Assembly: GCF_002149035.1 (NCBI RefSeq)
Contig: NZ_NGFP01000014.1
Coordinates: forward strand, 1-64,000
Direction of reading: 5' to 3'
DNA from: Streptosporangium minutum
GTDB lineage: Bacteria; Actinomycetota; Actinomycetes; Streptosporangiales; Streptosporangiaceae
Length of the DNA stretch: 64,000 nucleotides
Translations under genes and position numbers: made by a program
Notes under the pieces: generated by a model
What the model was told of the DNA's origin: nothing
Database searches by the model: none
The model's input: the letters and a program-made list of their open reading frames with translations, nothing else
In this document: positions 1-64,000 of the stretch, piece after piece
Numbering within the stretch: position 1 is the stretch's first letter
How the letters are laid out: each line of letters begins with the position of its first letter

Positions 1-99
1 GCCGTACGGTGGGCATCTTCATCCACCCGCCCCGCCTCGTACGGCGGGCGCCCCGTCACGGGCTCCGCGCCGCCCGGCTCTCCCCTGTTGGAGTCAGTC

Positions 100-705
100 A
101 TGCGTGCCCTCCGCCGTCTCCTCGGCCGCCGTCACCGCCTCATCGCCACCGCCGTCGCCGCCCTGGCGATGGCGTGCGCCCTCATCGGGCTGAAGCCGGA
201 CACCGCGTCGGTGACCGTTCTCGCCGCGGCCAGGGACCTTCCGAGCGGGGCACTGGAGGCCGCCGACCTGAAGACGGTGGCCCTGCGGCCCGACACCGTC
301 CCCGACGGCGCCGTGAAGCCCGGTACGGCGATCGCGGGGAGAGTCCTGGCCGGTCCCATGCGACGCGGAGAACCCCTGACGGACGCCCGCATCCTCGGCC
401 CGAGCCTGCTGGCCGCCCACGGCCCGGGGACGGTCGCCACCCCTGTCCGCGTCGCCGACCCCGAGACCGCGCGCCTGCTGTCCCCCGGCGACGTCGTGGA
501 CGTCCTGGCCGCGTCCTCCACCTGGGAGGGTGCGGCTCCGGCCAGGACCGTGGCCGAAGACGTCACGGTCCTCACCACCCCGGAGGGCGAGGCGGACCGG
601 GGGGCGCTCATCGTGCTGGCCACCACCTCGGACCAGGCCATCGAACTGGCCTCGGCCCAGGCCGGCGGCCGTCTGTCGATCACGATCAACCCGCACGGAA
701 GGTAA
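100..705 (+). CDS. SAF-domain protein, CpaB/RcpC-like pilus assembly factor
   Basis: The product is about 201 residues. It has an N-terminal membrane anchor (roughly residues 14-34, ATAVAALAMACALIGL) followed by a SAF domain of the CpaB/RcpC type, visible as AARDLPSGALEAADLKTVAL and then GRVLAGPMRRGEPLT. In Flp/Tad pilus systems such proteins sit outside the membrane and help assemble the secretin or pilus. An in-frame TTG lies 12 bases upstream, but GGAG at 90-93 is correctly spaced from the ATG at 100, so I chose the ATG. No other Tad genes are visible in the window, so a pilus role is inferred from family only. Confidence 0.8.
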   Translation: MRALRRLLGRRHRLIATAVAALAMACALIGLKPDTASVTVLAAARDLPSGALEAADLKTVALRPDTVPDGAVKPGTAIAGRVLAGPMRRGEPLTDARILGPSLLAAHGPGTVATPVRVADPETARLLSPGDVVDVLAASSTWEGAAPARTVAEDVTVLTTPEGEADRGALIVLATTSDQAIELASAQAGGRLSITINPHGR

Positions 706-776
706 GCGCTTCATTCCTCAGGGCGATAAGATCCCAGTCGCGTCGGACGCGTCGGCCCGCAGCGCCGTGAGGGCTG

Positions 777-2096
777 CTAGAGCAGAGAGCCCAGCTCCGG
801 GTCATACTCCCAGTGCCAGGGCTCGAACGGGCTGACATAGGCCCACTTCGGGTGGAACCAGCCGAACTTCTTGCCGTTGGCCTCCAGCCAGTTGAACTGG
901 GGCGACCGGAAACGCTCCACGCCCCCGCACAGGTCGACGGCGAGTCCCAGACCGTGGTTGCTACGGCCCGGAATGGCGGCGAAGCCGGGGCGCCGGTAGT
1001 AGACCGACTGCTGCTCGGCCAGGTTCCGGTAGCTGTCGGTCAGGCACATGGGCCTGCCGAACTGCCTCTTGTAGGCCTCGTTGAGGCTGATGAACGCCAG
1101 CGCCGCGTCCCCGCGCAGCTCGTTGCCCCGCTGCTGGAGCGGGCACAGATACGCCTTGGGGATCAGCCCGTTGGCGAACTCGTTCGCCGACAACGCCTTG
1201 GTCGGAGCGCAGCCCGCCGCGGGCTGTCCGCCCTTGTCGACCTTCACGCCCAGTTTCACCAGAGCCTGGGTCAGCGATTTCACGATCTTGTCCGAACGGG
1301 CCCTGAGCGTCTCGATCTCGGCGCCCATCTGCGCCTCCGACAGCAGGTTGCTCGCCCGCAGCTCCTGCGCCTCGGTGGCCAGTCGCTCGCGCTCGGCCTG
1401 CAGGCGCCCGCCCTCCTGAAGGATATGATCCCGCTCGGCCACGAGCTGGGAGACATCTGCCATGGCCCGCAAGGCCGACGCGTTGGACGTGCCGGACAGG
1501 AAGGGGGCCACGTCGCTGCCCGCGGACTGCTGATAGAGCTGCCCGACGATGTCCGACAGCGGCTGCCGTACCTGGGCGAAGGCCTTCTCCGCGGCCTGCA
1601 GCTCGCGCAGCTTGGCGGTGAGCTCCTTCTGCGACGCCTGGATCTTGGCCCGCCGCTGCTCCAGGGCCTTCGTCGCGCCTTCCAGGTCCTTGGACGCCTT
1701 CTCCGCCTCACGACGCAGCTCGGTGAGGTTCACGGGCTCACGAGGCAGCCCGCTGGAACTCGCGGACTCACGCCCCGCCCCGGCCAGGCTCGCGGACCCG
1801 ATGGGCGCCCCGGCCGGATTCGCGGACTCGTGACGCGACCCGGCGAGACGCACGGACCCATTACGCAGGGCAGCAGGAGTCACGGACTCACTACGTAGCG
1901 TGGCAAGGCTCGCGGACTCATCGCGCAGCACGGGAAGACTCGCGGACCCATTACCCAGCTCCGCAGGGCTCGCGGACTCACGGGTGGCGACGGGCTGGAC
2001 CTCCGCCGACGCCCGCTGCGTGGCAGCGGCCCCCGGCAAAAGGGAAGTCATGGTCGCGACAACGGCGATCAGACCCGCTGATCGACGAGGTGGCAC
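777..2096 (-). CDS. Secreted coiled-coil protein with M15B (VanY-type) carboxypeptidase domain
   Basis: The product is 439 residues. It has a signal peptide (residues about 6-30), then nine degenerate 10-residue repeats (residues about 40-129, pattern ES/GS-ASxAxLRx). A long coiled coil (about 130-290, ending near LTQALVKLGVKV) leads to a C-terminal D-alanyl-D-alanine carboxypeptidase domain of the M15B family. Zinc-site motifs are SNHGLGLAVDLCG (HxxxxxxD) and PWHWEY. The predicted role is extracytoplasmic peptidoglycan trimming; the coiled coil resembles those that tether or regulate wall hydrolases. It is convergent with the upstream SAF gene and appears monocistronic. Confidence 0.85.
   Translation of the reverse strand: MPPRRSAGLIAVVATMTSLLPGAAATQRASAEVQPVATRESASPAELGNGSASLPVLRDESASLATLRSESVTPAALRNGSVRLAGSRHESANPAGAPIGSASLAGAGRESASSSGLPREPVNLTELRREAEKASKDLEGATKALEQRRAKIQASQKELTAKLRELQAAEKAFAQVRQPLSDIVGQLYQQSAGSDVAPFLSGTSNASALRAMADVSQLVAERDHILQEGGRLQAERERLATEAQELRASNLLSEAQMGAEIETLRARSDKIVKSLTQALVKLGVKVDKGGQPAAGCAPTKALSANEFANGLIPKAYLCPLQQRGNELRGDAALAFISLNEAYKRQFGRPMCLTDSYRNLAEQQSVYYRRPGFAAIPGRSNHGLGLAVDLCGGVERFRSPQFNWLEANGKKFGWFHPKWAYVSPFEPWHWEYDPELGSLL
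1710..1979 (-). repeat. Nine degenerate 30-bp tandem repeats coding a 10-residue unit
   Basis: Within the M15 gene the translated sequence reads in 10-residue steps beginning ES or GS (ESASPAELGN, GSASLPVLRD, ESASLATLRS and so on), nine units in all, the last merging into the coiled coil. On the plus strand this shows as recurring cgcggactca / cacggaccca blocks every 30 bases. Confidence 0.8.
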
Positions 2097-2224
2097 GTTC
2101 GACCCCTCCGTTTGCGAACTCGTGACCTGGGTCAGGCACGCACGCTACTACAGCTCGCTGAGTGTCCGGGCCAGACTCCCCGCAGCCGATATGCGTCGAA
2201 CACCCCATTTTGTGATCCCCGCCC

Positions 2225-2800
2225 TCATGCCTCTCGCCGGGCTTGCTCCTTACAGACCTCCCACAGCCAGGTCTCCCGCCACTCCCCCGGGCAACCGAAC
2301 CCGGTCTCCGTCCGCGGCGCCGGCTGCGGCGACGCCCGCCTCACCGGAGGCGGCTCGGATCGCCGGGGCACCACCTTCACCACAACCTCGGGGACGTCCA
2401 CGGGAGCGACATCGGCCGCCGAACGGCGCACATCCGCCATGGCCGGAGGCGCCCAGCCCCCATACGTCCGCTCGGAGCCGGAAGGACGCCCGGAGCCCGG
2501 AGAACGCTCGGAGCCGGGAGGCAAGGAGGGAGGAGGCAGCAACCTCGGCTCGAATACCGCGTCCCGGGCAGGCGCCATCGCCGCGGGCGCTCCAGTCCCC
2601 CTGCCCTCCAGAGATCCCAGCCCGGCGACAACCCCCCGGAGGCCCCCGTCATACCCGGTAAGCTCAGCCACGAGGAGACCGCCCGCCAGAAGCGCGGGCG
2701 CCAGCATCGCCCCGCACAGCACCAACGGCCGCAGCGCGCGATGCCCTCGGATCCGCTTCCGTCGCCGTTCGATCACGGAGCGTGAGACTAGCCACGCCAA
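2225..2800 (-). CDS. Hypothetical proline-rich single-pass membrane protein
   Basis: The product is 191 residues. It has a basic N-terminus (IERRRKRIRGHRALRP), one hydrophobic segment (about residues 24-47, LVLCGAMLAPALLAGGLLVAEL) and a long Pro/Ser/Arg-rich linker. The C-terminus is conserved-looking, with Trp and Cys (CPGEWRETWLWEVCKEQ). The two late Cys residues could form a disulfide outside the cell. I do not recognise the family. It is the last chromosomal gene before the tRNA attachment site. The start at 2800 keeps the positively charged cytoplasmic tail ahead of the membrane segment. Confidence 0.6.
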   Translation of the reverse strand: MAWLVSRSVIERRRKRIRGHRALRPLVLCGAMLAPALLAGGLLVAELTGYDGGLRGVVAGLGSLEGRGTGAPAAMAPARDAVFEPRLLPPPSLPPGSERSPGSGRPSGSERTYGGWAPPAMADVRRSAADVAPVDVPEVVVKVVPRRSEPPPVRRASPQPAPRTETGFGCPGEWRETWLWEVCKEQARREA

Positions 2801-2930
2801 ACCCGTGATCCTCAGCCGCTTGCCACCCTTTTACCGCAGCTCAGCGAAGCGATAACCCGCCCGCCAGCCATCACCCACCCTCCGACCGCACACGCACTCG
2901 CCATTTTCGCTACTCTTACATGTAGCCCCT

Positions 2931-3003
2931 GCCTCCGTAGCTCAGGGGATAGAGCACCGCTCTCCTAAAGCGGGTGTCGCATGTTCGAATCATGCCGGGG
3001 GCA
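2931..3003 (+). tRNA. tRNA-Arg(CCU)
   Basis: The cloverleaf closes. The acceptor GCCTCCG pairs with CGGGGGC (one G-U), and the D arm is GCTC/GAGC. The anticodon stem CCGCT/AGCGG holds loop CTCCTAA with anticodon CCT (reads AGG, Arg). The T arm is GCATG/CATGC with loop TTCGAAT, and the discriminator base is A. CCA is not encoded. The 3' half is the integration target of the neighbouring element and is rebuilt intact after insertion. Confidence 0.95.
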
Positions 3004-3014
3004 CTCTCTTGACC
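2960..3014 (+). other. attL: 55-bp attachment core at the 3' end of tRNA-Arg
   Basis: The 55 bases from the anticodon loop of the tRNA to 11 bases past its end are repeated exactly at 47653-47707. Extending 6 bases leftward adds one mismatch. The integrase and excisionase genes lie just inside, as is standard for tRNA-integrating AICEs. Confidence 0.92.
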
Positions 3015-3335
3015 TCGTGGTTTGCCGTCCGACCTGGGAGTTCTTCCCTGAAGCGGCATGCGCCTCTGTGCAGCCGTAGGCCACCTTGAGCGGCCCTGAG
3101 TCGTCGTTCACGGAATATGCGCGGGATGATCTTTGGAGCGTTTCGCCAGGCCAAGGCCCCATCCACGGCCCCCTTCGCCCTCACCTCGTGATGCAGAAAC
3201 TCGGCGCCCATCACCTTCTGCGCCAGAACGGCTTTCCGAGCAGCGGCTGACCGAAGGACCTACCGGACGTCACCTGAAGGCCTCAATCTTGTTCCCCTTC
3301 CTTGATTAACCTTCTAGATTCCTTATCTTGAAAAC
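3004..3335. other. Left-end non-coding region of the element (attP arm)
   Basis: I see no convincing gene in these 330 bases. The stretch holds an 18-base sequence, ATGCGCGGGATGATCTTT (3117-3134), that recurs at 47568-47585 near the other end of the element. It also loosely resembles the DNA right of the second att site (CTCTGTGYAGCCGT, then a TATGCGYGGGA block and a GCAGGCC/CCAGGCC block). This is what an integrase arm-binding region would look like. A promoter for the 3336 gene should lie near 3300-3335. Confidence 0.5.
3117..3134 (+). repeat. 18-bp direct repeat, candidate integrase arm site (left)
   Basis: ATGCGCGGGATGATCTTT lies 103 bases inside the left core site. An identical 18-mer in the same orientation lies at 47568-47585, 68 bases inside the right core site. 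In the circular form the two would flank attP. Confidence 0.6.
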
Positions 3336-3644
3336 ATGACCACTTCCAAGCTCCCCAGGCTCATCCCCACCGGCACGTGCTGGTGTGGCTGTGGCGAAGA
3401 GACCGGCATCGGTTCTTTCTTCGCCCGCGGGCACGACAAGATCGCCGAGGCTGCACTTTTGGCCGCTGAGTACGGCGGCTCCGTGCCGCAACTACTGCAC
3501 AAGCATGGCTACGGGCCAGGCCGACCCGTGACCAATGAGGCTGTCCAGAGCGGCGCCTGGTCCAGGTGCGGATACGGGGGCTGCAACTACGCCGGAACAC
3601 CAGAGAGCCTCCGCAATCACCAGGGGAAAACCGGCCACCGATAA
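3336..3644 (+). CDS. Small zinc-ribbon-like hypothetical protein
   Basis: The product is 102 residues. Two Cys clusters are visible: CWCGCGEETG near residues 15-25 and CGYGGCNYAGTPESLRNHQGKTGH near the C-terminus. The second looks like a degenerate C2H2-type finger (C-x4-C ... H-x5-H). It is probably a small metal-binding, DNA-associated protein. It sits between the attachment site and the integrase and is followed by a strong hairpin terminator. Short Cys-rich proteins of this type are common AICE cargo. The precise function is unknown. Confidence 0.6.
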   Translation: MTTSKLPRLIPTGTCWCGCGEETGIGSFFARGHDKIAEAALLAAEYGGSVPQLLHKHGYGPGRPVTNEAVQSGAWSRCGYGGCNYAGTPESLRNHQGKTGHR

Positions 3645-3671
3645 TCCAAGTAGCCCATAGTCAGAAACACG

Positions 3672-3698
3672 AGAGGCCCCGGGTTCGCCGGGGCCTCT
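3672..3698. terminator. Bidirectional hairpin terminator
   Basis: A perfect 11-bp stem AGAGGCCCCGG / CCGGGGCCTCT with a 5-base loop lies between the convergent zinc-ribbon gene and integrase. There is no U-tract, which is usual in high-GC actinobacteria. A similar GGCCCCGG...CCGGGGCC hairpin precedes the integrase relic at 52131-52152. Confidence 0.8.
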
Positions 3699-3714
3699 GC
3701 TGCAGCGCTGTCTG

Positions 3715-5082
3715 TCAGTCTTCGAGAGCTTTGGTGATCTGACCGTTGGCGCGATCTCGCTGTCCTTCGAGGCACTTCGCGTAGACGCGGAGAAGCACGT
3801 CCACCCCGTGGCCGGCACGCTGGGCTACCTCGGTCGGCGGGACACCCGCGTTGAGCCACAGAGAGACCGCCGCGTGCCTCAGGTCGTACGGCCGGGCCGC
3901 CAACGGGGAGACGACCTGTTCGGGAGTGAGGGCGAGCCGTCGAGCCCCCTGCCAGACGGCGGAGTACGCCGACGAGGAGAACGGGCGGCCCTTGCTCGTG
4001 CGGAAGATCCTGCCGTCCTTCGCCGCGCCGTAGGTCTCGATGTGCTCGCGAAGGGTCGCGACGAGGACCGGAGGGATGGGGATCTCCCGGGTGTCATCTG
4101 CGGCCCGGTGCTTGAGGCCGCGCTCGTCGTGGGTCTCCCCCGAGTTCGTCCACCGCTTGTTCGCCTGCGGACGGGCCTTCTCAAGCGTGATCAAGCCCCA
4201 CCCCTCAGCGGGAAGGTCACAGTTCTGGCGGCGTAGCCCCGAAGCCTCCTCAGGACGAAGTGCCGCATAGTACATGCAGGCGAACATGGCCACCATGCGG
4301 GGACCACGCGTCCGACCCACCTGTCTCACAGCATCGAGCAGCGCTCGTACTTGGACCGGGTTGACCACCGTCCGAGGGTCGACGGTCCCAGCTGCTTTCG
4401 GCGGCTTTCACTTGACCGCGTGCAGCGGGTTGGCGGGCAGCTGCTTGAGCTCAACTGCGGATTCCATCATGTGGTGGAGCACCGCCCGCTTGCGCCGTAC
4501 CGTGTTGGCCGCCGCCGGCTCCCCATCGAAGCGAAGGGCGATCGCGTCGAGAGCCGAACGGATGACGACCGGTTCCAGTAGATCGGTGAGCGGCAGGGAC
4601 GCCGCTTCCAACCAGCCAAACACCGCCTTGTACTCCGGCCGCAGTTCCCCGCGCCTCTTATCCGGGAGGAAGGCGTAGTCACGCAGCACCGCGCGGAGTT
4701 CTTCGTCATCCGGCCTGCCGGGGAGATCCTTGGTCAGCGCGGGGATCAAGGACAGCAGGGCATACGTCATCGTCTCGCGGGTCCGAGCAGCCGAGTGCAC
4801 CCAGCGAGCCGCCATGTACGACCGGGCAAAACCAAAGAAGGTCGGCCCAGTATCAGCGACAGGCTTGGCCATCGACGAGGGAAGACCGGTAGCCAGGTCG
4901 AAGGCTTCCCCTTTCCTGGTCGCCTGCCGTAGGTCAGAGACGAAATTCTCGGCGAGCGCCTTTGTCCGGAAAGTCTTGGACCGCTCCTTGGCGCAGACCT
5001 TCCAGCGGACGACATACGAAGGCGTTTTGCTGGAGGCGTTTCGACGGATGTCCCAGATCCGCACGTCATACGAGGTGTTCAC
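3715..5082 (-). pseudogene. int: Tyrosine integrase interrupted by an in-frame TGA
   Basis: Read as one frame this is a 455-codon phage-type tyrosine recombinase. The N-terminal arm/core-binding part is at 5082-4411. The catalytic domain has the first Arg in AALRPEEASGL, the second Arg box in YDLRHAAVSLWLNAG, His in QRAGH and the Tyr nucleophile in VYAKCL. Both halves are in the same frame, but codon 225 (4408-4410) is TGA within HAVK*KPPKAAGTVDP. Related integrases as I remember them carry Trp here, so a single TGG-to-TGA change explains it. The GTG start at 5082 overlaps the excisionase stop (GTGA) and has GGGAGG upstream. The second half could restart at GTG 4368 but would lack DNA-binding parts. 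Confidence 0.85.
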
Positions 5083-5270
5083 GCCGCCTCCCGGAGGGTG
5101 TCCAGCCAGGCCGCGAAGTCGCTCCGCCAGACGCGGATCTCTCCGTTGGGCAGCTTGATGCACTTGGGCGCGTGGCCGAGTTCGCGCCAGCGGTAAAACG
5201 TCCGGCGCGAGAGCCCGCCCAGTTCGTCGAGCACCTGGGGAACGGTCAGCAGCTCGTCACGCCGACTCAT
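5079..5270 (-). CDS. xis: Excisionase, AlpA/MerR-like HTH
   Basis: The product is about 63 residues from MSRRDELLTVPQVLDELGG. It is a winged-helix excisionase: the recognition part is LSRRTFYRWRELGHAPKCIKLPNGEIRVWRSDFAAWLD. The family bends attachment-site DNA and steers the integrase toward excision. The start at 5270 is chosen because GGAGGTGATGCCG precedes it; an upstream ATG at 5276 is possible. It overlaps the 3' end of rep by 14 bases and the integrase start by 4, giving the usual rep-xis-int coupled order. Confidence 0.88.
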   Translation of the reverse strand: MSRRDELLTVPQVLDELGGLSRRTFYRWRELGHAPKCIKLPNGEIRVWRSDFAAWLDTLREAA

Positions 5271-6657
5271 CGGCATCACCTCCGAAGTCCGGAGGTGATG
5301 CAATAGGAATTCTGGTAAGAGCGCTTACCAGAAGCGCGTCACCGACTGAGAAACCCTTGCCCGCGTACTCCCAGTTGGCGATCACGAGGACGGTGTCCTC
5401 GGCGAAGAGGGGCAGCCGGCCGATGGTGATCTCTTCGGTGCGGGCGAAGTCGCGACGCTCGTCGCGGATAGAGCCCATGGTCGTGGAGTAGTGCCGGGAG
5501 CGGGTGGAGAAGTGGCCGCGGAAGCCGAGCATGTGGGCCCACTGGGAGAGGCGAAGGTCGGCCAGCTCGTCGAGTTCTCCCAGGCGCAGGCATTCGGCGA
5601 TGAGGCGGCGGGGGTGGTCGCGGAGGTTGAAGGCTTGTAGGTCGTCGAGGGGGTTGATGCGCCGGTCCAGGGTGCCGACGCATTCGGCGGCCTTGGTGGC
5701 GTACTTGGCGATGTAGCCAGCCACGGCCTGGTCGGACAGCTCGCCGTCCATGGTGATCTCGCGGATGTCGAGCTGTGGTCCCCAGCGCAGGACGCGGGCG
5801 GGGTCGTCACCGGCGGCGGGGACGGTAGCGGTTACCGCTTTGACGGCGTGCTGTACGGCGTGCGTCAGCATCTCGGCCGTGGCCCATGCCGGGGGCGGCG
5901 AGGTGGGACCGTCGGGGCCGTCGAGGCGGATGACGGCGTGGAAGTGCACAACGCCGCGCTTTTGGTATTCGGCGACCTTGGCGAAGGAGATCGTCAGGTG
6001 CTGGCGGATCTCCCGCAGGGTCAAGCCCACGGTTTTGGCGACGCGGCGCCGGAGGGCGTCGGTGACGTACTTCCACAGCTGGGGAGCGAGCGCATTGAAC
6101 AGCACGCTGCCGGTGTAGTCATAGCAGTCCGGGCACAGCGGCTCCCCGAGACAGGACTCGTCGGCGCCGTGCCGGGCGGTGCAGGACATGACCCGTCCGT
6201 GCGGGCAGGTCTCGGCATCGCGGCGGGCGTGGCACGGCAGGGTCTTGCCGTTCTTCTCCCGCCAGGTGTGGACGGCTCCGAAGGACGGCGCGGTGAGGGT
6301 GACGAACAGGCAGGGGTGGGCGGTGACCGAGGCGGGGACGCCCTTGCCACCGACCAGGCCCGCGCGGATGAGCTGGTAGGTGTCGGCGCGGTAGACCTCG
6401 GCACAGGCCGGGCAGCGCGACGCCCGTCGGGTCTTGCACGGTAGGCGAAGCACGCCGTCGGGTTCGGCGGTGGTGGTGTAGCTGTGCAGGAGCCGGCCGG
6501 TGGCGCGGTCGACGTGCAGGACGCGGCCCCGCATGTGGATCGGTTGGCGGCAGCCGCCGGTGGCGCGGAGCTGGGCGGCCCACCGGGAGTAGTGGGGATC
6601 GTTGAGGCGGGTGATCATGCCGGCGATCGCGTGCGGATTGGGGCGGGTTGTGGGCAA
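5257..6657 (-). CDS. repSA: Rolling-circle replication initiator, RepSA family
   Basis: The product is 466 residues. An N-terminal zinc-binding stretch (RLPCKTRRASRCPACAEVYRAD) and further Cys/His pairs (CHARRDAETCPHGRVMSC, CLGEPLCPDCYD) precede the catalytic core. The core has the HUH metal motif in VVHFHAVIRLDG and the nicking Tyr in YIAKYATK. This matches the Rep of pSAM2-type AICEs, which nicks the double-strand origin so the excised circle replicates before transfer. The C-terminus overlaps xis. The double-strand origin was not located; it is often inside or just upstream of rep. Confidence 0.9.
   Translation of the reverse strand: MPTTRPNPHAIAGMITRLNDPHYSRWAAQLRATGGCRQPIHMRGRVLHVDRATGRLLHSYTTTAEPDGVLRLPCKTRRASRCPACAEVYRADTYQLIRAGLVGGKGVPASVTAHPCLFVTLTAPSFGAVHTWREKNGKTLPCHARRDAETCPHGRVMSCTARHGADESCLGEPLCPDCYDYTGSVLFNALAPQLWKYVTDALRRRVAKTVGLTLREIRQHLTISFAKVAEYQKRGVVHFHAVIRLDGPDGPTSPPPAWATAEMLTHAVQHAVKAVTATVPAAGDDPARVLRWGPQLDIREITMDGELSDQAVAGYIAKYATKAAECVGTLDRRINPLDDLQAFNLRDHPRRLIAECLRLGELDELADLRLSQWAHMLGFRGHFSTRSRHYSTTMGSIRDERRDFARTEEITIGRLPLFAEDTVLVIANWEYAGKGFSVGDALLVSALTRIPIASPPDFGGDADESA
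5274..5300. promoter_or_regulatory. Inverted repeat covering the xis ribosome-binding site
   Basis: CATCACCTCCG and CGGAGGTGATG form a perfect 11-bp stem with a 5-base loop. On the mRNA strand one arm holds the GGAGG of xis, so the hairpin would hide it. It lies inside the last codons of rep, so a ribosome finishing rep could open it (translational coupling), or it may be a protein operator. Confidence 0.6.
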
Positions 6658-6755
6658 GATGGTCTCCTCCTTTCACTCGTACGGGTGAGGGGGGATGGCC
6701 CCCGACCTGGCAGGCGTCTTGGCGGATGTACGGCCAGGCCGGGGGCGCCGACGTC

Positions 6756-6896
6756 TCAGCAGAAGCCGAGGCCGTCGCAGTGTTCGCAGGTGTCGCCGTA
6801 GCTGCCGACTCCGGTGCCGCCGCAGTGGCAGCACCGCCACCGCTTGGGCGAGATCGTGACCGAGGTCACCTGCTCATCGGGCGGGTCAGAAACCAT
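6756..6896 (-). CDS. 46-residue DnaJ-type zinc-finger protein
   Basis: A short ORF starts with ATG at 6896, overlapping the stop of the upstream gene, and ends with TGA at 6756-6758. The product has two CxxCxGxG-like knuckles: CCHCGGTGVGS and CEHCDGLGFC. Such mini zinc proteins lie between spd/tra and rep in many AICEs. The role is unknown; it may help Rep or the transfer proteins fold or bind DNA. Confidence 0.65.
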   Translation of the reverse strand: MVSDPPDEQVTSVTISPKRWRCCHCGGTGVGSYGDTCEHCDGLGFC

Positions 6897-7206
6897 GGGG
6901 TGGTTCGCCGGCGGCGCCGTCCCGGGCTGCGGCGAGGATCGCCGTCACCTCGAAGTGGATCGGCCCGAAGCATCGGGCGGCGGTGTAGAGCCCGTGTGGC
7001 AACAGCCGGGGGTCGACCTTCGTGCCGAACAGCGCGGCGATCCGGTCGACCTCGGCGCGCAGGCCGGTGTCGGTGCTCTGCTCGGGGTAGTAGGTGATGA
7101 TCGTCGGGTCGGTCGGGACGGGGACAGCGGGAGTGGTCTCCATGAAGGCGGCCAGATCCCGAAGGCCGTGGATGAAGGCGGTACGGCGCTCGGTGTCGGT
7201 GGACAT
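6886..7206 (-). CDS. Conserved AICE hypothetical protein
   Basis: The product is about 106 residues from MSTDTERRTAFIHGLRDLAAF. It is soluble and mostly helical at the N-terminus, then has a conserved-looking stretch (FGTKVDPRLLPHGLYTAARCFGPIHFEVTAIL) and no catalytic motif I recognise. The start at 7206 follows AAAGGAGAACCACCC; the longer frame begins inside the upstream gene. It lies in the tra-spd-rep operon and overlaps the following zinc-finger gene, so it is probably co-translated with it. Function is unknown. Confidence 0.65.
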   Translation of the reverse strand: MSTDTERRTAFIHGLRDLAAFMETTPAVPVPTDPTIITYYPEQSTDTGLRAEVDRIAALFGTKVDPRLLPHGLYTAARCFGPIHFEVTAILAAARDGAAGEPPHGF

Positions 7207-7220
7207 GGGTGGTTCTCCTT

Positions 7221-7856
7221 TCACAGGGCGTCCGACGCGATGCGCAGGTGGCGCAGCAGGTCGGAGGCCAGTTGGTGGGACACGCCCAGACGGGCGCGCA
7301 GGGTGTCGCGGCTGATCGGCCTGCCCTGCGCGGTCTGGTATTCCTCGGCCACACGTCGGGCGTAGTCGAGGAGCTCTGAGGACGGCCCGTCCTGTTCAAC
7401 GGGGACAGGCGTGGGAACCGGTTCGGCGGCGACCTCCGGGACGGAGGGCGGTGCTGGGGACGGCTTGGGGCGGGGAGCCGAGGCGCGGCGTTCCAGCATG
7501 GAGACCGCGACGAGGAAGGCGCCGGCCGGGGTCGCGGCGGTGATCCACCCCCACGGGGACGGATCAGCTTGGTTGAGGTTGGCGGCCAGGGACAGGACGA
7601 TCCCGGCGACCAGGACGAGGGTCGGCCAGGAGATCCGGCCGTCCCGGAGGCGTCCGGTCTGCTTGTCACGCTGACGCTCGCGGGCGGCCATGACACAGGT
7701 CAGGTCGACGCATACGGCGACCGCCCAGGCCATCCAGCCGGACTGGCCGTGCTCGGTGGCGGTGTCGCGGATGTGGGTGAACGATCCGGCACCCGCGATA
7801 GCGGCCAGAACCAGGATCGGCCCAGAGTCGAGCAGCCTGCGGGCAAGGCGTCGCAT
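7221..7856 (-). CDS. SpdB-like plasmid spread protein (DUF2637)
   Basis: The product is 211 residues. Four hydrophobic segments occupy residues about 10-125 (GPILVLAAIAGAGSF, GWMAWAVAVCVDLTCV, WPTLVLVAGIVLSLAANL, GWITAATPAGAFLVAVSML) with a short cytoplasmic RERQRDKQTGR loop, the pattern of DUF2637. A Pro-rich linker leads to a C-terminal HTH-like segment (ISRDTLRARLGVSHQLASDLLRHLR). The family supports intramycelial spread of plasmids and AICEs after TraB-driven transfer. It lies between traB and the small rep-proximal genes, all on the minus strand. Confidence 0.85.
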   Translation of the reverse strand: MRRLARRLLDSGPILVLAAIAGAGSFTHIRDTATEHGQSGWMAWAVAVCVDLTCVMAARERQRDKQTGRLRDGRISWPTLVLVAGIVLSLAANLNQADPSPWGWITAATPAGAFLVAVSMLERRASAPRPKPSPAPPSVPEVAAEPVPTPVPVEQDGPSSELLDYARRVAEEYQTAQGRPISRDTLRARLGVSHQLASDLLRHLRIASDAL

Positions 7857-7876
7857 CGTGTCCCCCTTTCAGCAGC

Positions 7877-9229
7877 TCAGGCGTTGAGCAGTTCGGTCAG
7901 GTCGGATTCGGTGACCTCGCAGGCGTGCACGCCTGCGGTGATCTCGGTCCAGGGCGGGGTGAGGTCGGCGTACATCCGGGCGGCGTGTTCCGCGGCCTGC
8001 TCGGAGACGTGGAAGGAGCGGGCCCGATACCACTGGCCGTCCTGAGAGGTGACGATCGCGACGCCGGGCGTCTCGGCGGCGATCGCGCGGGCGGAGACCA
8101 GGGCGGCCGGGTCGAGGTCGCCAAGGGTCATGGTCGCGGTCTCGGGATCGTTGACCCGATGGCAGATCCGCCCCGAACACTGGGCACGCAGCGCGGTGAC
8201 CCCGGGTCCGAGGTCGGAGCCGATCCGCTGGCCGCAGCAGAACAGATAGATCCCGAACGCCCGCCCGAGCTGGGCCACCCGCAGGAGAGCGGTGGAGGTT
8301 TTAGCGATCTCGTCTTTCTCGGACTTGTCAGCCATCAGGTAGAGCTCGGCCAGCTCGTCGACCAGGACCACGACGGGAACCGGCTGCACCGCCGGGGGAA
8401 GCTGCCAGAGGTTGCGGGCGCCCGCCGTACGGCACAGGCTCATTCGATCGAGCATGAGCGCCACCAGGCCGTCGAGCAGGTCGACCGATTCAGCGCGGGT
8501 GGTGGCCAGCGCCGACAGGCGGCAGCCGTACGGGGTGAACTCCACCCCGCCCTTGAGGTCGAAGCCGACCAGCGCGACTGGTTGCGGAGCCAGCCCGACG
8601 AGCAGGGCGTTGGCGAGGTTGGACTTGCCGGACTGTGTGGCCCCGGCGTTGAGCCAGTGCGGGACGATTCGAAAGTCGATCACCCAGGGTTTGCCTGTCT
8701 CCAGACGGCCTACGGTGACCTTGAGCAGCTCGTCGGACGGCGGCAGCCTGTCGACCCGGACGAGTGGATCTCGGATGGTGGCGGCCAGGACGACCCGTCC
8801 GGGACGTGGGGACGAGACCCGGACGGCGTGCACGCTCCAGGAGTGCGCGAGGCGTTCAGCGGCTTGGCTGTAGTCGTCGGGGATCTGCCCCTCCAGCAGG
8901 TGGAGGGTGACGCGCCAGCCGTGCCGGGTCGGCAGGGGCAGCCACATCCAGGGTGTGGTGTCGACGGCGACCCGGCGGAAGCGTCGTCGTACCTTCACGG
9001 TGCCGGTGGAGATCAGCGCGCCGGGGGTGAGGGTGAAGGCCCAGCGCGCCCGTTTCTTGGTCAGGCCGCAGCCGAGGGCGACTTTGCGCCAGGAGGCTCG
9101 GACGCTGAGCGCGGTGAGCGGGTAGCCGGCCACCGGCCAGAAGGAGCGGTGATGGAAGCGCTGCCAGGTCCAGAGCACGACCAGCGTGCAGGCCAGGGTG
9201 AGAAGCAGCAGCCGCAGGGACTCAGGCAT
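7877..9229 (-). CDS. traB: FtsK/SpoIIIE-type DNA translocase TraB (TraSA)
   Basis: The product is 450 residues. One or two membrane segments lie at the N-terminus (LRLLLLTLACTLVVLWTW). The motor domain follows, with Walker A AGATQSGKSNLANALL near residue 195 and Walker B VPVVVLVDELAELYLM near 290. A late conserved segment is RICHRVNDPETATMTLGD. The C-terminal 80 residues would hold the winged helix that reads repeated 8-mers (clt/TRS). TraB alone moves double-stranded DNA between mycelia in pSAM2-like elements. It is first in the transfer operon apart from the 117-residue gene, whose 3' end it overlaps by 8 bases. Confidence 0.92.
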   Translation of the reverse strand: MPESLRLLLLTLACTLVVLWTWQRFHHRSFWPVAGYPLTALSVRASWRKVALGCGLTKKRARWAFTLTPGALISTGTVKVRRRFRRVAVDTTPWMWLPLPTRHGWRVTLHLLEGQIPDDYSQAAERLAHSWSVHAVRVSSPRPGRVVLAATIRDPLVRVDRLPPSDELLKVTVGRLETGKPWVIDFRIVPHWLNAGATQSGKSNLANALLVGLAPQPVALVGFDLKGGVEFTPYGCRLSALATTRAESVDLLDGLVALMLDRMSLCRTAGARNLWQLPPAVQPVPVVVLVDELAELYLMADKSEKDEIAKTSTALLRVAQLGRAFGIYLFCCGQRIGSDLGPGVTALRAQCSGRICHRVNDPETATMTLGDLDPAALVSARAIAAETPGVAIVTSQDGQWYRARSFHVSEQAAEHAARMYADLTPPWTEITAGVHACEVTESDLTELLNA

Positions 9230-9575
9230 CCCCGCCTCCTCCTGGCTTTCCGGAGACGGGGACGATCGAGGCCGCCTTGTAGCTGATGCCCCAGCGGGAG
9301 GTGCCGTTCTGCGGGATCTCCCAGACGTAGCCGACCATGCCGGTCGGTACGACGTCCTGACCGGGCGCTATCGGTGGTTCTCCGGAGGTTCCGACCTTCA
9401 CCAGTTCGATCCGGCCGAACTCGTCCTCGGCGAGCAGGACGGACTCGTAGACCTTGTTGCCGTCCTTGTCGGTCTTGATCTTGCCGGTGTCCTGGTCGAC
9501 GACGCGGGGACGGGCGGCTTTGACGCAGGTGAAGCGGAGCCGGTGGGTGTCGACGGGGATCGGGATGGTGCGCAT
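9222..9575 (-). CDS. Conserved AICE protein of unknown function
   Basis: The product is 117 residues of beta-rich composition (RTIPIPVDTHRLRFTCVKAARPRVVDQ ... TGMVGYVWEIPQNGTSRWGISYKAASIVPV), a pattern I associate with a small protein conserved upstream of traB in many AICEs and Streptomyces plasmids. An OB-like fold is possible but unproven. It is the first gene of the leftward tra operon. Its promoter region faces the GntR gene and contains repeated GTCAAC boxes. The stop overlaps the start of traB. Confidence 0.65.
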   Translation of the reverse strand: MRTIPIPVDTHRLRFTCVKAARPRVVDQDTGKIKTDKDGNKVYESVLLAEDEFGRIELVKVGTSGEPPIAPGQDVVPTGMVGYVWEIPQNGTSRWGISYKAASIVPVSGKPGGGGDA

Positions 9576-9599
9576 GAGTAGACCTCCTTGTTCGTCTCG

Positions 9600-9635
9600 G
9601 TCAACATAGTCAACCTAGTTAGCCTGGTTGTCAAC
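9600..9635. promoter_or_regulatory. Repeated GTCAAC boxes between the tra operon and gntR
   Basis: GTCAAC occurs at about 9600, 9610 and 9630, and CAACC...GGTTG forms a loose inverted repeat. The region separates divergent tra and GntR genes. By analogy with KorSA of pSAM2, this would be the GntR operator controlling the tra/rep operon. Confidence 0.55.
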
Positions 9636-9704
9636 GTTCTCGTAGTTGGCTTGGTCGCGTCTTTGTGCTGAACTAGGGAGCACGCGCGACGGAAGATGGG
9701 GCGG

Positions 9705-10040
9705 ATGGTCAAGAACACCGGGCGGCCCGGCTACCTGCAGATCGCCGATGACCTGCGCGAGCAGATCCGGCGCGGTTCCCTCGCCCCTGGTGACCCGCTG
9801 CCCTCCACGACCCAGCTCGCGACGACGTATGACGCCTCGCTGAGCGTGGTGAAGCTGGCTGTTGGGGTCCTACGGGCCGAAGGGCTGGTCATCGGCCAGC
9901 AAGGCAAGGGCGTCTATGTCCGTGAGAACGCCGCCCCGGCCCCGCCAGCCTCCGATGAGCTCACCGAGATCCGCGCCACGCTGCAGGATCTGTCTGCGCG
10001 ATTGGAACGGGTGGAATCCAGGCTCGCCGAGCGCGAGTAG
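9705..10040 (+). CDS. GntR-family repressor (KorSA-like)
   Basis: The product is about 111 residues. The N-terminal GntR winged helix is clear (PGYLQIADDLREQIRRGSLAPGDPLPSTTQLATTYDASLSVVKLAVGVLRAEGLV, wing QQGKGVYV). It is followed by a short coiled coil (LTEIRATLQDLSARLERVESRLAERE) and no large effector domain. It is transcribed away from the tra operon and likely represses it and itself through the GTCAAC boxes, as KorSA does. The start could be ATG 9696 or 9705. Confidence 0.82.
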   Translation: MVKNTGRPGYLQIADDLREQIRRGSLAPGDPLPSTTQLATTYDASLSVVKLAVGVLRAEGLVIGQQGKGVYVRENAAPAPPASDELTEIRATLQDLSARLERVESRLAERE

Positions 10041-10045
10041 CGCGC

Positions 10046-10222
10046 TCATCCCCGTACGTGGCAGCCGGTGACCCGCCGGGCCAGACCCGCCGCCCTGCTC
10101 GGCGGGATGTCGCCCAGGCGCATCCGCCGGTCCTCCTGGCGCATCCCGACCAGGACGAGCACGTAGCCGACGGCTACGGTCACACTGAGCACGAGGCCGA
10201 TGATCAACGGGATCGCGGTCAC
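10046..10222 (-). CDS. 58-residue single-pass membrane protein
   Basis: The GTG start at 10222 overlaps the stop of the upstream zinc-ribbon gene (GTGA). The product has one transmembrane helix (IPLIIGLVLSVTVAVGYVLVLVGM) then a basic tail (RQEDRRMRLGDIPPSRAAGLARRVTGCHVRG). A second, nearly identical copy lies at 52467-52643. The role is unknown; conservation of the pair in both AICE copies supports it being a real gene. Confidence 0.65.
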   Translation of the reverse strand: MTAIPLIIGLVLSVTVAVGYVLVLVGMRQEDRRMRLGDIPPSRAAGLARRVTGCHVRG

Positions 10223-10437
10223 GTCCAGATCACCCCCGCCTCGACGATGCCGCGCGGACGGTTGGCCGGACGCCGGGTCTGCCCGCTCCTCTTGCCGACC
10301 GTCCTGCGCTTGGCCGCCTGACGCCTCACCCACCGGTCCCGGGCCTGGCACTTGAGGCAGCGGAATCGCCCCCGCTCCAGGGCCGCGCCGCACTCGCAGA
10401 TGGGGGTCTCGTCGATCGGCTTGATGTAATTGATCAC
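10219..10437 (-). CDS. Small zinc-ribbon protein
   Basis: The product is 72 residues with C-x-C ... C-x2-C spacing (CECGAALERGRFRCLKC) and a basic Arg/Lys-rich tail, typical of a small nucleic-acid-binding ribbon. It forms an overlapping pair with the following membrane peptide. A copy with the same partner lies at 52640-52855. It is divergent from the HTH/PLD-like regulator gene, from which it is separated by a region holding palindromic GGACGTCC boxes. Confidence 0.65.
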   Translation of the reverse strand: MINYIKPIDETPICECGAALERGRFRCLKCQARDRWVRRQAAKRRTVGKRSGQTRRPANRPRGIVEAGVIWT

Positions 10438-10534
10438 TGTCGACTCTCCTCTCGGTCGCTGCCGGTGGTGCCTTGCGATACCGAGAGTGCGACAAAGAGT
10501 CAGGACGTGATCACTACAGGATGGGACATGTTCA

Positions 10535-10572
10535 GGACGTCCGGTCTACGATTGCCAGGTCCCCGGACGTCC
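10535..10572. promoter_or_regulatory. Paired GGACGTCC palindromes upstream of the HTH/PLD-like gene
   Basis: GGACGTCC occurs at 10535-10542 and again at 10565-10572, 30 bases apart (about three helical turns), just before the ATG at 10591. The paralogous promoter at 52952-52989 keeps the same 30-base spacing. The third paralog has GGACGTCT/GGACGTTT at 13840-13857. This is a candidate autoregulatory operator. Confidence 0.6.
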
Positions 10573-10590
10573 CCTCTACGGGCAGGTGAG

Positions 10591-11331
10591 ATGGCGAACG
10601 AGCGGCTACGGGTAGCCCTTCTCGAACACGGCACCACCGTCGACGCGCTGGCTGAAGCCGTCCGGGTCGATGCCAAGACCGTGGAGCGGTGGATCACCCA
10701 AGGTCGCATACCGTACCGAAAGCACAGATTCGCGGTCGCCAAACTCCTCGGCGTGGAAGAGGCCTACCTGTGGCCGGACGCGCTGACCCCCAAACAGGCC
10801 GCCGCCGTCTCCGGCAGCGAACTCGTCACCGTCTACCCGCACCGCTGGGCCGTACCCAAGGACACCTGGGGACGTCTGTTCTCTGCAGCCCAGGAGGAGA
10901 TCGGCGTACTGGTCTACAGCGGCATCTTCATCGCCCAGGACACCGGCATCATGCGCACCTTCGCCGAGAAGGCCAAGGCCGGTGTGCGGGTCCGTATCCT
11001 GCTCGGCAACCCGGACGCGCTCGAAGTCGCCCAGCGCGGCGCGGACGAAGGCGTCGGCGACGGCATGGCCGCGCAGACCCGGATGGCCCTGATGCTCTAC
11101 CGGCCGCTACAGCAGGTCGAGGGCATCGAGATCCGGTTGCACCACACCATCCTGTACAACTCCATCTACCGCGGAGACGACCAACTTCTCGTCAACACCC
11201 ACATCTACGGCAAGTTCGCCGCCGACGCCCCGGTCATGCACCTGCGCAAGATAGTGGGCGGGGACATGGTCTCGACCTACACCGACAGCTTCGAAGCCGT
11301 CTGGGCCGGCGCCACCCCCGTAGAGTCCTGA
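10591..11331 (+). CDS. XRE-type HTH protein with degenerate PLD-like C-terminal domain (copy 1)
   Basis: The product is 246 residues. The N-terminal HTH is LRVALLEHGTTVDALAEAVRVDAKTVERWITQGRIPYRKHRFAVAKLLGV. A linker leads to a phospholipase-D-like fold: EIGVLVYSGIFIAQDTGIMRTFAEKAKAGVRVRILLGNPD, then LHHTILYNSIYRGDDQLLVNTHIYG. In the latter the HxK of an active HKD motif reads HxT, so catalysis is doubtful and a sensor role is more likely. It is followed after 3 bases by the NUDIX gene. Paralogs lie at 13903 and 53006. The upstream frame to 10465 is rejected because GGACGTCC operator-like boxes lie in it. Confidence 0.78.
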   Translation: MANERLRVALLEHGTTVDALAEAVRVDAKTVERWITQGRIPYRKHRFAVAKLLGVEEAYLWPDALTPKQAAAVSGSELVTVYPHRWAVPKDTWGRLFSAAQEEIGVLVYSGIFIAQDTGIMRTFAEKAKAGVRVRILLGNPDALEVAQRGADEGVGDGMAAQTRMALMLYRPLQQVEGIEIRLHHTILYNSIYRGDDQLLVNTHIYGKFAADAPVMHLRKIVGGDMVSTYTDSFEAVWAGATPVES

Positions 11332-11334
11332 GTC

Positions 11335-11811
11335 ATGGCCCGCCGCATCGACTTCTACGACGACCCTGAGGCGCCCGCGCCCAACAGTCTCGTCCCCTCG
11401 GTGAACGTCGTGGTCACCAACGACGCCGGGGACATCCTCATGATCTGCCGCACGGACAACGGCAACTGGGCCGTTCCAGGTGGAGCCATCGACCTCGGCG
11501 AGTCCCTGCCGCAGGCGGCCATCCGGGAGACGCTGGAGGAGACCGGCATCACGTGTGAAATCACCGGCCTGGTCGGCACCTACACCGACCCCCGTCATGT
11601 GATCCTCTACACCTCAAACGGCGAGGCCCGCCAGGAGTTCTCCATCGTGCTCACCGGCCGAGCCATCGACGGAGAGCCGACGCCGAGCGACGAGTCCCGC
11701 GAAGTGCGATGGGTGCCCCGTGATGAGGTCGACTCGTTGCTGATGGACCGCTCGATGCGACTGCGGATCGGGCATTTCCTGGCCGAGGCCGCCGGGCCGC
11801 ACATCGGCTAG
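11335..11811 (+). CDS. NUDIX hydrolase
   Basis: The product is 158 residues with a complete Nudix box, GGAIDLGESLPQAAIRETLEETGI (G-x5-E-x7-RE-x2-EE-x-G). The family cleaves nucleoside diphosphates linked to another moiety; the substrate cannot be told here. It is coupled to the HTH/PLD-like gene (3-base gap), a pairing seen again, broken, at 50140 and 53747. NUDIX genes are recurrent AICE cargo. Confidence 0.85.
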   Translation: MARRIDFYDDPEAPAPNSLVPSVNVVVTNDAGDILMICRTDNGNWAVPGGAIDLGESLPQAAIRETLEETGITCEITGLVGTYTDPRHVILYTSNGEARQEFSIVLTGRAIDGEPTPSDESREVRWVPRDEVDSLLMDRSMRLRIGHFLAEAAGPHIG

Positions 11812-12135
11812 CTAGGCCGGCGTCAGTTCCGCCATCTGCGACCAGCCCTCGCCAGGCACCTCCACGTTGATGATCTCCGGCGTCTTCGCGATCACCTCGG
11901 GCATCCACGCCATGGCGGTCTTGAAGTGCTCGGAGCCCACGTGAGCCTCGCCCGCCGCAGATGAGGCGAACGCCTCAAGCAGGACGAACTGGTTGGGCGT
12001 CTCGACACTCCTGGACCACTCGAAGAAGACGTTACCCGGCTCCTGCCGAGTGGCCCGGGTGAAGTCGTCAACGAGCGAGAGCCATTCCTCGCTCCGCTCG
12101 GGACGGACAGTGAACTTGACGGCAATGAAGATCAT
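11812..12135 (-). CDS. ABM-fold (antibiotic biosynthesis monooxygenase-like) protein
   Basis: The product is 107 residues from MIFIAVKFTVRPERSEEWLSLVDDFTRATRQEPGNVFFEWSRSVETPNQFVLLEAFAS. This is the dimeric ferredoxin-like ABM fold of small cofactor-independent monooxygenases and quinol monooxygenases (YgiN type). The longer in-frame start at 12204 adds an implausible Arg-rich leader, so the internal ATG is preferred. It is convergent with the NUDIX gene. A 92%-like copy (by eye) lies at 55722-56045. Confidence 0.75.
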   Translation of the reverse strand: MIFIAVKFTVRPERSEEWLSLVDDFTRATRQEPGNVFFEWSRSVETPNQFVLLEAFASSAAGEAHVGSEHFKTAMAWMPEVIAKTPEIINVEVPGEGWSQMAELTPA

Positions 12136-12275
12136 GAGTTGGTTTCTTTCGCTGTGCTGAAGGGTGCGTACTCTCCGCGTACGGGTGCCGCGCGGGACAG
12201 GCACGCGGCGCCATGACCACGATAAGCGAGAGCCCAGCTGGCCAGCCGTCAGGGCGTCCTGGGCCCGGCCTGCCG

Positions 12276-12863
12276 TCAGCGGCCGTCCCAGCCATCTGAC
12301 AGAGCGCCGTCAGCCAGCGCGGCCTGCACCGCCCGCACGGCCGAGGTGATGCACGGAGTCGCGTTGGCGATCGACCGGCTGACCAGATGTTCGGGGCCGT
12401 AGCGGGAGTGGATCTCCGCGAGCCGTACGTCGACGTCCAGAGGGATCCCGTCCGGGCTGGTGGTCATATCGCAGTAGGTCAGCGCCTCCACCAACTCGGG
12501 CCGTTCCTGGTCGAACTCGGCGTTGAGTGCCTCCAGCAGGCCGCGCTCGGTCGCCTCATAGATTGCACACGAGTGATGCGCGACCAGCCGGACGAGTTTG
12601 TCGTCGGCCTGGTGGACGTCGCGTAGGTAGCGGGCGCCATCAAGCGGGTGGAAGCCGGTGTCGACCAGCTCGGGCGCATACCCGATGTCGTGCAGCCAGG
12701 CCGCGGCGGTCAGCAGGTCGGACTCCTCCCCGAGGATCGGCGCCAGCGATTCGGCGCGTGCGGCCACCCCTTGCGTGTGCGCCCACCGGCGCGGCAGTGG
12801 CTCGGCAAGGAGGTGGCGGGCCAGGTCACGCGCCCACTCAGCTTGTCCCATGCGGTTCACCAT
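12276..12863 (-). CDS. HD-domain metal-dependent phosphohydrolase
   Basis: The product is 195 residues. The HD motif is read as RWAHTQGVA (first His), then LTAAAWLHDIGYAP (the HD pair) and a further His in VRLVAHHSCA. Such small HD proteins hydrolyse phosphomonoesters or nucleotides; the substrate is unknown. It is downstream-adjacent to the ABM gene on the same strand. The second copy at 56187-56779 has lost frame, so this is the only intact one. Confidence 0.8.
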   Translation of the reverse strand: MVNRMGQAEWARDLARHLLAEPLPRRWAHTQGVAARAESLAPILGEESDLLTAAAWLHDIGYAPELVDTGFHPLDGARYLRDVHQADDKLVRLVAHHSCAIYEATERGLLEALNAEFDQERPELVEALTYCDMTTSPDGIPLDVDVRLAEIHSRYGPEHLVSRSIANATPCITSAVRAVQAALADGALSDGWDGR

Positions 12864-12898
12864 AGATGCCGGTCCCTGAAGTGAATCCAGAGTTGCGG

Positions 12899-12922
12899 AC
12901 GAGACGTCTCAAGACGTCTCAG
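12899..12922. promoter_or_regulatory. Double AGACGTCT palindrome
   Basis: GAGACGTCTC is followed directly by AAGACGTCTCAG, two overlapping-type palindromes between the HD gene start and the end of the tandem GntR gene. The core RGACGTCY matches the boxes ahead of the HTH/PLD-like genes. It could be the operator of the HD-ABM operon. Confidence 0.5.
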
Positions 12923-13392
12923 TCTGGCGCGAATCGAACAAATCGGCCCTTGCCGTGCGCTACCACGATCAGCCCCTCGTGTCTCAGCTCGTCGAGAGCT
13001 TGGCGGACCGTGTTACGCGAGGCTCCGTGGTGTCTGCGCAAGGCCATCTCGCTCGGCAGCCTGGCGCCGGCTACGAGGGCCCCGGTACGGATCTGCTCCC
13101 GCAGGTCATTCGCGATCACCTGATACCGGTAGGCCGGACCCGTCTCCTGGTCGGGGTCGTTGACCACGCGCCCCCTGCCGGGCAGCGCGGTGATCAGCCC
13201 CTCGCCCTCCAATAGCGCTAGGCCGCGCCGGACGGTACTGCGGGCTACGCGGAAGCGCTCGGCCAGGACTGGTTCTGAGGGCAGGGTGCTTCCTCGGGGA
13301 TACTCGCCAGCGGTGATCTGGGCGCGGATGCGGTCGGCGAGCTGGCGGTAGACCAGCCCGCCGGTCAGCCATCGACTCGTGGCGGCTCTCAT
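12919..13392 (-). CDS. Regulator made of two tandem GntR winged helices
   Basis: The product is 157 residues. The first GntR domain is LVYRQLADRIRAQITAGEYPRGSTLPSEPVLAERFRVARSTVRRGLALLEGEGLI. The second is YRYQVIANDLREQIRTGALVAGARLPSEMALRRHHGASRNTVRQALDELRHEGLI with wing AHGKGRFVRF. No effector-binding domain follows. Most GntR proteins have one winged helix plus a ligand domain, so two DNA readers in one short chain is unusual and suggests recognition of a long or bipartite operator. Confidence 0.8.
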   Translation of the reverse strand: MRAATSRWLTGGLVYRQLADRIRAQITAGEYPRGSTLPSEPVLAERFRVARSTVRRGLALLEGEGLITALPGRGRVVNDPDQETGPAYRYQVIANDLREQIRTGALVAGARLPSEMALRRHHGASRNTVRQALDELRHEGLIVVAHGKGRFVRFAPD

Positions 13393-13396
13393 CGGA

Positions 13397-13741
13397 TCAG
13401 CCGCGGTACGCGTCTGCGATCTTGCCCACGTTGACGCTGAGTACTCCCTGTTCGCCCTCGCGCCAGCCTTCGCGCGCGGCAGCGGCGATCCGCTCGGCGG
13501 CCTTCAGCAGATGCAGGGACGAGGTCCGCTCGTCGTGCTGATCACCCCAGTAGAACCAGTGGAACGCCATCTGCACGTACACGCGCCGGGTCCGGAAGTG
13601 ACGGTCGACGACCTCCAGGCAGGGCTGCCCGCCGCCGTCCACGATCAGGACCGTGGTGGTCTCATGCGGCCGGAGTTCGATCTCCAGAGCGGTGAGAAGG
13701 TCTTGCTGGTAGGCGCGCTGTCGCTCCCGTGCAGTCGTCAT
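13397..13741 (-). CDS. Hypothetical protein
   Basis: The product is about 114 residues from MTTARERQRAYQQDLLTALEIELRPHETTTVLIVDGGGQPCLEV. It has an alpha/beta look and an aromatic segment (RVYVQMAFHWFYWGDQHDE), with no known motif. It lies 5 bases upstream of the tandem GntR gene on the same strand, so it is probably transcribed with it. Its start is divergent from the second HTH/PLD-like gene. Proteins of this sort are common beside XRE/GntR regulators on actinomycete elements; function is unknown. Confidence 0.6.
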   Translation of the reverse strand: MTTARERQRAYQQDLLTALEIELRPHETTTVLIVDGGGQPCLEVVDRHFRTRRVYVQMAFHWFYWGDQHDERTSSLHLLKAAERIAAAAREGWREGEQGVLSVNVGKIADAYRG

Positions 13742-13902
13742 GCGGTGAACTCCCGTCGGCGTGGAGGGCAAGGTCCGGATGCTGGACCCCGTGCCGACGA
13801 GCTTCGTCCGCGCGGTCTTTTCCTAACACCACAACTAGGGGACGTCTAGGGACGTTTTATGTTAGCGTCGCAGGCAGTGCCCCTGCCACGGAAGGCGCCC
13901 CC

Positions 13903-14637
13903 ATGAACGAGAACCTTCGCCACGCCCTCATCCGAGCACGGATACAACCCCTCGACGTCGCCACCCATCTGGCCGTCGACCCCAAAACCGTGAGCCGCTG
14001 GCTGGGCGGTCGGGTCCCGCACCCCCGCCATCGCCTGGCCGTCGCCGACCTCCTCCACGTTGACGAGGACGACCTGTGGCCCGAAGCGATGCGCCAGCGC
14101 CGAGGTCTCTCCACCGAGATCAAAGCCGTCTATCCGCACCGCTGGGCCGTGCCGGCGGACACCTGGCGCACGTTCTTCGAGTCCGCGAACAAGGAGATCG
14201 GCATCCTCGTCTACAGCGGGCTGTTCCTCGCCGAGGACGCCGGGCTACTGCGCATCTTGGCCGAGCGAGCGCAGACCGGGGTGAGGGTGCGCATCCTGCT
14301 CGGCGATCCCGACAGCCCGCATGTGGCAGCCCGCGGAGTCGAAGAAGGCATCGGCGGCGACGTCATGGCCGCCCGAGTCCGCAACGCCCTCACCCTCTAC
14401 CGACCGCTCCGAGGGGTTAAGGGAGTCGAGATCCGTTTGCACCGCACAGTGCTCTACAACTCCATCTACCGCGCGGACGACGAACTGCTGGTCAACCTCC
14501 ACGCCTACGGCACCCGAGCACCCGAGGCCCCCGTCATCTACCTGACACACAGCCAAGCCGACAGCTCAGCGACGACCTACCTCGACAGCTTCGAACGCGT
14601 CTGGATGGGTGCCGAAGCCCCAGTTCAGAAGGCTTGA
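13903..14637 (+). CDS. XRE-type HTH protein with degenerate PLD-like domain (copy 2)
   Basis: The product is 244 residues and a paralog of the 10591 gene: HTH in MNENLRHALIRARIQPLDVATHLAVDPKTVSRWLGGRVPHPRHR, then EIGILVYSGLFLAEDAGLLRIL and LHRTVLYNSIYRADDELLVNLHAYG. The HxT replacement of HxK is conserved, which argues that loss of HKD chemistry is old and functional. The start at 13903 is preferred over the longer frame from 13729. GGACGTCT and GGACGTTT boxes lie about 50-60 bases upstream. No NUDIX follows this copy. Confidence 0.75.
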   Translation: MNENLRHALIRARIQPLDVATHLAVDPKTVSRWLGGRVPHPRHRLAVADLLHVDEDDLWPEAMRQRRGLSTEIKAVYPHRWAVPADTWRTFFESANKEIGILVYSGLFLAEDAGLLRILAERAQTGVRVRILLGDPDSPHVAARGVEEGIGGDVMAARVRNALTLYRPLRGVKGVEIRLHRTVLYNSIYRADDELLVNLHAYGTRAPEAPVIYLTHSQADSSATTYLDSFERVWMGAEAPVQKA

Positions 14638-15020
14638 CGAGTACGACCAGCAAGATCGAAAGAAACTTATATACTCGTCTTCAAGGGCAGCCCGCCTGCG
14701 GCGGCCTGCCGCGCGTCGGGCGGTCGCTGGCCGCGCTGCGGCTCTTCGGCCGGTCGCGACCAGCGCCGCCCACGCGCCTGACCTCACAGTGGGGACCTAG
14801 ACTGGACCAGTCGAAGGTCATCACGGGCATCGATAGCGGCGGGAGCTTTACAGCCACTGGCGCGAGCTAGGAAGACGTTTCGCCCCGCAAGTCCCGGCCG
14901 GGCGTTGAGCGCAGGAAGAGGAACTGGCTTCGCATGAAGCCTTGGTACGCACTGCGCCTGAAGGTCTTGAGCGATCGTGGATGGCTGAGGCGGGACGATC
15001 TGTCGACGCCGTTCGAACTG
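14638..15020. other. Non-coding, hairpin-rich stretch before IS21
   Basis: There is no convincing gene. 14690-14790 is very GC-rich with several short inverted repeats (for example around GCCTGCGGCGGCCTGC and GCTGCGGCTCTTCGGCCGG). GACTGGACCAGTC at about 14800 is a small palindrome. A transfer (clt) or replication origin is possible for an AICE but nothing here proves it. Confidence 0.3.
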
Positions 15021-15069
15021 TGACCCCCTATCGGCAGATGAAAACTGACCCCTGTCGTGTACTTGATTG

Positions 15070-15897
15070 TTACTGGTCGTTGCTGGGATTGGCCGCTGGC
15101 ACGCGGCCGAGGTCACGGTTTTTGAGGCGGTAGCTGTCTCCCTTGAGGCTGATGACTTCGGCATGATGGACCAGGCGGTCGATCATCGCGGCGGCGACGA
15201 CATCGTCGCCGAACACCTCTCCCCAGCGTCCGAAGGGTTTGTTGCTGGTGACGATCAGGCTGGCCCGCTCATAACGGCTGGAGACCAGCTGGAAGAACAA
15301 ATTGGCCGCCTCGGGTTCGAAAGGGATGTAGCCGACCTCGTCCACGATCAGCACCGGGATCCGAGACAGCTTGATCAGCTCGGCCTGCAGCGTGCCGGCG
15401 GCATGAGCCTCGGCCAGCCGGGCCACCCATTGAGCGGCGGTGGCGAACGCGACCCGATGACCGGCCTGACAGGCCCGGATCCCCAAGCCGATGGACAGAT
15501 GCGTCTTGCCGGTCCCGGGCGGGCCGAGGAAGACCACGTTGTCCTTGGCCATGACGAAGTCCAGCGTGCCCAGATGCGCGATGACCTCGCGTTTAAGGGA
15601 ACGCTGGTGGTCGTAATCGAAGTCTTCCAACGCTTTGCGGGCCGGGAAGCGAGCGAACCGGATCCGGGCCTCACCACCGTGTGAGTCCCGGGCGGCGACC
15701 TCACGCTGCAGGCAAGCGGCCAGGAACTCCTCATGCGTCCATGACTCGGTCCTGGCCCGCTCGGCCAGCCGATCAATGGATGCCGCCAAAGACGGAGCTT
15801 TGAGCACCCGGGTCAGATAGGCCAGTTCGGCCGCGAGGTTGCGCCCGCTGGTCGCGGTGGTGTTCGCGGTGGTGTTCGTGGTGGTTGCGGCCATCAC
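15070..15897 (-). CDS. istB: IS21 helper ATPase IstB
   Basis: The product is 275 residues. It is an AAA+ ATPase with Walker A FLGPPGTGKTHLSIGLG, Walker B VPVLIVDEVGYIPF and sensor VTSNKPFGRWGEVFGD. IstB selects target DNA and stimulates IstA. A short Thr/Asn-rich N-terminal run (TTTNTTANTTATSG) precedes the domain. It overlaps istA by 4 bases (ATGA), giving coupled translation. Confidence 0.92.
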   Translation of the reverse strand: MMAATTTNTTANTTATSGRNLAAELAYLTRVLKAPSLAASIDRLAERARTESWTHEEFLAACLQREVAARDSHGGEARIRFARFPARKALEDFDYDHQRSLKREVIAHLGTLDFVMAKDNVVFLGPPGTGKTHLSIGLGIRACQAGHRVAFATAAQWVARLAEAHAAGTLQAELIKLSRIPVLIVDEVGYIPFEPEAANLFFQLVSSRYERASLIVTSNKPFGRWGEVFGDDVVAAAMIDRLVHHAEVISLKGDSYRLKNRDLGRVPAANPSNDQ

Positions 15898-17111
15898 GCC
15901 ACTCCCTCGATGCCGAGCAGCGCGTCGTAGTCACTCAGCCGGCGCTGCTCGACCTCAACCTCGGCTTTGGCCGGGGCAGTGGCGGTGCGCAGGCAGGTGC
16001 GGCGCATCGCGGCGGCCACCTGCGCGTGCAGCGCATCGGTGATGGTCTGGTGCGGCGCCCAGCACCGCCGGTGGCGGGCCACCACCTGCCCGCCGCAGGT
16101 CACCGTGACCTCCTCCAAATCGGCGATCACCTCCACCAGGCGGCCGATCACCGAGGGGTGGACCGAGTAGTCACACGAGGCGATGCGCACGTAGTGGTCG
16201 CGTGCCAGCCGGGTCGAGGTGCGCCAGCCGAGGAGTGGAGCGATGGGCGGCAACGCCACCATCGCCGCCAGATCGGCACGCAGCCGATCGAGCGGGCGGC
16301 ACTGGATGCGCCGGTGATGGCGCTCGTTGGCCATGGGGAGCCAGTCGGCCAGCTGGGTGTTGAAGTCCTGCGGGCAGGAAAAGGTGCGGCCGGGCAGAAA
16401 GGAGGTCTCCAGATAGCCGTTGGCCCGCTCGACCAGACCCTTGGCCTCGGGATCGCCCGGCCGGCACTGCGTGATGCCCACTCCCAGTGCTCCGCGAAAG
16501 GCGTTGGCGTCCGCGGTGAGCTGCGCCTTGCCGCCCCGCCGCTGGCCGATCGCGGACTCGTTGTCCCACACCAGCGTCTTGGGCACCGCGCCGAGGTCCG
16601 ACAGCAGCGACCAGTGCCCGGCGAACAGATCCCCCGCGGTGCGCGAGGGCAGCATCCACCGCGAGTATCCGCTGACCATGACCAGCACCGGCGGACTCGC
16701 CAGATGCCCGGCCCCCACCGGAACCTTCACCGGCGGGAACCACAGATCACATTGAGCCAGTTCGCCGGCTTGATAGGTAGTCCGCGACGCCGGGTCGACG
16801 GGCTTGAACTGCGGCCGCAGAACACGGATGCGGTCCTTGAGAACCGTGATCGACCGCTCCCAACCGATCCGCTCGGCGATCACCGTCGCGGGCATGGTGG
16901 GGAACTTTGCCAGCAGCGCCCGGATCTGCGGCTCGGCCGCGTCCACGATCGATCCCTTGCTCGGCCGCTGGTACTTCGGCGGCGCGTCGGCTGCCAGCGC
17001 CCGTTTGACGGTGTTCTTCGAGATGCCCAGATGCCGAGCGATCGCCTTGATCGGCATCGCCTCGGCTCGATACAACCGGCGGATCTCCGCCCAGTCCTCC
17101 ACCTTGATCAC
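15894..17111 (-). CDS. istA: IS21 transposase IstA
   Basis: The product is 405 residues. The N-terminal HTH is EIRRLYRAEAMPIKAIARHLGISKNTVKRAL. The DDE integrase core has CDLWFPPVKVPV (first Asp), VWDNESAIG (second Asp) and PEAKGLVERANGYLETSFL (Glu), followed by a C-terminal beta-barrel-like part. It makes the strand-transfer reaction with IstB. The length is normal for this family and no disruption is visible. Confidence 0.92.
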   Translation of the reverse strand: MIKVEDWAEIRRLYRAEAMPIKAIARHLGISKNTVKRALAADAPPKYQRPSKGSIVDAAEPQIRALLAKFPTMPATVIAERIGWERSITVLKDRIRVLRPQFKPVDPASRTTYQAGELAQCDLWFPPVKVPVGAGHLASPPVLVMVSGYSRWMLPSRTAGDLFAGHWSLLSDLGAVPKTLVWDNESAIGQRRGGKAQLTADANAFRGALGVGITQCRPGDPEAKGLVERANGYLETSFLPGRTFSCPQDFNTQLADWLPMANERHHRRIQCRPLDRLRADLAAMVALPPIAPLLGWRTSTRLARDHYVRIASCDYSVHPSVIGRLVEVIADLEEVTVTCGGQVVARHRRCWAPHQTITDALHAQVAAAMRRTCLRTATAPAKAEVEVEQRRLSDYDALLGIEGVA

Positions 17112-17274
17112 CCTCCAGAGTGCCTGAAGGGGGTCACTATTCGGCCGTCGTCAGGGGGTCACCGTTCGCGCGTCGTTGACACGATCGCCGACTTCGGTAC
17201 TCGCCGTACGTGGCCGGGGCAATCGGCTAATAAGGGATCCTGGGTAGGCAGCCCTTTCAAGGATTGTCACCTCT

Positions 17275-17611
17275 CGGCCCGGCGGGTGCATGGCCTGCGA
17301 TCGGATCGCCGCTGAGGTCGGCATGGCCCCGGTCACCCGCGCCAGCGGCAAAGTCCACGCTGCCGGCTTCGGCACAGCGCCAACCGGGCCGCCTGCAAGG
17401 CCATGACCCACTTCGCCGACAACAGCCGGCACGCCAATCCCTGGGCCGAACAGGCCTACCAGCGAGCCCGAGACCGCGGCAAACGCCACCCGAACGCGGT
17501 GCGTATCCTCGGCCGAGGATGGCTACGCGTCATCCACGCCTGCTGGCGCACCGGCACCCCCTACGACCCCGCCGTCCACCACGCCAACACCGCACAGCAT
17601 CCGCTGATTAG
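17275..17611 (+). pseudogene. IS110-family transposase, 3' remnant
   Basis: Across two frames the DNA codes the C-terminal part of an IS110 (transposase_20) protein: AAEVGMAPVTRASGK, then RHSANRACKAMTHFADNSRHANPWAEQAYQRARDRGKRHPNAVRILGRGWLRVIHACWRTGTPYD. The 5' catalytic half is missing and a frameshift lies near 17370. About 390 bases of DNA without a gene follow, up to IS982. Confidence 0.75.
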
Positions 17612-18000
17612 TCCTGCCGCGGCGCTTCCGGTCCTCGCTTCGCTGCGGTCCGGGTCACCTTGCCACCGGACACCCCACGTCCTCACGCACCGAGAACGTT
17701 TCATACTGCAGCCGTGACCAGCAACAACGCCGCAATTCCCGGCAAGGGGTCGACTCAGGGAACTGCAGCGGCGCTCCTACGTCGGGCCTTGCCATCGAGT
17801 GACGTGGCGGCTGGCCTCCGCGTGCGGAACAGGCGGGGTCTGGGTGCGAGGCTATACAAGAGATCGGGCTCGTCGTGCGCTCCAGACGGTTAGTGCGACA
17901 TGGTGGCTCGTCAGGTGCGTACTGATGCGCGGACATAGTCGGGCAGAGCTGTCCACCAACAGCGGTTGCGTCCACGGAGCTGGTGTATGAGTTTCCCCAG

Positions 18001-19024
18001 CTAGATGATTGAGTCCAAGGGGTCTGGCCACATTTAGTGGTCATAGGCGATCAGGGATCGTTTGATCGGCTGGCCGGTCTTGTCGTTGTGCCAGATCGCG
18101 GCGGTTAGCGCGAGGACCCGGATCAGCACGCGAATGACGACGCCCGCTGGGGTGCGTGCACGATGTCGTTCCAGGTCGAGCTGTCCTTTAGGGGTTTGGT
18201 TGATCGATTCGATGGTCTGCCGTAACGGTTTGAACAGTGCTGCTCCGGCCCGTTCGGGCTCGCCCTTGCGGGCCGGCCGCAGCAGCCGCACCTCACGCTC
18301 GGTGAGAGCCCGTTCGAAGTCACGGCCGTAGTAGTTCTTGTCAGCGATGATCGTCTGACCTGGGTGGGCGGCCATCAACTCCGGAGCGGCGTCCAGCATC
18401 CCCAGCAACGTCTCGCACTCGTCGGCCTTGGCGCCGGTGAGCGCGAACGCCACCGGCAGCCCGCCCAGCGTGCACAACAGGTGCAGCCGCAACCCCCAGA
18501 AATAGCGGGAATGACTGGCGCAGTAGCCATAGGCCGCCCATCCGGCCAGGTCGCTGCGCTTGACCGTCTCGCGGGAGCGGCCGCACTCCACCGGGGTGGA
18601 ATCGGCCACCCACACATCATCGCTCCACAACGAGGTGTCGGCGCCGAGCATCCTGATCACGCGGGTGACCAGGGCGGATGCCTTACGCAGCCGCTTGCCG
18701 TATCCGGACTGGCCCGGCAGGTAGGGAAACATGCCGGTCAGTTCAGCCTGGGCATAGCGCAGCCAGCGCCGCTCGGAGGTGAACCCGAGCAGGGCCGACA
18801 TCACCGCGAGGGTGACCAGTTCGGCATCGCTCAGCTTCGGGGCCAGGCCGACCCTCGGCCGCCACGGGCCTAGATCCGGCGAAGCCTTCAGCAGATCGTC
18901 CACATGCACGTAGAGTGCGGTTGCGAGGGTGTCTATCTCGGTCGTCACAAACTGAGCGTGGACACCCTCGTGCTATCTCCGCGGCCATGTCTCTGTGCCG
19001 CTATCCCTTGGACTCAATCGTCTA
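18001..19024. mobile_element. IS982-family insertion sequence
   Basis: One transposase gene lies between imperfect inverted repeats: CTAGATGATTGAGTCCAAGG at 18001-18020 and its near-complement at 19005-19024 (CTAGACGATTGAGTCCAAGG on the minus strand, one mismatch). The element length of about 1.02 kb is normal for the family. Confidence 0.82.
18034..18948 (-). CDS. IS982-family transposase
   Basis: The product is 304 residues. The N-terminal part LSDAELVTLAVMSALLGFTSERRWLRYAQ is typical of the family. The DDE core is visible as WVADSTPVECGRSRETVKRSD (first Asp), IIADKNYYGRDFE (second Asp) and the closing IESINQTPKGQLDLERHRART (Glu). It ends TRSLIAYDH-like, as IS982 proteins of actinomycetes do. 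No frameshift is visible, so it is probably active. Confidence 0.88.
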   Translation of the reverse strand: MTTEIDTLATALYVHVDDLLKASPDLGPWRPRVGLAPKLSDAELVTLAVMSALLGFTSERRWLRYAQAELTGMFPYLPGQSGYGKRLRKASALVTRVIRMLGADTSLWSDDVWVADSTPVECGRSRETVKRSDLAGWAAYGYCASHSRYFWGLRLHLLCTLGGLPVAFALTGAKADECETLLGMLDAAPELMAAHPGQTIIADKNYYGRDFERALTEREVRLLRPARKGEPERAGAALFKPLRQTIESINQTPKGQLDLERHRARTPAGVVIRVLIRVLALTAAIWHNDKTGQPIKRSLIAYDH

Positions 19025-19198
19025 GTCCGGGCCGCCGTAGATGGCCGTCGGGCCGGTTTGAAAAGGCCCATATCCGACTCTGAGCTGCGTCGCCTGTTTG
19101 CCGTATATCTACCCATGGTCCAGGTCGGAATGCCCGCCTCTACTGAGCAATACAACACCGGCTTGACTCAATAGGCTGCGGTACCAGTTGCTTCTCAA

Positions 19199-20467
19199 GT
19201 GGCTCTACTCACTCGAACCGTCATTACCACGAGTGGGCAGGATGGATGGGACGCGCTGGACCATGTGGTCTCCGCCGATGAAGGCACCGACCACGCGCCT
19301 CGGCCCATTCCCGTCGAACTTTGGCCAGAATTGCTTGACTTCATCACTCCACGAGATGCCCTAGACATCTGTTTCGCTGCCTATGATCGCCAGCACACCG
19401 ACCACGCAATTACGGCATTTCGTAAGGCAATCACTTCTACGCAACCTGATCAAGCATCCATGGCGGCATGCGGTCTAGGCATCCTGCTCCAAGAACAGGG
19501 CGACACAGACGGCGCCCGCGCCGCCTACCAGCACGCCATCGACTCCGGCCACCCCGACCACGGTCCCACGGCAGCGTACAACCTGGGCCTCCTGCTCCAA
19601 GAACAGGGCGACGCAGACGGCGCCCGCGCCGCCTACCAGCACGCCATCGACTCCGGCCACCCCGACCACGGTCCCACGGCAGCGTACAACCTGGGCATCC
19701 TGCTCATGAAATGGGACGACACAGACGGCGCACAGGCCGCCTTCCAGCACGTCATCGACTCCAGCCAGCCCGACCACGCACCCAAAGCAGCGGTCCATCT
19801 GGGCCTCCTGCTCATGGAACAGGGCGACACAGACGGCGTACGCACCTCCTACCAGCGCGCCATCGACTCCAGCCAGCCCGAAGAAAGCCCCCTTGCGGCG
19901 GTCCACCTAGGTCTCCTGCTCTCGCAGCTAAACGACACAGACGGCGCACGCACCGCCTTCCAACTCGCTATCGACTCCGGCCACCCCGACCACGCACCCA
20001 AAGCAGCAGTCCACCTGGGCCTCCTGCTGGACGAGCAAGGCGACCCAGCTGGCGCACAGGCCGCATACCAGCACGCCATCGACTCCGGCCAACCCGACCA
20101 CGCACCCGCAGCAGCATTCAGCCTGGGCGTCCTGCTCATGGAACAGGGCGACCCAGCTGGCGCACAGGCCGCCTTTCAGCACGCCATCGACTCCGATCGA
20201 CCCGAAGAAAGCCCCATTGCGGCGTTCAGCCTGGGCGTCCTGCTTATGGAACAGGGCGACGCAGACAGCGCACTCGCCGCCTTCCAGCACGCCATCGACT
20301 CCGGCCACCCGGATTACGCCCCCGCGGCGGCATACCACCTGAATCTCCTGCTCCAAGAGCAGGAGAACATGGACGATACTCGGGAGACTTGCCCTCAAGT
20401 AGTGGCGACCGTTGACCCGAACTCGATGGAGGGTTTGGAAGGGGACATTGCATCGGGCCCTGCTTAG
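19199..20467 (+). CDS. Tetratricopeptide-repeat protein
   Basis: The product is 422 residues. After an N-terminal region of about 80 residues (WPELLDFITPRDALDICFAAYDRQ), it is nine near-identical 36-residue TPR-like units. The consensus is GHPDHAPxAAxxLGxLLxEQG then DxxGAxAAxQHAIDS. The units expose conserved acidic faces, which suggests protein-protein docking. The GTG start at 19199 has no good ribosome-binding site and lies just right of IS982, so the real 5' end may have been lost. Such TPR genes are abundant and variable in Streptosporangiales and Frankia. Function is unknown. Confidence 0.7.
   Translation: MALLTRTVITTSGQDGWDALDHVVSADEGTDHAPRPIPVELWPELLDFITPRDALDICFAAYDRQHTDHAITAFRKAITSTQPDQASMAACGLGILLQEQGDTDGARAAYQHAIDSGHPDHGPTAAYNLGLLLQEQGDADGARAAYQHAIDSGHPDHGPTAAYNLGILLMKWDDTDGAQAAFQHVIDSSQPDHAPKAAVHLGLLLMEQGDTDGVRTSYQRAIDSSQPEESPLAAVHLGLLLSQLNDTDGARTAFQLAIDSGHPDHAPKAAVHLGLLLDEQGDPAGAQAAYQHAIDSGQPDHAPAAAFSLGVLLMEQGDPAGAQAAFQHAIDSDRPEESPIAAFSLGVLLMEQGDADSALAAFQHAIDSGHPDYAPAAAYHLNLLLQEQENMDDTRETCPQVVATVDPNSMEGLEGDIASGPA
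19488..20360 (+). repeat. 108-bp coding tandem repeat, about eight units
   Basis: Each 36-codon TPR unit is repeated at DNA level. The units at about 19502-19609 and 19610-19717 differ by only one or two bases, while others are more diverged. This points to recent unit gain by slippage or unequal crossing-over. Confidence 0.85.
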
Positions 20468-20470
20468 ATG

Positions 20471-20640
20471 CGGCGCTACTGCTCCGATCTAAGGCCACCC
20501 GCGCCCGCTGCTGACGCCGTTCCTTCGCGTACATGCCGGCACGAGCCTCGTCGTGCTGGCCCTCGGCGACGTTGGAGGCAGCGAGCTGCTTGTACGGCTG
20601 CGGGTGAAAGTCCTCGCCGGGCAGCCAGCGCACGCTCACG
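20471..20640 (-). pseudogene. Fragment of a large actinobacterial membrane-associated protein gene
   Basis: The minus-strand translation contains WLPGEDFHPQPYKQLAASNVAEGQHDEARAGMYAKERRQQRAR. I recognise this as the C-terminal region of proteins usually annotated membrane-associated oxidoreductase in actinobacteria. No start or further domains remain and the frame runs into the TPR gene. From 20640 to 20858 I see only the promoter region of the next gene, including a repeated GTCAGTCATGTGATCGT. Confidence 0.5.
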
Positions 20641-20858
20641 GGCGAAACACCGTGGCTCCAGCACCGTGTATGTCAGCCCGCTGACGCGCAGGCTCTTACT
20701 CGCGATCAAACGCCTGAGGCGACACTCCGTCGAGGACCGCGGGCCGCCAACAAAGCACGAGTATGTCAGTCATGTGATCGTCAGTCATGTGATCGTCCGA
20801 TTGTTACAGTAGCCATCCCGATCCTCGTGTAACCCAAGCCCCCAGAGAGGAGCCCCTA

Positions 20859-21266
20859 GTGACGGAACGTGTCCTGAAGTGGATAGGCATAATCCTCGTT
20901 GCAGCCACCGCTGTCAGCATGGCTATCTACTTCTACCAAATCGAACTGGATGAAGCCGACAAAACGGCCAGTGTGGTTGGGGTGTTCGTTGGTCTGGCTG
21001 GACTGGCTCTAGCGATCTATGGAACTGTCACGGAGCGCAATAAGCGAATCAATGCCGCACAACTGTCCGAGTCTACGCCCGCCAGCGAACCAGAGAAGAC
21101 CCAGTTCGGCAGTATAAATAACAACATAATGGGGGGCTCATTTTTCGGCCCTGTCATTCAAGGTCGCGATATAGAAGTCTCGAACCATAAAGCCTCACAA
21201 CAAGCACCACCATCATCATCGAACCCGCCACAAACGGACGAAACCCAAGATAGCGATAAAACATAA
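20859..21266 (+). CDS. Two-helix membrane protein with C-terminal amyloid-like signalling motif
   Basis: The product is 135 residues. Two transmembrane helices are visible (WIGIILVAATAVSMAIYFY and SVVGVFVGLAGLALAIYGTV). A polar linker leads to GGSFFGPVIQGRDIEV near residues 91-106, then a Ser/Pro/Gln-rich tail. The downstream NLR-like gene has GGIYFDTVIQGRDISV at its N-terminus. Effector-with-motif next to NLR-with-motif is the arrangement described for bacterial amyloid signalling sequences, the actinobacterial type resembling RHIM (core VIQG). The predicted role is a membrane-damaging effector triggered by templating. The GTG start at 20859 follows AGAGAGGAG. Base composition is AT-richer than the neighbours. 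Confidence 0.7.
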   Translation: MTERVLKWIGIILVAATAVSMAIYFYQIELDEADKTASVVGVFVGLAGLALAIYGTVTERNKRINAAQLSESTPASEPEKTQFGSINNNIMGGSFFGPVIQGRDIEVSNHKASQQAPPSSSNPPQTDETQDSDKT

Positions 21267-21403
21267 CTCACCGCGGGCACATCGCTCGCATCCTCCGATT
21301 AGTCGCATGAACGTTAAACGGCCACAAGGTACAGCGGGACAGGAAATACCCACAATCCTAACGAAGTAGACATTCCACCGAAGCAGAGCAATCGGAGTAC
21401 GCA

Positions 21404-23803
21404 ATGGAAGCCGCCAACGGCACAACCGGTACTTTCGACGAAAACAGCACAAATAACCAGATCCGTGGCGGAATATATTTCGACACCGTAATCCAAGGAA
21501 GAGATATATCCGTCCACCTCCCTCTTCGGACAACTCCAGCACTGGAGGGCCTTCCTCGCCATTCTGAGACATTTGTAGGGAGGACACTTGAACTCGACGC
21601 TCTGCTGGGGTCAATTGCTCCAGATCACGGCATAGGCGTTTCGCTCGTTACAGGAATGCCTGGGATAGGAAAGACTGAGCTCGTTTTGCAAGCAGCGCAG
21701 CGCGCGATAAAGGATAAGGGCTGGTTCCGCGGGGGTGTCCTGTTCATAGATCTATTCGGCTACGACAACCACAGACGTCTATCCCCAGAACGCGCTCTAG
21801 CGGCATTCCTTGAAGCACTAGGCGTATCTGGAGAGCATATACCTGCGGACACCCAAGACCGAGCACGGTTGTATCGTTCCGCTCTTTCCGCTTTATCTGA
21901 CCAGGGCAGGGATGTCCTAATCATCGCCGATAACGCTTCTAGTATTGAGCAGGTCCTATCCCTGTTGCCCTCGAGCGGTCGTGCAATAGTCACATCAAGA
22001 CATACACTCGCCTTGGGCGCACGCGTCCACGAGTTGTCGGTCCTGGATGCTCCCGACGCCAAAAGGCTCATACATAGTGTACTAAAACAATCGCACGGAA
22101 GTCAGGATTCTCGGGTTGAGAAAGAGCCGGAGGCTGCGCAGCAGATAGTGGAACTGTGTGGGTACCTCCCACTTGCTCTCCAAATATCGGCAGCTCTTCT
22201 TGCCGATTTCACTCTACGCCCATTGGCATCCCTCGCTAAGGCTCTTGAAGCCACACATACCCGACTCAGCAAGCTCTCCCGCGAAGAGCGGGCTGTACGG
22301 GCCGCGTTCGATTTGTCCTACGAGCAGCTTACTTCTCAACATGCTAAGCTCTTTCGTCTCTTAACGATTAACAGCGGGCCAGATATCTCCACTAGAGCTA
22401 CCGTCCATCTGTCGAAGAATTCCGAGGCAGAGATTCTTCTACAAGACCTAGCGCGCGCTCATCTTATTGAGGTCGGCCGCTCTTGGGGACGATGGCGAAT
22501 GCATGATCTGATTCGAATCTATGCTGATGAGCGTGGAAACGCCATGAGTAACGAAGATCAGCGCCATCAAGCACAAGAAAGACTGCTTTTCTTCTATCTC
22601 GCCACTGCGGAGCAAGCGATAGCAGAGCTAGGACATGAAAGCTTCACTGCACCAGAGCATCGTTCAGACGAAGTGAAGTGGCTGCAAGAAGAATACAGCA
22701 ATCTAGTAGCAACCGCCGTCATTCCACACGAGCTTAGCGCAGCGATGTCTCTTACACTGGGCCAGTTCTTTCACCTCTACCGTTATTTTGATGACTGGAT
22801 CAGAGTCGCAGTCTCCGGTCTCGATTTCATTCGCCAACACAAAACCGCCCTAAGTGAAGGATGGGCGATGAACAATCTAGCTTTGGCATATCATCACAAT
22901 CGAGATTTCAGTCGTGCGATCACTGTAAGCCAGGAAGCGGTCGAATTCTTTCGCAGTCGGCATGACCAACGTGGTGAAGCTGCTTCTCTCAACACCTACG
23001 GCATGGCTTGCCGTGAATCTGAACGCATAGCCGATGCCGTTGAGGCCAGCCGACAGACCTACGAACTTTTCCGTAAGCTTGATGATCATCAGCATCTGTC
23101 TGGAGCTCTTGGCAACTACGCTGCGGCGCTCGAGTTAGATATGCATGGGCTACAGGAAGCACTCGCCATGCATCGAGAGGCAGTAAGAATGGCGCAAGAG
23201 AGCGGAGATCCCCGCAACCTTGCGGCTCTTAAGAATCTCTATGGCACCGCTCTTCTCAAGGCCGGCCGTTTCCAAGAGGCAGAGATAGAGCATCGACATG
23301 CGCTGGACTTTTATTGTAGTACAGGCGATAAACACGGCGAGGCTGCCGCATGGGGTAGTCTGGGAAATGCGCTTCATGCCATGGGCCGCATAGATGAAGC
23401 AATCAATGCTTATCGCGAAGACGTAGACATATCTATCGAAGGCTCCGACATCCATGCTCTCGGCCAGGCTTGGTTGAACCTGGCAAGGGCCCTAGACCGC
23501 GCGGACAAATTGTCAGAAGCAACTGCCGCTTATCAGGACGCTATTCGATCCTTTACATCGACAGGAGATGATGAGAACAGGATAGCGGCGCTTGAGTCGC
23601 TAGGATTTATGCTTCTATGCGCGGATCGCGCCGGTGAGGCAATCGACTATTATTACAAGGCTGCAGAGCTCTGTCGAACAAGCAACAATGCCGACCTCCT
23701 CCTATCGATTCTCCACATACTCTGCATTGCACTTATCGATGAGAATCGTTTCAATGAGGCCAGGGAAGTCGACAACGAGGTGCGCAGAATCAGGAGTTTG
23801 TAA
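21404..23803 (+). CDS. NLR-like STAND ATPase: amyloid-type motif, NB-ARC, TPR
   Basis: The product is 799 residues. Residues about 10-38 hold the shared motif (NNQIRGGIYFDTVIQGRDI). The NB-ARC core follows with Walker A VTGMPGIGKTELVL, Walker B DVLIIADNAS, RNBS-B-like AIVTSRHTLAL, GLPL-type GYLPLALQI and an MHD motif in MHDLIRIYADE. The C-terminal half (about 400-799) is TPR repeats (for example ALYHHNRDFSRAITVSQEAVEFF, AEIEHRHALDFY). STAND proteins of this build sense an infection signal through the repeats and oligomerise. The gene lies 137 bases after the membrane effector, same strand, and shares its lower GC. Confidence 0.85.
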   Translation: MEAANGTTGTFDENSTNNQIRGGIYFDTVIQGRDISVHLPLRTTPALEGLPRHSETFVGRTLELDALLGSIAPDHGIGVSLVTGMPGIGKTELVLQAAQRAIKDKGWFRGGVLFIDLFGYDNHRRLSPERALAAFLEALGVSGEHIPADTQDRARLYRSALSALSDQGRDVLIIADNASSIEQVLSLLPSSGRAIVTSRHTLALGARVHELSVLDAPDAKRLIHSVLKQSHGSQDSRVEKEPEAAQQIVELCGYLPLALQISAALLADFTLRPLASLAKALEATHTRLSKLSREERAVRAAFDLSYEQLTSQHAKLFRLLTINSGPDISTRATVHLSKNSEAEILLQDLARAHLIEVGRSWGRWRMHDLIRIYADERGNAMSNEDQRHQAQERLLFFYLATAEQAIAELGHESFTAPEHRSDEVKWLQEEYSNLVATAVIPHELSAAMSLTLGQFFHLYRYFDDWIRVAVSGLDFIRQHKTALSEGWAMNNLALAYHHNRDFSRAITVSQEAVEFFRSRHDQRGEAASLNTYGMACRESERIADAVEASRQTYELFRKLDDHQHLSGALGNYAAALELDMHGLQEALAMHREAVRMAQESGDPRNLAALKNLYGTALLKAGRFQEAEIEHRHALDFYCSTGDKHGEAAAWGSLGNALHAMGRIDEAINAYREDVDISIEGSDIHALGQAWLNLARALDRADKLSEATAAYQDAIRSFTSTGDDENRIAALESLGFMLLCADRAGEAIDYYYKAAELCRTSNNADLLLSILHILCIALIDENRFNEAREVDNEVRRIRSL

Positions 23804-24044
23804 TATATCGGCTAGAGCTCCCCACAAGGATGGTTCTTTCGGGCAGCCGCGGTGTTCGGCTTCGGTAGGGAGAGCTCGATCACCTATTGCCAGGCATCAT
23901 TGGAGGCGGAGGGTATAAACATCCCTCGCAGCGGGGGATCTACCGCATAGGTTCGACGATGCAGGCAAGATCGACCCCTTGATAAGGCGGTGAGGTGCTC
24001 CAGCCAAGTCGCCTTCGAACCGTCTTACGGGGTGAGAGGCATCG
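23804..24044. other. Non-coding spacer
   Basis: There is no gene. GAGCTCCCC and GGGAGAGCTC form a loose inverted repeat (about 23815 and 23868) that may end the NLR transcript. A ribosome-binding site (GAGAGGC) precedes the ATG at 24045. Confidence 0.35.
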
Positions 24045-24363
24045 ATGACACGACAAGGGTGGCGCAGCAATAGGCAGTTGACAGCGATTGGCCGCACCGG
24101 CATGTCGGCGCCGGCCCGACAAGCTGTGATCGATTTGCAGTTGGTCCCAGGAACGTCCGTTCTCGATTACGGCTGTGGTCGGGGCGGAGAAATACGCGCT
24201 CTGCAAGGTCTAGATCTCGATGTCTCCGGGTGGGACCCGGTCTACTTCCCGGACGGGCGCTTGGAGCCAGCCGACATCGTGCTGCTTACCTACGTTGTGA
24301 ACGTGATCGAAGACCGCGCCGAGCGACAACGCACCCTGAAGCGCGCATGGGAGCTGGCTAAGA

Positions 24364-25282
24364 AGGTGTTTGAGAGCTGATCATCGGCTTTAGTGGGTCC
24401 ATTCGAGTGGGCGCGCTCCGGACCGTTGGACGGGATGACCCCGGGTGATACGCCGCAGCAGCGTGCTGATCGCCGCCCACCGCACCATCGCCTCGCTCGT
24501 CGGTGCCTGCCGCTCGTAGTCGCGCGCCAGCCGCCGGTGCATCATCAGCCACGCCAGCGCCCGCTCGACCACCCACCGCCTGGAATGCACCTGAAAACCG
24601 CGCTGGTCAGCGGGCTTGGCCACGATGTGCACGATGATGCCCAGCACCTCACGCGCCCAGACCACCAGCCGCCCGGAAAAGCCCTGATCGGCGAAGACGA
24701 CCCGGCAGGCACCGGTCAGGTACAACCCCAGCAACAGGGTCGTGGCCCCGGCGCGGTCCTGCACACTGGCCGGACGGACCATCACCGCCAGCAGCAGGCC
24801 GAGCGTGTCGGTGACCACGAACCGCTTGCGGCCGCCTGTCTTCTTGTTCGCGTCGTAGCCGCGGCTGTCGGCCCCGACGGTGTCGGCGCCCTTGACGCTC
24901 TGGCTGTCCATCACCGCCGCCGACGGCTCGTCCTGGCGGCCGGCGCTGCGGCGGACCCGCCGCCGTAGGACGTCGACGATCCGCTGGGTCACGCCCTGCT
25001 CCTCCCAGCGGACGAAGTGCCAGTACACCGTCTGCCAGGGCGGGAAATCGGCCGGCAGCTGCCGCCAGGCGCAGCCGGTACGCACGACATACAAGATCGC
25101 ATCCACCATCTCCCGGCGCGGATGTTTCTCCTTGCGGCCGTCCCAGTGCGGGACGGGAAGCAGCGGTTCGATCAGCGCCCACTGCTCATCGGTCAGATCA
25201 GAGGGGTAGAAAGGGGCGTCGTGTCATGCCTGTGCTCCTACCCCCTCACGGAGTGGCTTCACGATCACCTCTCAAACACGTT
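24364..25282. mobile_element. IS5-family (IS427-like) insertion, with CTAAGA flanking repeats
   Basis: The 919-bp element has ends GGTGTTTGAGAG... and ...CTCTCAAACACGTT (11-bp GTGTTTGAGAG inverted repeat). It is flanked by exact direct repeats CTAAGA at 24358-24363 and 25283-25288. The flanking gene regains frame when it is removed, showing a recent, clean insertion. Confidence 0.88.
24390..25109 (-). CDS. IS5-family transposase (IS427-like)
   Basis: The product is 239 residues from MVDAILYVVRTGCAWRQLPADFPPWQTVYWHF. The DDE core has VMDSQSVKGADTVGADSRGYDANKKTGGRKR (first Asp), VVFADQGFSG (second Asp) and RRWVVERALAWLMMHRRLARDYE (Glu). Coding sequence in the same frame continues upstream (DLTDEQWALIEPLLPVPHWDGRKEKHPRRE) to about 25223 but meets a TGA without a start codon. 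The ATG that should open it (25225) is one base out of frame. The protein therefore either starts at 25109 without its N-terminus or the copy carries a frameshift. Confidence 0.8.
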   Translation of the reverse strand: MVDAILYVVRTGCAWRQLPADFPPWQTVYWHFVRWEEQGVTQRIVDVLRRRVRRSAGRQDEPSAAVMDSQSVKGADTVGADSRGYDANKKTGGRKRFVVTDTLGLLLAVMVRPASVQDRAGATTLLLGLYLTGACRVVFADQGFSGRLVVWAREVLGIIVHIVAKPADQRGFQVHSRRWVVERALAWLMMHRRLARDYERQAPTSEAMVRWAAISTLLRRITRGHPVQRSGARPLEWTH

Positions 25283-26399
25283 CTAAGACAGCGCTGGTGG
25301 TATCTGCGCGCCTTCGTTGGGAGCGCAACCAGATCAAGGGTGAGGAGCACGGCGACGGGATCCTCACCAGCCGCAACACGTTTCAGTATCTGTTTGCGGC
25401 GGGCGAGCTCCGCGACTACGTCCAGGACACGACCAACGTGCGATGCCTGTCGGCCGCACCGGGCATCGTGTATGCGTTCAAAAGCGACGACGCTCGCCTA
25501 CGCTACATGGCCCGACGGGTAACATCCAGCTCGGAGTGGCTCTCCTCTGAGGATGCGACCTCAGCCATCGCTGCCGTCGTGGACTATCTGGAGCGGCGTG
25601 GGCGTATTCCTCGCCTAGAAGAGATGCCTCTTGCAATGGCAGGGCTTCTTGGCAGTCTGGGTCCAAGTGAGCTGCACCGCCTTGTGAACCAATCGGCGGA
25701 CCCGACAAAGGTCGAGGCTGGAGTCAAGAGGACCACACTGGATACGTTGCTCTTCCTAGCCGTCGAGCTGTTCCACGGTCGCGGCCCCTCTAGCAGCCTG
25801 CCCTTGACGGTCCAGCTCGATGTACGTACTTTCTTTTCCTTCTACGCCGAAGCCTGTCAGCGCACCGACCGGCTGTTGCTCAAGCTGCGTGACGACGGAT
25901 ACGTACGGCGGGCCATGACGGGCTCGGTGGCTGGGAAATTTACCCCGACTGCGTTGTACGTCCATCGACGTGCGATCCACCGCATGCCTGTCGTACTCCG
26001 CCTATACGAGCGCTGCGCCAGCATCGCGGCCGTCCCGCCGACTTGACCATCGCGAAGCTCCGGCATCAAGGCCGGGGAGTCAGCTGGCTGGACTATCCCG
26101 ACTTCGAAACCGATCAACATCCTCATTTGCTGTCGTCCTACACCGTTGACCTGAAAACACTGAAGTCTTCATTTCTGTCATACGCCAATTCAACCAACCG
26201 GCCGCTGCTTCACCGCAAGCACGAGTTCCTAGCATCTGACGACCCCGACGCGCCTAAATACAGGAGGCTGACTGACGCCGAGATCAAAGCAGGTCTTTAT
26301 GAGCAACCACACTTGATCGGCACCGAAGATGGCTGGTGGGAGGCACTGAATCGATGCGGTCGGGTGCTACGCAGTCATCGATTGCTACATCTTAGATAG

Positions 26400-26602
26400 T
26401 GACAAGGATTTGAGATCGATGACCGCGTGAGCCGTTCACCCCTCATCGAGCGAGCGATGGGTCTGCTGTTGTCGGACGCCACCTTCCAAGAGCAGTCAGT
26501 CGTTCGATGTCTGGTGTCCACGAACGACTGACGGCAACGGCCCGCCTCGCGAAGAGCATCCGCGAGGTGGGCCTGAGCGATTGGGTACGGGCGCCAGTCC
26601 TA
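26400..26602. other. Gap between the methyltransferase relic and sspD
   Basis: I see no gene. The convergent ends of the plus-strand methyltransferase relic and the minus-strand ssp operon meet here. No strong terminator hairpin was found. Confidence 0.3.
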
Positions 26603-27436
26603 TCAGAGGTGGCAGACGGAGCAGCCAGCCTCGTCATCATCGGAGTCGAGGGCGTCACTGAGGACTTCCAGGAGGGGCCGGTTGGGCTTGATGCGCTTGG
26701 CGGCGCGCTCCAACGCTGCTTGGTGCTTGGCCTCGATCTCGTCTTTGCGCGCTATCAGCTCCGGAAGGGACTCCCCCTGCGACCAGGTGTAGTTGCGGCC
26801 CTTCATGGCGGTGTGGCGGTATCGGACCTTCTCCTCGTACTCGACGGCCCGTTCGTACAGGTCGGGGTGCCGCTCCTTGAGGCCGACCCACTCGTGCTTG
26901 CGCTGGAAGAAGCAGAAGTAGCAGCCTGAGCGAGTGCGCCACTCGTAGTAGTCGGGAAGACCGATGCCAGCCTCGTCGAGGATCCGCATCACTCCGTCCT
27001 TGTCGATGCCGTCCTCGCGGAAGGGAAAGACGGCTTCAATATTCGGCTTGGTGCTGACGTAGCCGAGGCGGTTCTCGTCGGCGCGGATGGCGACGTAGGA
27101 GATGACCTTGTCATCACCGACCCAGTCTTCCAGAGGCTTGATCTTTAGGTTCTTGGTGCACCAGCGCATCTGGGGGCTGGGCAGAGTGCCCTGGTAGACC
27201 TCCATCCAGTGGTCGAAGTCGCGGTCGGCGTTCAGCCGCACGATCGACTTGCCCAAGGCGGCCTCAAGCCGATTGAGGTACTCGTAGGTCTCAGGCAGTT
27301 CGGCGCCGGTGTCGCAGAAGAAGTACTCCATCTCCGGGACTCGGTCGCGCATATAGACAGCGAGCGCGGAAGAGTCCTTGCCGCCCGAGATACCGAGCAC
27401 GTGCCGGACCTTCTTGGTGTCGACTCCTTCGGTCAT
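26603..27436 (-). CDS. sspD: SspD: PP-loop ATP pyrophosphatase of DNA phosphorothioation
   Basis: The product is 277 residues of the PAPS-reductase/DndC-like family. The PP-loop is LGISGGKDSSALAVYM near residues 14-29. Conserved Cys are in MRWCTKNLKIKP, SGCYFCFFQRKHEW and the C-terminal GCSVCHL, consistent with an iron-sulfur or sulfur-relay role. SspD activates the DNA backbone phosphate with ATP so sulfur can replace a non-bridging oxygen. Its ATG overlaps the sspC stop (ATGA). It is last in the sspA-B-C-D operon. Confidence 0.88.
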   Translation of the reverse strand: MTEGVDTKKVRHVLGISGGKDSSALAVYMRDRVPEMEYFFCDTGAELPETYEYLNRLEAALGKSIVRLNADRDFDHWMEVYQGTLPSPQMRWCTKNLKIKPLEDWVGDDKVISYVAIRADENRLGYVSTKPNIEAVFPFREDGIDKDGVMRILDEAGIGLPDYYEWRTRSGCYFCFFQRKHEWVGLKERHPDLYERAVEYEEKVRYRHTAMKGRNYTWSQGESLPELIARKDEIEAKHQAALERAAKRIKPNRPLLEVLSDALDSDDDEAGCSVCHL

Positions 27437-30400
27437 CCCTCTGCCTTCCTTTCACTCGCCGCTGTGGCGGCATCGGTCACGCGCTGGGCCAGGGCAGCTA
27501 GCAGAATGCGTGCGCCATCCGGGCCGAGCGCCTTCTCGGCCTGCTTCAGAACGTCGACGGCGAGGGTGTCGGCCTCGCCACGGACCTGCTCGGGCACGTA
27601 GACCAGGGTGCGCTGCTCTACGCCGGCGCTGTCGGTCAAGGTCAACAGCTGCGCGTCGAGCTTCTCTTCCCGGCCACGGATCTCACGCCCGGCATAGTGC
27701 AGGTGCCCGACGCGGTCGAGGGCTGCAGCCATCGTCCGGGCTTTCTGGGGGAAGACCTTGGCTTCGTGGTCGTCCCAGTCTCCGAGGGCGGAGTTGGTCA
27801 GGCGTACAACGATGGGCTCAAGCCAGTCGTCGTCTTCGAGGCTGTCACTGAGGACGAAGTCGACGAAGCCCCGCAGTTCTGGTGCCAGCACGGCGTCTGC
27901 GAAGCCTCGCAGACGGGCCGCGAGCTGGGTACGCAGCTGGGACAGTTCGGCCAGCAGACGGAACTCCTTGGCCAGTACTCGGACGACCTCGGCGCGCAGC
28001 CGATTGTCGATCGCGACGAGTTCGTCCGCAGCCGCGGTGAGGCGTTCGACGTAAGTGGTCGCCGCTTCCGTGTTGCCGCGCGTGCGTGCCGGGACCTCGG
28101 GGAGACCGAGAGCTTTCGGCAGTGCATGGAAGACCAGCTTGTCGGGGTCCACCGCCTTCGCGATGGTCGCGCGCACGGCGCGAGCATCGGCAGAGATGTT
28201 CTTGGTAGTGCGGGCGTACTTGTTGAGATCGGCCACCCGCATGATCAGGGCACTGGCGACCGCGAGCAGGTCTGGGTTGCGTAGAGCCTTGGAGCGTGGT
28301 GTTTCCACGCCGAGGGAGATCATCAGCTTCTTAATAATGCTGCCGCGCTGGCCGTCTCCGGCCGGCGTGTACTTCACCGAGAAGCGTCCCGGGCCCTTAA
28401 CGAGGCGTTCGACCACGTCGATGGTCAGCCGGGGCAGGTAGGTGCCTTCCTCGAACAGGGCGACATCGTGCCGGTGGATGACGAGGGCTGGCACGAGGAA
28501 CACCGGAATGACTCCGGCCTTGAGCCCGAAGGGCGGGCTCATCAGGGTCCGGATGACCTCCTCGATGCTCAGGCGCTCGGTGGCACCGGTGAGTACCTCG
28601 TTCAACGCGTTCCAGGCGGGCTGGGCGTGCTCGTGGCCTTCCCCAGGCGAGGAGAAGCCGTAGGGAAGCAGGCTTTCCTGATGGCTCTCGGCCTGGGCTA
28701 CGCCGTTCTCGCGGTGCAGGCCGAGGTAGGCCAGCACGCCGCTGTACATGGCGCGCTCGGGCTTATAGCCGCCAGTGAAGCCAAGGTTCTTCTGCCCTGA
28801 TGCAGAGAACATGGCCGTCAGCAGTATGCCGCGAGCCTGGGCGGCCTGGCTGGTCAGGACATGGCGGCCGAGCATCTCGTTGCGGATGTGGGGCGTGTGC
28901 GGGTACACCGATTCGCAGGCCAGGGAGACCAGTCCGCTGAGGCTCCGGGCCGTCAGGTTGGAGGCGGCTGGTTCTTCGCCAGGGGCGATGCCGCTATGCC
29001 ACAGGCTCCACGACGCCTCGGAGGATGGCGGGTAGAAGGCATCCTGCATCAGCTCCCGCAGTTCCGCTTCGGCCTGCACAATCCGCTCGGTGACTTCCCG
29101 CCGGGCGACGTGGTCGAGGCCCTGGTCATTGCTGAGTTCCTTCAGCGCGACCAGGTAGGTCGCCGTCGTGAGCACCACGTCAGGGTGTGGCGTGGTGCTG
29201 ACGAGCACTGGCAGGGGCGAGTCGACGTTCGGCCGGTCGGCATCGGTGCCGAGGTGGAAGACGACGAGACCGTCGGCAGGCTCCTTCAACTTGTCCGGGG
29301 CGGCAACTGTCTTGGTCTCCGGACCGCTGACCGCAGTGTAGAACACGCGCATCATGCCGGTGACCTGGCTATGGCGGCCAGCCACGAATGCTTGCGGGAC
29401 GAGACTGGCGAGACGATCGATGACCGAGGCGTCATCGAAGTGGCTAATGATTTCCTTGAGCCGGCCGTCGATATCGACGTCCGTGCCCTGCCAGACCCGG
29501 TACTCGCCACTGAACTCACGGTGGACCACGAAACCCCGGCGGACAAGGTCGGCGAGTCGCTCTTCGAGCGCCGTGAAGGCATCGGGGTCAGCGACCTCAG
29601 TGGGATCGTGGAGAGCGAAGTGGATCATCGGCGCGGTGGCGCTGAGGACCCCATCGGAGTCGATCAGGTTGAGGACACCGATGGTCTTCAGAACGTCCTG
29701 ATCGGGGTCCGGGAGGCCGTTGGCGTCCCGGATGCGCGAGTCGACCTCGATCCACCGGCTCGCGTTGGCGGAAGCGAGCAGGGTGGTTCGCCCAGAGTTG
29801 AGGAAGTAGTCGTACAGCTGCGGCAGTCGCACCGTGCTGGCACGGTCGGCCTTCTCGCTGCTGTGCCGGGCCAGCGAGTGGCGGACGGTATTCGGTTCCC
29901 CGCTGTTGAGGAAGCCTGAGATGCTGCGGTCGTGCTGGCCAATTTGGGCAGCGAGGATCGGTGCGGCGAGGGCCGTGATGGGGTGCAGCGGATAGAGGTC
30001 CGCGAAGTGTTCGGGTCCGAGTTCAGCCAGGACCCCTAGGCCATGGTCCGTCCAAATTTCCGCGGACGCTTGGGCCGACGCGGTAATCAGTGCCTGTCCT
30101 GCTGGGCTGACCGCCGAGTGGTCGAGGTAGCGCCGCAGCAGGTGTAGGGAGTCGCCGTAGTGAGGGACGAAGGTGATGTCCTCGAAGCGCCCTTGGATCT
30201 TGGCCCATTCACGGGTTTTGAGTTCGCTGGACCGTGAGGCGTAGTCCATGAACGACAGGTGTTGCAGGGTCATTAGGTAGACGGGCAGCCCATTGGGGCC
30301 GGCCGACTTCTCCGCGAGTTCCTGCAGCAAGAACAGGTCGTGCTGGGCATCAGCGAACTCGTTGTGGCCAGCGAGGTGTTCCAGCGTCTTGCCGAACTCG

Positions 30401-31014
30401 TCGATGACGAGGAGCAGGGGCTGCTGCCCGTCCGCCGTCAGTGCGGCAACCGCGTCGAGGATGTCCTTGGCGCTGGCAGTGTCCGGGTCCGCGCACGCCG
30501 CGAGGGCCGCGGCGATGGCTTTCGAGATGCGCTTGCCCCAGCGTCGCTCCGCCGCGGTGTGGAGGGCCCGGGCGAGCGTGGCGACCAGGGGTTCACGGCG
30601 TGCGGTGGCTACGCCACCGAGGAACCCGTCAGGGGCGATGGCGTCGCGTGCTGCGGCCAGGCGCTGAGCGAGGGCGGGGCTAGACTCGTCGAGGATGCGC
30701 TCGGCCTCGCTGCGCCGCTGGGCGTCCCGCCCGAGCAAGGCATCGATGAAGTTGGACAGAGTGGACTTACCGGATCCGTATGGCCCGGTGAACGACCAGG
30801 CGCGGGTCCGGCGTTGGTCGGCAAGTGCGCTCGCGATGCGTTCCAGAACGTCGACCGCCCGGGCGCCGACGTAGGGGTCGTGTAGGGCGTCCGTGACGTC
30901 CCGCTCGAGGTTCGTCGAGCGCATCTGAGAGCCGACGAGTTCGAGGCCAGCGGGGAACTGCGGGGCGGAGGTCGTGGGGCTGCCGGGGGTCCGCGTGGGG
31001 GTTGCGGTGGTCAC
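27433..31014 (-). CDS. sspC: SspC: large P-loop ATPase of DNA phosphorothioation
   Basis: The product is 1193 residues. Walker A GPYGSGKSTLSNFIDALLG lies near residue 75 and Walker B LLLVIDEFGKTLEHLAGHNEF near 205. The long helical remainder has no second catalytic domain I recognise. Size, ATPase type and position between DUF4007 and PP-loop genes fit SspC, which powers the single-strand phosphorothioation complex. It overlaps both neighbours by 4 bases (ATGA), so the operon is tightly coupled. An alternative label is simply a large defence-island ATPase, but the context makes SspC the better call. Confidence 0.82.
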   Translation of the reverse strand: MTTATPTRTPGSPTTSAPQFPAGLELVGSQMRSTNLERDVTDALHDPYVGARAVDVLERIASALADQRRTRAWSFTGPYGSGKSTLSNFIDALLGRDAQRRSEAERILDESSPALAQRLAAARDAIAPDGFLGGVATARREPLVATLARALHTAAERRWGKRISKAIAAALAACADPDTASAKDILDAVAALTADGQQPLLLVIDEFGKTLEHLAGHNEFADAQHDLFLLQELAEKSAGPNGLPVYLMTLQHLSFMDYASRSSELKTREWAKIQGRFEDITFVPHYGDSLHLLRRYLDHSAVSPAGQALITASAQASAEIWTDHGLGVLAELGPEHFADLYPLHPITALAAPILAAQIGQHDRSISGFLNSGEPNTVRHSLARHSSEKADRASTVRLPQLYDYFLNSGRTTLLASANASRWIEVDSRIRDANGLPDPDQDVLKTIGVLNLIDSDGVLSATAPMIHFALHDPTEVADPDAFTALEERLADLVRRGFVVHREFSGEYRVWQGTDVDIDGRLKEIISHFDDASVIDRLASLVPQAFVAGRHSQVTGMMRVFYTAVSGPETKTVAAPDKLKEPADGLVVFHLGTDADRPNVDSPLPVLVSTTPHPDVVLTTATYLVALKELSNDQGLDHVARREVTERIVQAEAELRELMQDAFYPPSSEASWSLWHSGIAPGEEPAASNLTARSLSGLVSLACESVYPHTPHIRNEMLGRHVLTSQAAQARGILLTAMFSASGQKNLGFTGGYKPERAMYSGVLAYLGLHRENGVAQAESHQESLLPYGFSSPGEGHEHAQPAWNALNEVLTGATERLSIEEVIRTLMSPPFGLKAGVIPVFLVPALVIHRHDVALFEEGTYLPRLTIDVVERLVKGPGRFSVKYTPAGDGQRGSIIKKLMISLGVETPRSKALRNPDLLAVASALIMRVADLNKYARTTKNISADARAVRATIAKAVDPDKLVFHALPKALGLPEVPARTRGNTEAATTYVERLTAAADELVAIDNRLRAEVVRVLAKEFRLLAELSQLRTQLAARLRGFADAVLAPELRGFVDFVLSDSLEDDDWLEPIVVRLTNSALGDWDDHEAKVFPQKARTMAAALDRVGHLHYAGREIRGREEKLDAQLLTLTDSAGVEQRTLVYVPEQVRGEADTLAVDVLKQAEKALGPDGARILLAALAQRVTDAATAASERKAEG

Positions 31015-32111
31015 GCGGTCTCCTCAAAGAGTGGCTCGGCGGTGTCGGCGATATTGGCGGTGTTGGCGGTGAGTTCCTTCTGCTCGGCCTCGGCGAGCCT
31101 GGGGAACTTGGCGGCCCATTCTTCGCGGGTAGGGAAACTGGGGCAGCGGGTGACGAAGTCGTACTGCTCGTCGAGCACTTCCCAAGCCAGTGCGAAGGGG
31201 TCGGCCGCGAACGCGAGGCTGCGCTGTCCCACGGCCTCGGTCAGGTTGAGTTGCGGGTGGTCCGCGGCGACCTTCTGCAGCGCCATGACGATCTCGTTTT
31301 CTCCGACGCGGAAGGCTCGCCCCGGGGAACCCGGCTCGTTGGCCAGGCGGGCAACGGAGATCGAGTTGGCTTGACGGGAAAACTTGGCGGCGTAGTCGAG
31401 GCAGGCATAGGCCAGGACCCGGGCGGGTAGCGTGGTGCGGTGCCCGCTAGTGAACTGCCACTCCGGCTTGCCACGCGTGCCGACAAAGGTAAGGAGGTCA
31501 AGGTCGCGGAAGGGGCAAGCGAGCAGGTCCTCATAGCTGCCGGGGGAGCCGGCCTTCTCCGGAGCGCTGCGCGCGTACATCTTGGTCAAGCAGTCGATAT
31601 CACGGACGATCGAGGCTTCGACCGGGCCCTCCTTGTAGGAGAAGTTCACATGCCGGGTGACGACCTGCGTCATGTCCGCCACCGTGAATCGGGAGAACGG
31701 CGCGAGGTGGAAGGACGTGTACCAGGTCGGCGCCCAGCATTTGGCCCCGGGACGGGAAGAGACCAGCCACCAGTGCAGCAACCACAGGCTGCCATTTTCC
31801 TCCAGATAGGGGTCGGCGCCGTCATCGTCGAGCAGCCAACGGGCCTCCCACGTGGGGAAGGAGTGCTTGGAGCGCGCCCCGCTCGTCGGGTAGTGCTCGC
31901 GGGTCAGCTTGAAGGCCCGCGACCAGTAGCGCATGGCGTTGACCATGTTCTTGCCCACACCGAACAGCACCGGGGCGTCATCCGCGAGGAACGCGCTCGG
32001 ATCATCTTTGACCTGCGTATACGCCTTGTGCAGCCAGCCGAAGCGGGGCGCGAAGGTCTCATGTCGCGCGAAGGAAAAATGGGCGGCTTCCCCAAGCCGG
32101 CTGTCTGACAT
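31011..32111 (-). CDS. sspB: SspB: DUF4007 DNA-nicking subunit
   Basis: The product is about 366 residues from MSDSRLGEAAHFSFARHETFAPRFGWLHKAY. The FARHETFxPRxGWLxKAY signature and GVGKNMVNAMRYWSRAFKL identify DUF4007, the domain of SspB. SspB nicks one DNA strand during phosphorothioate incorporation in the Vibrio system. The upstream in-frame ATG (32126) adds five residues; I prefer 32111, which opens the conserved block, but cannot exclude the other. The gene lies 58 bases after sspA and overlaps sspC. Confidence 0.88.
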   Translation of the reverse strand: MSDSRLGEAAHFSFARHETFAPRFGWLHKAYTQVKDDPSAFLADDAPVLFGVGKNMVNAMRYWSRAFKLTREHYPTSGARSKHSFPTWEARWLLDDDGADPYLEENGSLWLLHWWLVSSRPGAKCWAPTWYTSFHLAPFSRFTVADMTQVVTRHVNFSYKEGPVEASIVRDIDCLTKMYARSAPEKAGSPGSYEDLLACPFRDLDLLTFVGTRGKPEWQFTSGHRTTLPARVLAYACLDYAAKFSRQANSISVARLANEPGSPGRAFRVGENEIVMALQKVAADHPQLNLTEAVGQRSLAFAADPFALAWEVLDEQYDFVTRCPSFPTREEWAAKFPRLAEAEQKELTANTANIADTAEPLFEETA

Positions 32112-32169
32112 CCGGAACCTCTCCATGTTCGATGCGATTGCTCTAACGAGGTGTTAAACGGGGTAACAG

Positions 32170-33321
32170 TCAGCGAGGGCCATCGGCTTCGGCCAGCGAG
32201 GAACGAACCTGAGTCACGGCCCGTACGACGGCTTGCGCCGCGTGCTCAATCTCGGCGTCCGTGGTGGCGTAGCCCAGCGAGAAGCGGATCGTGCTGTCTG
32301 CAGCCTCCCGGGACAGTCCCATCGCCAGGAGCACGTGACTCGGCGTCGGGGCACCGGATGCACACGCGCTGCCCTCCGAAGCGGCGACGTCGGGCATGGC
32401 CGCCAGCACGGCATCCGCTGGCACCCCCGGGAAGGTGATACTCGTTACACCGGGGAGTCGCTGATCCCGCCGGCCATTGAGACGGCAGTCAGGCAGAGCA
32501 AGGGTCAGCAGGCGTTCGAGGCGGTCGCGCAGTGCGGCGACACGCTCGGCTTCCTCACCAAGGTTGCGTCGGGCGGCATCGGCTGCAGCACCCAGACCGA
32601 TGATCCCCGCCACGTTCAAAGTGCCTGCGCGCCAGCCACGCTCTTGCCCACCACCCACCAGGAGCGGCCGGTGCGGCAGTGGCGTCCCACGCCGCACATA
32701 CAGCGCGCCGACACCCTGCGGGCCACCGAACTTGTGGGCCGACAGCGACAGCAGGTCGACATCGAGTTCAGCAACGTCTACAGGCAGGCGACCGACGATT
32801 TGGGTGGCGTCCGTGTGAATGAGGGCGCCGGCCTCACGGACCGCCTTGGCCACGACTCGAAGGTCGGTTAGGACACCGGTCTCGTTGTTCGCTCCCATCA
32901 GGGAGACGACCCCCCCGCTTCGTGTCACGAAGACCTGCTCCAAGGCGTTGAGATCCACCAGGCCGTCGGAGCCGACCTGTAGCAGCACAAGATCCTCTGG
33001 TCGCTCGGCGGTCACCATCCGGGCTGTCTCCAGAACAGCAGGATGCTCTGCCGGGCTCGTCACTAGCGAATTTCCAGGTGTGTAGGCAGAGCGGAGGGCC
33101 AGGTTGTTCGCCTCGGTAGCCCCGGACGTGAAGATGATCTCGCCCGGTGAGCAGTTAAGCAGGCCGGCTAGCTGTCGACGAGCAAGGTCGACCCGATGCG
33201 CGGCTTGCCGTCCCGGTTGGTGCATGCTTGAGGCGTTTCCGACCGACTGCATGGCTTCAATGACGGCTGCAGCAGCCTCAGGCCGGATCGGTGCGGTGGC
33301 ATTGTAGTCAAGGTAGGACAT
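32170..33321 (-). CDS. sspA: SspA: cysteine desulfurase (IscS/DndA-like)
   Basis: The product is about 383 residues from MSYLDYNATAPIRPEAA. It is a PLP-dependent class V aminotransferase fold: cofactor-binding TSGATEANNLAL, AEHPAVLETA, Asp in IHTDATQIVG, Schiff-base Lys in SLSAHKFGGPQGVG, and the sulfur-carrying Cys in SEGSACASGAPTPSHVL. It supplies persulfide sulfur for DNA phosphorothioation. The open frame extends to 33471, but the family starts near YLDYNAT, so 33321 (or ATG 33345) is likely. It is first gene of sspABCD. Confidence 0.9.
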   Translation of the reverse strand: MSYLDYNATAPIRPEAAAAVIEAMQSVGNASSMHQPGRQAAHRVDLARRQLAGLLNCSPGEIIFTSGATEANNLALRSAYTPGNSLVTSPAEHPAVLETARMVTAERPEDLVLLQVGSDGLVDLNALEQVFVTRSGGVVSLMGANNETGVLTDLRVVAKAVREAGALIHTDATQIVGRLPVDVAELDVDLLSLSAHKFGGPQGVGALYVRRGTPLPHRPLLVGGGQERGWRAGTLNVAGIIGLGAAADAARRNLGEEAERVAALRDRLERLLTLALPDCRLNGRRDQRLPGVTSITFPGVPADAVLAAMPDVAASEGSACASGAPTPSHVLLAMGLSREAADSTIRFSLGYATTDAEIEHAAQAVVRAVTQVRSSLAEADGPR

Positions 33322-33798
33322 ACCCGCCCCATGAGACCCGTTCATCATCTGCCACCCGTCACTTGTGTCGCACATCAATGTACTGCTGGTGGAAAGCTCG
33401 TCCCGCATCCGGGTTTCCACCAGGAGCAAGCCGATCTTAGCCATGCGGCAAGATCTACTGCTTGAAATCACTCAGACGCGTGACATCACAGGCCGCCTAC
33501 TGAACGAATGTTCTACACCTGGGTGCGGTGCGCGCAGCTTGCCTGCAGCAAGATCAGCCCAAGGGGTCGGGGATTCTGGTCAGAGAGCGACAAATCCCGC
33601 CCCTGGCTGAGGTTTTCGCCTAATAGCGCCCCTGTTGTCAGCGCCCCTGATTAGGGTGGTTCGCACGCTGCGACGTTGCGGTGCCGGCACTTTGGGGCGG
33701 TGCTTGGCGTGCTCGAACTGGGGGTGGAAGTTCATGACGACTGCGCCGACCGAGGCGCGTGCAGGCTGGTGTCCGCTACGCAACGGGCAGGTGAGTCC
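33322..33798. promoter_or_regulatory. Divergent control region between sspA and the helicase operon
   Basis: There is no gene of confidence in 480 bases. This region must hold promoters for the leftward sspABCD and the rightward helicase/GHKL/PLD operon, so both arms of the system may be co-regulated here. A direct repeat AGCGCCCCTG occurs at about 33624 and 33640. GGCAGGTGAGTCC precedes the GTG at 33799. Confidence 0.5.
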
Positions 33799-35424
33799 GT
33801 GACGGCTTGGTCACCGGGGATGTCGTTCAAGGCACTCCTCGCTGGTGCGCCGGTGTCATACATCCGGGCACATCTCGGCGAGCAGCTGTGTGCCCTGCTC
33901 GATCTGATCGAGGGGGGCACAGCGCCAGACGACCGGCTGCGGGCCGTTGCCCCGATCGCTATCGACGCCGAGCGCCTGGTCGCTGACGAGGCCGAACGCT
34001 CCACTCTCATAGAGATGGTTCCGAGCCCCAAGCAGGCCGAGCTGGCGCAGCGGCTTGGCTCGGTAGGCGATGGGCAGGCACCGCTGGGCTATCTGCGGAG
34101 CCTGAAGTGGACGGCGGACGAGCGGCGCGAGCTGCTTGAGTTCTTCGGCTTCACGATCGACCGGGTGCCGTCCCTCCCGCCGGCGTTCAAACAGGAGGCG
34201 GCGCCCGAGTATGCCTTGTTCCCGCATCAGCGTCATGCGGCGGCCCAGGTCAAGGAACTGCTGTACGACGGCTCGCGGCGGACAGTGCTCCATCTGCCCA
34301 CTGGCGTTGGCAAGACCCGAACAGGCATGAGCCTGATCTGCGATCATCTACGGCAGCACGAACCGACCGTGGTGGTGTGGCTGGCGCACGGGCAGGAGCT
34401 GCTGGAGCAGGCCGCCTCAGAGTTTGAACGCGCCTGGGCCAAGGTCGGTGACCGTCCGCTCCCCCTTCTTCGTGTATGGGGCAACGCCCCTGCAGAGCTC
34501 ACGGAGGTGACCGATGGGCTGGTCGTTCTCGGCCTGGAGAAGGCCGTCTCGACTGTCAAGTCGGATTCGCAGTTCCTGGCCACCCTTGCGGCACGCAGCA
34601 CCCTGACCATCTTCGATGAGGCTCATCAGATCATCGCTCCCACTTTCCAGAGGGTGGTCGACGAACTGACGATCCGCCATGACACTAGCCTCCTGGGGTT
34701 GACGGCCACGCCGGGACGGACCTGGGCGGATATATCCAAGGACGAGGAGCTTTCCGACTACTTCTCCCGACAAAAGGTGATGTTGGAGATCGAGGGCTAC
34801 ACCAACCCGGTGACAGCCCTGATTGAGCAGGGATACCTGGCCAAGCCGCTGATGAGGACAGTGGCCTCTGAGCCGGGTATGCACCTGTCGGCTCAGGATC
34901 AACAGCTCCTTGCGCGGTCGTTCGACATCCCGGCCGTGATGATGGCCGAGCTCGCGCGGGACGAGCAGTGGAACCTCAAGATCGTCCAGACCATCATGGA
35001 GCTGCTCAAGCAGCACCGCCGGATTCTGGTGTTCGCCGCCTCTGTCGACCACTGCCGGCTGATCGCGGCCGTCCTGTCCGCGGCTGGCATCGATGCTGAG
35101 TTCGTGACCGGCGAGTCCTCCCCTCGGCACCGCAGCCAGGTGATCTCTCGGTTTAAGGGGGCCGGTCGGCGCCCCATGGTTCTGTGTAACTTCGGGGTCC
35201 TGACGACCGGCTTCGACGCCCCGGCCGCTAGCGCTGCAGTGATCGCCCGCCCGACCAAGTCCCTGGTGCTCTACAGCCAGATGGTCGGCCGCGTCATCCG
35301 CGGCCCAAAGGCTGGCGGCACCGCCACCTGCGAGATCATCACCGTCGTGAACCCGGAGCTTCCCGGGTTCGGCGATGTGGCAGAGGCATTCACCAACTGG
35401 GAAGACGTATGGGAGACATCGTGA
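33799..35424 (+). CDS. DEAD/DEAH superfamily 2 helicase (phosphorothioation-linked restriction, candidate SspFGH component)
   Basis: The product is about 541 residues from GTG 33799. SF2 motifs are I HLPTGVGKTRTGMSL, II TIFDEAHQIIA, III LGLTATPGRTW, V GVLTTGFDAPA and VI YSQMVGRVIRG. An N-terminal extension of about 130 residues precedes motif I. Helicases of this build are linked to dnd/ssp clusters as restriction components (TIGR04095-type, from memory). The frame opens at 33676, but AGGTG before GTG 33799 and loss of conservation upstream favour the shorter form. It overlaps the GHKL gene. Confidence 0.8.
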   Translation: MTAWSPGMSFKALLAGAPVSYIRAHLGEQLCALLDLIEGGTAPDDRLRAVAPIAIDAERLVADEAERSTLIEMVPSPKQAELAQRLGSVGDGQAPLGYLRSLKWTADERRELLEFFGFTIDRVPSLPPAFKQEAAPEYALFPHQRHAAAQVKELLYDGSRRTVLHLPTGVGKTRTGMSLICDHLRQHEPTVVVWLAHGQELLEQAASEFERAWAKVGDRPLPLLRVWGNAPAELTEVTDGLVVLGLEKAVSTVKSDSQFLATLAARSTLTIFDEAHQIIAPTFQRVVDELTIRHDTSLLGLTATPGRTWADISKDEELSDYFSRQKVMLEIEGYTNPVTALIEQGYLAKPLMRTVASEPGMHLSAQDQQLLARSFDIPAVMMAELARDEQWNLKIVQTIMELLKQHRRILVFAASVDHCRLIAAVLSAAGIDAEFVTGESSPRHRSQVISRFKGAGRRPMVLCNFGVLTTGFDAPAASAAVIARPTKSLVLYSQMVGRVIRGPKAGGTATCEIITVVNPELPGFGDVAEAFTNWEDVWETS

Positions 35425-37295
35425 CCAGCGACGGCAGCAACTACCGGATCGTCAGTCCCTCTCTGACCGTCAAAGCCATGCGGGACAGCGGCTACAAAAA
35501 CACTGCCTACGCCCTCGCCGAACTGATCGACAACAGCATCGACGCCAAGGCCACCCTCGTGGAGGTCTTTGCCTGCGAGAACCCCGTGAAAGTCGGCGCT
35601 CGGACCAACCACCGCGTGGAGACCATCGCCGTCCTCGACAACGGCCACGGCATGGAGCCGCCGCAGCTGCGGCGCGCCCTGAAGTACGGTGACGGGCAGG
35701 GCGTCGACCCCGCCCGCATCGGCCGTTTCGGCATGGGCCTGCCCAACTCCAGCATGTCCCAGTGCACCCGGCTCGACGTCTGGTCCTGGACCAACGGCGC
35801 GGGCAACGCCATGCACACATACCTCGATCTCAAAGAGATTGAGGCAGGGCTGATCGACGATGTCCCCGAACCCACATACGACCCGCTGCCCGACTACTGG
35901 CGGGACCTGAGCGAGGGGCTCGGTGACACCGGCACGCTCGTCGTCTGGACGAAGCTGGACAAGGTCAACTGGTACGGAGCCGCCGCCACCCTGAAAAACA
36001 CCGCCGAGCTGATCGGCCGCGTCTACCGGCACTACCTACACGACGGACGCGTCGACATCCGAATGGCGCCCGTCCGCGAGGGCAAGGTCGTCGACGGCGA
36101 ATACCACGCCGTCCCCAACGACCCCCTCTACTTGATGGCGCCCACTTCCACCCCGGCGCCGTTCTCAGACAGGCCGATGTTCATGCCTTTCTCCATGGGC
36201 AGCGAGTCCGAGCCCGGCGTGACACGCTTCCCTGTGTTCCATGAGGGCAAGAAGCACAACATCACGGTCCGGGCCTCCATCGCTCGCCCAGAGGCACGGC
36301 GCGCCAATGTCGAAGGGCAGCCGTGGCCCGACGGCATCAGCCGCACGACCGACCCTGGAACTCTTCCGTGGGGCAAGCACGCCAGGCGCAACGTCGGCAT
36401 CTCGCTCGTACGCCAGAGCAGGGAACTCGATCTCGACGCATCCTGGGCCATTGGGTACGACCCGACGGAACGGTGGTGGGGCATCGAGGTGGAGTTCCCG
36501 CCGGAACTCGACACTATCTTCGGCGTAACGAATAACAAGCAGGGCGCCACTGTCTTCTCCTCCCTCGCTCACTTCGACTGGAAGGCCCACGCCGAGGCCG
36601 GCGAGTCTTTCAAGGGGTTCAAGGAGCGCCTTGCCGAGTTCAGCGATCCGGGTCTTCCTCTCATCGACCTCGTGCTCTACCTAGAGGAGAAGCTCCTGCC
36701 TGCCATCCGGCGGCAGCTGAAGCAGCAGACGGTCGGTACACGTAAGAGCAATAAGCGGCACGACGATGACGTCGCTTCTAGGGCCACCGACGCCGTCAAG
36801 CGCCGAAGCGAGGAGGGTTACACCGGCAAGACGGACGAGCTGGAGGAAGGGGCGACCACCGAGACCAAGCGGCAAGAACAGGTCGAGGCCCTCACCCAGC
36901 GGCACCACCTTGACGAGGACACTGCGCAGTCCATGGTCGAGGAGGCCCTTGAGAAGGATCTTCGCGCGCGGTGGATCTCCGGCTTCCAGGACACCTCCGC
37001 CTTCTTCAGCATCGACCTCATGGCTGGCATGCTGCAGGTGATCTTCAACGAGAAGCACCCCCTGCACGCTCAGCTGTTGGCCGTCCTTGAAGACGTCCCG
37101 GAAGACGCGGACGTGGACGACCTGCGCGACCGGCTCAACCGTGTCGCGGAGACCTTCAAGCTGCTGCTCTTCTCCTGGGCGCGTATGGAGGACGAGACCT
37201 ACCCCGACCGCGACCGCGAACGCATCGCGGACGCCCGCCGCGAGTGGGGACGGTACGCCCGTGACTTTGTGGACGGGAAGGCCAGCGACGCGTGA
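35421..37295 (+). CDS. GHKL (Hsp90/MORC-like) ATPase, partner of the helicase and PLD genes
   Basis: The product is about 624 residues. The Bergerat fold is explicit: N-box ALAELIDNSIDAKA (catalytic Glu and Asn), G1 LDNGHGME and G2 GRFGMGLPNSSMSQ. A transducer-like middle follows, then charged helical stretches (about 430-500) and a C-terminal domain. GTG at 35421 overlaps the helicase stop (GTGA) and has GGGAG upstream; ATG 35409 is the alternative. GHKL ATPases of MORC type occur in restriction contexts as DNA clamps. Together with its helicase and PLD neighbours it looks like a three-subunit nuclease machine. Confidence 0.82.
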   Translation: MTSDGSNYRIVSPSLTVKAMRDSGYKNTAYALAELIDNSIDAKATLVEVFACENPVKVGARTNHRVETIAVLDNGHGMEPPQLRRALKYGDGQGVDPARIGRFGMGLPNSSMSQCTRLDVWSWTNGAGNAMHTYLDLKEIEAGLIDDVPEPTYDPLPDYWRDLSEGLGDTGTLVVWTKLDKVNWYGAAATLKNTAELIGRVYRHYLHDGRVDIRMAPVREGKVVDGEYHAVPNDPLYLMAPTSTPAPFSDRPMFMPFSMGSESEPGVTRFPVFHEGKKHNITVRASIARPEARRANVEGQPWPDGISRTTDPGTLPWGKHARRNVGISLVRQSRELDLDASWAIGYDPTERWWGIEVEFPPELDTIFGVTNNKQGATVFSSLAHFDWKAHAEAGESFKGFKERLAEFSDPGLPLIDLVLYLEEKLLPAIRRQLKQQTVGTRKSNKRHDDDVASRATDAVKRRSEEGYTGKTDELEEGATTETKRQEQVEALTQRHHLDEDTAQSMVEEALEKDLRARWISGFQDTSAFFSIDLMAGMLQVIFNEKHPLHAQLLAVLEDVPEDADVDDLRDRLNRVAETFKLLLFSWARMEDETYPDRDRERIADARREWGRYARDFVDGKASDA

Positions 37296-38194
37296 CCGAG
37301 CCCGCCCACATCTGGCGGCAGATCGAAGAACTGATGACGGGCGCCCACGGACGCGTAACCCTTGTGGCGCCCTTCATCAAGCGAGAAGTTCTGGCAGCTA
37401 CACTCTCCGCCGTTCCCGCCTCTGTCGAGAGCATCGAGTGCATCACGCGGTGGGTTCCCGAGGAGGTAGCGGCAGGGGTGTCGGATCCGGAGATCATTGA
37501 GCTCGCAGAGGACGACAAGCGGCTGCGCATCGCCCTGTGCCCGAGTTTGCACGCCAAGCTCTACCTCACAGGCGAGCGCTGTCTAATCGGGTCGGCCAAC
37601 CTGACAGGGAAGGCCACCGGGCGGGTCACGAATCCGAACATTGAGATCCTTGTCGAGGTGTCCGCGACACATCCGGAAGTCGGCCGGGTACTCGCCGAGA
37701 TCGAGGCATGCGCGATTGAGGCGGCGCCCCACATGGCCGCCCTGGTGAGAAGACAAGCGGAGCTGCTGAAGGAACACCGCCCGGCTGCCTCCGACCAGCT
37801 GCGAGAGGAAGCCCAGCAGGGCTGGTACCCGGTTACACGACGCCCGGAGGCCGTCTACCCGTACTACTGCGGAAGGGCTCGATTCGGGCGATCCGTAGAA
37901 GCAGCCATCCTGCGGGACCTCGCGTTCCTAGGCGTACCGGCAGGCTTGACCGAGGCGGAGTTCTCAGACTGGGTCGAAAGCCGCCTGCGGGAGATTCCTG
38001 CCCTCCGGGCGCTGGTGGAGGGTGATCGCCTGACCAACGTGGACCTGCAGCATGCGCTGCAGGAACAGGCAGGCTTAACCGATGAGCAGGCCAAAAGAGC
38101 GACCGAGACCATTGCCGCGTGGCTTCGGCACTTCGGCCGCTTCTACACCGATGTAGGAACGTGGGAGCTCAGGCACGGGCGGGAGCTGTCGTAA
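37292..38194 (+). CDS. PLD-family nuclease
   Basis: The product is 300 residues. It has one HKD-type motif, SLHAKLYLTGERCLIGSANLT (His-x-Lys, then Ser/Asn of the GSANLT element). The first half begins GRVTLVAPFIKREVL as in PLD nucleases, and a helical C-terminal part of about 150 residues follows. Single-HKD proteins act as dimers. The GTG start overlaps the GHKL stop by 4 bases. It is the likely DNA-cutting subunit of the triad. Confidence 0.82.
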   Translation: MTEPAHIWRQIEELMTGAHGRVTLVAPFIKREVLAATLSAVPASVESIECITRWVPEEVAAGVSDPEIIELAEDDKRLRIALCPSLHAKLYLTGERCLIGSANLTGKATGRVTNPNIEILVEVSATHPEVGRVLAEIEACAIEAAPHMAALVRRQAELLKEHRPAASDQLREEAQQGWYPVTRRPEAVYPYYCGRARFGRSVEAAILRDLAFLGVPAGLTEAEFSDWVESRLREIPALRALVEGDRLTNVDLQHALQEQAGLTDEQAKRATETIAAWLRHFGRFYTDVGTWELRHGRELS

Positions 38195-38385
38195 CCGCCC
38201 CCTGAAGTGACGCCGGCATCGGTACTGAGGTCGACCACGACCCGAAACCTGATTGATGTTGAGCCGCTGTCGGCCACCCGGCCTGACCCGCTGGTGTGCC
38301 TAGGATCTGTACGGACAGCCAGGTGTGGCGGCAGCGCCCCGCCTGGCGGTCTTAGGGCAGGAGCGCAGATGTTGGGAAGGTCCTC

Positions 38386-39036
38386 ATGGCTCAAGTGCGG
38401 GTCCCGTACCTGCTCGGGCACGCTGAGATCGCTTCCCTTTTCCGAGTTGAGCGCCAAACGTCACAGAAGTGGCGCACAGAAGGCACACTTCCCGAGCCCG
38501 ACCTAGTCGCTTCCGGCAACCCGTACTGGCTGCTAACGACGGTGCTGCACATCAGCGGCGTCGGAGACCGTCGAATTGATGAGGGGCAGCTCGGAGCGTA
38601 TAAGGCCAGCAGCCCTCACGGCTATGCCCTACAGGATGACGAACAACTGCCTGCCATCCTCGGCATTCAGGAGGTAGGCCGTGTCCTCGGTCGAGATGCC
38701 CAGGCGGTTTCCCGGTGGCGCAACCGGCGACGTATCGCCGAGGCGGACCTCGTCCTCTCCGGTTCTCCACTCTGGCTCTTGGAAACGATCCTTGCGGACG
38801 CGCAACGCAGGCAGCGGCCCGTCGTCACCGCCGAGATCGCCATGCTGCGTGCGGGACAGCGCGCCCCACAGAAGCCTCGCGGCCGCAGGTCCAGCAATCC
38901 CCCCGTGGTGCGCCCGCCGCAAGAGGTGCTGCCCGCAGCACGAACGTTCACGAGCGCTGACCAGGCCGCCGCCGTGGAGTTCCTCGCATCGGTACTGGCC
39001 CAGGGCTACTCCGTCGTGATCAAGCCTCAGCCCTGA
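38386..39036 (+). CDS. Protein with two AlpA/MerR-like HTH units
   Basis: The product is 216 residues. Two homologous halves are visible: LLGHAEIASLFRVERQTSQKWRTEGTLPEPDLVASGNPYWLLTTVL and ILGIQEVGRVLGRDAQAVSRWRNRRRIAEADLVLSGSPLWLLETIL. Both read as HTH plus wing. A Pro/Arg-rich linker and a short C-terminal helix (SADQAAAVEFLASVLAQGY) follow. It is probably a DNA-binding regulator or a specificity subunit of the neighbouring genes. It lies 191 bases after the PLD gene and 88 before the PP-loop gene, same strand. Confidence 0.65.
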   Translation: MAQVRVPYLLGHAEIASLFRVERQTSQKWRTEGTLPEPDLVASGNPYWLLTTVLHISGVGDRRIDEGQLGAYKASSPHGYALQDDEQLPAILGIQEVGRVLGRDAQAVSRWRNRRRIAEADLVLSGSPLWLLETILADAQRRQRPVVTAEIAMLRAGQRAPQKPRGRRSSNPPVVRPPQEVLPAARTFTSADQAAAVEFLASVLAQGYSVVIKPQP

Positions 39037-39124
39037 GTCAACTGTCCGCCCACGGTTACGACCCACGCCGCCAACACCACCTGCGGCTGGTTCCACTGTT
39101 CGTCGACGACAATGGGAGAAACAC

Positions 39125-40054
39125 TTGATAAGCTGGCTTGCAGTCAATAATCTCTCTCACATGTCGATTCTGCAGCGCGCCCACGGAGCCCATAGCGCCG
39201 ACTCAGCCGACTCCGACCCCCAGGCCGCTTCCGGCCAGCCGAGCCACACTGCCGTGAAGGTCGTCTCCTTCGGAGGTGGCGTGCAATCAACAGCACTGCT
39301 CGTGCTGGCGGCCCGTAGAGAGATCGACTTTCGGACCTTCCTCTTCGCCAACGTGGGCGACGACAGCGAGCACCCGGCGACGCTCGCCTACGTTCGTGAG
39401 ATCGCAATCCCGTACGCGGCCCGAGCGGGGCTCGAAGTCCAGGAGCTTAGGCGGCGCCGACGTGACGGAACCACCGAGACGCTCATGCAGCGCATGAACC
39501 GGCCGGCCACGCGATCGATCCCCATCCCAGTGCGCATGGCGAACGGGGCTCCGGGCCGACGTAACTGCACAACAGACTTCAAAATCAAGGTGATCGGGCG
39601 GTGGCTCCGAGAGCATGGAGCCACCGCAGAGCATCCGGGTGCGGTGGGAATCGGTATATCGCTCGACGAGATCCACCGCGCCAACCGGCGCCGACGAGAG
39701 CCTCACGAGCTCATCGAGTACCCTCTCCTCGATCTTGGGCTGCGCAGGAGTGACTGCGAGCACATCATTATGGAGGCCGGCCTGCCGGTGCCGCCGAAAA
39801 GCTCCTGCTTCTTCTGCCCCTTTCGCACCGTCGACGCGTGGCGGCACCAGCGCAGGCACGAACCCGAGCTGTTCGCCCTGTCGGTGCAGCTTGAGGAGAC
39901 GATCAACGAACGCCGGGCTGCACTCGGGCGGGATTCCGTGTATCTCACGAGGTACGGTCGCCCGCTCGCGCAGGCAATCCCTGAAGACGGCTTGGCAGAC
40001 AGCACCGTCGACGAGGGGGATGGTTCCTGCGACTCCGGCTGGTGCATGACCTGA
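39125..40054 (+). CDS. Second PP-loop (PAPS-reductase-like) enzyme
   Basis: The product is 309 residues from TTG 39125 (GGGAG six bases upstream); ATG 39161 is possible. The PP-loop appears as VVSFGGGVQSTALLVLAA. Cys motifs are RRNCTTDFKIKVIGRWL and KSSCFFCPFRT, plus a C-terminal CDSGWCMT. The family is distinct from SspD in sequence and is widespread in actinobacteria and their phages. It may act on nucleic acid or a nucleotide with sulfur or nitrogen transfer; the substrate is unknown. A strong terminator follows, so it ends the rightward transcript that starts at the helicase or at 38386. Confidence 0.75.
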   Translation: MISWLAVNNLSHMSILQRAHGAHSADSADSDPQAASGQPSHTAVKVVSFGGGVQSTALLVLAARREIDFRTFLFANVGDDSEHPATLAYVREIAIPYAARAGLEVQELRRRRRDGTTETLMQRMNRPATRSIPIPVRMANGAPGRRNCTTDFKIKVIGRWLREHGATAEHPGAVGIGISLDEIHRANRRRREPHELIEYPLLDLGLRRSDCEHIIMEAGLPVPPKSSCFFCPFRTVDAWRHQRRHEPELFALSVQLEETINERRAALGRDSVYLTRYGRPLAQAIPEDGLADSTVDEGDGSCDSGWCMT

Positions 40055-40073
40055 ATCAACCGGACAGGGACAG

Positions 40074-40113
40074 ACGGGGCTGAAGCCTAGCTTCCGCCCC
40101 GTGCCCGTTTTTT
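40074..40113 (+). terminator. Rho-independent terminator after the PP-loop gene
   Basis: ACGGGGC-T-GAAG ... CTTC-C-GCCCCGT forms an 11-bp stem with one mismatch and is followed within a few bases by TTTTTT (40108-40113), a rare canonical U-tract terminator for this genome. Confidence 0.85.
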
Positions 40114-40162
40114 GCTTCTGCCAGATGCGGAACAGAGCCGACCGCCAGATTGGAGCACCCGG

Positions 40163-41014
40163 TCAGAGCTCGGGCGGTTCGCCAGCCTCAAGGTGGAGAA
40201 CCGCGAGGTACTCGCTATAGAGCATCTCTTCATCCACCCACCGGCTGCCGCCAGCGCCATCGGGGACCCACCTGCCATCGAAGAGATACTTGTCCTCGTC
40301 GAGAACCGCGACGCTCCCTTCGGCCAGCGCTACCGCCAGCAGCAGCTGGATCCCTAGCATTACAGCCGTGGACGCCCCCCTGGCGGCGCAAATTTCCTCG
40401 TGGCTGGCTGCGTGGATCTTCGCGTCCGCGTCGTCGGTCGGCTCGGGGACCCCCGCGAGACCGTGCACCACCTGACGGTGCACGGCGATCGCCTGGGCGA
40501 CACCGGACGCGACGGTCACAGCGGTACCGTCGGCCCGATCCCGTGCGTGAGCCGTGAGGTGCTCAGCGACTTCGCGTGCGTGCAGTGGCCAGATGTCGGT
40601 GCGGTGAGATAGCTGGTGCGCCGCCCTTTCGATGGCGATAGCGGGCTGAGAGACGTCTGGGTGCAGCACCCTGACGAGCCCTTCGAGCGCCGCCCGGACA
40701 TAGCCGAGCCGTACTAGGTGCAGCTGCCACTCCTCCACCATCTCCGACCAGACGGCGTCGAAGTCGCTGCCGACGGCACACATGCCCCCGTCGTCGTACG
40801 ACATGTCGAAGGTCACTGTGCGCAGCCCCTGGGCAAGCCGGAGCCGCTTGTAAGCGCTCTCCCAACCTGCCTGTTCGGTAGCCCCACCGCGTACGACAGA
40901 GGCCTACACCCAATCGGCGAGTTCACGGACGTGTTCCTCGGGCGCAGCCAGCGCGAGTGCTACCAGCGTGCGGTACGAGGGCAGGCAGACGCCCCCCGTG
41001 TGAGTGGTGGTCAT
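40163..41014 (-). pseudogene. Hypothetical protein gene with an in-frame TAG
   Basis: One frame runs from ATG 41014 to 40163 (283 codons) but is cut at codon 37 by TAG (40904-40906). The start reads MTTTHTGGVCLPSYRTLVAL, the stop falls after ELADWV, and the text resumes ASVVRGGATEQAGWESAYKRLRLAQGLRTV. A CAG-to-TAG change would explain it. The remainder (from GTG 40816) is a helical protein of 217 residues with no motif I recognise (FDAVWSEMVEEWQLHLVRLGYVRAALEGLVRVL). It might still be made from GTG 40816. It is opposite in strand to its neighbours. Confidence 0.55.
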
Positions 41015-41119
41015 AGGGGGAGCGTCTCATGTCCTACTGACAACACCGACCGAGCTGGCGGGCACGTTGGTGTAACGGATCGGCGTGGCCGAGCCGGGCG
41101 ACCGCAACGTGGATACGGA

Positions 41120-41162
41120 TGACCTCCGGATTAGCGTCGTCGTGTAGACGCGCCGGAGGTCA
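41120..41162. promoter_or_regulatory. Long inverted repeat upstream of sspE
   Basis: TGACCTCCGG (41120-41129) pairs with CCGGAGGTCA (41153-41162), and inside it GCGTC pairs with GACGC, making an extended two-part hairpin or operator about 250 bases before sspE. The rest of 41015-41408 has no gene I can support. GGAGG lies 10 bases before the sspE ATG. Confidence 0.55.
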
Positions 41163-41408
41163 CGGAAAGTGGGTGTGCAGGAGAGGTTTGGGGGGTTTTG
41201 TTCTTTCATCCACACGTTGTGTTGACCGGACACAGTGGAGATGAGAGAACCGAACAGGGTCTGGGTGGATTGGTCCGCCCTAACCAGTCGTGGACAAGTA
41301 TTATCGACGGTGCTCGATGGCGTCCTCCTGGAGGACGGTGGCGATGACGCCTGCATGGTGTGTCGCATCTAACCTGACCAGCCTGTTGGATTCGGAGGAC
41401 GGCCCCCC

Positions 41409-43862
41409 ATGCCCACCCAGGCCAGAGAGATATTTGAGGCGCAGAGCAAGAGCCTCCGCGAGTTGCTGTCGGACAATGGCCTCGGCCTGTACCTGCCGCC
41501 GTATCAGCGGCCGTATGGGTGGGGTAAGGACAAGGTCGAGAAGCTGCTCGACGACACCCTTCACGGTCTGAAAAATCTCGGTGAGGCTCCCGACAGCTTC
41601 ACCTTCCTGGGCACCGTGATTACCATCCACGACGTCAATCACGTTACGGTGCAGCCGATTGTGAAACCGGAAGTGCCCTCCAAGGTACTCACCGTGATCG
41701 ACGGGCAACAACGTCTATCGAGCCTGCTCCTTCTACTCGTAAGCCTTCATAATCTGACCCGCCAGCACTCATGGAAGGTCTTCAAGGGCAAGACACCCGA
41801 TTCCACGGACACTGCGCGTGCATCGCTTTACTCAGAAACTGTCGGCATCCTGCAGACCCTCAGCACTGCTTTCTATGAGCGAAAGAATTTCGGCGACGCG
41901 CCGATCTACCCTCGACTGATCCGCGCCTTCGTCGACCAGTGGTCTAAGGATGCAAAGCTCAAACAGTATGAATCTCCAATTGCGAACCTGATCTACACCT
42001 ACTCAGTCGAGGCAGACGCGGAGCCCCCGACCGTGAAGCCGACGGACTTCAGGCCGCTGGCGCGTCCCGGTGCAGGTGAAGGCGAGGGCGATCTAATTAG
42101 GCGGTTCGGCGAGATCCGTGCCGCACTGACCAAGCTCGCTCAGCGCACAACGATTGAGGAGCTTGAGGATTTGCCGCCACTCTCGACCTTGGCCAATCAG
42201 ATCGAGTTTCAGCGCGCGCTGTTCAACCATGAACTCGACCCCAAGCTGTGCAGATGGCTTCGCGAGCTGGAGGACGAGCCCGAGGCTGTCTTGATGCGGC
42301 TCGTGATGTTCGCTGCGTACGTCCTAAACCGCATTGCGCTAACTGTGGTGCAAGGCAAGGACGAGGACTATGCCTTTACCATCTTCGAGTCGCTGAACAC
42401 GACCGGTGAGCCCTTGACCGCCTTCGAAACGTTCTTGCCGCGCGTTGTGATGGCGGAAAAGGTTCAGGACTACCGAGGCTCTGACGCGCACGAGCGCATG
42501 AAGGCTGTCCAGAGCTACCTCGATCGATTTGGCGTGGGGGAGAAGCTGCAGAATGCAACCCGTGAGCTGCTGGTGACGTTTGCCCTCGCGGAGACGGCCA
42601 AGAAGCTCTCGAAGCGGCTCTCCGACCAACGCGTCTACATGAAGGACACCTTCGACAACCATAAGGATTCCGTCGATGCTCGCGCTGCGTACTTACGCCA
42701 CCTGAGCGACACGGCGACCTTCGTTGGTACAACGTGGGAGCCAGCGAAGGAAGCTCCTCGTCAGCTCGTCGGACTCCCCGCCTCCGCCATGACGGACACG
42801 GTCAAGCTCTGTCTAGCCTTCCTAAACGACCTCAACCACACAATCGCCATTGCACCCTTGTTGCGGTTCTACTCCGAGGCCGTCCATGCAGAAGAGGGCG
42901 AGGAGCGGGACAAACGAATCGCGGAGTTTGAAAAAGCTATCAAGGCGACCACCGCCTTCACGGTTTTCTGGCGAGCGACTCGAAGTGGCACCGGGAACAT
43001 CGACAGCCAATATCGATCCGTCATGGCGGGTGACTCGTTAACTGGCATGGGACCTCTTGCGCGGGCGGTGTCGAACTCAGAGCAGCCTAAGCCAACCGTG
43101 GACGCCGAAGCCCTGAAGGAGGAGCTCGCGGCGCGCTTGTCCAATACGGACAAGAAGTACGGCGGTATCCCGAACCTTGCATCGTTTCTAGCGGCGGCGA
43201 AATCTTTGCCTCTCTACAAGAACAGCCGACCACTGACGCGCTTCCTTCTGCTGGCGGCCTACCACGACACCATTGAAGACCCCGATAATCCTGGCCTTAT
43301 AAAGCAGGGAAAGGCGGGCGTGGCTCCGTGCTTCACATCAGACGGCTGGTCCGATGAAACACACTTCACGATCGAGCACATCGCTCCTCAGCAAGCGACT
43401 GGCGGATGGGATCAGGACTTTTACAGCGAGAAGGGGATCGCTGACAAGATCGTTCACAAGATCGGCAACTTGGTCCTTGCGCCAGGGGCCGCCAACACGT
43501 CGCTGAGTTCGCGACCGTGGACTGAAAAGAAGGTGTTGTACGCAGCACTTGGTGCTACGACCACCGAGGAGGCCAAAACCATTCTCAACGATTCGGGCTT
43601 GGCGTTCGCGCAGTCGACCGAGGAACTGGCCCAAATGTCTCGTTACCTGCCGCACCTGCGAGCACTCGGGCAGCGCGACGCGGAGTGGGACCCGGCTTTC
43701 ATGGATCGGCGAGCTGAAGTTCTCCTTCGACTCGCCTACGCACGACTGAAGGGCTGGCTCGGCATCGCGTGGTCGGAATCGACAACTGATCCGGTGGCCC
43801 ACCATGTCGATGACGAGGTTGAACCTGACGAAGATGACGAGTCCGCGGAGAACCTCGTCTGA
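41409..43862 (+). CDS. sspE: SspE: DUF262-DUF1524 phosphorothioation-sensing nuclease
   Basis: The product is 817 residues. The N-terminal DUF262 NTPase has LYLPPYQRPYGWGKDKVEKLLDD and the hallmark VIDGQQRLSSLLLLLVS (DGQQR). Middle DUF262 features include EDYAFTIFESLNTTGEPLTAFE. The C-terminal DUF1524 HNH-type nuclease shows FTIEHIAPQ and HKIGNLVLAPGAANTSLSSRPWTEKK. In the described Ssp system SspE senses phosphorothioates, hydrolyses nucleotide and nicks phage DNA. It lies 7.9 kb from sspA on the opposite strand and is complete. The C-terminus is strongly acidic (DDEVEPDEDDESAENLV). Confidence 0.88.
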   Translation: MPTQAREIFEAQSKSLRELLSDNGLGLYLPPYQRPYGWGKDKVEKLLDDTLHGLKNLGEAPDSFTFLGTVITIHDVNHVTVQPIVKPEVPSKVLTVIDGQQRLSSLLLLLVSLHNLTRQHSWKVFKGKTPDSTDTARASLYSETVGILQTLSTAFYERKNFGDAPIYPRLIRAFVDQWSKDAKLKQYESPIANLIYTYSVEADAEPPTVKPTDFRPLARPGAGEGEGDLIRRFGEIRAALTKLAQRTTIEELEDLPPLSTLANQIEFQRALFNHELDPKLCRWLRELEDEPEAVLMRLVMFAAYVLNRIALTVVQGKDEDYAFTIFESLNTTGEPLTAFETFLPRVVMAEKVQDYRGSDAHERMKAVQSYLDRFGVGEKLQNATRELLVTFALAETAKKLSKRLSDQRVYMKDTFDNHKDSVDARAAYLRHLSDTATFVGTTWEPAKEAPRQLVGLPASAMTDTVKLCLAFLNDLNHTIAIAPLLRFYSEAVHAEEGEERDKRIAEFEKAIKATTAFTVFWRATRSGTGNIDSQYRSVMAGDSLTGMGPLARAVSNSEQPKPTVDAEALKEELAARLSNTDKKYGGIPNLASFLAAAKSLPLYKNSRPLTRFLLLAAYHDTIEDPDNPGLIKQGKAGVAPCFTSDGWSDETHFTIEHIAPQQATGGWDQDFYSEKGIADKIVHKIGNLVLAPGAANTSLSSRPWTEKKVLYAALGATTTEEAKTILNDSGLAFAQSTEELAQMSRYLPHLRALGQRDAEWDPAFMDRRAEVLLRLAYARLKGWLGIAWSESTTDPVAHHVDDEVEPDEDDESAENLV

Positions 43863-43871
43863 TTCGGCTTG

Positions 43872-43888
43872 GGATCGCATGGCGATCC
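43872..43888. terminator. Short hairpin after sspE
   Basis: GGATCGC-ATG-GCGATCC, a 7-bp perfect stem with a 3-base loop, lies 10 bases past the sspE stop. There is no U-tract, so termination is only suggested. Confidence 0.45.
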
Positions 43889-43957
43889 ACGCGTCAGCGG
43901 CCCGTATCTATTGGCCAAGCACGGCGGCAGGCCATCAATGAGAGGCCTACCTTTCCT

Positions 43958-44608
43958 ATGGATCAGATGATCAGGGTTCTCGCCCGGGGCGGAGACTGCC
44001 TGGCCGACATCGCGCTCCTGCGGGCCCGGCCCGAGCGGTTCAGCCCTGTGGCCCCAGACCCGACCGTCTCCCGCCTGATCGCCCGACTGGCCGCCGACGC
44101 GGCGCGAGCGTTGAAGGCAATCCGCGCCGCCCGCGCCAGCGCACGAGCACGCGCCTGGACGCTGGCCGATCACAACGCGCCCGGCGCCAACGGCGAACTG
44201 ATCCCCCTCGACCTCGACGCCACCATCGTCGTCGTCGCCCACTCCGATAAGGACCAGGCCACACCGACCTGGAAGAAGACCTTCGGCTTCCACCCGATGA
44301 CGGTCTTCGCCCACCACGAAGCCGCCGGTTCCGGCGAATCTCTGGCCATTACGCTCAGGCCGGGCGACGCCGGCTCCAACACCGCCGCCGACCACATCGA
44401 CACCACCCGGCTCGCCCTGGCCCAACTGCCCAAACAGCGTCGCTGCCAGGTCCTCATCCGTACCGACTCCGGCGGCGACACCCACGATTTCCTGTCCTGG
44501 CTGACCTGGCCGGGCAGGTGGCTGAACTACTCCATCGAGTTTACCCTCACTGACGACATCCAGACTGCGATCTTGCGGTTACCGAAGACCGCGGCTCCGG
44601 CGCGCTGA
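43958..44608 (+). pseudogene. IS1380-family transposase, internal fragment
   Basis: The translation matches the middle of IS1380 transposases as I know them: DQMIRVLARGGDCLADIALLRARPERF, LDLDATIVVVAHSDKDQATPTWKKTFGFHPM, GSNTAADHIDTTRLALAQLP, VLIRTDSGGDTHDFLSWL. The N-terminal and C-terminal parts are missing; after LRLPKTAAP the sequence changes to a different transposase. It is a relic. Confidence 0.8.
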
Positions 44609-44930
44609 CCGGCAACACCTACGACCTGAGCGCCGCCCGCATTTGGGGCATCCTGCCCGAACTGAACAAGGCCGGGATCATCTTCTTGGCCGCCAAGGCG
44701 TATAACGGAGTCGAGGGCCCGGCCGTTACCCCGTACAAGGGCAAGAAGCAGTCCGAGTCCCAGAAACAGGCCAATTGCTCCCACGACAGGCCCCATGGAC
44801 ACGGCGAACGCGCGCCCAACTGAAGAGCTGGAAGATCGTTCGGGAGCTGCGCTGTAGCCCCTCCACGGCTGGCCACCCTGTGCAAGGCCATCGCCGTCCT
44901 TCAGCACCACAGCGTCGCTGAGGTCCCCCG
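44606..44930 (+). pseudogene. IS5-type (DDE_Tnp_4) transposase, 3' relic
   Basis: In the frame beginning LTGNTYDLSAARIWGILPELNKAGIIFLAAKAYNG the sequence is the C-terminal part of a DDE_4 transposase, ending near ERANAQLKSWKIVRELRCSP after a frameshift. It is fused directly to the IS1380 fragment, so at least two elements have collapsed here. Confidence 0.65.
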
Positions 44931-44949
44931 AAGATGACAAGGGTTCAGT

Positions 44950-45444
44950 CTAATGATCTGCTACTTGTCGAAGATGGTTCTCAAATGATTCGATAATCAG
45001 TGCGGCAGAATGTTGGACTACAGACAGTTGTACCGTTGGGTTAGATCTGACCTTACTTATAACCACCATAGGCGGCTTTTGGCGCGCAAGTATATTTCTG
45101 AGTGCTCGCTGAACAAGGTACTCAACTGCTTCTCTATGACTAGTCTCAACAGATAAGAACTCAGGCAAATTTCCCATATCGGCCCAGAACACAACTAGAT
45201 CGTCCAGCACACTCCAAGCAAACTCATCATACTCCTGGAGTCTTCGCCTAAAAGAGGACCTCTCAAGAGCTCGCCCTAAATGGTCACCCCATCGGCCTAG
45301 AATTCCGTTGCGTCCGATGGTCATTCCTATGTAAGCGGCTTTTACTTTCTTTGAGTAGCCGCAGTAAATGTAAGCACGGGCCCGACATAAACCAGGGTCG
45401 CCAACGGCAGCGGCACCCCAATCCCCTGCATCCTCAATTTCCAT
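44950..45444 (-). CDS. GIY-YIG-like endonuclease, partner of a GHKL ATPase
   Basis: The product is 164 residues. The N-terminal half has the GIY-YIG pattern: ARAYIYCGYSKKVKAAYIGMT (first strand YIY, second YIG), then an Arg in GRNGILGRWGDHLGRAL that fits the catalytic Arg, and a possible late Glu. The rest is helical. It starts 9 bases after the stop of the upstream GHKL gene and is surely co-transcribed. Both genes are AT-richer than their surroundings. The predicted role is DNA cleavage controlled by the GHKL clamp. The GIY strand is degenerate, hence moderate confidence. Confidence 0.6.
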   Translation of the reverse strand: MEIEDAGDWGAAAVGDPGLCRARAYIYCGYSKKVKAAYIGMTIGRNGILGRWGDHLGRALERSSFRRRLQEYDEFAWSVLDDLVVFWADMGNLPEFLSVETSHREAVEYLVQRALRNILARQKPPMVVISKVRSNPTVQLSVVQHSAALIIESFENHLRQVADH

Positions 45445-45453
45445 AGTGGTGGC

Positions 45454-47124
45454 TTAAACTAGCCGCTCCTCCAACGCGTCCGCTGTCGCCTTATAGATGG
45501 CAGCCGAGGTCATTTCGCGGTAGCGAGTAAAGACCTCCTCCAAAATTTCGTCTGTAACATCTTGGATGTTCCTGACGGAGCGACTCTCTCCCACAGCCAG
45601 ACTGAGGAAGAGTGCATGAAGAAGAAGAGTAACGTCCGCGTCGTTTCCGAATTTCTCCTCAAACATTCGCATAAATCGATGGGATCGATTTATGCGAACC
45701 ACGGTTCCAAGAGTGGCGTCATGAGCACGTTGCCAGAGTGCATTGTCGTCGAGATGATCGACGAGTGTGACCCTTCTCCCATCTCTTCGCGCCTGCTCCC
45801 GCTCTTCTTCCTGCAAGGGATGCCGTGTTGCCTCTTTTTTCTCGCGTACTTTACGTTCAGTTTCTGCCTGAGCGTCATCAGGATCAGAGGGTAGAAGATC
45901 CGGAAAATCAACCTCGCTGAGGGCCTCAGCGGCCTTGCTTACCGGATCGGTGTGTATCTTTGCTCGAAGCAGTTTTGCAGCGTTTCGCCAGGCGGCTCTG
46001 CTCATACGTCGAGCTTCGTACACAGATTCGGATAGGACACTCTCCGCCTCTTCGCTCAGCAGTATCTCTGATTTTTTAACATCGATATTGAAGGCGTCGT
46101 CCGCCGTATCGCTGATAAGAATTCGACCGCGGAATGCGAAATAGTCTTGATCAGTTGGAATGATGCCGCCGAATCGCTCACCCCATCGAATCAATCGCTT
46201 ATTCCGATACACGAAGAAACCGTAGTGTTCCCCGCCAATCATATACTTCTTGCGCATCTCTGCCGGATTTTCGAATGCTGGGGGGTGGACCAGCTGGGTC
46301 GCCTCAAATTGTGCTTCAACACCATTCTCAGCATCTAGAACGATAGATGTGGGACGCTCCAGCCAACGAACATCCCGACCATCCCATTTTGTCTCGTCCA
46401 TGTTGCCGCTAATCTCAGCCTCACTCACGAAGAGTGGATCAAACGACGACATGCCCTCACCATCCAGTTGAATGCATAGATCGCGTTCTATCAGGTAGTA
46501 GTAATACGCGACTCCAATACGTATACTTAAATCACTTCTGGTCTTCTTGATGCTTGGATGATTCTGCTTGTGCATTTTCTCGACGATAATAACTGTGCCA
46601 TGCTCAGTATCCGAGAGATGCCTGCTAATCAGCTCCAGATCGTTCTCGTCGACCTGAAGCCATTGGCATTCAAAGCTCCTCTTTGCTTCCACATGTTCAA
46701 GATCGAGAGCAGCCTTGATCCATTCACTTCCCCAAGTTTTAGTGATTACCTCAAGTCGATCTCCTTGTGACAACCCGGCGCTCTTTAGGCCTAAACCGAA
46801 CTTCCCAAGGCTCCCTGCCTCGTACTCTCGCACCACGCCAAGACCTAGAGCGTCTATTAATTGACCGGAAGACATTCCTCGCCCGTTGTCAGCGATGATG
46901 TATCTGGCGGCACTATTGCGTCGGCTTTCCGCGACATCGGGCTCGCGTTGCAGTTCGATGGAGATCAGACCAGCATCAGCTGCTACCGCATTATCTATGA
47001 TGTCGCATATCGCGCTGGCTGGCGTATATCCGATACGCGCTATAGCGCGAAGGACCCGTCCTGGATTTATTTCCAGGGCAGCGAATTCTTCGTTAATAAT
47101 ACCTGAGGCATCTGATGTCGTCAT
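45454..47124 (-). CDS. GHKL (MORC-like) ATPase, second in the island
   Basis: The product is 556 residues. Bergerat motifs are N-box SAICDIIDNAVAADA, G1 IADNGRGMSSG and G2 GKFGLGLKSAGLSQGD. The usual N-box Glu is Asp here (DIIDN), which may slow hydrolysis. A beta-rich transducer region (FFVYRNKRLIRWGERFGGI, then FRGRILISDTADDAFNIDVKKSEI) resembles MORC/MutL-type proteins, followed by a charged helical stretch and a C-terminal domain. It leads the operon with the GIY-YIG-like gene and lies just inside the right attachment site. I do not know a named defence system with this pair. Confidence 0.78.
   Translation of the reverse strand: MTTSDASGIINEEFAALEINPGRVLRAIARIGYTPASAICDIIDNAVAADAGLISIELQREPDVAESRRNSAARYIIADNGRGMSSGQLIDALGLGVVREYEAGSLGKFGLGLKSAGLSQGDRLEVITKTWGSEWIKAALDLEHVEAKRSFECQWLQVDENDLELISRHLSDTEHGTVIIVEKMHKQNHPSIKKTRSDLSIRIGVAYYYYLIERDLCIQLDGEGMSSFDPLFVSEAEISGNMDETKWDGRDVRWLERPTSIVLDAENGVEAQFEATQLVHPPAFENPAEMRKKYMIGGEHYGFFVYRNKRLIRWGERFGGIIPTDQDYFAFRGRILISDTADDAFNIDVKKSEILLSEEAESVLSESVYEARRMSRAAWRNAAKLLRAKIHTDPVSKAAEALSEVDFPDLLPSDPDDAQAETERKVREKKEATRHPLQEEEREQARRDGRRVTLVDHLDDNALWQRAHDATLGTVVRINRSHRFMRMFEEKFGNDADVTLLLHALFLSLAVGESRSVRNIQDVTDEILEEVFTRYREMTSAAIYKATADALEERLV
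45666..45698. repeat. Perfect 15-bp inverted repeat inside the GHKL gene
   Basis: TTCGCATAAATCGAT, then GGG, then ATCGATTTATGCGAA. It codes RINRSHRFMR of the GHKL protein (minus strand). A 15-bp perfect stem in coding sequence is uncommon and would form a strong mRNA hairpin or a symmetric protein-binding site. Confidence 0.85.
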
Positions 47125-47652
47125 TCCCGCCTTCTTCCCCTCCGGCTAAGAGCTGTGCCGCCCGCCACGGCAATACGTTAGCTAACTACCTGCGACAAGA
47201 CCATACGTTCTTTCTTCTACAAGCCAGGACTTTTGATAACTTTCAGGGCGTTTCTCACCATTTGAGTGGAACTGACCAGCTCCTCCCTCATTGGTAGGCT
47301 CTACCGCGGCTCATGTAAGTTTAGTAATCCATGGCCTGTTTAGAGTGCCCCGGACTACGCCCCACAATGAATCCTTAACAGTTCTCGGCGATAGACCACA
47401 TGCTCGTTGTTGATCACATGTCGGGGCGCCAGCAGGAGATTGCTTCTGACTTGGTCAGCAACTTCATCGAATACCAGCAGATCGTCTGCTTGCCTTCTCA
47501 TGAACTATGGGCCGAGTCCGCTTGGCAGCGAGTAAACGCGGGGGCCGGTCCTGATGGGCGCGGGGACATGCGCGGGATGATCTTTCAAATGGTGCGAATC
47601 CCGCGATGTATCTGCGCAGGTCAGAGTGCGTCGACGAGCCGTACAGGCACCA
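47125..47652. other. Right-end non-coding region of the element
   Basis: I see no supportable gene in these 530 bases. The promoter of the leftward GHKL operon should lie in 47125-47250, which is AT-richer. The 18-bp repeat shared with the left end lies at 47568-47585. Confidence 0.45.
47568..47585 (+). repeat. 18-bp direct repeat, candidate integrase arm site (right)
   Basis: ATGCGCGGGATGATCTTT is identical to 3117-3134 and in the same orientation, 68 bases before the right core site. Confidence 0.6.
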
Positions 47653-47707
47653 CTCTCCTAAAGCGGGTGTCGCATGTTCGAATCATGCCGGGGGCACTCT
47701 CTTGACC
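47653..47707 (+). other. attR: copy of the tRNA-Arg 3' end
   Basis: An exact 55-base copy of 2960-3014, from the anticodon loop to past the tRNA end. The 5' half of the tRNA is absent, so this is not a second tRNA gene. The DNA to its right (47708-47947) partly resembles the DNA right of attL, as if another element of the same family starts here. No gene is seen between this site and 47948. Confidence 0.9.
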
Positions 47708-47947
47708 AGCGATCATGCCTTTGGCCCGAGCATGTCGTTCCGATCGCCATCCGGCTCTGTGTAGCCGTGTGCCAGCGTAGGCAGTCGTATGTCAGCGGCT
47801 GTGGGATATGCGTGGGACGGTTCTTCAGGCGTTTTCGCAGGCCGTACCTCATCGGAGTGAGCCAGGGCTGGGCGATCCCACAGGGCCCGATCGCGGCCGG
47901 GGTGCGGCCAGGTAGAGCGAAGCCGGCCTCGCCTAGGATCGGGCGTC

Positions 47948-48601
47948 GTGCAACGACTGGCGCTCTTCGACCTGGACAACACGCTTATAGACCTCGACGG
48001 CGCGTTTCGGATCTGGGCCGAGGAGTTCGCCGAGACGCGCGCCCTGGGGCGCGAGGCCGCTGGCTGGTTGATCGCTCTCAATCGTGAGGATCTCCCCCAT
48101 CGTGAGGCGTTCTTCGCCAGGGTGCGCGAGCGCTTCGCCCTTCCTGATCCGGTCGAGGAACTGTGGACCGGCTACCGCAGGCGCATGCCGTACCTCGTCC
48201 ACTGCCGCCTGGAAGTGCTAACAGGACTATCCGATCTACGTGCTGCGGGATGGCTCGTGGGGATCGTCACCAACGGGACGGCGGACAACCAGCTCGGCAA
48301 GATCCAGCGAACAGGTCTGGTCGACGCCGTAGACGCCTACGCGCTCTCGGGCATCGAAGGTATCCGTAAGCCCGACACGGGCCTGTTCGAGATCGCCGCC
48401 AGGCGATGCGGCGTAAATCTCGCCGACGGGGGCTGGATGGTCGGAGACCACCCTGTCGCGGACATCGGCGGAGGACACGCAGCCGGTCTGCGCACGGTCT
48501 GGATCGACCGCAGAGCCTGGCCCGGCCATGAGCACTCCCCGGATTACGTGGTCACCGACGTGATCCAGGCCATAGACATTTTGCGCGACGCCAACGAATG
48601 A
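47948..48601 (+). CDS. HAD-superfamily phosphatase
   Basis: The product is 217 residues from GTG 47948. HAD motifs are I LALFDLDNTLIDLDG, II GIVTNGTADNQ, III GIRKPDTGLFEIA and IV WMVGDHPVADIGGGHAAGLRTVWIDR. The cap is helical (C1 type), as in phosphoglycolate phosphatase-like or pyrimidine nucleotidase-like members. The substrate is unknown. It is the first gene of the accreted outer region, 240 bases past attR. Confidence 0.85.
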   Translation: MQRLALFDLDNTLIDLDGAFRIWAEEFAETRALGREAAGWLIALNREDLPHREAFFARVRERFALPDPVEELWTGYRRRMPYLVHCRLEVLTGLSDLRAAGWLVGIVTNGTADNQLGKIQRTGLVDAVDAYALSGIEGIRKPDTGLFEIAARRCGVNLADGGWMVGDHPVADIGGGHAAGLRTVWIDRRAWPGHEHSPDYVVTDVIQAIDILRDANE

Positions 48602-48669
48602 CTTCCTGGACAGGCCCCGAACGCTCTGTGGGATGTAGACAGTTTGGTCCTGATGCGTTCGGTCCCGGC

Positions 48670-48715
48670 TCATACATGATCTTGACCTACTTGGACAGCT
48701 TCGAATGCGTCCTCA
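48670..48715 (+). pseudogene. 3' scrap of an HTH/PLD-like gene
   Basis: The text LTYLDSFECVLRRA matches the end of the HTH/PLD-like paralogs (TTYLDSFERVWMGA in copy 2). The last few bases of the same gene type appear again ahead of the broken NUDIX gene (about 50115-50139), so the ArsR-SRPBCC-VOC segment seems to have landed within such a gene. Confidence 0.6.
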
Positions 48716-49177
48716 GACGCGCCAGGGCATGTGCTGGAGAGTCCAGGTGTTGCCGTCCGGGTCGGCGAAGCGAGCGTAGTAGACACCGCCCAGGTCCTCG
48801 ACCGGACCCACGTCCGCACCGCGCTCGAGGAGTGCCTCACGGGCCTCCTCGATGTCACTCACTACCAGGTGCAGGCCGCGCAACGTGCCGACCGGCATGT
48901 CGAGGGACGGGATGCCCTCGGTCAGGGTGATCGAGCAGGCCGAGCCCGGCGGGGTGAGCTGAACGATTCGAACCCCGTCCGAGGGCCGCACGTCGACGTC
49001 CACGTGGAAGCCGAGGCGGTCGGCGTAGAAAGCCTTGGCCCGGTCGATGTCCGTGACGGGCACCGGGACGAGTTCGAGGAGAAGCACGCCGGGACGGACG
49101 GGCGGTCCAGTGAGGTTGGCCGGGATATCGGCGATGTCGGCCGGGATTTCGGTCTGCGTGGGCTGGGTGTCGGTCAT
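48713..49177 (-). CDS. VOC-family (glyoxalase/bleomycin-resistance fold) protein
   Basis: The product is 154 residues. Paired beta-alpha-beta-beta-beta units are visible: LELVPVPVTDIDRAKAFYADRLGFHVDVDV and GLHLVVSDIEEAREALLERGADVGPVEDLGGVYYARFADPDGNTWTLQ. The family includes dioxygenases, glyoxalases and resistance proteins; the substrate cannot be told. Its ATG overlaps the stop of the SRPBCC gene, so ArsR-SRPBCC-VOC form one leftward operon. Confidence 0.85.
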   Translation of the reverse strand: MTDTQPTQTEIPADIADIPANLTGPPVRPGVLLLELVPVPVTDIDRAKAFYADRLGFHVDVDVRPSDGVRIVQLTPPGSACSITLTEGIPSLDMPVGTLRGLHLVVSDIEEAREALLERGADVGPVEDLGGVYYARFADPDGNTWTLQHMPWRV

Positions 49178-49683
49178 CGCAGCTCGCCTTTCAAGGTCAT
49201 CTTGTTGAGCGTCTCGGTGAGACGGTCGTACGCCTCGCCCGCGCCGCGTTTCATAGGGGTACGGAGCACGCTGTCGCGGACCTCCCGCGAGGGGTAGCGC
49301 ACCGTGGTGGTCATCGCGGTCCGGCCGTCCCGCTCGTCGAAGACGGTAGTGACGAGGGCCTCACCTGCGTCCCAGCCGTCATGGGCCTCGCTCTGGACCA
49401 GCCGGCCGGGCGCGTCGACCTCGTGGAACACCCCGCCGTGGCCCAACTCGGCACCGCCCGGCCCGCGCGACACGAAGCGCCAGACACCGCCCGGACGCAG
49501 GTCGATCTCACAGACGACGAGGTGCCAGCCGCGCGCGCCGTGCCACCGCCGGAGCAACTCGGGCCGGGTGAACGCGTCGAAGACGAGCCGGCGGGGTGCG
49601 GCGAACGTCCTGGTGAGTACGAGGTCGGTGTCGGACACTGCCCGTACCGTCAGGCCTTCGGTCTGCTCCTGCCGCGACATCAT
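49174..49683 (-). CDS. SRPBCC (AHSA1-type START-like) protein
   Basis: The product is about 169 residues. It shows the Activator of Hsp90 ATPase homolog 1-like pattern: DLVLTRTFAAPRRLVFDAFTRPELLRRWHGARGWHLVVCEIDLRPGGVWRFV, then GGVFHEVDAPGRLVQSE and TTTVRYPSREVRDSVL. It is a ligand-binding helix-grip fold. The ATG at 49683 overlaps the arsR stop. Pairing with an ArsR repressor is very common in actinobacteria and usually reflects self-contained regulation of the SRPBCC gene. Confidence 0.85.
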   Translation of the reverse strand: MMSRQEQTEGLTVRAVSDTDLVLTRTFAAPRRLVFDAFTRPELLRRWHGARGWHLVVCEIDLRPGGVWRFVSRGPGGAELGHGGVFHEVDAPGRLVQSEAHDGWDAGEALVTTVFDERDGRTAMTTTVRYPSREVRDSVLRTPMKRGAGEAYDRLTETLNKMTLKGELR

Positions 49684-50036
49684 GGGCTTTCCTGTCCGAC
49701 GGCGTTCGGTCCACCGGAATCGAGTTCGCCGAGCAGGTCGTCCAGCCTCTGATAGCTCTCCTCCCAGTAGGAGCGGTAGTTCGCCAGCCAATCCATGGCG
49801 TCCTTGAGCGGACCGGCCTCCAGACGGCGGGGCCTGCGCTGCGCGTCGCGTCCACGAGAGATCAGTCCGGCCCGCTCCAGCACCCGCAGGTGCTTGGAGA
49901 TGCCCGGTTGGCTCATCGCAAACGGCGCGGCCAATTCGGTCACCGTGGCCTCGCCCTCCATCAGCCGGGCCAGGATCGCTCGCCTGGTCGGGTCGGCCAG
50001 CGCGGCGAACGTTGCGTCGAGAACGTCGGCAGCCAT
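49680..50036 (-). CDS. ArsR-family transcriptional regulator
   Basis: The product is 118 residues. The winged helix is DATFAALADPTRRAILARLMEGEATVTELAAPFAMSQPGISKHLRVLERAGLI. No metal-binding Cys are present in the recognition region, so this is not an arsenic/metal sensor of the classic sort. The C-terminal part (LKDAMDWLANYRSYWEESYQRLDDLLGEL) is typical of ArsR proteins paired with SRPBCC genes. It is first in the three-gene operon and probably autoregulated. Confidence 0.9.
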   Translation of the reverse strand: MAADVLDATFAALADPTRRAILARLMEGEATVTELAAPFAMSQPGISKHLRVLERAGLISRGRDAQRRPRRLEAGPLKDAMDWLANYRSYWEESYQRLDDLLGELDSGGPNAVGQESP

Positions 50037-50139
50037 ATTGATTACCCTTCGGTTTTATAACTAGATGGTTTTGTACCGTGCTGGGTTCGGCCCCGCCAAG
50101 GACTTCGGTTCAGTGCCCACACCGGTACGGTCCTGCCCA

Positions 50140-50662
50140 ATGACCCGCCGGATCGACTTCTACGACGCCCCCGCCGCTCCCGCACCCCAACAGCCTGGTC
50201 CCATCGGTGAACGTCGTGGTCGCCAACGACGCCGGGGTCATTCTGATGATCCGCCGCAGCGACAACGACAACTGGGCCGTCCCCGGCGGCGCGATCGATC
50301 TCGGCGAGCCCCTACCGCAGGCGGCCATTCGAGAGACTCTGGAAGAGACCGGGATCACCTGCGAGATCACCGGCCTGGTCGGCACCCGCGCCGACCCCAG
50401 GCACGTGATCCTCTACACCTCCAACGGCGAGGGCCGCCAGGAGTTCTCCATCGTGCTCACCGGTCGCGCCGTCGAGGGCGAGCCAACACCAGGTGACGAA
50501 TCCCGCGTAGTCCGCTGGGCGCCACGCGAGGAGGTCGAGACGCCGGCGGTGGACCGGTCAATGCGGCTGCGGATCGGCCGCTTCCTGGCCGGCAGGGCTG
50601 TGCCGCACATCGGCTGGTACTGCCGCCGGATCTTTGTGGTCATCGACGCCCCAGGATGTTGA
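50140..50662 (+). pseudogene. NUDIX hydrolase, frameshifted copy
   Basis: It aligns by eye with the intact NUDIX gene at 11335. An extra C in a CCCC run near 50190 shifts the frame after MTRRIDFYDAPAAPAP. The normal text then resumes in the next frame (NSLVPSVNVVVANDAG, Nudix box GGAIDLGEPLPQAAIRETLEETGI). The normal stop after HIG has become Trp, so the C-terminus runs on (WYCRRIFVVIDAPGC). Internal starts could still give a shortened protein. Confidence 0.75.
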
Positions 50663-50730
50663 CCACGCGGCCATTCGGGTCGCGGACGAAGAACCGGCGG
50701 GCTTCCCACTGCTCGTCCTGCAAGTTGTAG
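50640..50730 (-). pseudogene. VOC-family protein, C-terminal scrap
   Basis: The minus-strand reading QDEQWEARRFFVRDPNGRVVNILGRR and a stop match the end of glyoxalase-fold proteins. No upstream part is present. Confidence 0.5.
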
Positions 50731-50807
50731 CCGTCACTGCCGCCGGTCTTCTTCTTTGTGCTTTTCGGGAACCCGGGTGGCGCTGTGGACAGTCCCTGTG
50801 TGTGGAC

Positions 50808-51416
50808 ATGTCAATACGTGCCCGGATACGTGACGGGGATACAGAGGCGTTCGAGCAGCTCTTTGATGAGTTCGCCCGATCGGTGTACGGCCATGCCTTC
50901 CGGCTGACGGGCAACTGGTCGACCGCTGAGGACGTGACGTCCCTGACCTTCCTGGAGGCCTGGCGGCTGCGGCACCGCATCGACGCCAACGACGGCTCCC
51001 TGCGGCCGTGGTTGCTGGGCATCGCCACCAACGTCGCGCGCAATACCCGGCGGGCCGCCCGCCGATACGACGACGCCCTGACCCGGATGCCCAGAAGCGA
51101 GAAGGTCCCGGACCTCGCCGACGAGGTGGTGGGGCGCATCGACGACGCCGAACGGCTGGCTGCGATCCGGCGGGTCTACGGCAGGCTGCGCCGCCAGGAG
51201 CAGGAGGTGTTCGCGTTGGTCGTCGGGGCGGGCCTCGGCTACGCCGAGGCGGCCGAGGCGCTCGGCATCTCGGTGGGCACGGTCCGGTCCCGGCTGTCCC
51301 GGGCGCGAAGGAAACTGGAGAAGTTCGCGGCTGAAAGGGAACCGCCTCGGCCGTCACGACAGGTAAGAGGTGACCGCGCTACCGCGGTCCGGTTCACAAG
51401 GGAGGAGTACCGATGA
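50808..51416 (+). CDS. ECF-type RNA polymerase sigma factor
   Basis: The product is about 202 residues from MSIRARIRDGDTEAFEQLFDEFARSVYGHAFRLTGNWSTAEDVTSLTFLEAWR (region 2). Region 4 is LAAIRRVYGRLRRQEQEVFALVVGAGLGYAEAAEALGISVGTVRSRLSRARRKLE. A basic tail follows. The ATG at 50808 is chosen because region 2 begins right after it; the frame upstream is non-coding in character. Its stop overlaps the next gene (ATGA), the usual sigma/membrane-partner arrangement. Confidence 0.9.
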   Translation: MSIRARIRDGDTEAFEQLFDEFARSVYGHAFRLTGNWSTAEDVTSLTFLEAWRLRHRIDANDGSLRPWLLGIATNVARNTRRAARRYDDALTRMPRSEKVPDLADEVVGRIDDAERLAAIRRVYGRLRRQEQEVFALVVGAGLGYAEAAEALGISVGTVRSRLSRARRKLEKFAAEREPPRPSRQVRGDRATAVRFTREEYR

Positions 51417-52045
51417 ACGCAGGCGAGCGAGAAGAGCTGGCCCGGTTGCTGCCGTTTCAGGTGGAGCCCGAACTCCCGCGGGACCGGCACCGACACCTCA
51501 AGGAGTTCGTGATGACCGAGATTCACCGGGACGCTCGACCCGCCAGGTCGAAGTGGCGGCTGCTACGCCCTGCTGTCTTGGCCCCGGTGCTGGCCGCCGC
51601 CGCTGCCGTGGCGATCGCCGCCCCGCTGGCCCTCGGCGGCGGTGAGGCCTATGCCATCTCCAAGAAGGACGACGGCACCATCCACATCACCATCAACAAG
51701 GCCAAGAACCCCGAGGAGCTGCAGGCGGACCTGCAGGGCATGGGGCTCAACGCGGTAGTGGACTACATCCCCACGGGCAAGAGGTGCAGCCCGCAGCCCC
51801 GCAGCCAGAGCTTCCTGTCCAAGGAGGAGGCTCCCCTCGTCGTCTGGCCGAGCCAGGAGGAAGGCTTCACGATCGACCCCAAGGTCGTCAAGGACGGCCA
51901 GACCGCGGTGCTGGAGTTCAGCGTCTCCGAGAAGCCGGACCTGCAGGTCGCCGGCATCTGGGCGGGCGTCTCCACCGGCCCCGTGGCCGACTGCGAACTG
52001 GTCGACAGCACCGAGGCCCCGCTCGGCCCGCCCAGGAACAACTGA
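51413..52045 (+). CDS. Membrane-anchored partner of the ECF sigma factor
   Basis: The product is 210 residues. An N-terminal cytoplasmic segment of about 50 residues (GEREELARLLPFQVEPELPRDRHRHLKEFVMTEI) precedes one membrane helix (AVLAPVLAAAAAVAIAAPLALGG). The extracytoplasmic domain has two Cys (GKRCSPQP, VADCELVD). It has no HxxxCxxC zinc anti-sigma motif, so it is a candidate rather than a proven anti-sigma factor. This CU044_5270-like build is common beside actinobacterial ECF genes. It is followed by an 18-bp stem terminator. Confidence 0.75.
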   Translation: MNAGEREELARLLPFQVEPELPRDRHRHLKEFVMTEIHRDARPARSKWRLLRPAVLAPVLAAAAAVAIAAPLALGGGEAYAISKKDDGTIHITINKAKNPEELQADLQGMGLNAVVDYIPTGKRCSPQPRSQSFLSKEEAPLVVWPSQEEGFTIDPKVVKDGQTAVLEFSVSEKPDLQVAGIWAGVSTGPVADCELVDSTEAPLGPPRNN

Positions 52046-52055
52046 CCGACCCCCT

Positions 52056-52113
52056 CCTCAAGGTGCGGCAGGCCGCCAGGTCATCCCACGGGGGCGCCTG
52101 CCGCACCTTGAGG
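52056..52113. terminator. 18-bp stem terminator after the sigma operon
   Basis: CCTCAAGGTGCGGCAGGC (52056-52073) pairs perfectly with GCCTGCCGCACCTTGAGG (52096-52113) over a 22-base loop. Confidence 0.8.
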
Positions 52114-52130
52114 AAGCCCTCAACGAAGAA

Positions 52131-52152
52131 GGCCCCGGTCTGTGCCGGGGCC
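52131..52152. terminator. Relic of an integrase-end terminator
   Basis: GGCCCCGG-TCTGTG-CCGGGGCC mirrors the hairpin at 3672-3698 that ends the AICE integrase gene and sits at the same place relative to the int relic that follows. Confidence 0.6.
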
Positions 52153-52173
52153 GAGACGAGCATCTGTGCCGAT

Positions 52174-52320
52174 CATCCGTCGAGAGCGCTGCTGATCTTC
52201 CCGTTCATCCGTTCCTGCTTCCCTTCATGCACTTGGCGTACACCCGGTGGAGGGCCTCCACGCTCTGCCCGGCTCGCTTGGCCGCCTCGGTGGCCGGTAC
52301 GCCCGCGTTGAGCCAGGTCG
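52174..52320 (-). pseudogene. Integrase C-terminal relic (second AICE)
   Basis: The minus-strand text ATWLNAGVPATEAAKRAGQSVEALHRVYAKCMKGSR matches the end of tyrosine integrases, including the Tyr region VYAKC as in the 3715 gene (VYAKCLEGQR). A one-base slip then leads to ERMNGKISSALDG and a stop. Everything upstream of the last third of the gene is gone. Confidence 0.8.
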
Positions 52321-52344
52321 CATCGTGTCCCTCCTTTCAGCAGG

Positions 52345-52437
52345 TCAGGCGTTGAGCAGCTCGTCCAGGTCGAAGGTGTTCATCTCGGTCGCGTGGACGC
52401 TCGCCGTAATCTCCGCCCAGGACGGGGCGAGGTGGAA
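52345..52437 (-). pseudogene. TraB C-terminal relic (second AICE)
   Basis: The minus-strand text HLAPSWAEITASVHATEMNTFDLDELLNA and a stop parallel the end of TraB at 7877 (DLTPPWTEITAGVHACEVTESDLTELLNA). The int and tra scraps are joined through a short stretch (TCGTGTCCCTCCTTTCAGCA) that matches the bases next to the traB end in the intact element. A deletion thus removed xis, rep and spd. Confidence 0.8.
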
Positions 52438-52466
52438 TCCCCGCTCGCCGAGCGTGATTAGCGCGT

Positions 52467-52643
52467 TCACCCTCGGACGTGGCAGCCGGTGACCCGCCGG
52501 GCCAGGCTCGCCGCCCTGCTCGGAGGGACGTCGGCCAGACGCATCCGCCGGTCCTCCTGGCGCATCCCGACCAGGACGAGCATGTAGCCGACGGCTACGG
52601 CGACGCTGAGCACGAGGGCGATGATCAGGGGGATCGCGGTCAC
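52467..52643 (-). CDS. 58-residue single-pass membrane protein (copy 2)
   Basis: Near-identical to the product of 10046-10222: IPLIIALVLSVAVAVGYMLVLVGM, then RQEDRRMRLADVPPSRAASLARRVTGCHVRG. It overlaps the zinc-ribbon gene (GTGA) in the same way. Substitutions are conservative and the frame is open, so it may still be functional although int and tra beside it are dead. Confidence 0.6.
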   Translation of the reverse strand: MTAIPLIIALVLSVAVAVGYMLVLVGMRQEDRRMRLADVPPSRAASLARRVTGCHVRG

Positions 52644-52855
52644 GTCCAGATCACCTCCGCCTCGGCGATGCCGTACGGGCGGTTGGCCGGACGTCGGGTC
52701 TGCCCACTTCTCGTGGTCGTTCTGCGCTTGGCCGTCTGACGCCACACCCAGCGGTCCCGCGTCCGGCACTCGCGGCAGAGGAACCACCCCCGCTCCAGGG
52801 GCGCGCCGCACTCGCACTCGGGCGTCTCGTCGATCGATCCGAAGTAGTTGATCAT
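52640..52855 (-). CDS. Small zinc-ribbon protein (copy 2)
   Basis: The product is 71 residues, a paralog of 10219-10437 with the Cys spacing kept (CECGAPLERGWFLCREC) and a basic tail. It is paired with the membrane peptide and divergent from the third HTH/PLD-like gene, as in the first copy. Function is unknown. Confidence 0.6.
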   Translation of the reverse strand: MINYFGSIDETPECECGAPLERGWFLCRECRTRDRWVWRQTAKRRTTTRSGQTRRPANRPYGIAEAEVIWT

Positions 52856-52951
52856 TGTCGTCTCTCCTCTCGTCGCGGTCGGGGGTGCCTTGCGGTACCG
52901 AGAATGCGTTGGCGAGGCGGGACGAGATCACTACAGGACGGGACATGTTCA

Positions 52952-52989
52952 GGACGTCCGGTCTACGATTGCCACGTCCCTGAACGTCC
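52952..52989. promoter_or_regulatory. GGACGTCC / GAACGTCC pair upstream of HTH/PLD-like copy 3
   Basis: GGACGTCC at 52952-52959 and GAACGTCC at 52982-52989 keep the 30-base spacing found at 10535-10572, although bases between them differ. This supports a conserved operator. Confidence 0.6.
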
Positions 52990-53005
52990 CCTCTGGGCAG
53001 GTGGA

Positions 53006-53746
53006 ATGGCGAACGAGCGACTGCGCGCGGCCCTTCTCGAACGCGGGGCATCGGTGGCCGGACTGGCCGGGGCGATTGCGGTCGACCCGAAAACGGTGGA
53101 GCGGTGGATCACCAAGGACCGCACGCCGTACCGAAAGCACCGTTACGCAGTGGCTTCGTTCCTGGAAATGGACGAGAGCTACCTGTGGCCCGAGGCGCTG
53201 ACGCCTCAGCAGGTGGCCGCCGCGTCCGAGAGCGAGATCGTCACCGTCTACCCGCATCGCTGGGCCGTCCCCAGGGACACCTGGGGACGTCTGTTCACAC
53301 AAGCCGAACGAGAGATCGGTGTGCTGGTCTACAGCGGCATCTTCATCGCCCAGGACACCGGCATCATGCGGACGTTCACGGAGAAGGCCAAGGCAGGTAT
53401 ACCGGTGCGCATCCTGCTCGGTGACCCGGACGCGCTTGAGGTCGCCCAGGGTGGGGCTGACGGAGGCGTCGGTGAGGGCATGGCCGCGCAGGCCCGGATG
53501 GCTCTGACGCTCTACCGGCCGCTACAGCAGGTCGAGGGCATCGAGATCCGGCTACACCACACGGTCCTGTACAACTCCATCTACCGCGGAGACGATCAGC
53601 TTCTCGTCAACACCCATATCTACGGCAAGTTCGCCACCGATGCTCCGGTCATGCACCTGCGTAAGGTGCTGGGTGGGGACATGGTCTCGACCTACATGGA
53701 GAGTTTCGAAAACGTCTGGGCCGGCGCCACTCCCGTACAGTCCTGA
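53006..53746 (+). CDS. XRE-type HTH protein with degenerate PLD-like domain (copy 3)
   Basis: The product is 246 residues, closest to copy 1 at 10591. The HTH is LRAALLERGASVAGLAGAIAVDPKTVERWITKDRTPYRKHR; the PLD-like part has EIGVLVYSGIFIAQDTGIMRTFTEKAKAGIPVRILLGDPD and LHHTVLYNSIYRGDDQLLVNTHIYG. Substitutions are concentrated in the HTH, so DNA specificity may have drifted while the sensor part is held. The following NUDIX gene has been deleted to a scrap. The reading frame is intact. Confidence 0.75.
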   Translation: MANERLRAALLERGASVAGLAGAIAVDPKTVERWITKDRTPYRKHRYAVASFLEMDESYLWPEALTPQQVAAASESEIVTVYPHRWAVPRDTWGRLFTQAEREIGVLVYSGIFIAQDTGIMRTFTEKAKAGIPVRILLGDPDALEVAQGGADGGVGEGMAAQARMALTLYRPLQQVEGIEIRLHHTVLYNSIYRGDDQLLVNTHIYGKFATDAPVMHLRKVLGGDMVSTYMESFENVWAGATPVQS

Positions 53747-53815
53747 ATGGACCACTCGATGTGACTGCGGATCGGGCGTTTCCTGGCCGAGGCCGCCGGG
53801 CCGTACATCGGCTGG
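53747..53815 (+). pseudogene. NUDIX 3' scrap
   Basis: ATGGACCACTCGATG then a stop, then CTGCGGATCGGGCGTTTCC... reads MDHSM*LRIGRFLAEAAGPYIGW. It equals the last 22 codons of the 11335 NUDIX gene. The body of the gene has been deleted between the HTH/PLD-like stop and this point. Confidence 0.7.
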
Positions 53816-53830
53816 CCAGTGCCGCATCAA

Positions 53831-54790
53831 GCAACGTTTGCCCTGTTGACGACGGCGTGTAGAGGTCGGTCGTCGGCGTGGCGGTTTCGCCAGATGATGT
53901 GGCGGCGGACATGCTGCCTGTTCTTTGTGGTCGGCGTGGTCAGCGTGGTCGGTGCCGTCGAGGGTGAAGGAGCGCAGGGCAGTGAACTGGGCTTCGATCC
54001 GGTTGAGCCAGGAGGAGTTCGTCGAAGTGTAGGCGATCTCGACGTTGTTCGCTGCGGCCCAGATGCCGACGCGCCGGCATTTCTCCGTGGTCAGGTGCGG
54101 GGAGAAGTTGTCGCAGACGGTCGCGATCCGCACTGTTGGCGGGTGGAGAGTGCGGAGGTAGCGGCAGAACTCCAGGAACCGGGTGCGCCGCTTGACCGGC
54201 TTGATGTGTCCGTAGAGCTTGTCCTTGGCCAGGTCGAGGGCTGCGAACAGATGCCGCACTCCGCCGTAGCGGTTGTAGGTCGCCCGCCGGCGTCGACGCG
54301 GTTCGCGGGCAGGGTCCTTCTGCTTGTGCCGCGCTCGGCCCACTGCCGGCCCGGGTGGGACATCAGATCGAGCGGGCCGAACTCATCCATGCAGAAGACG
54401 ACGTCGGGCTCACCCTCCTCGGGTGTGACCTCACCATCGGCGATCGCGTAGAGGTGTTCCACGCGGGCCTTCTTGGCTGCGTAGTCCGGATCGCAGGAGG
54501 TCTTCCAGGTCTTCAGGCGTTGAAACGAGACGCCTTCCTCGTGGAGCAGGATGCGCGGGCCCTCGTGGCCGATGTCGTCGACTACTCCCTCAGCGACCAG
54601 GAGCTCCGCCAGCTTGGTCAGGCTCCAGGTCGAGAACGGCAGGTCATGCTCGGTCGGCTTCGGCTTGGCGATCTTCTTGATCTCGCGCCGCCGCCAAATC
54701 ACCACCGACCCGGTGCCCCTGCGGATGATCCGCAGAGCCGTTCTCCCTCAGCATCATCAATCTCACGCAAACGCACCGGTGCGGCCATGC
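53831..54790 (-). pseudogene. IS630-family transposase, multiply frameshifted
   Basis: IS630 text appears in successive frames: LREIDDAEGERL, then LRIIRRGTGSVVIWRR, then EIKKIAKPKPTEHDLPFSTWSLTKLAELLVAEGVV and VVFCMDEFGPLDLMSHPGRQWAERG. After another shift come RRATYNRYGGVRHLFAALDLAKDKLYGHIKP, VRIATVCDNFSPHLTTEKCRRV and STNSSWLNRIEAQFTALRSFTLDGTDH, and finally VRRHIIWRNRHADDRPLHAVVNRANVA. At least three frameshifts and an internal deletion after VIWRR make it inactive. Confidence 0.85.
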
Positions 54791-54889
54791 CCGCATACTC
54801 GCTGGTTTCCCGGACGGCGTTCTAGCAGTATGCCCACAAGATACTGAACAGAGCACTCTTATCTGCCTGAAGCGTCACCGAAGGAACAC

Positions 54890-55666
54890 ATGGACACCGG
54901 CTTCGACAACACCGCCTGGCGCTACGGACCGCTGGCAACCCTGTTCTACGAACTCGACAAGCCGATCGGCACCTCGTTCGGAGACGTCGAGTTCTACGCC
55001 GACCGCCTGCGGAACGTGTCCGGCCCCATCTTGGAACCCGCCGTAGGCACCGGCCGAATCCTGATCCCCCTGCTCGAACAGGGACTGACCGTACGCGGCT
55101 ACGACACCTCGGTCTCCATGCTGGAACAGTGCCGCGTCAACTGTGCCCAGCGAGGTGTGAAGGCCGATGTCTTCGAGGGTGACATGACCACGCACCACGA
55201 CCCCGGCGCCTTCGAAGCGATCGTGATCCCCACCGGGTCCTTCGCCCTGCTTCCCGACCGGGAAAGCGCGCAGACCGCACTCACCGTCATGCACGAAAAC
55301 CTGGCTCCAGCAGGCCGGCTGATCGTCGACATCGAACCGCCGTCCGCAGGCACAGCCCCCGACAACGGACCGGTCCCCCACCAGTGGAGTGGCAGCGGTC
55401 TCGTCACCCTCACCACCTGGCGCACGCACGTGGACCCGGTGGCCCAGCGCACCACCCGCTGGCTCCGTTACGAAGCCTGGAAGGACGGCACCCTGACACG
55501 CACCGAGCTCCAGATTTTCTCCCTGCTGTGGTTCGGGCTGGCCGAGTTCACAGCCATGCTGCACCAGGCGGGCTTCGCAAATGTCAGCGTCCACGGCGGC
55601 TACCGAGCAGGTACCGCACCAACAGCCGCAGACGACGTGTGGACCTTCGAGGCCACTCGTACATAG
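54890..55666 (+). CDS. SAM-dependent class I methyltransferase
   Basis: The product is 258 residues. Motif I is PILEPAVGTGRILIPLLEQGLTVRGYDTS, followed by EGDMTTHHDPGAFEAIVIPTGSFALL and APAGRLIVDIEPP. The C-terminal half is a beta-rich extension (TRWLRYEAWKDGTLTRTELQIFSLLWF). It resembles small-molecule methyltransferases; the substrate is unknown. It lies inside the 18-bp inverted repeats next to the dead IS630, as passenger or trapped neighbour. It is open and looks functional. Confidence 0.8.
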   Translation: MDTGFDNTAWRYGPLATLFYELDKPIGTSFGDVEFYADRLRNVSGPILEPAVGTGRILIPLLEQGLTVRGYDTSVSMLEQCRVNCAQRGVKADVFEGDMTTHHDPGAFEAIVIPTGSFALLPDRESAQTALTVMHENLAPAGRLIVDIEPPSAGTAPDNGPVPHQWSGSGLVTLTTWRTHVDPVAQRTTRWLRYEAWKDGTLTRTELQIFSLLWFGLAEFTAMLHQAGFANVSVHGGYRAGTAPTAADDVWTFEATRT

Positions 55667-55721
55667 CGCGCCGCCCTCACCGGCAAGCCGCCCGGACGAA
55701 CGTTGCTTGATGCGGCCCTGG

Positions 55722-56045
55722 CTAGGCCGGTGTCAGCTCTGCCATCTGCGACCAGCCGTCACCGGGCACCTCGACGTTGATGATCTCCGGCGTCTCCGCG
55801 ATCACCTCGGGCATCCATGCCATGGCGGTCTTGAAGTGCTCGGAGCCCACGTGGGCCTCGCCCGCCGCGGATGAGGCGAACGCCTCAAGCAGGACGAACT
55901 GGTTGGGCGTCTCGACACTCCTGGACCATTCGAAGAAGACGTTACCCGGCTCCTGCCGAGTGGCCTGAGTGAAGTCGTCAACGAGCGAGAGCCACTCCTC
56001 GCTGCGTTCGGGACGGACGGTGAACTTGACGGTGATGAAGATCAT
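55722..56045 (-). CDS. ABM-fold protein (copy 2)
   Basis: The product is 107 residues, almost identical to the 11812 gene (MIFITVKFTVRPERSEEWLSLVDDFTQATRQEPGNVFFEW; Thr5 for Ala, Gln for Arg, and a few others). The frame is intact, so the organism carries two copies of this small monooxygenase-like protein. It is downstream-adjacent to a broken HD gene. Confidence 0.75.
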   Translation of the reverse strand: MIFITVKFTVRPERSEEWLSLVDDFTQATRQEPGNVFFEWSRSVETPNQFVLLEAFASSAAGEAHVGSEHFKTAMAWMPEVIAETPEIINVEVPGDGWSQMAELTPA

Positions 56046-56186
56046 GAGTTGGTTTCTTTCGCTGTGCTGAAGGTGCGTGTTCTCCGCGTGCGGGTGCCGC
56101 GGGACAGGCACGCGGCGTCATGACCACGATAAGCGAGAGTCCAGCTGGCTGGCCGTCAGGGCGTCCTGGGCCCGACCTGCCGTCAG

Positions 56187-56779
56187 CGGCCGTCCCGGCT
56201 ATCTGGCAGAGCACTGTCAGCCAGCGCGGCCCGCACAGCTGGGTGATGGACGGAGTCGCGTTGGCGATCGAACGGCTGACCAGATGTTCGGGACCGTAGC
56301 GGGAGTGGATCTCCGCCAGCCGTGCGTCGACGTCCAGAGGGAGCCCGTCCGGGCTGGTGGTCATGTCGCAGTAGGTCAGCGCCTCCACCAGTTCGGGCCG
56401 TTCCTGGTCGAACTCGGCGTTGAGCACCTCCAGCAGGCCGCGCTCGGTCGCCTCATAGACCGCACACGAATGATGCGCGACCAGCCGGACCAGCCGGTCG
56501 TCGGCCTGGTGGACGTCGCGCAGGTAGCGGGCGCCGTCGAGCGGGTGGAAGCCGGTGTCGACCAGCTCGGGCGCATACCCGATGTCGTGCAGCCAGGCCG
56601 AGGCGGTCAGCAGGTCGGATTCCTCCCCGAGGATCGGCGCCAGCGATTCGGCGCGTGCGGCTACCCCTTGCGTGTGCGGCCACCCCTTGTGTGTGCGCCC
56701 ACCGGCGCGGCAGCGGCTCGGCAAGGAGGTGGTGGGCCAGGTCGCACGCCCACTCAGCTTGTCCCATGCGGTTCACCAT
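56187..56779 (-). pseudogene. HD-domain phosphohydrolase, frameshifted copy
   Basis: It is homologous to 12276-12863. A 19-base partial tandem duplication (CCCCTTGCGTGTGCGGCCA block near 56665-56700) breaks the frame between LPRRWAHTQGVAA and ARAESLAPILGEES. A short deletion near 56240 changes the end from NATPCITSAVRAVQ to NATPSITQLCGP. The HD core (SAWLHDIGYAP) remains in between. Confidence 0.75.
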
Positions 56780-56894
56780 AGATGCCGGCCCCCGAAGTGA
56801 ATCCAGAGTTGCGAACGAGACGGCCCAAGACGTCTGAGGTGCCCAGCGGATTCCGGATAGTCGGCTACATAAGCTGACAGAAGTCTGGAAGAGG

Positions 56895-57115
56895 TGGGTG
56901 TGTGACGAGGCGTCGACAGCAGGCAGTTCTCGGCCGAGTTCAAGGAAGAAGCCATCCGGATGGCGCTGGAGGGCGAGCGGACGGTCGCGTCGGTGGCACG
57001 GGAGTTCGGAATCAACCCCACCATCCTGGAACCACCGGCGCCTGCACTCGGCACTCGGCTACCTGCCGCCCCTCGAAGTACTCAACGAATCCCTTTCAAC
57101 CCGAGCAGCCGCATA
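56895..57115 (+). pseudogene. IS3-family relic
   Basis: The start of an IS3 OrfA (FSAEFKEEAIRMALEGERTVASVAREFGINPTILE) is joined by deletion to the last residues of OrfB (RRLHSALGYLPPLEVLNE). From here to 57284 I see no gene. This is the approximate edge of the accreted region. Confidence 0.75.
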
Positions 57116-57284
57116 GGCTACGACCATAAACACTTCGCTCGGAAACGCTGATCGCCCGACCGGTGACCAGCGCGCCGACCTTAGGCCCTGGCCGCCATCC
57201 GCCCCCGCCTGACGTCCCTGACCCTCCTGGTCCATCGCAATCAACCATCTCACGGCTCTGGCGAGCCTTCGGGTTGTTCGGGCC

Positions 57285-58451
57285 TCAGCCGCGCGTGGTC
57301 TCGTCGCTCGGCTCGTCCAGCGGGGTCAGCGCGGCCGAGGCCTCGTCGTGGTCCATCCCGGTCGCCTCGAGCAGATCGACGGCGATGGAGCGCAGCTGCG
57401 CGATGGTGACGTTCGCGGAGAAGCCCAGGTTTTTGGGCCGCTCCCGCGCGGCGACGGCGAGCAACGCCTGTCTGGCCAGCATCGGTTCGCGCCCAGCCCC
57501 CAGTTCGAGCTGGAGCAGCAGCGCCGCCTCCGAGACCTCGCGCAGCGACTCGGCCAGCGCGGCCGGTGGCGGGCTGGCCTCACCCAGCGCCGCGAGCGTG
57601 CGGCGGACCAGCACCCGCGCGTTGCGCAGCGCCAGGTCCACCGGTACGGCGGCGGTCTCGTACCTGGTCAGTCTGGCCCGGTGATGCCAGCGCAGCGGCG
57701 AGATCATGATGATCTCCTTGCTGTTCTCCAGCGCCGCCTCGAATTCCTCGACCGCTGTCTGGGTCCTGCGGCCGCACTCCAGGGCCTCGGCTGCCAGGTC
57801 CATATCGCCCTTCTCGATCGCCTCCGCCGCCTGCTCCAGCACCGTGGAGAGGGCGTCGAGCACGCCGGACAGATGCTTGCCCGCGATGGTGAGCGGGCTG
57901 GCGGGCAGCAGTGCGACCGCGACGATGCCGATGACGCCGCCGGTGAGCGCGTCGGCCATCCGGTCCAGGCCGCCGACGTCCTCGCCCGGCACCAGCATGG
58001 CGACCAGCACCGCGGACGACCCGACCTGCGACACGAACAGCTCACCGCTGTTCAGCAGCCCCGCGATGGTCATCGCCAGCGCGATCACGAGTGCCATCTG
58101 CCAGGGGCCCGAGCCGATCCAGGACACCAGCAGGTCGCCGATGCCCACGCCCAGGCTGACGCCGACCACCAGCTCGACCACCCTGCGCAGCCGCCGGCCG
58201 AACCCCACACCCACGCAGGTCATCACGGAGATGGGCGCGAAGAGGGGGTGGGCGTGGCCGAGCAGGTGAACGGCGACGATCCAGGCCAGCGCGGCGCCCA
58301 CGGCGCACTGCGCGATGGATGGCGCGATGAGGCCGAACGTGCCCAGCCGCTTCCTAACTTGATCACTGAGCCACGTTCGCACCCCTCCACGATGGCGGAT
58401 CTTTATGACATTGGGATCACATTTGCCCCGAATTCTTCTGATTCGGACCAT
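57285..58451 (-). CDS. FUSC-family (aromatic acid exporter-like) membrane protein
   Basis: The product is 388 residues. An N-terminal bundle of about six helices (IAQCAVGAALAWIVAVHLLG, LFAPISVMTCVGVGFGRRLRRVVELVVGVSLGVGIGDLLV, MALVIALAMTIAGLL, SSAVLVAMLVPG, GGVIGIVAVALLPASP) is followed by a helical cytoplasmic half. This is half the size of two-module FUSC proteins and typical of actinobacterial ArAE forms. The predicted role is efflux of aromatic or amphiphilic acids. The true start is uncertain: 58451 (GTG/ATG-type frame opening) or GTG 58382 at VRTWLSDQ, which has GGAGG very close. Confidence 0.8.
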   Translation of the reverse strand: MVRIRRIRGKCDPNVIKIRHRGGVRTWLSDQVRKRLGTFGLIAPSIAQCAVGAALAWIVAVHLLGHAHPLFAPISVMTCVGVGFGRRLRRVVELVVGVSLGVGIGDLLVSWIGSGPWQMALVIALAMTIAGLLNSGELFVSQVGSSAVLVAMLVPGEDVGGLDRMADALTGGVIGIVAVALLPASPLTIAGKHLSGVLDALSTVLEQAAEAIEKGDMDLAAEALECGRRTQTAVEEFEAALENSKEIIMISPLRWHHRARLTRYETAAVPVDLALRNARVLVRRTLAALGEASPPPAALAESLREVSEAALLLQLELGAGREPMLARQALLAVAARERPKNLGFSANVTIAQLRSIAVDLLEATGMDHDEASAALTPLDEPSDETTRG

Positions 58452-58952
58452 TCGACGAAGGTCGGGGAGGTCACGGCCTCCTGTCCGTTGGCACCGGTGG
58501 CCTGGTGCTCAGCGTGTGCTCTCTCAGGGATCATGTGCAGCCGAGCGCTGTCAGGATGAGGTCGGCCGAGTCCGTGAACATGATCGGCCGTGGAGTGGGA
58601 CTCTGCCCCTGAAGTGACACTCGGGTCCGCCTTCTGGCGGCACTGCGGGCTGCCGAGGACGCACCGGGTCAGCGCGGTGCACTTGGTCCCGATCGGCCTG
58701 GCTCATCGACGTCGGTTCCACCAGGAGGCGCAGGTAGCCTTGTGTGGCTGCGTGTCGAACCGGTGGGTGCCTCTGGCCCGGCCACCGTGGAACCATCCGG
58801 CTCACCGCTGCCGGAAGTCCACGGTGCGGGCCGGTGGGTGAGCTGTGCCAGTGCGGCTGTCACCTGTCGAGCCCGCCGCCGAAGAGCCGTGACCGAATCG
58901 CGGAACGTTCAAGGTGTCTCCCCAGCCGCACCACTCAACTGATGGGAGATCT
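58452..58952. other. Intergenic region before the protease gene
   Basis: There are no supportable genes. Several short open frames exist on both strands but none has a ribosome-binding site with recognisable content. The promoters of the divergent FUSC and protease genes lie here. GATGGGAGATCT immediately precedes the protease GTG. Confidence 0.35.
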
Positions 58953-59849
58953 GTGTTCAGGGCAACTGGCAGACGATCAGCGGTGCTCGCCGCCCTCATG
59001 GCCACCGGGCTCGCACTGACCACCGCCACAACGGCCGCTGCGGCCACAGCCCGCTCAGCGGGCGCAGGCCACCTCTCCATCATCGGTGGGAGGGCCGCGA
59101 CGGAGCCCTACTCGTTCATGGTCTCCTTCCGGCTGCGAGGGCTGCCCGGCCACCACTGCGGCGGTTCCCTCATCGCCCCGGACTGGGTTGTCACCGCCGC
59201 CCACTGCAGGGGACTCATGAAGCCCGGCAGGACGCAGGTACGGGTCGGTTCTCTCGACCGCGGCGAGGGCGGAGCTCTCACCAGTGTGAAGCGTGTCATC
59301 ACCCATCCCGGCCCCGACGGACGCGGCCGGAGCGGGGAGTTCGAGGACGACATCGCGCTGGTCCAGCTTGACCGGCGGGTAGACCTCGAACCCATCCGCA
59401 TCGCCGACGCCCCCGGCCGGGTAGGCGAGCCGAGCCGCGTCATCGGCTGGGGCATGGCATGCGAGGACAGGAACAACCCGACCTGTAAGAACGGTCCCCG
59501 GCGGTTGCAGGAACTCGACACCGTACGCGTGCCCGACAACCGGTGCGCTTCCCTCAACCGCGGCGGCGAGCTGTGCACCGGCGAGCAGCACGGGCGTGCG
59601 GCCAGCGCCTGCAACGGCGACTCCGGAGGTCCGCAGATCCGCAGGGTGGGCGGCCGGTGGGAGCTGATCGGAGCCACCTCGCGCGATGGCGACGACGTGG
59701 AGGACCGCATGGACGGCGGTGCCGGCTGCTCCACCAATCCCAGGGGTGAGCCGGGAGTCGGCATCTGGACCGACGTGACCCATTACCGTTCCTGGATCAC
59801 CGACACCGTCGGGGAACACGGGTCCGCGGAGCTTCACAGCGCCTCCTGA
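58953..59849 (+). CDS. Secreted trypsin-like serine protease (S1)
   Basis: The product is about 298 residues from GTG 58953 (GGGAG six bases upstream). The signal peptide is RRSAVLAALMATGLALTTATTAAAA. The mature N-terminus is expected at IIGGRAATEP. Catalytic residues are His in VVTAAHCRG, Asp in FEDDIALVQLD and Ser in CNGDSGGPQIRR. The specificity-pocket region cannot be assigned with confidence. It acts outside the cell. The longer frame from 58914 would place 13 polar residues ahead of the signal peptide. Confidence 0.9.
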   Translation: MFRATGRRSAVLAALMATGLALTTATTAAAATARSAGAGHLSIIGGRAATEPYSFMVSFRLRGLPGHHCGGSLIAPDWVVTAAHCRGLMKPGRTQVRVGSLDRGEGGALTSVKRVITHPGPDGRGRSGEFEDDIALVQLDRRVDLEPIRIADAPGRVGEPSRVIGWGMACEDRNNPTCKNGPRRLQELDTVRVPDNRCASLNRGGELCTGEQHGRAASACNGDSGGPQIRRVGGRWELIGATSRDGDDVEDRMDGGAGCSTNPRGEPGVGIWTDVTHYRSWITDTVGEHGSAELHSAS

Positions 59850-60198
59850 TCACGCGCCGGACCGTGCGGGCGCCAATCAGCTTGATCTCCAACCTGTGCA
59901 TTGTCGCCGGTCGGTCATGGTGAGGTCTCGTCAATCCTCGGACTGGACCTCGGAGCCCGGTGTGACGGCCACGGCCTCTCTGCCGGGTACGCGTCGCCCG
60001 GACGGCGGCCTTGCCGTTCGGTCCTCGCGACACAGGCCGGGCCGTACCGCCGGCACGCCGCGTACAGCGCCTCTCCCACGGGAAGCCGCGTACCGGCTGT
60101 GCCGGCCGGGTTCCGGCACTGGTACAGCGAGCTCTCCCCGCGCCGCCGTCACCCGGGAAAACGGCCTCAGAGGTCGCGGCTCGGGTACGTTGGGGCCG
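59850..60198. other. Intergenic region before the lytic transglycosylase
   Basis: No gene is supported here. The open frame of the next gene extends back to 59896, but its translation is Arg/Pro-rich without domains and lies ahead of the probable ATG at 60199. Confidence 0.35.
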
Positions 60199-61377
60199 AT
60201 GAACGATCAGCAGGCGGGAACCGTACGACCGGAGCACGGCCACCGGCCGGGCGGACAGACGATGTCCGCGCAGCCGGACGCATCGGGTGACAGGCCGCCG
60301 GGCCTGCGCACAGACCGGCTGTCGCGCACAGACCGGGTGCCGCGCACAGAACTGCTGTCGCGCACAGAACGGGTATCGCGCGCAGACCAACTGCCGCACA
60401 TAGACCGAGTGCCGCGCGCAGGGCGGCTGCGTGGAAGGCCGATGGTCGCCTCGCTCGTCGGCCTGGCCGTTGCGCTCTCCGGCTGCGCCACCTCGCCGAG
60501 CGCCGCCGTACCGGCCGCCGCCGGCCAGACGGCGACCCGGCCGGCCGCGGAGCAGTCGGCGACGCCGTCGGCGGAGCAGTCCGCACCCCAGACACCCGCG
60601 GGCCAGGTGCCCGGCCTGCCCGCCCCGGACGTGGCGATCCCCACCGACCCGTCGCGGCTGGCCCGTTCCCTGACCACCACCACCGCACAGCTCCGACGTG
60701 CCGTCGACGACTGGGTGAGCGACGGCGACCCCGGCAAGGGGCAACCCCCCGAGCCGGTGGTGCTGCTGGCCCTGCACCAGCAGCGGATCTACCGCTACCT
60801 GGTCCGCAACCCGAAGGTCGCCGCCCGTACCTATGCCAGGCTGCCCAAGGCCCTGGCCGGGCCGGCGAAGGACAACGTGACGGCCGGCCGGAACCTGCGC
60901 TCCCTCGTCCGGCCCATCAGCGGGGCGGCGAAGTTCCGCGTCCAGCCGCCCGAGCCCGCGGACGTCCTGCTGAGCCACTTCCGGCGTGCCGAGCGCAAGT
61001 TCGGCGTCGAGTGGGAGGTGCTGGCGGCGGTGATGTTCGTCGAGACCAAGTTCGGCCGCGTGCGGTCACCGAGCCACACCGGGGCCAAGGGGCCCATGCA
61101 GTTCATGCCGGGAACGTGGGCCGCCTACGGCATGGGCGGCGACATCCAGGACACCCGCGACGCCCTGCTCGCCGCGGCCAACTACCTGCACGCCTCCGGG
61201 GCCCCGCGCGACTACCGGCGCGCGCTGTACGCCTACAACCACTCCCAGGCGTACGTCGACGCGGTGCTGCTGCACGCCCGCCAGATCAAGCAGGACATCA
61301 GGAACTACTACGCCTACTACAGCTGGCAGGTGTTCGTGGTGACCACCCGCGGCGACCGCCGCCTGACCGGCCCCTGA
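60199..61377 (+). CDS. Lipoprotein lytic transglycosylase (SLT domain)
   Basis: The product is about 392 residues from MNDQQAGTVRPEHG. An unusual N-terminal tail of about 85 residues, including seven RTDRLS-like hexapeptides, precedes the lipobox VALSGCATS. A Pro/Ala/Gln-rich linker (AAAGQTATRPAAEQSATPSAEQ) leads to the SLT domain (MltB-like): the catalytic Glu is in VMFVETKFGRV, then GAKGPMQFMPGTWAAYGMGGDIQD and ALYAYNHSQAYVDAVL. It would cleave peptidoglycan from the outer face of the membrane. A start closer to the lipobox (GRPMVASLVGLAV, ATG 60439) is plausible and would remove the repeats. Confidence 0.8.
   Translation: MNDQQAGTVRPEHGHRPGGQTMSAQPDASGDRPPGLRTDRLSRTDRVPRTELLSRTERVSRADQLPHIDRVPRAGRLRGRPMVASLVGLAVALSGCATSPSAAVPAAAGQTATRPAAEQSATPSAEQSAPQTPAGQVPGLPAPDVAIPTDPSRLARSLTTTTAQLRRAVDDWVSDGDPGKGQPPEPVVLLALHQQRIYRYLVRNPKVAARTYARLPKALAGPAKDNVTAGRNLRSLVRPISGAAKFRVQPPEPADVLLSHFRRAERKFGVEWEVLAAVMFVETKFGRVRSPSHTGAKGPMQFMPGTWAAYGMGGDIQDTRDALLAAANYLHASGAPRDYRRALYAYNHSQAYVDAVLLHARQIKQDIRNYYAYYSWQVFVVTTRGDRRLTGP
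60307..60426 (+). repeat. 18-bp minisatellite, about seven units
   Basis: Units follow CGCACAGACCGGSTGYCG with drift (CGCACAGACCGGCTGTCG, CGCACAGACCGGGTGCCG, CGCACAGAACTGCTGTCG and so on), coding R-T-D/E-R-L/V-S/P hexapeptides if translated. Confidence 0.85.
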
Positions 61378-61986
61378 GTCTTTGAGCCCCTGCGTCCTTG
61401 AGCCCCTGAGCCCTTGACCTCGCGACCCGCCACCACTCCGTCTCCTCCTCCTTGACCGTCGCGTGCGGACGCACCGACGGCCTCTCCGGGCTGACGATCC
61501 GAGCGGAAGGCCGACGGCTGTAACGACACGCCCGTTCACCGAGCCGAGCATGTCCGCGTGACGAGGCTGGTCGGGCGTACAGGGGTCAGGGCCGTGCCGT
61601 AAGGCATCAGCCGGGAAGGCGCCGTCCGGGGCCACGCGGCCGGGACAGACGTCCTTGCAGGGCCGTCCCTCCGTATTTCGGCCCCGGGGTTGACGCGCCG
61701 GCGGGTAGAGCTCGCGGACGGAGCTTGCGGACGGAGCTTGCGGACGGAATTCACAGTGCCCGGCCGGAAGGCAGGTCAGAGCACGGACCGGGGCATTGGC
61801 CGGCCGGTCGGGGAGAGACGGCGTCGGGGAGAGACGGCGTCGGCGAGCGTGAGGGATCCCTCATCGCCATCTTGCAGGCGGATACGGCGCCAGCTATGAA
61901 TAAGGCGTCTCATGTCATGTTTTCCGACTGTTCAAAAGCCTCGCGACGTGCGGTCGTTTCCCCGGCGGTGAAGACCAGGAGAGTGC
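61378..61986. other. Intergenic region with short tandem repeats
   Basis: I see no gene in these 600 bases. Short repeats include CCTTGAGCCCCTG-like units at 61380-61420, GGACGGAGCTTGC three times at about 61716-61750 and GTCGGGGAGAGACGGC twice at about 61808-61842. Confidence 0.5.
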
Positions 61987-63768
61987 GTGACCACGGACAG
62001 AGATGACCTCGCGGCGGCGGTGGAGCGGACCGTGAAGTCCTCCATACAGCCGCTGACCCTGAGCTGGACAGCGCACAACACCGGTGTCATGGACAAGCTG
62101 AAGTCGATGACGAAGTCCACCGAGGATCTCGGCAAACAGGTCACTCAGTTGCAGGAGGGCCAGGCGCTTCTGGCCAAGGAGCTCAAGGCTGTCGCCCAGT
62201 CGGTGAACGACCTGCGCGCGCAGGTGGAGCTCAACGCCGGCAGAGCCGAGGCATGGGCCGAGCTGCACCGGCTGACGGCCGAGATGAAGGAGGAGTTCGC
62301 CTCCCGGGACCACGCGCGCCGGCTCGCGAGGAGCCTGATCACCGAGCTCGTCGCCGCCGCGATCCGCGATCGCACGCTGGCTTCGGAGACGGTACGGCAG
62401 GCGGTGAGCGCGCAGATGCTCAGCAACGGGGAGTACTGGCTCGGTCCCGCCGTGGTCGCCGTCGCCGCGGAACTGCTGGAGGAGGAGGAGCTGCGCAACC
62501 AGGCGTGGAGCCTGGCGACGGCCGCGGACAAGAGCCGGAGCACGCTGTTCCTCGCCCTTGTGCATTCCCTGCGCGGAGACGAGGAGACGGCCGCCCGGAG
62601 CATGAGCCGCTACCTGGAATCGCTCGACCCCCGTGCGCTCGGCGGCGAGTTCTTCCACGTGCTGAACGCCCTGGCGGAGGAGGAACTCGGAGAGAAGGCC
62701 CTGACCTACGCCAAGGAGAGGCTGAGCAGATGGGCGGAGGAGATCGATTCATTGACGGACGCGACGAATCCCGCCTACAGCTCCCAGCGTGACGCATGCC
62801 GCCGGCAGCTTCTCGCGTATCACGCTCCGCTGCCCGACCAGGACTACCCCCGGCTCCGGCAGCTGGCCGACGGGCAGTGGCAGCGCATCGAAGACGGCTG
62901 GAGACAGGCCACGGCGTGCGGGACCGTGGCCACGCATTTCCGCAACCGCTTCGCCGCCGTCGAGAGCGGGCCCCGCTCCGAGTACGACCACATCCGGCAT
63001 GCGATCGAGGCGCTCATCAATCACCCGGGCCCCGACGAACTGGAATATCTCAGATCCATACGCCAGGCGGAGCTCGTGGTCGAGAGCGGCGGCAACGGCA
63101 GGGCCGCGCAGGCGGTCCCCGAGCTGAACGACCCCCTCTCCGAGACGATCGACCTGCCGACCCTGCTGACCCGTGCCGCGTTCGCCCCCGAGAAGTGCGG
63201 GATCGGTGAGCGGGCCCAGCGTCTCGCGCTGGCCTACGCCGGTGGATGGATCATCGCCGCCGGGCAGTCCGTCGCAGCGCAGGCGACCGAGCACCGGCCG
63301 ACGCGCGTGCAGGTCACGCCGGTGCGGTGGCCGGACTGGCGATGCGAGATCGACGCGGAGACGCCCGAGGGGAACCAGGCCGATCGGCTGGCCGACGACC
63401 TGTGCACGCACATCGAGAGAGCGGCGGAGCAGGTCCGGTACGACACCGTCCGGCTTGGTTTCGGAGGGGTCGGCCTGGCAGCCGCGCTGCTCGCCTTCCC
63501 CGTCGCCGACGGGGCGGTCGCGTGGATGTTCCTGCTTTTCGGCCTCCTCAGCGTCATATGGGCGTTGCCGGAACTCGGCCGCGTGCCGAGGGAGCGGAAA
63601 CGGATCAGCGAACAGACGCGGAAGGAGAAGCGCCGGGCGCGGGACAGCCTGCGCGGAGCGGTCGAGGAGAGCGCCGTTCTCCTCGAAAGATGGAACACCG
63701 CCACCGCAACCGGGCTCCACGAACTCCAGGAATGCCTCGCGGATCTCCGATCGGACAAGTACCGCTGA
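61987..63768 (+). CDS. Unknown coiled-coil protein with C-terminal membrane hairpin
   Basis: The product is 593 residues from GTG 61987. An N-terminal coiled coil (about residues 35-105, VMDKLKSMTKSTEDLGKQVTQLQEGQALLAKELKAVAQ) leads to a long helical, TPR-like soluble region (AAELLEEEELRNQAWSLATAADKSRSTLFLALVHSLRGDEETAARSM). Near 500-545 two close hydrophobic segments (VGLAAALLAFPVADGAVAWMFLLFGLLSVIWAL) form a membrane hairpin, and a basic coiled tail follows. I do not recognise the family. It lies 27 bases before a Ser/Thr kinase gene, so it may be its substrate or adaptor. Confidence 0.65.
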   Translation: MTTDRDDLAAAVERTVKSSIQPLTLSWTAHNTGVMDKLKSMTKSTEDLGKQVTQLQEGQALLAKELKAVAQSVNDLRAQVELNAGRAEAWAELHRLTAEMKEEFASRDHARRLARSLITELVAAAIRDRTLASETVRQAVSAQMLSNGEYWLGPAVVAVAAELLEEEELRNQAWSLATAADKSRSTLFLALVHSLRGDEETAARSMSRYLESLDPRALGGEFFHVLNALAEEELGEKALTYAKERLSRWAEEIDSLTDATNPAYSSQRDACRRQLLAYHAPLPDQDYPRLRQLADGQWQRIEDGWRQATACGTVATHFRNRFAAVESGPRSEYDHIRHAIEALINHPGPDELEYLRSIRQAELVVESGGNGRAAQAVPELNDPLSETIDLPTLLTRAAFAPEKCGIGERAQRLALAYAGGWIIAAGQSVAAQATEHRPTRVQVTPVRWPDWRCEIDAETPEGNQADRLADDLCTHIERAAEQVRYDTVRLGFGGVGLAAALLAFPVADGAVAWMFLLFGLLSVIWALPELGRVPRERKRISEQTRKEKRRARDSLRGAVEESAVLLERWNTATATGLHELQECLADLRSDKYR

Positions 63769-63795
63769 GCGACCACGCCACGACGAGGGGAACCC

Positions 63796-64000
63796 ATGGA
63801 AGCCGGCACGGTGCTGGGAGGCAGGTACGAACTCCTCCGCCAGGCGGGAGAGGGTGGACAGGGACTGCTGTGGCAGGCACGTGACCGGGAGACCGGCGAC
63901 CACGTCGCGGCCAAGCTGCTCCTCATGGCCGATGTGAAGCGGTATCAGCGGGAGATCCGAGCGCTGCGCTTGCTGTCGCCCAGCGACCGGATCGCCGCCA
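63796..64000 (+). CDS. Ser/Thr protein kinase, 5' part (cut by window end)
   Basis: The first 68 residues only: MEAGTVLGGRYELLRQAGEGGQGLLWQARDRETGDHVAAKLL. The Gly-rich loop GEGGQG and the ATP-binding Lys in AAKLL identify a Hanks-type kinase N-lobe. The rest lies beyond the window. It is probably co-transcribed with the coiled-coil membrane protein before it. Confidence 0.85.
   Translation, partial: MEAGTVLGGRYELLRQAGEGGQGLLWQARDRETGDHVAAKLLLMADVKRYQREIRALRLLSPSDRIAA

What the first reader, a model, noticed from the sequence alone, without database searches (positions are those of the whole stretch)
26603..43862. A complete SspABCD-SspE phosphorothioation defence system in an actinomycete integrative element
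SspA (Cys desulfurase), SspB (DUF4007), SspC (P-loop ATPase) and SspD (PP-loop) form one coupled operon, with ATGA overlaps at the B/C and C/D junctions. SspE (DGQQR DUF262 plus DUF1524) lies 7.9 kb from sspA on the other strand. The domain set matches the Ssp system described from Vibrio, and all catalytic motifs I can check are present. Having it as cargo of a tRNA-integrated AICE suggests how single-strand phosphorothioation spreads between mycelial bacteria.
Basis: partly seen in the sequence, partly recalled or inferred. Interest (0 to 1): 0.8.

Follow-up and report, generated by a model that had tools for sequence, protein, structure and literature searches.

The report
Ssp phage defence with overlooked third effector
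The reported sulfur-marking phage-defence genes (SspABCD-SspE) are really there inside a mobile element of an actinomycete and are of a type already known from Streptomyces, but the unreported genes between them (a helicase, a MutL/MORC-like ATPase and a nuclease) travel with Ssp genes across many bacterial phyla and look like a further, apparently undescribed, DNA-attacking arm of this immune system.

Summary
sspA, B, C, D (minus strand, 33321-26603) and sspE (41409-43862, plus) hit the PADLOC Ssp models over full length; SspE matches solved Streptomyces SspE. The element is real: an exact 55-bp repeat of the tRNA-Arg(CCU) 3' end at 2960-3014 and 47653-47707, RepSA, FtsK-type Tra, and a tyrosine integrase split by an in-frame stop. 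As Ssp alone this is a new member of a known kind.

Between sspA and sspE lies a helicase - GHKL ATPase - PLD nuclease trio (33820-38194). Of the 80 best matches of a scan of 84,980 species genomes, 75 have sspB/C/D within 10 kb; the other five lie near contig ends. All 12 near-full-length plasmid relatives and 3 of 3 viral-contig relatives are Ssp-linked. About ten phyla and three arrangements are represented. Of 33 trio-bearing actinobacterial genomes, 20 lack a full-length SspE. By profile the trio is not SspE, SspFGH or Pbe. Best explanation: an ATP-driven restriction module, CglI/SauUSI-like with a MORC-like clamp, using Ssp phosphorothioation as self mark. Linkage is shown; mechanism is inferred.

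The parts
2960..3014 (+). attL: 3' part of tRNA-Arg(CCU) plus 10 nt
   Evidence: exact 55-bp direct repeat with 47653-47707; tRNA 2931-3004
47653..47707 (+). attR: repeat of the tRNA 3' end; element about 44.7 kb
3715..5163 (-). tyrosine integrase in two pieces (5163-4408 and 4368-3715), split by one in-frame TGA
   Evidence: Phage_integrase on the C-terminal piece; same frame on both sides of the stop
5257..6657 (-). RepSA-type replication initiator
   Evidence: PF20199, 546 bits
7877..9229 (-). FtsK/SpoIIIE-type transfer protein
   Evidence: PF01580, 80 bits
24045..26387 (+). broken phosphorothioation-associated putative methyltransferase gene (pieces 24045-24371 and 25282-26387), split by an IS5-type transposase (24390-25109) and a frameshift near 26030
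   Evidence: intact relative in L067 hits TIGR04096 at 520 bits; tblastn pieces
26603..27436 (-). sspD, PP-loop sulfur-transfer enzyme
   Evidence: PADLOC SspD 403 bits
27433..31014 (-). sspC, P-loop ATPase
   Evidence: PADLOC SspC 1380 bits
31011..32126 (-). sspB, DUF4007 DNA-binding protein
   Evidence: PADLOC SspB 409 bits, PF13182 295 bits
32170..33321 (-). sspA, cysteine desulfurase (probable ATG start at 33321; the open frame reaches 33471)
   Evidence: PADLOC SspA 434 bits, match begins at residue 53
33820..35424 (+). trio gene 1: SF2 helicase, RadD/SauUSI-like (open frame from TTG 33676; most homologues begin near M49 = 33820)
   Evidence: ResIII and Helicase_C; alignment A3; solved relatives RadD and SauUSI
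35409..37295 (+). trio gene 2: GHKL (MORC/MutL-like) ATPase
   Evidence: HATPase_c_3; MORC2/3/4 and SMCHD1; AF2 model pLDDT 83, top folds MORC2, Hsp90, MutL
37292..38194 (+). trio gene 3: PLD-family nuclease with C-terminal helical domain
   Evidence: H87, K89, G100, S101, N103, E118 invariant in 40 sequences; AF2 model pLDDT 91.5, top folds SauUSI, NucT, NgoAVII R-protein
38386..39036 (+). helix-turn-helix (BldC-like) gene, kept after the trio in 20 of 80 loci
39125..40054 (+). second PP-loop gene, SspD-like (23-25% identical, same cysteine pattern)
   Evidence: PADLOC SspD 48 bits; alignment A7; found in 22 of 80 loci
40163..41014 (-). gene of unknown function, 282 aa in relatives, here cut by an in-frame TAG
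41409..43862 (+). sspE, DUF262-DUF1524 PT-sensing nickase
   Evidence: PADLOC SspE 1076 bits; PDB 7dri, 6jiv, 7drs

Best explanation
The locus is a working-looking SspABCD phosphorothioation module that serves two restriction arms. One is the known SspE. The other is a helicase-GHKL-PLD trio that has been kept beside sspBCD in about ten bacterial phyla. Likely mechanism: SspA draws sulfur from cysteine; SspD (with SspB and SspC choosing and gripping the site) places it on one strand of host DNA. The SF2 helicase moves along DNA, the MORC/MutL-like ATPase dimerises around DNA as an ATP-gated clamp, and together they license the PLD nuclease (one HKD half-site per subunit, so a dimer) to cut DNA that lacks the Ssp mark. 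Shown here: gene content, conserved catalytic residues, conserved gene order, linkage and co-divergence with Ssp, fold relatives. Inferred: that the trio is a restriction arm, that it reads phosphorothioation, and the division of labour. Whether it attacks unmarked DNA on its own (SspFGH-like) or needs the mark to be switched on (SspE-like) is not known.
For: Linkage: 75 of 80 GHKL loci have sspB, C or D within 10 kb, 78 a helicase, 68 the PLD gene; the five without lie within 4 kb of a contig end. All 12 near-full-length plasmid relatives are Ssp-linked, as are one further actinobacterial genome of the class sample and 3 of 3 full-length relatives in viral contigs. Linkage survives rearrangement: 32 divergent, 32 co-directional, 11 convergent. 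The Ssp-linked GHKLs form one clade, support 0.97; 6 outgroup loci have no helicase/PLD trio and no sspB/C. Distances of trio and Ssp proteins correlate at 0.74-0.90 against at most 0.29 in permutations. Twenty of 33 trio-bearing actinobacterial genomes have no full-length SspE, and one model each of SspF and SspG found no full-length relative. Catalytic residues are conserved. The PLD fold resembles SauUSI and NgoAVII R-protein, both ATP-dependent restriction nucleases (PMC4267653 for NgoAVII).
Against: No activity of the trio has been measured, as far as I could find. SspABCD-SspE from S. yokosukanensis protects S. lividans when cloned (PMC9646914), so the trio is not needed for SspE action. 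P0007 has G in place of the usual HKD aspartate (D in 29 of 40). No known PT-binding domain was recognised in the trio. In two alphaproteobacterial plasmids the PLD gene is replaced and the helicase motifs are decayed. Co-divergence may partly reflect shared transfer or descent rather than contact. The scan kept only the 80 best of 293 relatives.
Confidence: 0.63

Rival explanations
1. Ordinary SspABCD-SspE in an AICE; the trio is a separate restriction or defence system that merely shares the defence island.
For: Defence genes cluster; the element also holds NB-ARC/TPR and second GHKL genes. MORC/paraMORC GHKL ATPases with SF2 helicases are known from methylation-based R-M loci (PMC2292703).
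Against: A chance neighbour would not be next to sspBCD in 75 of 80 loci, 12 of 12 plasmids and 3 of 3 viral contigs over many phyla and three arrangements; outgroup GHKLs are not.
Confidence: 0.12
2. The trio is an accessory to Ssp modification or its upkeep (for example a mismatch-repair-like machine that repairs or protects nicked PT DNA) and not a restriction arm.
For: GHKL + nuclease + helicase also describes MutL-type repair; the helicase is closest to the repair helicase RadD.
Against: Many sspBCD loci lack it: 12 of 58 plasmids with near-full SspD carry it. The PLD fold is closest to restriction nucleases. The trio occurs where SspE is absent.
Confidence: 0.15
3. The trio works like Pbe: it blocks phage replication through a PLD-helicase without cutting, in a PT-dependent way.
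For: The helicase hits PbeA at 83 bits; PbeA is a PLD-helicase fusion (PMC6459918).
Against: The PbeA hit is only to the helicase part; no PbeC (CxC ABC-ATPase) hit and no Dnd genes in the locus; a GHKL ATPase takes that place.
Confidence: 0.1

Closest known systems
SspABCD-SspE of Streptomyces (S. yokosukanensis DSM 40224, S. scabiei DSM 41658)
   Same: All five proteins; SspE matches 7dri at 809 bits over its C-terminal domain and is 76-81% identical to that of eleven other actinobacterial genomes
   Different: Here sspE lies on the other flank of the block than in relatives, and the trio lies between sspA and sspE
SspABCD-SspFGH (Vibrio anguillarum FF-93; PMC8092258)
   Same: A three-gene arm beside sspBCD, compatible with SspE
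   Different: No trio protein hits the SspF, SspG or SspH models; one Agrobacterium plasmid carries both SspFGH and a helicase-GHKL relative
PbeABCD with Dnd (PMC6459918; corrected in PMC10853773)
   Same: PLD plus SF2 helicase beside PT genes
   Different: Fused PLD-helicase with CxC ABC-ATPase and DndE-like protein; here separate PLD, helicase and GHKL ATPase, and Ssp instead of Dnd
MORC/paraMORC restriction systems (Iyer 2008, PMC2292703)
   Same: GHKL ATPase next to SF2 helicase and nuclease, some with an HKD domain
   Different: Described with base methylases; the paper has no mention of PAPS, PP-loop or phosphorothioation. Its species list includes Nitrococcus mobilis, whose trio is L086, so the GHKL itself may have been in that set
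CglI / NgoAVII and SauUSI ATP-dependent restriction enzymes
   Same: PLD nuclease driven by an SF2 helicase; closest folds of the PLD protein (PMC4267653)
   Different: No GHKL component; the mark or target is a methylated base

Membership tests
SspABCD-SspE | SspA, SspB (DUF4007), SspC, SspD by profile | tested here: met
   434, 409, 1380 and 403 bits to PADLOC models
SspABCD-SspE | SspE with DUF262 DGQQR and DUF1524 HNH | tested here: met
   1076 bits, DGQQR at 98, motifs, 7dri/6jiv
SspABCD-SspE | single-strand 5'-C(ps)CA-3' phosphorothioation of host DNA | not testable with these tools
   needs LC-MS or PT sequencing of the strain
AICE | integration at a tRNA 3' end with direct repeats | tested here: met
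   55-bp exact repeat
AICE | RepSA-type initiator and FtsK-type transfer protein | tested here: met
AICE | intact integrase | tested here: not met
   in-frame TGA splits the frame; could be a sequence error; says this copy may be stuck, not that the element is of another kind
SspFGH | SspF, SspG, SspH homologues | tested here: not met
   no hit of the trio in PADLOC; SspF and SspG models not matched in G000
PbeABCD | PLD-helicase fusion PbeA with PbeC ABC-ATPase | tested here: not met
   only the helicase part is PbeA-like; no PbeB, C or D hit
MORC/paraMORC R-M systems | GHKL ATPase with SF2 helicase and nuclease | tested here: met
MORC/paraMORC R-M systems | DNA base methyltransferase as partner | tested here: inconclusive
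   partner is Ssp; a TIGR04096 PT-associated putative methyltransferase is present in relatives but broken here

The most novel reading that the evidence does not exclude
A third, widespread restriction arm of Ssp immunity in which a MORC/MutL-like ATPase clamp couples recognition of a sulfur mark on the DNA backbone to a split helicase-PLD nuclease; it would account for part of the sspBCD loci that have no known effector.
Probability: 0.55. Interest if true: 0.75.

Novelty: new variant of a known kind. Interest (0 to 1): 0.62.

Why it matters
A published census reports that 83.9% of 2,678 sspBCD loci have neither sspE nor sspFGH beside them, and asks whether other restriction partners exist (PMC8092258). 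The trio is a concrete, conserved candidate that can be tested by cloning three genes. It would also bring the MORC/MutL family of ATPases, so far tied to base methylation, repair and chromatin, into immunity based on a backbone modification.

Tried and rejected
Trio = SspFGH or Pbe: rejected by PADLOC profiles. Second PP-loop protein P0010 as a plain phage PAPS-reductase unrelated to Ssp: its best plasmid relative (55%) is not beside ssp, but its position after the trio is kept in about 20 of 80 loci, so it is left open as an actinobacterial add-on. Other Streptomyces ssp loci in the same AICE: no integrase, RepSA or Tra relatives and no tRNA within their 10-kb flanks. The SspG genome search rang nowhere, controls included, so its silence is weak. 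Nine literature searches found no description of the Ssp-linked trio, but subscription papers, including the 2020 Nature Microbiology Ssp paper, are not in the library.

Full report
What is there. The window is contig C46:1-64000 of a 9.58-Mb draft genome. PADLOC and Pfam confirm sspA, sspB, sspC and sspD on the minus strand (33321-26603) and sspE on the plus strand (41409-43862) with high scores over essentially whole models, and with the expected catalytic motifs. The B/C overlap is GTGA and the C/D overlap ATGA. SspE matches the solved S. scabiei C-terminal domain 7dri at 809 bits and full-length Streptomyces SspE structures. This is the only DUF4007 gene of the genome; none of 15 other genomes of the genus has one.

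The vehicle. The 3' end of tRNA-Arg(CCU) is repeated exactly over 55 bp at 2960-3014 and 47653-47707, which frames a 44.7-kb element with a RepSA initiator and an FtsK-type transfer protein. The integrase frame is interrupted by one TGA. Transposase genes lie on both sides of the block. Relative to Streptomyces relatives the core block keeps its order at about 76-88% DNA identity, but the flanks are swapped: in relatives sspE (minus) follows sspD and a PT-associated putative methyltransferase lies at the other end, whereas here sspE sits on the far right (plus) and the methyltransferase on the left. That methyltransferase (TIGR04096, 520 bits in the intact relative) is broken here by an IS5-type insertion and a frameshift, and a neighbouring gene of unknown function by an in-frame TAG. 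The Ssp genes, the trio, the HTH gene and the second PP-loop gene are all open. The element is thus partly decayed with its core kept.

What was missed. Divergent from sspA, and overlapping each other by 16 and 4 bases, are a RadD/SauUSI-like SF2 helicase, a GHKL ATPase whose solved relatives are MORC2, MORC4, MORC3 and SMCHD1, and a PLD nuclease. The PLD model (pLDDT 91.5) is closest to SauUSI, NucT and the NgoAVII R-protein; the GHKL model (pLDDT 83) to MORC2, Hsp90 and MutL. All active-site residues tested are invariant in 33 GHKL and 40 PLD sequences, except the aspartate of the HKD motif, which is D in 29 of 40 and G here. Of 74 helicases, 69 have the Walker A motif, 71 DEAH, 71 TATP and all QMxGR.

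Linkage test. A tblastn search of 72,556 plasmid records with the GHKL found 55, of which 12 cover at least 80% of the query. The regions of 11 of these were read and all carry Ssp genes near the helicase-GHKL pair; the twelfth, NC_007410, a second T. variabilis strain, carries GHKL and SspD about 5 kb apart. Hosts are cyanobacteria, alphaproteobacteria and a Hymenobacter. A single scan of 84,980 species genomes with an alignment of these found 293 relatives; of the 80 best, 75 have sspB, C or D within 10 kb (72 sspC, 69 sspD, 67 sspB), 78 the helicase, 68 the PLD gene. One of the 75 (L116) rests on a weak 53-bit SspC hit. The five exceptions (L084, L109, L121, L128, L131) all lie within 4 kb of a contig end. 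By record title the hosts include Actinomycetota, Cyanobacteriota, Alpha- and Gammaproteobacteria, Bacteroidota, Chloroflexota (Anaerolineae), Planctomycetota, Acidobacteriota (Holophagales), Armatimonadota and Gemmatimonadota. Three of three full-length relatives in viral contigs are also in Ssp-trio loci. The two modules occur divergently (32), co-directionally (32) and convergently (11), so proximity was kept, or regained, through rearrangement. Six outgroup GHKL loci have no trio and no sspB/C; one of them (L136) sits beside a dndCD locus with the same TIGR04096 gene. The Ssp-linked GHKLs are one clade with support 0.97. Pairwise distances correlate 0.74-0.90 between trio and Ssp proteins, against 0.93-0.98 within Ssp and 0.93-0.97 within the trio.

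Is the trio a partner in its own right? In 33 trio-bearing actinobacterial genomes, 13 have a full-length SspE (11 at 76-81%, 2 at 37-38%) and 20 have none. One SspG model found nothing, controls included, and one SspF model found only two partial hits, so absence of SspFGH is suggested, not proven. On plasmids, 12 of 58 records with near-full SspD also have the full-length GHKL: the trio is optional for Ssp, as expected of an effector, while Ssp is nearly obligatory for the trio.

Mechanism. From established biochemistry of CglI/NgoAVII (PLD R-protein and helicase N-protein form R2N2 and cut with heavy ATP use; PMC4267653) and of MORC/MutL clamps (own knowledge), the most likely scheme is a helicase that translocates, a GHKL clamp that loops or grips DNA, and a PLD dimer that cuts when the Ssp mark is absent. 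This is inference. No PT-reading domain was recognised in the trio.

Compared with what is known. Ssp with SspE in Streptomyces is known (PMC9646914). SspFGH (PMC8092258) and Pbe (PMC6459918, PMC10853773) are different gene sets. MORC/paraMORC restriction loci with SF2 helicases were described in 2008 (PMC2292703), without phosphorothioation. Nine library searches found no account of the Ssp-linked trio, but the library is incomplete. I therefore file SspABCD-SspE here as a new member of a known system and the trio as a new variant: a putative further Ssp effector.

Noticed in passing
39125-40054: Second PP-loop protein, 23-25% identical to SspD, sharing the CT, CxxC and C-terminal cysteines (CDSGWC); its place after the trio is kept in about 20 actinobacterial ssp loci, with a BldC-like HTH gene before it. 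It might add a second PT site or have another sulfur role.
   Followed up: partly
45454-47124 and 44950-45444: A second, distant GHKL ATPase (MzaB-like) with a small partner gene. Full-length relatives (65-68%) occur in 3 of 33 trio-bearing actinobacterial genomes; in two they follow sspD in the slot that sspE has elsewhere, and none of the three has a full-length SspE. Another possible Ssp partner.
   Followed up: partly
24045-26387: TIGR04096 PT-associated putative methyltransferase gene broken by an IS5-type insertion and a frameshift, while intact in Streptomyces relatives; the family is also found beside a dnd locus (L136). Its role is unknown.
   Followed up: partly
10000-12900 and 50100-56900: Genes of the element (XRE-type regulator, NUDIX, monooxygenase-like, others) are repeated at 75-94% identity just outside attR, as if a second element or its remnant lies next door.
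   Followed up: no
19199-20467: Gene with eight 108-bp tandem repeats (36-residue TPR-like units), 66-84% alike.
   Followed up: no
L042 and L047 (Agrobacterium and Aminobacter plasmids): Trio variants in which the PLD gene is replaced by an unrelated one and the helicase motifs (Walker A, DEAH) are decayed, while the GHKL stays intact; L042 also carries SspFGH.
   Followed up: partly
L136: A different GHKL ATPase beside dndC, dndD, a DndA-like gene and TIGR04096 in an actinobacterium; GHKL ATPases may have been recruited to phosphorothioation systems more than once.
   Followed up: no

Follow-up and report, generated by a model that had tools for sequence, protein, structure and literature searches.

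Three adjoining genes of the soil actinobacterium Streptosporangium minutum, which read outward from sspA and encode an SF2 helicase, a MORC-like GHKL ATPase and a single-HKD PLD nuclease, belong to a conserved, usually gap-less three-gene unit that is almost confined to the company of ssp and, rarely, dnd modification genes. This trio behaves like a partner dedicated to SspABCD for which other modules can substitute. We consider it likely to be a restriction-type module that serves SspABCD, the system marking DNA with sulfur as phosphorothioate (PT), and that is distinct from SspE, SspFGH and PbeABCD. When 2,678 sspBCD clusters were surveyed, about 84% of them had neither SspE nor SspFGH, and further restriction counterparts were asked after (Wang et al., 2021; PMC8092258). 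In the sample studied here, the trio is commoner beside sspBCD than SspE or SspFGH, and it may account for many of such "orphan" sspBCD clusters.

The Trio and Its Neighbors in the Window

The window, by which we mean the whole stretch of 64,000 nucleotides that was analyzed, carries the trio on the forward strand and sspABCD on the opposite strand. The first gene of the trio (33820..35424) encodes a helicase of 534 aa with ResIII and Helicase_C domains, a RadD/SauUSI-like core and an N-terminal extension of ~120 aa. The second (35409..37295) encodes a GHKL + S5 ATPase of 628 aa with a C-terminal helical/beta extension, and the third (37292..38194) a PLD-superfamily nuclease of 300 aa, with a single HKD motif and a helical C-terminal domain. 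Across a divergent intergenic region (33322..33819) lies sspA for a cysteine desulfurase (32170..33321; PADLOC SspA 434 bits; start placed by homology), followed by DUF4007-type sspB (31011..32126; PADLOC SspB 409 bits), sspC for a BrxC-like AAA+ ATPase (27433..31014; PADLOC SspC 1380 bits), and sspD for a PAPS-reductase-like sulfurtransferase (26603..27436; Pfam PAPS_reduct 39 bits), which adjoins sspC as in relatives.

The initial annotation had described a helicase, a MORC-type GHKL ATPase and a single-HKD PLD nuclease divergent from sspABCD, and this architecture stands, the genes being co-directional and their motifs intact. The gene ends need adjustment. The operon had been started at 33799, but the helicase start kept in relatives is ATG 33820 (MSFKALLA...). 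The genes had been joined by 4-base GTGA overlaps, which is right for the GHKL/PLD junction (37292-37295), while the helicase/GHKL junction has two possible forms: GTGA (35421-35424) or, with ATG 35409 as the start codon (an MGD start kept in four homologs), an overlap of 16 bases. The divergent region is indeed common to sspA and the trio, but its size, given before as 480 bases, becomes ~498 bp when sspA is started by homology near 33321 (MSYLDYN); the corresponding gap measures 497-502 bp in four relatives, and the region is partly conserved when aligned. Homologs of all three trio genes are found in many phyla, and chance is therefore excluded.

Another restriction arm of the locus is located 3 kb downstream of the trio: sspE (41409..43862, forward strand; PADLOC SspE 1076 bits), encoding the known PT-sensing GTPase/HNH effector. 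The trio is thus not needed for restriction there. Between the two are a gene for an accessory BldC-like HTH protein (38386..39036, forward strand; NCBIfam HTH_BldC 27 bits, below cut-off) and, paired with it, a gene for a second SspD-like, PAPS-reductase-type protein (39125..40054, forward strand; PADLOC SspD 48 bits). The same pair recurs at ssp loci without the trio (L105 13448-15105; L108 5124-6847), so that it occurs both with and without the trio, and it perhaps has an accessory sulfur-transfer or regulatory role. The ssp region is flanked on one side by a Mu/rve-type transposase gene (15894-17111, reverse strand) and on the other by a partial DDE transposase gene (43958-44608, forward strand), an arrangement consistent with a mobile defense island. 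A second GHKL/MORC gene also exists in the window (45454-47124, reverse strand; PF13589 88-90 bits), whose product matches the MORC signature GhXhhpXXRhl exactly (GFFVYRNKRLI). The adjoining gene encodes a small protein whose UzuA match is weak and whose N-terminus is GIY-like (44950-45444, reverse strand; 17 bits).

Co-occurrence with PT Modification Genes

The trio-type GHKL and sspC were searched separately in two draws of genomes, 297 from the same family and 398 from Pseudomonadota, neither of which was preselected for the other partner. Among the family genomes, sspC is found in nine and the trio-type GHKL in four, all of them within the nine (Fisher 4e-7); if the window's own genome is left out of the 297, three of three trio genomes carry sspC (Fisher 1.3e-5), and in the family genomes having both, the two sets of genes are close together. 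In 397 Pseudomonadota (draw center left out), ten genomes have sspC and five the full-length trio GHKL, again all within the ten (Fisher 3e-9), and all these Fisher tests are to be read with the fact that related genomes are not fully independent. With the center included, the GHKL profile separates six genomes with full-length matches (E <= 1e-125) from fourteen in which just the ATPase domain is matched (E >= 1e-30); the six are all sspC genomes, and each has the trio near sspBCD. Altogether, the trio is present in 8 of 18 sspC genomes, and no full-length trio GHKL was found in ~670 sspC-less genomes of both draws. The initial annotation had named, as the outcome that would speak against its idea, homologs living mostly without dnd or ssp genes; instead, every one of the eight trio genomes in these two draws, the window's own not counted, carries sspC.

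When the scan was widened to 84,980 species genomes, 79 loci were found, in Actinomycetota, Pseudomonadota, Bacillota, Bacteroidota, Chloroflexota and other phyla. The trio family comprises 76 loci, the window counted in. The PT linkage proposed at the outset was borne out by this neighborhood survey: sspB, sspC or sspD lies within 10 kb of the trio in 68 of the 76 loci, and in 48 of 51 where flanks are long. Under a strict distance rule, the helicase gene is adjacent to the GHKL gene in at least 66 and the PLD gene in at least 64 of the 76. The position of sspC varies, as it can be on either side and either strand of the trio (24/20/16/7), and the linkage therefore outlives rearrangement. Eight loci have no close ssp gene. 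In five of them (L052, L069, L079, L080, and L084), sspC is located elsewhere in the genome, and in a Planktomarina MAG (L075, 8340-17098) the genes directly downstream of the trio encode DndC (324 bits), a DndD/PbeC-type ATPase and, in the DndE position, a protein of 143 aa; there the trio is paired with dnd, not ssp, and a C5 methylase gene lies upstream. In the other two, which are metagenome bins (L047 and L061), sspC was not found, and L047 is also without the PLD gene. Thus, ssp or dnd genes are present in the genomes of 74 of the 76 loci. The parts of the trio are not always together, since the GHKL gene stands beside ssp genes with neither helicase nor PLD gene adjacent in Psychrobacter (L077 and L078).

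The trio is also found beside sspBCD on plasmids of Roseobacter, Pannonibacter, Mesorhizobium, Planktothrix, Trichormus and Hymenobacter. On Trichormus plasmid A, the genes run in one direction in the order sspB-sspC-sspD-two small genes-DndB-like-helicase-GHKL-PLD-sspA. DndB/DGQHR-type genes adjoin the trio in the cyanobacterial plasmids and in Roseobacter (L161 5851-8157; L160 6061-8397; L157 12785-14038), the copy of L161 matching PADLOC DndB with just 17 bits. Another recurring pair near trio or ssp genes encodes a GIY-YIG-like protein (GIYAWYYR) and a protein of ~760 aa (L061 4330-7246; L065 3376-6379).

Do the trio and SspBCD move as one block? Correlation of distances between loci is 0.81 within the trio, 0.81 within SspBCD and 0.61 across them, with bootstrap differences that exclude zero, these values being descriptive because the pairs are not independent. 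The trio and SspBCD are two units traveling partly separately, as expected of separable restriction and modification modules.

Sharing of the Restriction Slot

To see who occupies the neighborhood of sspC, we took 18 loci found via sspC alone, eight from family genomes (window's own left out) and ten from Pseudomonadota (center left out). Eight of them have the trio, which is the commonest partner, five have PbeA/PbeC-like genes, three have SspFGH and two have none of these, and there is no overlap (two-sided Fisher 0.001); SspE is also present at one of the eight trio-bearing loci. The PbeA-like (PLD-helicase) and PbeC-like (ABC ATPase) genes stand beside sspABCD in L105, L106, L107, L108, and L132, of which L106 and L132 are confirmed by PADLOC (PbeA 574 and 617 bits) and the remaining three are assigned by visual inspection, as the proteins of the same gene pair begin alike. 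Trio, Pbe-like genes and SspFGH thus replace one another, which is the pattern expected of alternative restriction modules of one modification system. A family of ~860 aa proteins with an "LYVHR" N-terminus is also encoded near sspBCD (L127 12661-15231 and L135 16737-19325, both reverse strand); the L127 copy has no PADLOC match, and the family is a possible further Ssp partner.

A variant of the trio is found in Brucella, Agrobacterium, and Aminobacter, where the helicase is without intact ATPase motifs and the PLD protein is replaced by one with a VDILW...QVKSSK stretch (motif-poor helicase, GHKL ATPase and endonuclease-like protein: L069 8445-12844; L162 5705-10107; L165 8415-12865). This variant set stands beside SspFGH in L069 and L162 (Brucella and Agrobacterium) and beside sspABCD in L165. 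The Brucella copy of the replacing protein matches the "Endonuclease" effector model of PADLOC (E 6e-18). Unrelated to PLD, this endonuclease-type protein occupies the same gene position, and it gives a hint that the third gene of the trio encodes the cutter.

Motifs and Predicted Folds of the Three Proteins

The helicase matches PF04851 (69 bits) and PF00271 (52 bits) in Pfam, and its best phmmer matches in PDB are RadD (6jde) and SauUSI (7clg). Of 32 non-redundant homologs, at least 95% keep the motifs PTGxGKT, DEAH, TATPGR and QMxGRxxRG. The best PADLOC match of this protein is PbeA with 83 bits, restricted to the helicase part (245-438 of 672).

The GHKL protein matches Pfam HATPase_c_3 with 72 bits and keeps all the ATP-binding motifs (E38, D41, N42, D77xGxG, G105xFGMG, and K377), which are invariant in the alignment. 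Its AF2 model (pLDDT 81.6) is matched by VIA to Morc3 (Z 20.9), MORC4 (Z 19.5) and SMCHD1 (Z 19.2) over residues ~7-444, and also to MutL, all these matches lying within Z 17-21. The S5-domain motif that aligns to MORC GhXhhpXXRhl reads GhShhRxxREh, with E339 in place of the hydrophobic residue before the last position. Given this substitution in the MORC signature, the trio GHKL may be a sister, paraMORC-like family. No match to it was found in 50,697 phage records.

In the PLD protein, the single motif H87xK89...G100SxN103 is kept, and H87, K89, G100, S101 and N103 are invariant in 18 homologs. The AF2 model (pLDDT 90) finds SauUSI as its best VIA match (Z 15.5, rmsd 2.5 A, 144 residues), and it also matches BfiI and R.NgoAVII (Z 12.0 for the latter). 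The PLD fold and the helicase sequence each point to SauUSI, a PLD-helicase fusion that depends on ATP and cleaves modified DNA. This suggests that the trio is a split version of a SauUSI-type machine with a GHKL ATPase added, fold likeness alone not establishing function.

Comparison with Known Systems

SspFGH is similar to the trio in being a three-gene module beside sspBCD, compatible with SspE, whose proposed target is DNA without PT (PMC8092258). In sequence, helicase, GHKL and PLD have no relation to its proteins, which are SspF (Walker A, ~600 aa), SspG (~510-570 aa) and SspH (FtsK-like, ~1800 aa). The initial annotation had left open that the three genes are SspFGH orthologs. The PADLOC profile comparison (E<=0.001) turns this down, since the SspF, SspG and SspH models match no trio protein while they recognize a true SspFGH locus of Brucella haematophila (L113), which adjoins sspCD, with 814, 722 and 2420 bits, respectively; blastp of the trio against an SspFGH set gave nothing meaningful. 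DndFGH shares PT-linked restriction with the trio, as does TIGR04095 (dnd_restrict_1). DndF, DndG and DndH gave no match at the same threshold, and TIGR04095 reaches 44.5 bits against a cut-off of 600, with the helicase core only. The profile check suggested for SspF/G/H, DndF-H and TIGR04095 thus places the trio outside all of them, and the trio is separate in sequence from these systems as profiled. MZA was also rejected (MzaB 45-68 bits, at the domain level; NCBIfam 68 bits against a cut-off of 850), as were DISARM DrmC and Zac, whose matches are weak and domain-level, the NCBIfam ones falling far under cut-offs.

PbeABCD, described with dnd genes (Xiong et al., 2019; PMC6459918), resembles the trio in its PT linkage and in PbeA, a PLD domain fused to an SF2 helicase. 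It differs in this fusion, in the ABC ATPase PbeC, in the small PbeB/D and in its pairing with dnd; the trio has helicase and PLD split and a GHKL ATPase instead of the ABC ATPase. Membership in PbeABCD was rejected, as PLD and helicase are encoded by separate genes and the operon in the window has no PbeC. ATP-dependent restriction enzymes such as SauUSI and the NgoAVII/CglI type likewise combine a PLD nuclease with an SF2 helicase. SauUSI, unlike the trio, has an SRA domain, cuts at methylated or hydroxymethylated cytosine (PMC12707154) and has no GHKL partner; Pfam detected neither an SRA nor a B3 domain in the trio proteins. Finally, a role in restriction-modification systems with methylases has been predicted for MORC-type GHKL ATPases that go together with SFII helicases and HKD domains (Iyer et al., 2008; PMC2292703). 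Such MORC/paraMORC operons share with the trio a GHKL + S5 ATPase beside an SFII helicase, sometimes with HKD domains, and a predicted restriction function, but they were described with DNA methylases, and PT, PAPS reductase and dnd/ssp are absent from that text (PMC2292703). Two species of that study, Nitrococcus and Anabaena variabilis, have the present trio beside sspABCD (L037 and L161).

Possible Roles of the Trio

How might the three proteins work? Judging from the operon structure, they may form one complex. By analogy with MutL and MORC, the GHKL ATPase would dimerize on ATP and clamp or load on DNA, the SF2 helicase would translocate along DNA, and the PLD protein would cut or nick where the scanned DNA has no PT mark, while the PT marks made by SspABCD would spare host DNA. 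Such a set would probably attack unmarked phage DNA. It is to be noted that no viral DNA cleavage was reported for PbeABCD despite its PLD domain (PMC6459918), and the domain is thus no proof of cleavage. Near absence of the trio without PT genes fits alike a toxic enzyme that the mark blocks, as in SspFGH or DndFGH, and an enzyme that the mark licenses, as in SspE. In the latter, the trio would be silent until PT-marked host DNA licenses attack on unmarked DNA, and it would be harmless without SspABCD. SspE of the same locus acts in this way (PMC13251355), PbeABCD is not toxic without PT (PMC6459918), and strict dependence on ssp genes fits equally well; against these stand the SauUSI-like architecture, which is of the direct-cleavage type, and Pfam results giving the trio no GTPase/DUF262-like PT sensor, so that we regard such licensing as a minor though serious possibility.

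A back-up suicide role, in which the trio cuts host DNA once a phage has inactivated the modification or restriction system, has been put forward as one alternative to explain the HKD-helicase effectors of dnd loci (Rakesh et al., 2024; PMC10853773), and accessory effectors are common at such loci. It seems unlikely here, as the trio is often the sole candidate restriction set beside sspABCD, for example in Actinomadura (L021) and on a Pannonibacter plasmid (L163). Could the trio instead serve modification, by remodeling or nicking DNA for PT installation by SspBCD, or by repair at PT sites in the fashion of MutL? The MutL/MORC-kind GHKL and the RadD-like helicase are repair-type folds, and dependence on ssp would follow here, too. 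The trio is missing, however, at 10 of the 18 sspC loci, eight of which have SspFGH or PbeA/C-like genes, and the published SspABCD modifies DNA without it (PMC8092258); a modification partner is therefore highly improbable. Least credible of all is an independent defense system that merely sits beside ssp genes in a defense island. Defense systems do cluster, and the second MORC gene and other defense-like genes are present in the window, but this explanation is already contradicted by the ~670 sspC-less genomes without the full-length trio GHKL, set against 8 of 18 sspC genomes with the trio, and by an ssp linkage that spans many phyla and plasmids.

Implications

We return to the trio as a dedicated restriction-type module of SspABCD. 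Taken further, and on balance slightly favored by us, it would be a third class of dedicated Ssp restriction modules, and no earlier PT-dependent class would have a MORC-type ATPase clamp as its basis. Its motor and cutter would be a SauUSI-like machine split in two, under the control of a MORC relative able to tell DNA apart by the backbone sulfur mark, and the class would explain a large share of "orphan" sspBCD clusters. A 2025 review gives dndFGH/sspFGH, sspE and pbeABCD as the branches of PT restriction. In the open-access library searched, which leaves priority unproven, we found no paper tying a GHKL/MORC ATPase, a helicase and a PLD protein to ssp. The trio is a concrete answer to the question of further restriction partners of sspBCD (PMC8092258), and testing it should be easy, since small segments and natural plasmids carry sspBCD together with the three genes.

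In eukaryotes, MORC ATPases are known for gene silencing. If the proposed role is true, the trio would make the response of a MORC ATPase to an epigenetic DNA mark accessible in a bacterial model.

Follow-up and report, generated by a model that had tools for sequence, protein, structure and literature searches.

Genes and genomic context of the locus

The DNA analysed in this work, hereafter the window, is a 64,000-nt stretch of Streptosporangium minutum (NZ_NGFP01000014.1, positions 1-64,000), in which two neighbouring genes encode a MORC-like GHKL ATPase and a small predicted nuclease of the GIY-YIG type (Table 1). Both ORFs are intact and free of internal stops, and 9 bases separate the stop codon of the ATPase gene from the ATG of the small ORF, in agreement with the initial annotation, which had placed a 164-residue protein at that distance behind the ATPase. 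The pair had also been described as AT-rich, and its GC content is indeed 50.4% versus 65.0% for the window; it is the lowest-GC segment of the window, with no other 2175-bp segment (100-bp steps) being as low. Likewise, the claimed position at the edge of a defence island held, the island being made of SspABCD, a helicase-GHKL-PLD operon and SspE.

Table 1. Features of the defence island and the adjacent gene pair in the window
Feature	Coordinates	Strand	Evidence or remark
SspD (PAPS-reductase family)	26603..27436	minus	PADLOC SspD 2.4e-121
SspC ATPase	27433..31014	minus	PADLOC SspC 1380 bits
SspB (DUF4007)	31011..32126	minus	PADLOC SspB 2e-123; Pfam DUF4007 8e-88
SspA-like cysteine desulfurase	32170..33471	minus	PADLOC SspA 1.5e-130
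SF2 helicase	33676..35424	plus	part of helicase-GHKL-PLD operon 33676..38194
Second GHKL ATPase	35409..37295	plus	part of helicase-GHKL-PLD operon
PLD-like nuclease	37292..38194	plus	part of helicase-GHKL-PLD operon
SspE	41409..43862	plus	PADLOC SspE 1076 bits
IS1380-family transposase fragment, separating SspE from the pair	43958..44608	plus	NCBIfam IS1380 1.7e-35
GIY-YIG-type predicted nuclease, 164 aa	44950..45444	minus	motifs, orthologue Pfam scores, partial PADLOC UzuA match
MORC-like GHKL ATPase, 556 aa	45454..47124	minus	Pfam, motif columns, Foldseek, orthologues at 38-41% identity

The complete SspABCD phosphorothioation (PT) cluster, whose products place sulfur in the DNA backbone, and SspE are located 1-18 kb from the pair, and the SspB gene is the sole copy found in the genome. 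SspE is a known PT-sensing nickase, and constitutes a second candidate effector of the SspABCD cluster in the window. The pair and SspE are encoded on opposite strands, 1.1 kb apart, with the IS1380 fragment between them (122.5 bits, under the NCBIfam cut-off of 180), and the distance from the pair to SspA is 11.5 kb. Given the strand, the IS fragment, this distance and the different GC content, the pair may have reached the window separately from the Ssp genes.

Features of the two proteins

The larger protein matches Pfam HATPase_c_3 (E=1e-24, 87.6 bits vs a cut-off of 25) and displays the features of a MORC-like GHKL ATPase, namely this domain with an N-box (D41/N45), the DxGxG motif (D79-G81-G83), a G-rich lid (G107-G112) and the motif-IV Thr (T177), in addition to an S5-type Lys351 and a conserved C-terminal region, LW...vRIN..HrF. 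Motif conservation was assessed in 59 hand-picked rows, also used for the tree, comprising plasmid and profile-relevant GHKLs, every fourth genome locus from L100, and eight viral loci; D44, N45, D79, G83, G110, G112, T177 and the Lys351 of the putative S5-type second domain are present in all 59. The N-box reads ICDIIDN, and the Asp41 on which the initial annotation remarked is real. Its reading as a variant was not sustained, however, because 45/59 prokaryotic relatives carry Asp and 14/59 carry Glu; the residue is typical of the branch, and we rejected it as a novelty. In Foldseek searches the best matches of the predicted ATPase structure were MORC2 with DNA (E=3.6e-10), the AlphaFold model being poor overall (pLDDT 49.8), with low values over most of the chain past residue ~226; the two AlphaFold inputs were alignments of 4 and 5 rows.

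GIY-YIG nucleases present their catalytic residues in the order Tyr, Tyr, Arg, (His), Glu. The small protein displays this same order (Y25/Y27, Y38, R51, H55, E108), including the YIY (25-27), YIG (38-40) and following Arg that had been pointed out initially. Residues Y25/Y27, Y38, I, G40, R51, H55 and E108 are invariant across four aligned orthologues, and Y27, Y38, G40, R51 and H55 in seven sequences from three families. The window protein scores below the Pfam GIY-YIG cut-off (13.1 bits, E=0.12, cut-off 22.6), and its four orthologues barely exceed it (22.7-23.8 bits). Alignment of the window protein to a GIY-YIG protein that does pass the Pfam cut-off gives 28% across 133 columns (E=1e-8 in a single comparison; profile-profile E=2.4e-4, with a probability of only 44%). 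Its PADLOC match to UzuA (6e-4, 17.4 bits) is partial rather than full-length, joining residues 26-80 to UzuA 186-245 of 278, which falls short of Uzume membership. The structural model is poor (pLDDT 46.5), and Foldseek returned no match at E<=0.001 for it, the best I-TevI match having E=1.4; a PDB sequence search with the small protein retrieved nothing relevant, and tblastn against plasmids and phages gave only two weak GIY-YIG-annotated matches (E=0.2 and 7). We regard the small protein as a predicted GIY-YIG-type nuclease. The initial view of a MORC-like GHKL ATPase beside a GIY-YIG-type protein in a defence context is supported.

Close relatives of the pair and their linkage to Ssp genes

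A scan of genome_contigs for relatives of the window GHKL gave at least 80 loci, of which the best 80 are considered here, many of them with short flanks; six display 38-41% identity, and the following ones <=31%. Complete genes were found at four loci of Flavobacteriia (Nonlabens, Aquimarina, Marinirhabdus and Winogradskyella; L088, L089, L092 and L096). All four share the order SspB, SspC, SspD, GHKL, GIY-YIG, with SspA convergent, so that the pair is encoded directly beside the modification genes; an Xre-type HTH ORF precedes the array in 3/4, the GHKL and GIY-YIG genes overlap by 20-41 bp, and no other restriction nuclease lies between SspB and the conjugation genes. A full-length SspE homologue is absent from all four genomes, one of which holds a weak N-terminal SspE match elsewhere (E=7e-4). 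The four loci are near-identical and represent one mobile element; therefore, the Ssp link of this GHKL clade rests on two independent lineages, with the pair linked to complete SspABCD in two phyla.

The two genes are adjacent in 5/5 genomes with an intact clade member, and the proposed pairing thus withstood the question of whether they are rarely neighbours elsewhere. SspB is present, in one copy each, in these 5/5 genomes with an intact GHKL and GIY-YIG pair, and in 0/2 genomes with a truncated GHKL, in which the GIY-YIG gene was not found; in one of the truncated cases, L090, Ssp genes are absent nearby. Among the best 80 genome_contigs matches listed, SspB/C occur at four loci, exactly those of the pair; the count for viral GHKL loci is 0/58 (the tally covers 174 loci and includes duplicates of the same places, L001-L003 and L168-L171).

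The clade is rare, its four other intact copies being the near-identical ones. No further members were found in 341 family genomes at E<=1e-25, the window's was the sole member in 396 phylum genomes (judged by identities <=37% over partial length), and a profile search of the three classes with hits (Flavobacteriia, Melainabacteria and Coriobacteriia; 395, 194 and 197 genomes, respectively) recovered the seed genome only. The window GHKL matched 18 plasmid records, all at <=30% identity and none among the 40 listed of 95 SspB records; the L088 GHKL against plasmids at 1e-20 and a scan of viral contigs for close relatives yielded no gain. DUF4007 (SspB) matches occur in 7/345 Actinomycetota genomes, the window's own included. 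Of the six others, four resemble SspBC clusters, among them L182 with a helicase-GHKL-PLD operon, and two (L186, L187) show only weak SspB-like matches; the GIY-YIG pair is absent from the six, L183 being a 7.9-kb contig too short to exclude it. Two plasmid candidates were discarded: in L024, a Rhizobium plasmid, the 'ATP-binding protein' next to a GIY-YIG gene matches AAA/OLD-type models (NsnB, AriA) rather than GHKL, and in L009, a Streptomyces plasmid, the ORFs that follow the GHKL include no GIY-YIG gene.

Other GHKL clades beside PT genes

A separate GHKL clade also has a small GIY-YIG partner, and in L174 this pair sits immediately downstream of DndB-C-D-E; another pair of that clade, in L175 (a Nocardiopsis plasmid), has no PT genes within 19 kb. 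In the tree, the two GHKL-GIY-YIG pairings fall in different clades, each with 100/100 support; the tree leaves out L091, L182 and all rows with an ORF <1100 bp, and L035/L049 form long branches in it. A third clade, whose partners are a helicase and, in most cases, a PLD-like nuclease, is found repeatedly next to SspABCD, both in Alphaproteobacteria and in the window; the helicase-GHKL-PLD gene set is adjacent to it in L181, L182, L188 and L189. SspB is also carried by at least 6/30 plasmid records with a GHKL of the third clade's side of the tree, L182 and the window being additional; this plasmid co-occurrence has P=2.5e-12 in a post hoc hypergeometric test, which takes no account of how related or how large the records are.

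A candidate restriction module of PT-based defence

The pair travels with the machinery for sulfur marking of DNA, and thus probably provides this anti-virus defence with a previously unrecognised means of cutting DNA. The initial annotation proposed a compact, new clamp-and-cutter machine; its pairing and defence context stand, but the link to SspABCD, and to DndBCDE in a separate clade, was missed, and in the light of this link a restriction arm of PT-based defence is likely instead of the supposed stand-alone machine. We therefore favour, as the probable reading, a restriction module that partners SspABCD as SspE and SspFGH do, and in which the ATPase would gate the nuclease. We infer the following course. 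The MORC/MutL-like ATPase would dimerise on ATP and close on DNA; PT marks on self DNA would be sensed, and would release the ATPase or hold it idle. On DNA lacking PT, the closed dimer would form a complex with the small GIY-YIG enzyme, loading or activating it, and the activated enzyme would cut or nick the invader DNA, a PT-dependent restriction with presumed anti-phage activity. Such a mechanism would parallel the licensing of MutH by MutL, except that sulfur, and not methylation, would be the mark.

An unlikely alternative is a stand-alone two-gene anti-phage system, in which a GHKL sensor acts with a GIY-YIG effector and whose association with PT clusters is no more than joint residence in defence islands and on mobile elements. 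The L175 pair, L090, and the separation of the window pair by IS fragment, strand and GC content agree with it, but in Flavobacteriia the pair continues the ssp operon immediately after SspD, SspBCD occur in 4/4 complete clade members and at 0/76 other loci (best 80 genome_contigs matches listed), and two further GHKL clades lie beside Dnd and Ssp, respectively. Considerably less probable is a backup suicide effector, in which the GHKL restrains the nuclease until inhibition of the PT system releases it to cut DNA indiscriminately. This role was proposed for GIY-YIG (URI) genes bordering Dnd loci in the available part of PMC10853773, and the window pair does sit at an island border; against it, in Flavobacteriia and L174 the pair follows the modification genes immediately and in the same direction, an arrangement that the same source assigns to true restriction enzymes, and the Flavobacteriia loci lack any other restriction nuclease in the stretch described above.

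The pair could also be the remnant of a methylation-type R-M system, in which a type II endonuclease of the GIY-YIG kind, with a MORC as accessory, outlasted the methyltransferase. The nearest Pfam-positive GIY-YIG match and its relatives adjoin or lie near cytosine methyltransferases (L017, L025, L027, L028, L029), and other MORC relatives are found in dcm/Vsr/helicase operons. We nevertheless consider this highly improbable: as read from ORF translations, neither the window nor L088, L089, L092 or L096 has a DNA methyltransferase next to the pair, as a type II system with a GIY-YIG endonuclease would, the pairing itself is kept across phyla, and a PT cluster stands in for the modification arm.

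Should the pair act as the restriction module that we favour, restricting PT-free DNA, a MutL/MORC-type ATPase would join the readers of DNA sulfur, prokaryotic MORCs would be tied to a backbone mark instead of base methylation, and the MutL-MutH comparison would become directly testable. According to the available part of PMC8092258, 2,211 of 2,678 sspBCD clusters lack both sspE and sspFGH, and its authors suggest undiscovered partners. The GHKL and GIY-YIG module that follows sspBCD, at ~2.2 kb, is a well-defined partner candidate amenable to cloning, and the helicase-GHKL-PLD operon recurring beside SspABCD would be a second of the same kind. More tentatively, and with some doubt, MORC/MutL-like GHKL clamps might constitute a general, so far unrecognised class of readers of PT. 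On this view, three or more lineages would have been separately coupled to Ssp or Dnd with their own nucleases (GIY-YIG twice, helicase and PLD-like once) for PT-based self discrimination in the manner of MutL-MutH; if so, they would explain part of the supposedly orphan sspBCD clusters.

Comparison with known systems

Searches of PADLOC-DB linked neither protein to a known PT restriction protein, the sole matches being MzaB for the GHKL ATPase and UzuA for the small protein, and the literature that we searched reports no GHKL-GIY-YIG PT module. MzaB of the MZA system is the nearest named defence ATPase (1.2e-17, 61.6 bits), but the GHKL ATPase scores 84.4 bits against an NCBIfam MzaB cut-off of 850, and membership was rejected. 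Prokaryotic MORC/paraMORC R-M operons, in which a GHKL and S5 ATPase accompanies nucleases and modification enzymes, resemble the pair, whose own S5-type domain is putative; their partners, however, are DNA methylases, SFII helicases, and HNH, HKD, VSR and RE-fold nucleases, and 'GIY-YIG' does not occur in the available text (PMC2292703). The URI genes near Dnd likewise link a GIY-YIG nuclease to PT modification, but are stand-alone border genes, sometimes on the opposite strand, and 'GHKL', 'MORC' and 'MutL' are absent from the text available (PMC10853773).

DndI and SspFGH are set apart here by their published descriptions. IscS-DndBCDE-DndI offers a model for the mechanism, since PT stimulates an ATPase that lets go of self DNA, but DndI is a single protein, and the abstract names neither GHKL nor GIY-YIG (PMC11662687). 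SspABCD-SspFGH provides a multi-gene SspBCD restriction partner with an ATPase, for which coexistence with SspE is possible; in contrast, a Walker A motif characterises SspF, SspH is FtsK/SpoIIIE-like, and neither 'GHKL' nor 'HATPase' occurs in the portion of the article available (PMC8092258). With SspABCD-SspE, the pair shares the same modification genes and, by prediction, the combination of a nucleotide-driven enzyme with a DNA-cutting function, and in Flavobacteriia it occupies the place expected of the effector, behind SspBCD, whereas in the window SspE is present alongside it. The two differ in architecture: SspE is one GmrSD-like protein, whereas in the pair the GHKL ATPase and the GIY-YIG protein are encoded by distinct genes.

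The gene pair and the surrounding island

Both genes of the pair, described in the initial annotation as an AT-rich operon at the edge of a defence island, were found intact on the minus strand with 9 bp between them, and no other stretch of equal length in the window was more AT-rich. The larger protein is a GHKL ATPase (HATPase_c_3, 1e-24) with the nucleotide-binding motifs in place. The Asp reported as a variant of its N-box is present, located four residues before the invariant Asn, but it is no oddity, since in the alignment of 59 prokaryotic relatives 45 sequences carry Asp at this place and the other 14 Glu; as this split tracks the deepest fork of the 59-row tree (midpoint root, for drawing only), the Asp constitutes a branch character.

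The small protein displays the motif order Y-I-Y, Y-I-G, Arg51, His55 and Glu108. Alone, it scored 13.1 bits against the Pfam GIY-YIG family, below the cut-off of 22.6, and its orthologues were narrowly above it (22.7, 22.7, 22.9 and 23.8 bits). It shares 28% identity over 133 columns with a Pfam-positive GIY-YIG protein (25.2 bits) from a Mesorhizobium plasmid, this likeness extending beyond the core to the region that precedes and surrounds the catalytic Glu. The AlphaFold model was poor, and its structural matches were insignificant (I-TevI at E=1.4). On its sequence, we take the small protein to be a GIY-YIG nuclease. Past its stop codon, a same-strand 137-aa ORF starts after 9 bp, with a hydrophobic stretch and no Pfam match; because its 3' part is antisense to an IS1380 fragment, it may correspond to an insertion-cut gene or to a chance ORF.

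The surroundings are indeed a defence context, specifically a phosphorothioation (PT) island, and SspB is present as a single copy in the genome.

Features of the PT island and the gene pair in the window
Feature	Coordinates	Strand	Remarks
NB-ARC/TPR (STAND-type) protein	21404-23803	+	second low-GC patch (52-54% GC)
IS4/IS5-type transposase	24390-25109	-	adjoins Ssp cluster, side away from pair
SspA, SspB, SspC, SspD	26603-33471	-	
SF2 helicase, second GHKL ATPase, PLD-like protein	33676-38194	+	divergent from SspABCD
Small HTH protein	38386-39036	+	after helicase-GHKL-PLD operon, ahead of PAPS-reductase-family gene
Second PAPS-reductase-family protein	39125-40054	+	PADLOC SspD 3e-13; between helicase-GHKL-PLD operon and SspE
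SspE	41409-43862	+	1076 bits
IS1380 fragment			between SspE and pair
137-aa ORF	44527-44940	-	
GIY-YIG protein of the pair	44950-45444	-	164 aa
GHKL ATPase of the pair	45454-47124	-	556 aa

Closest relatives of the pair

A genome collection was scanned with a profile of eight GHKLs, and among the best 80 loci six stood apart, with 38-41% identity to the window GHKL. Four of these are intact, near-identical Flavobacteriaceae loci with the gene order SspB, SspC, SspD, GHKL, GIY-YIG and convergent SspA (SspB, as DUF4007, 230 bits; SspC, 1372; SspD, 292; SspA, 433 bits), followed by a TraG-like conjugation gene, which indicates that the cluster is carried on a conjugative element. Thus, the two genes are neighbours elsewhere and conserved as a pair; as identity between the window and Flavobacteriia amounts to about 38-40% for either of them, they were inherited together across phyla. 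The other two loci are damaged: in L090, a Melainabacteria MAG, the GHKL lacks its C-terminus and adjoins transposition-type genes (L090:5929-11462), and in L091, a Coriobacteriaceae MAG, it is a fragment; neither a GIY-YIG gene nor SspB was found in these two genomes. Judged by their translations, the L090 neighbours on the N-terminal side resemble a protein of DUF262 type and one of HipA type.

In a profile scan of 174 loci, duplicates included, SspB and SspC were found only in the window and the four intact loci, being absent from the other 76 of the best 80 genome loci and from 58 viral loci. No full-length SspE homologue was found in the Flavobacteriia genomes with the pair, nor SspE in the cluster itself. 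Searches for further members in 341 genomes of the family (E<=1e-25), 396 of the phylum, and 395, 194 and 197 of three other classes returned only already known genomes; the window/Flavobacteriia clade is rare.

Two further GHKL lineages

In L174, a viral-collection contig, DndA, DndB, DndC, DndD and DndE are followed by a small ORF without Pfam match and by a 135-aa GIY-YIG protein (22.9 bits), whose gene overlaps by 4 bp that of a 579-aa GHKL; behind this pair come a DndB-like protein of 723 aa, which falls short of the Pfam cut-off, and an Mrr-type nuclease (L174:11958-15618). The Nocardiopsis plasmid L175 carries the same pairing (GHKL 50% and small protein 54% identical), with no PT genes within the 19 kb read. 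The gene order is the reverse of that in the window/Flavobacteriia clade, and in the 59-row tree the deepest fork separates the two clades, each with 100/100 support, so that both pairings are probably independent. For two GHKLs of a neighbouring clade, on Photobacterium and Vibrio plasmids (L177, L178), a PAPS-reductase-family gene follows the GHKL by about 1 kb or less, and the annotation of the stretch shows no further PT genes.

A plasmid search with the L174-type GHKL gave 30 records, at least six of which also carry SspB, as judged against 40 of 95 SspB plasmid records (hypergeometric 2.5e-12, post hoc and with records taken as independent, hence an order of magnitude only). In all six, the GHKL adjoins an SF2 helicase, with SspABCD 6-17 kb or less away; the third gene is PLD-like in four (L181, L188, L189, L192), its place being occupied in L190 and L191 by a 359-aa protein without Pfam match. 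In L182, from another actinobacterium, SspABCD, helicase, GHKL and PLD-like protein form one run. The window operon is of the same kind, and this helicase-GHKL-PLD-like operon (window, L181, L182, L188, L189, L192) is a candidate further PT restriction module; PADLOC gave it only generic helicase, MzaB and DrmC-type matches and no system name. In the Agrobacterium plasmid L191 (L191:11651-18699), SspABCD adjoins a large gene with an FtsK/SpoIIIE domain, which together with its neighbours may be SspFGH-like; the GHKL-helicase operon comes next, so that a single SspABCD once more has two candidate effectors at its side.

Proposed function

The pair is real, conserved as such and linked to PT defence. 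The strongest argument for a role is its direct position behind SspD in Flavobacteriia, in a cluster without SspE, which leads us to favour, with some reserve, its reading as a PT-linked restriction module. It is possible that the window copy is redundant or arrived independently of the local PT genes, as it is set apart from sspABCD, with a different base composition and behind an IS fragment, and SspE and the helicase operon are present in the window as well. Also against this reading, the Ssp linkage of the clade comprises two independent lineages, few in number, the four Flavobacteriia copies counting as one; such genes occur without PT genes in L175 and L090, and the clade is rare.

Returning to the restriction reading, three GHKL lineages with dedicated nucleases beside PT genes argue for GHKL plus nuclease as a restriction solution of PT systems. 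The ATPase would act as the gate and the GIY-YIG protein as the cutter, the pair presumably telling PT from non-PT DNA. Two models are available for this: DndI, described as a PT-stimulated ATPase that departs self DNA (PMC11662687), and SspFGH, described as a module attacking whatever DNA lacks PT and toxic in the absence of SspBCD (PMC8092258). A bolder proposal, somewhat less likely than not, would make GHKL clamps PT readers as a general class.

Comparison with known systems

No paper linking GHKL with PT modification was found among the matches listed in searches of the open-licence PMC literature. The PT restriction branches named in PMC12707154 are dndFGH/sspFGH, sspE and pbeABCD. A GHKL ATPase that works alongside a separate nuclease has its mechanistic precedent in MutL with stand-alone MutH (PMC2292703); in this source, the nucleases associated with prokaryotic MORCs are of the HNH, HKD and RE-fold kinds, GIY-YIG not being among these partners, in contrast to the window pair. 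Conversely, the URI/GIY-YIG genes near Dnd clusters appear without a GHKL in PMC10853773, whereas that of the window has one. GHKL gating of nucleases is supported as a principle by VcSduA, a GHKL-gated nuclease with anti-phage activity, which, as described in PMC12137116, combines in a single polypeptide what the window pair would divide between two proteins.
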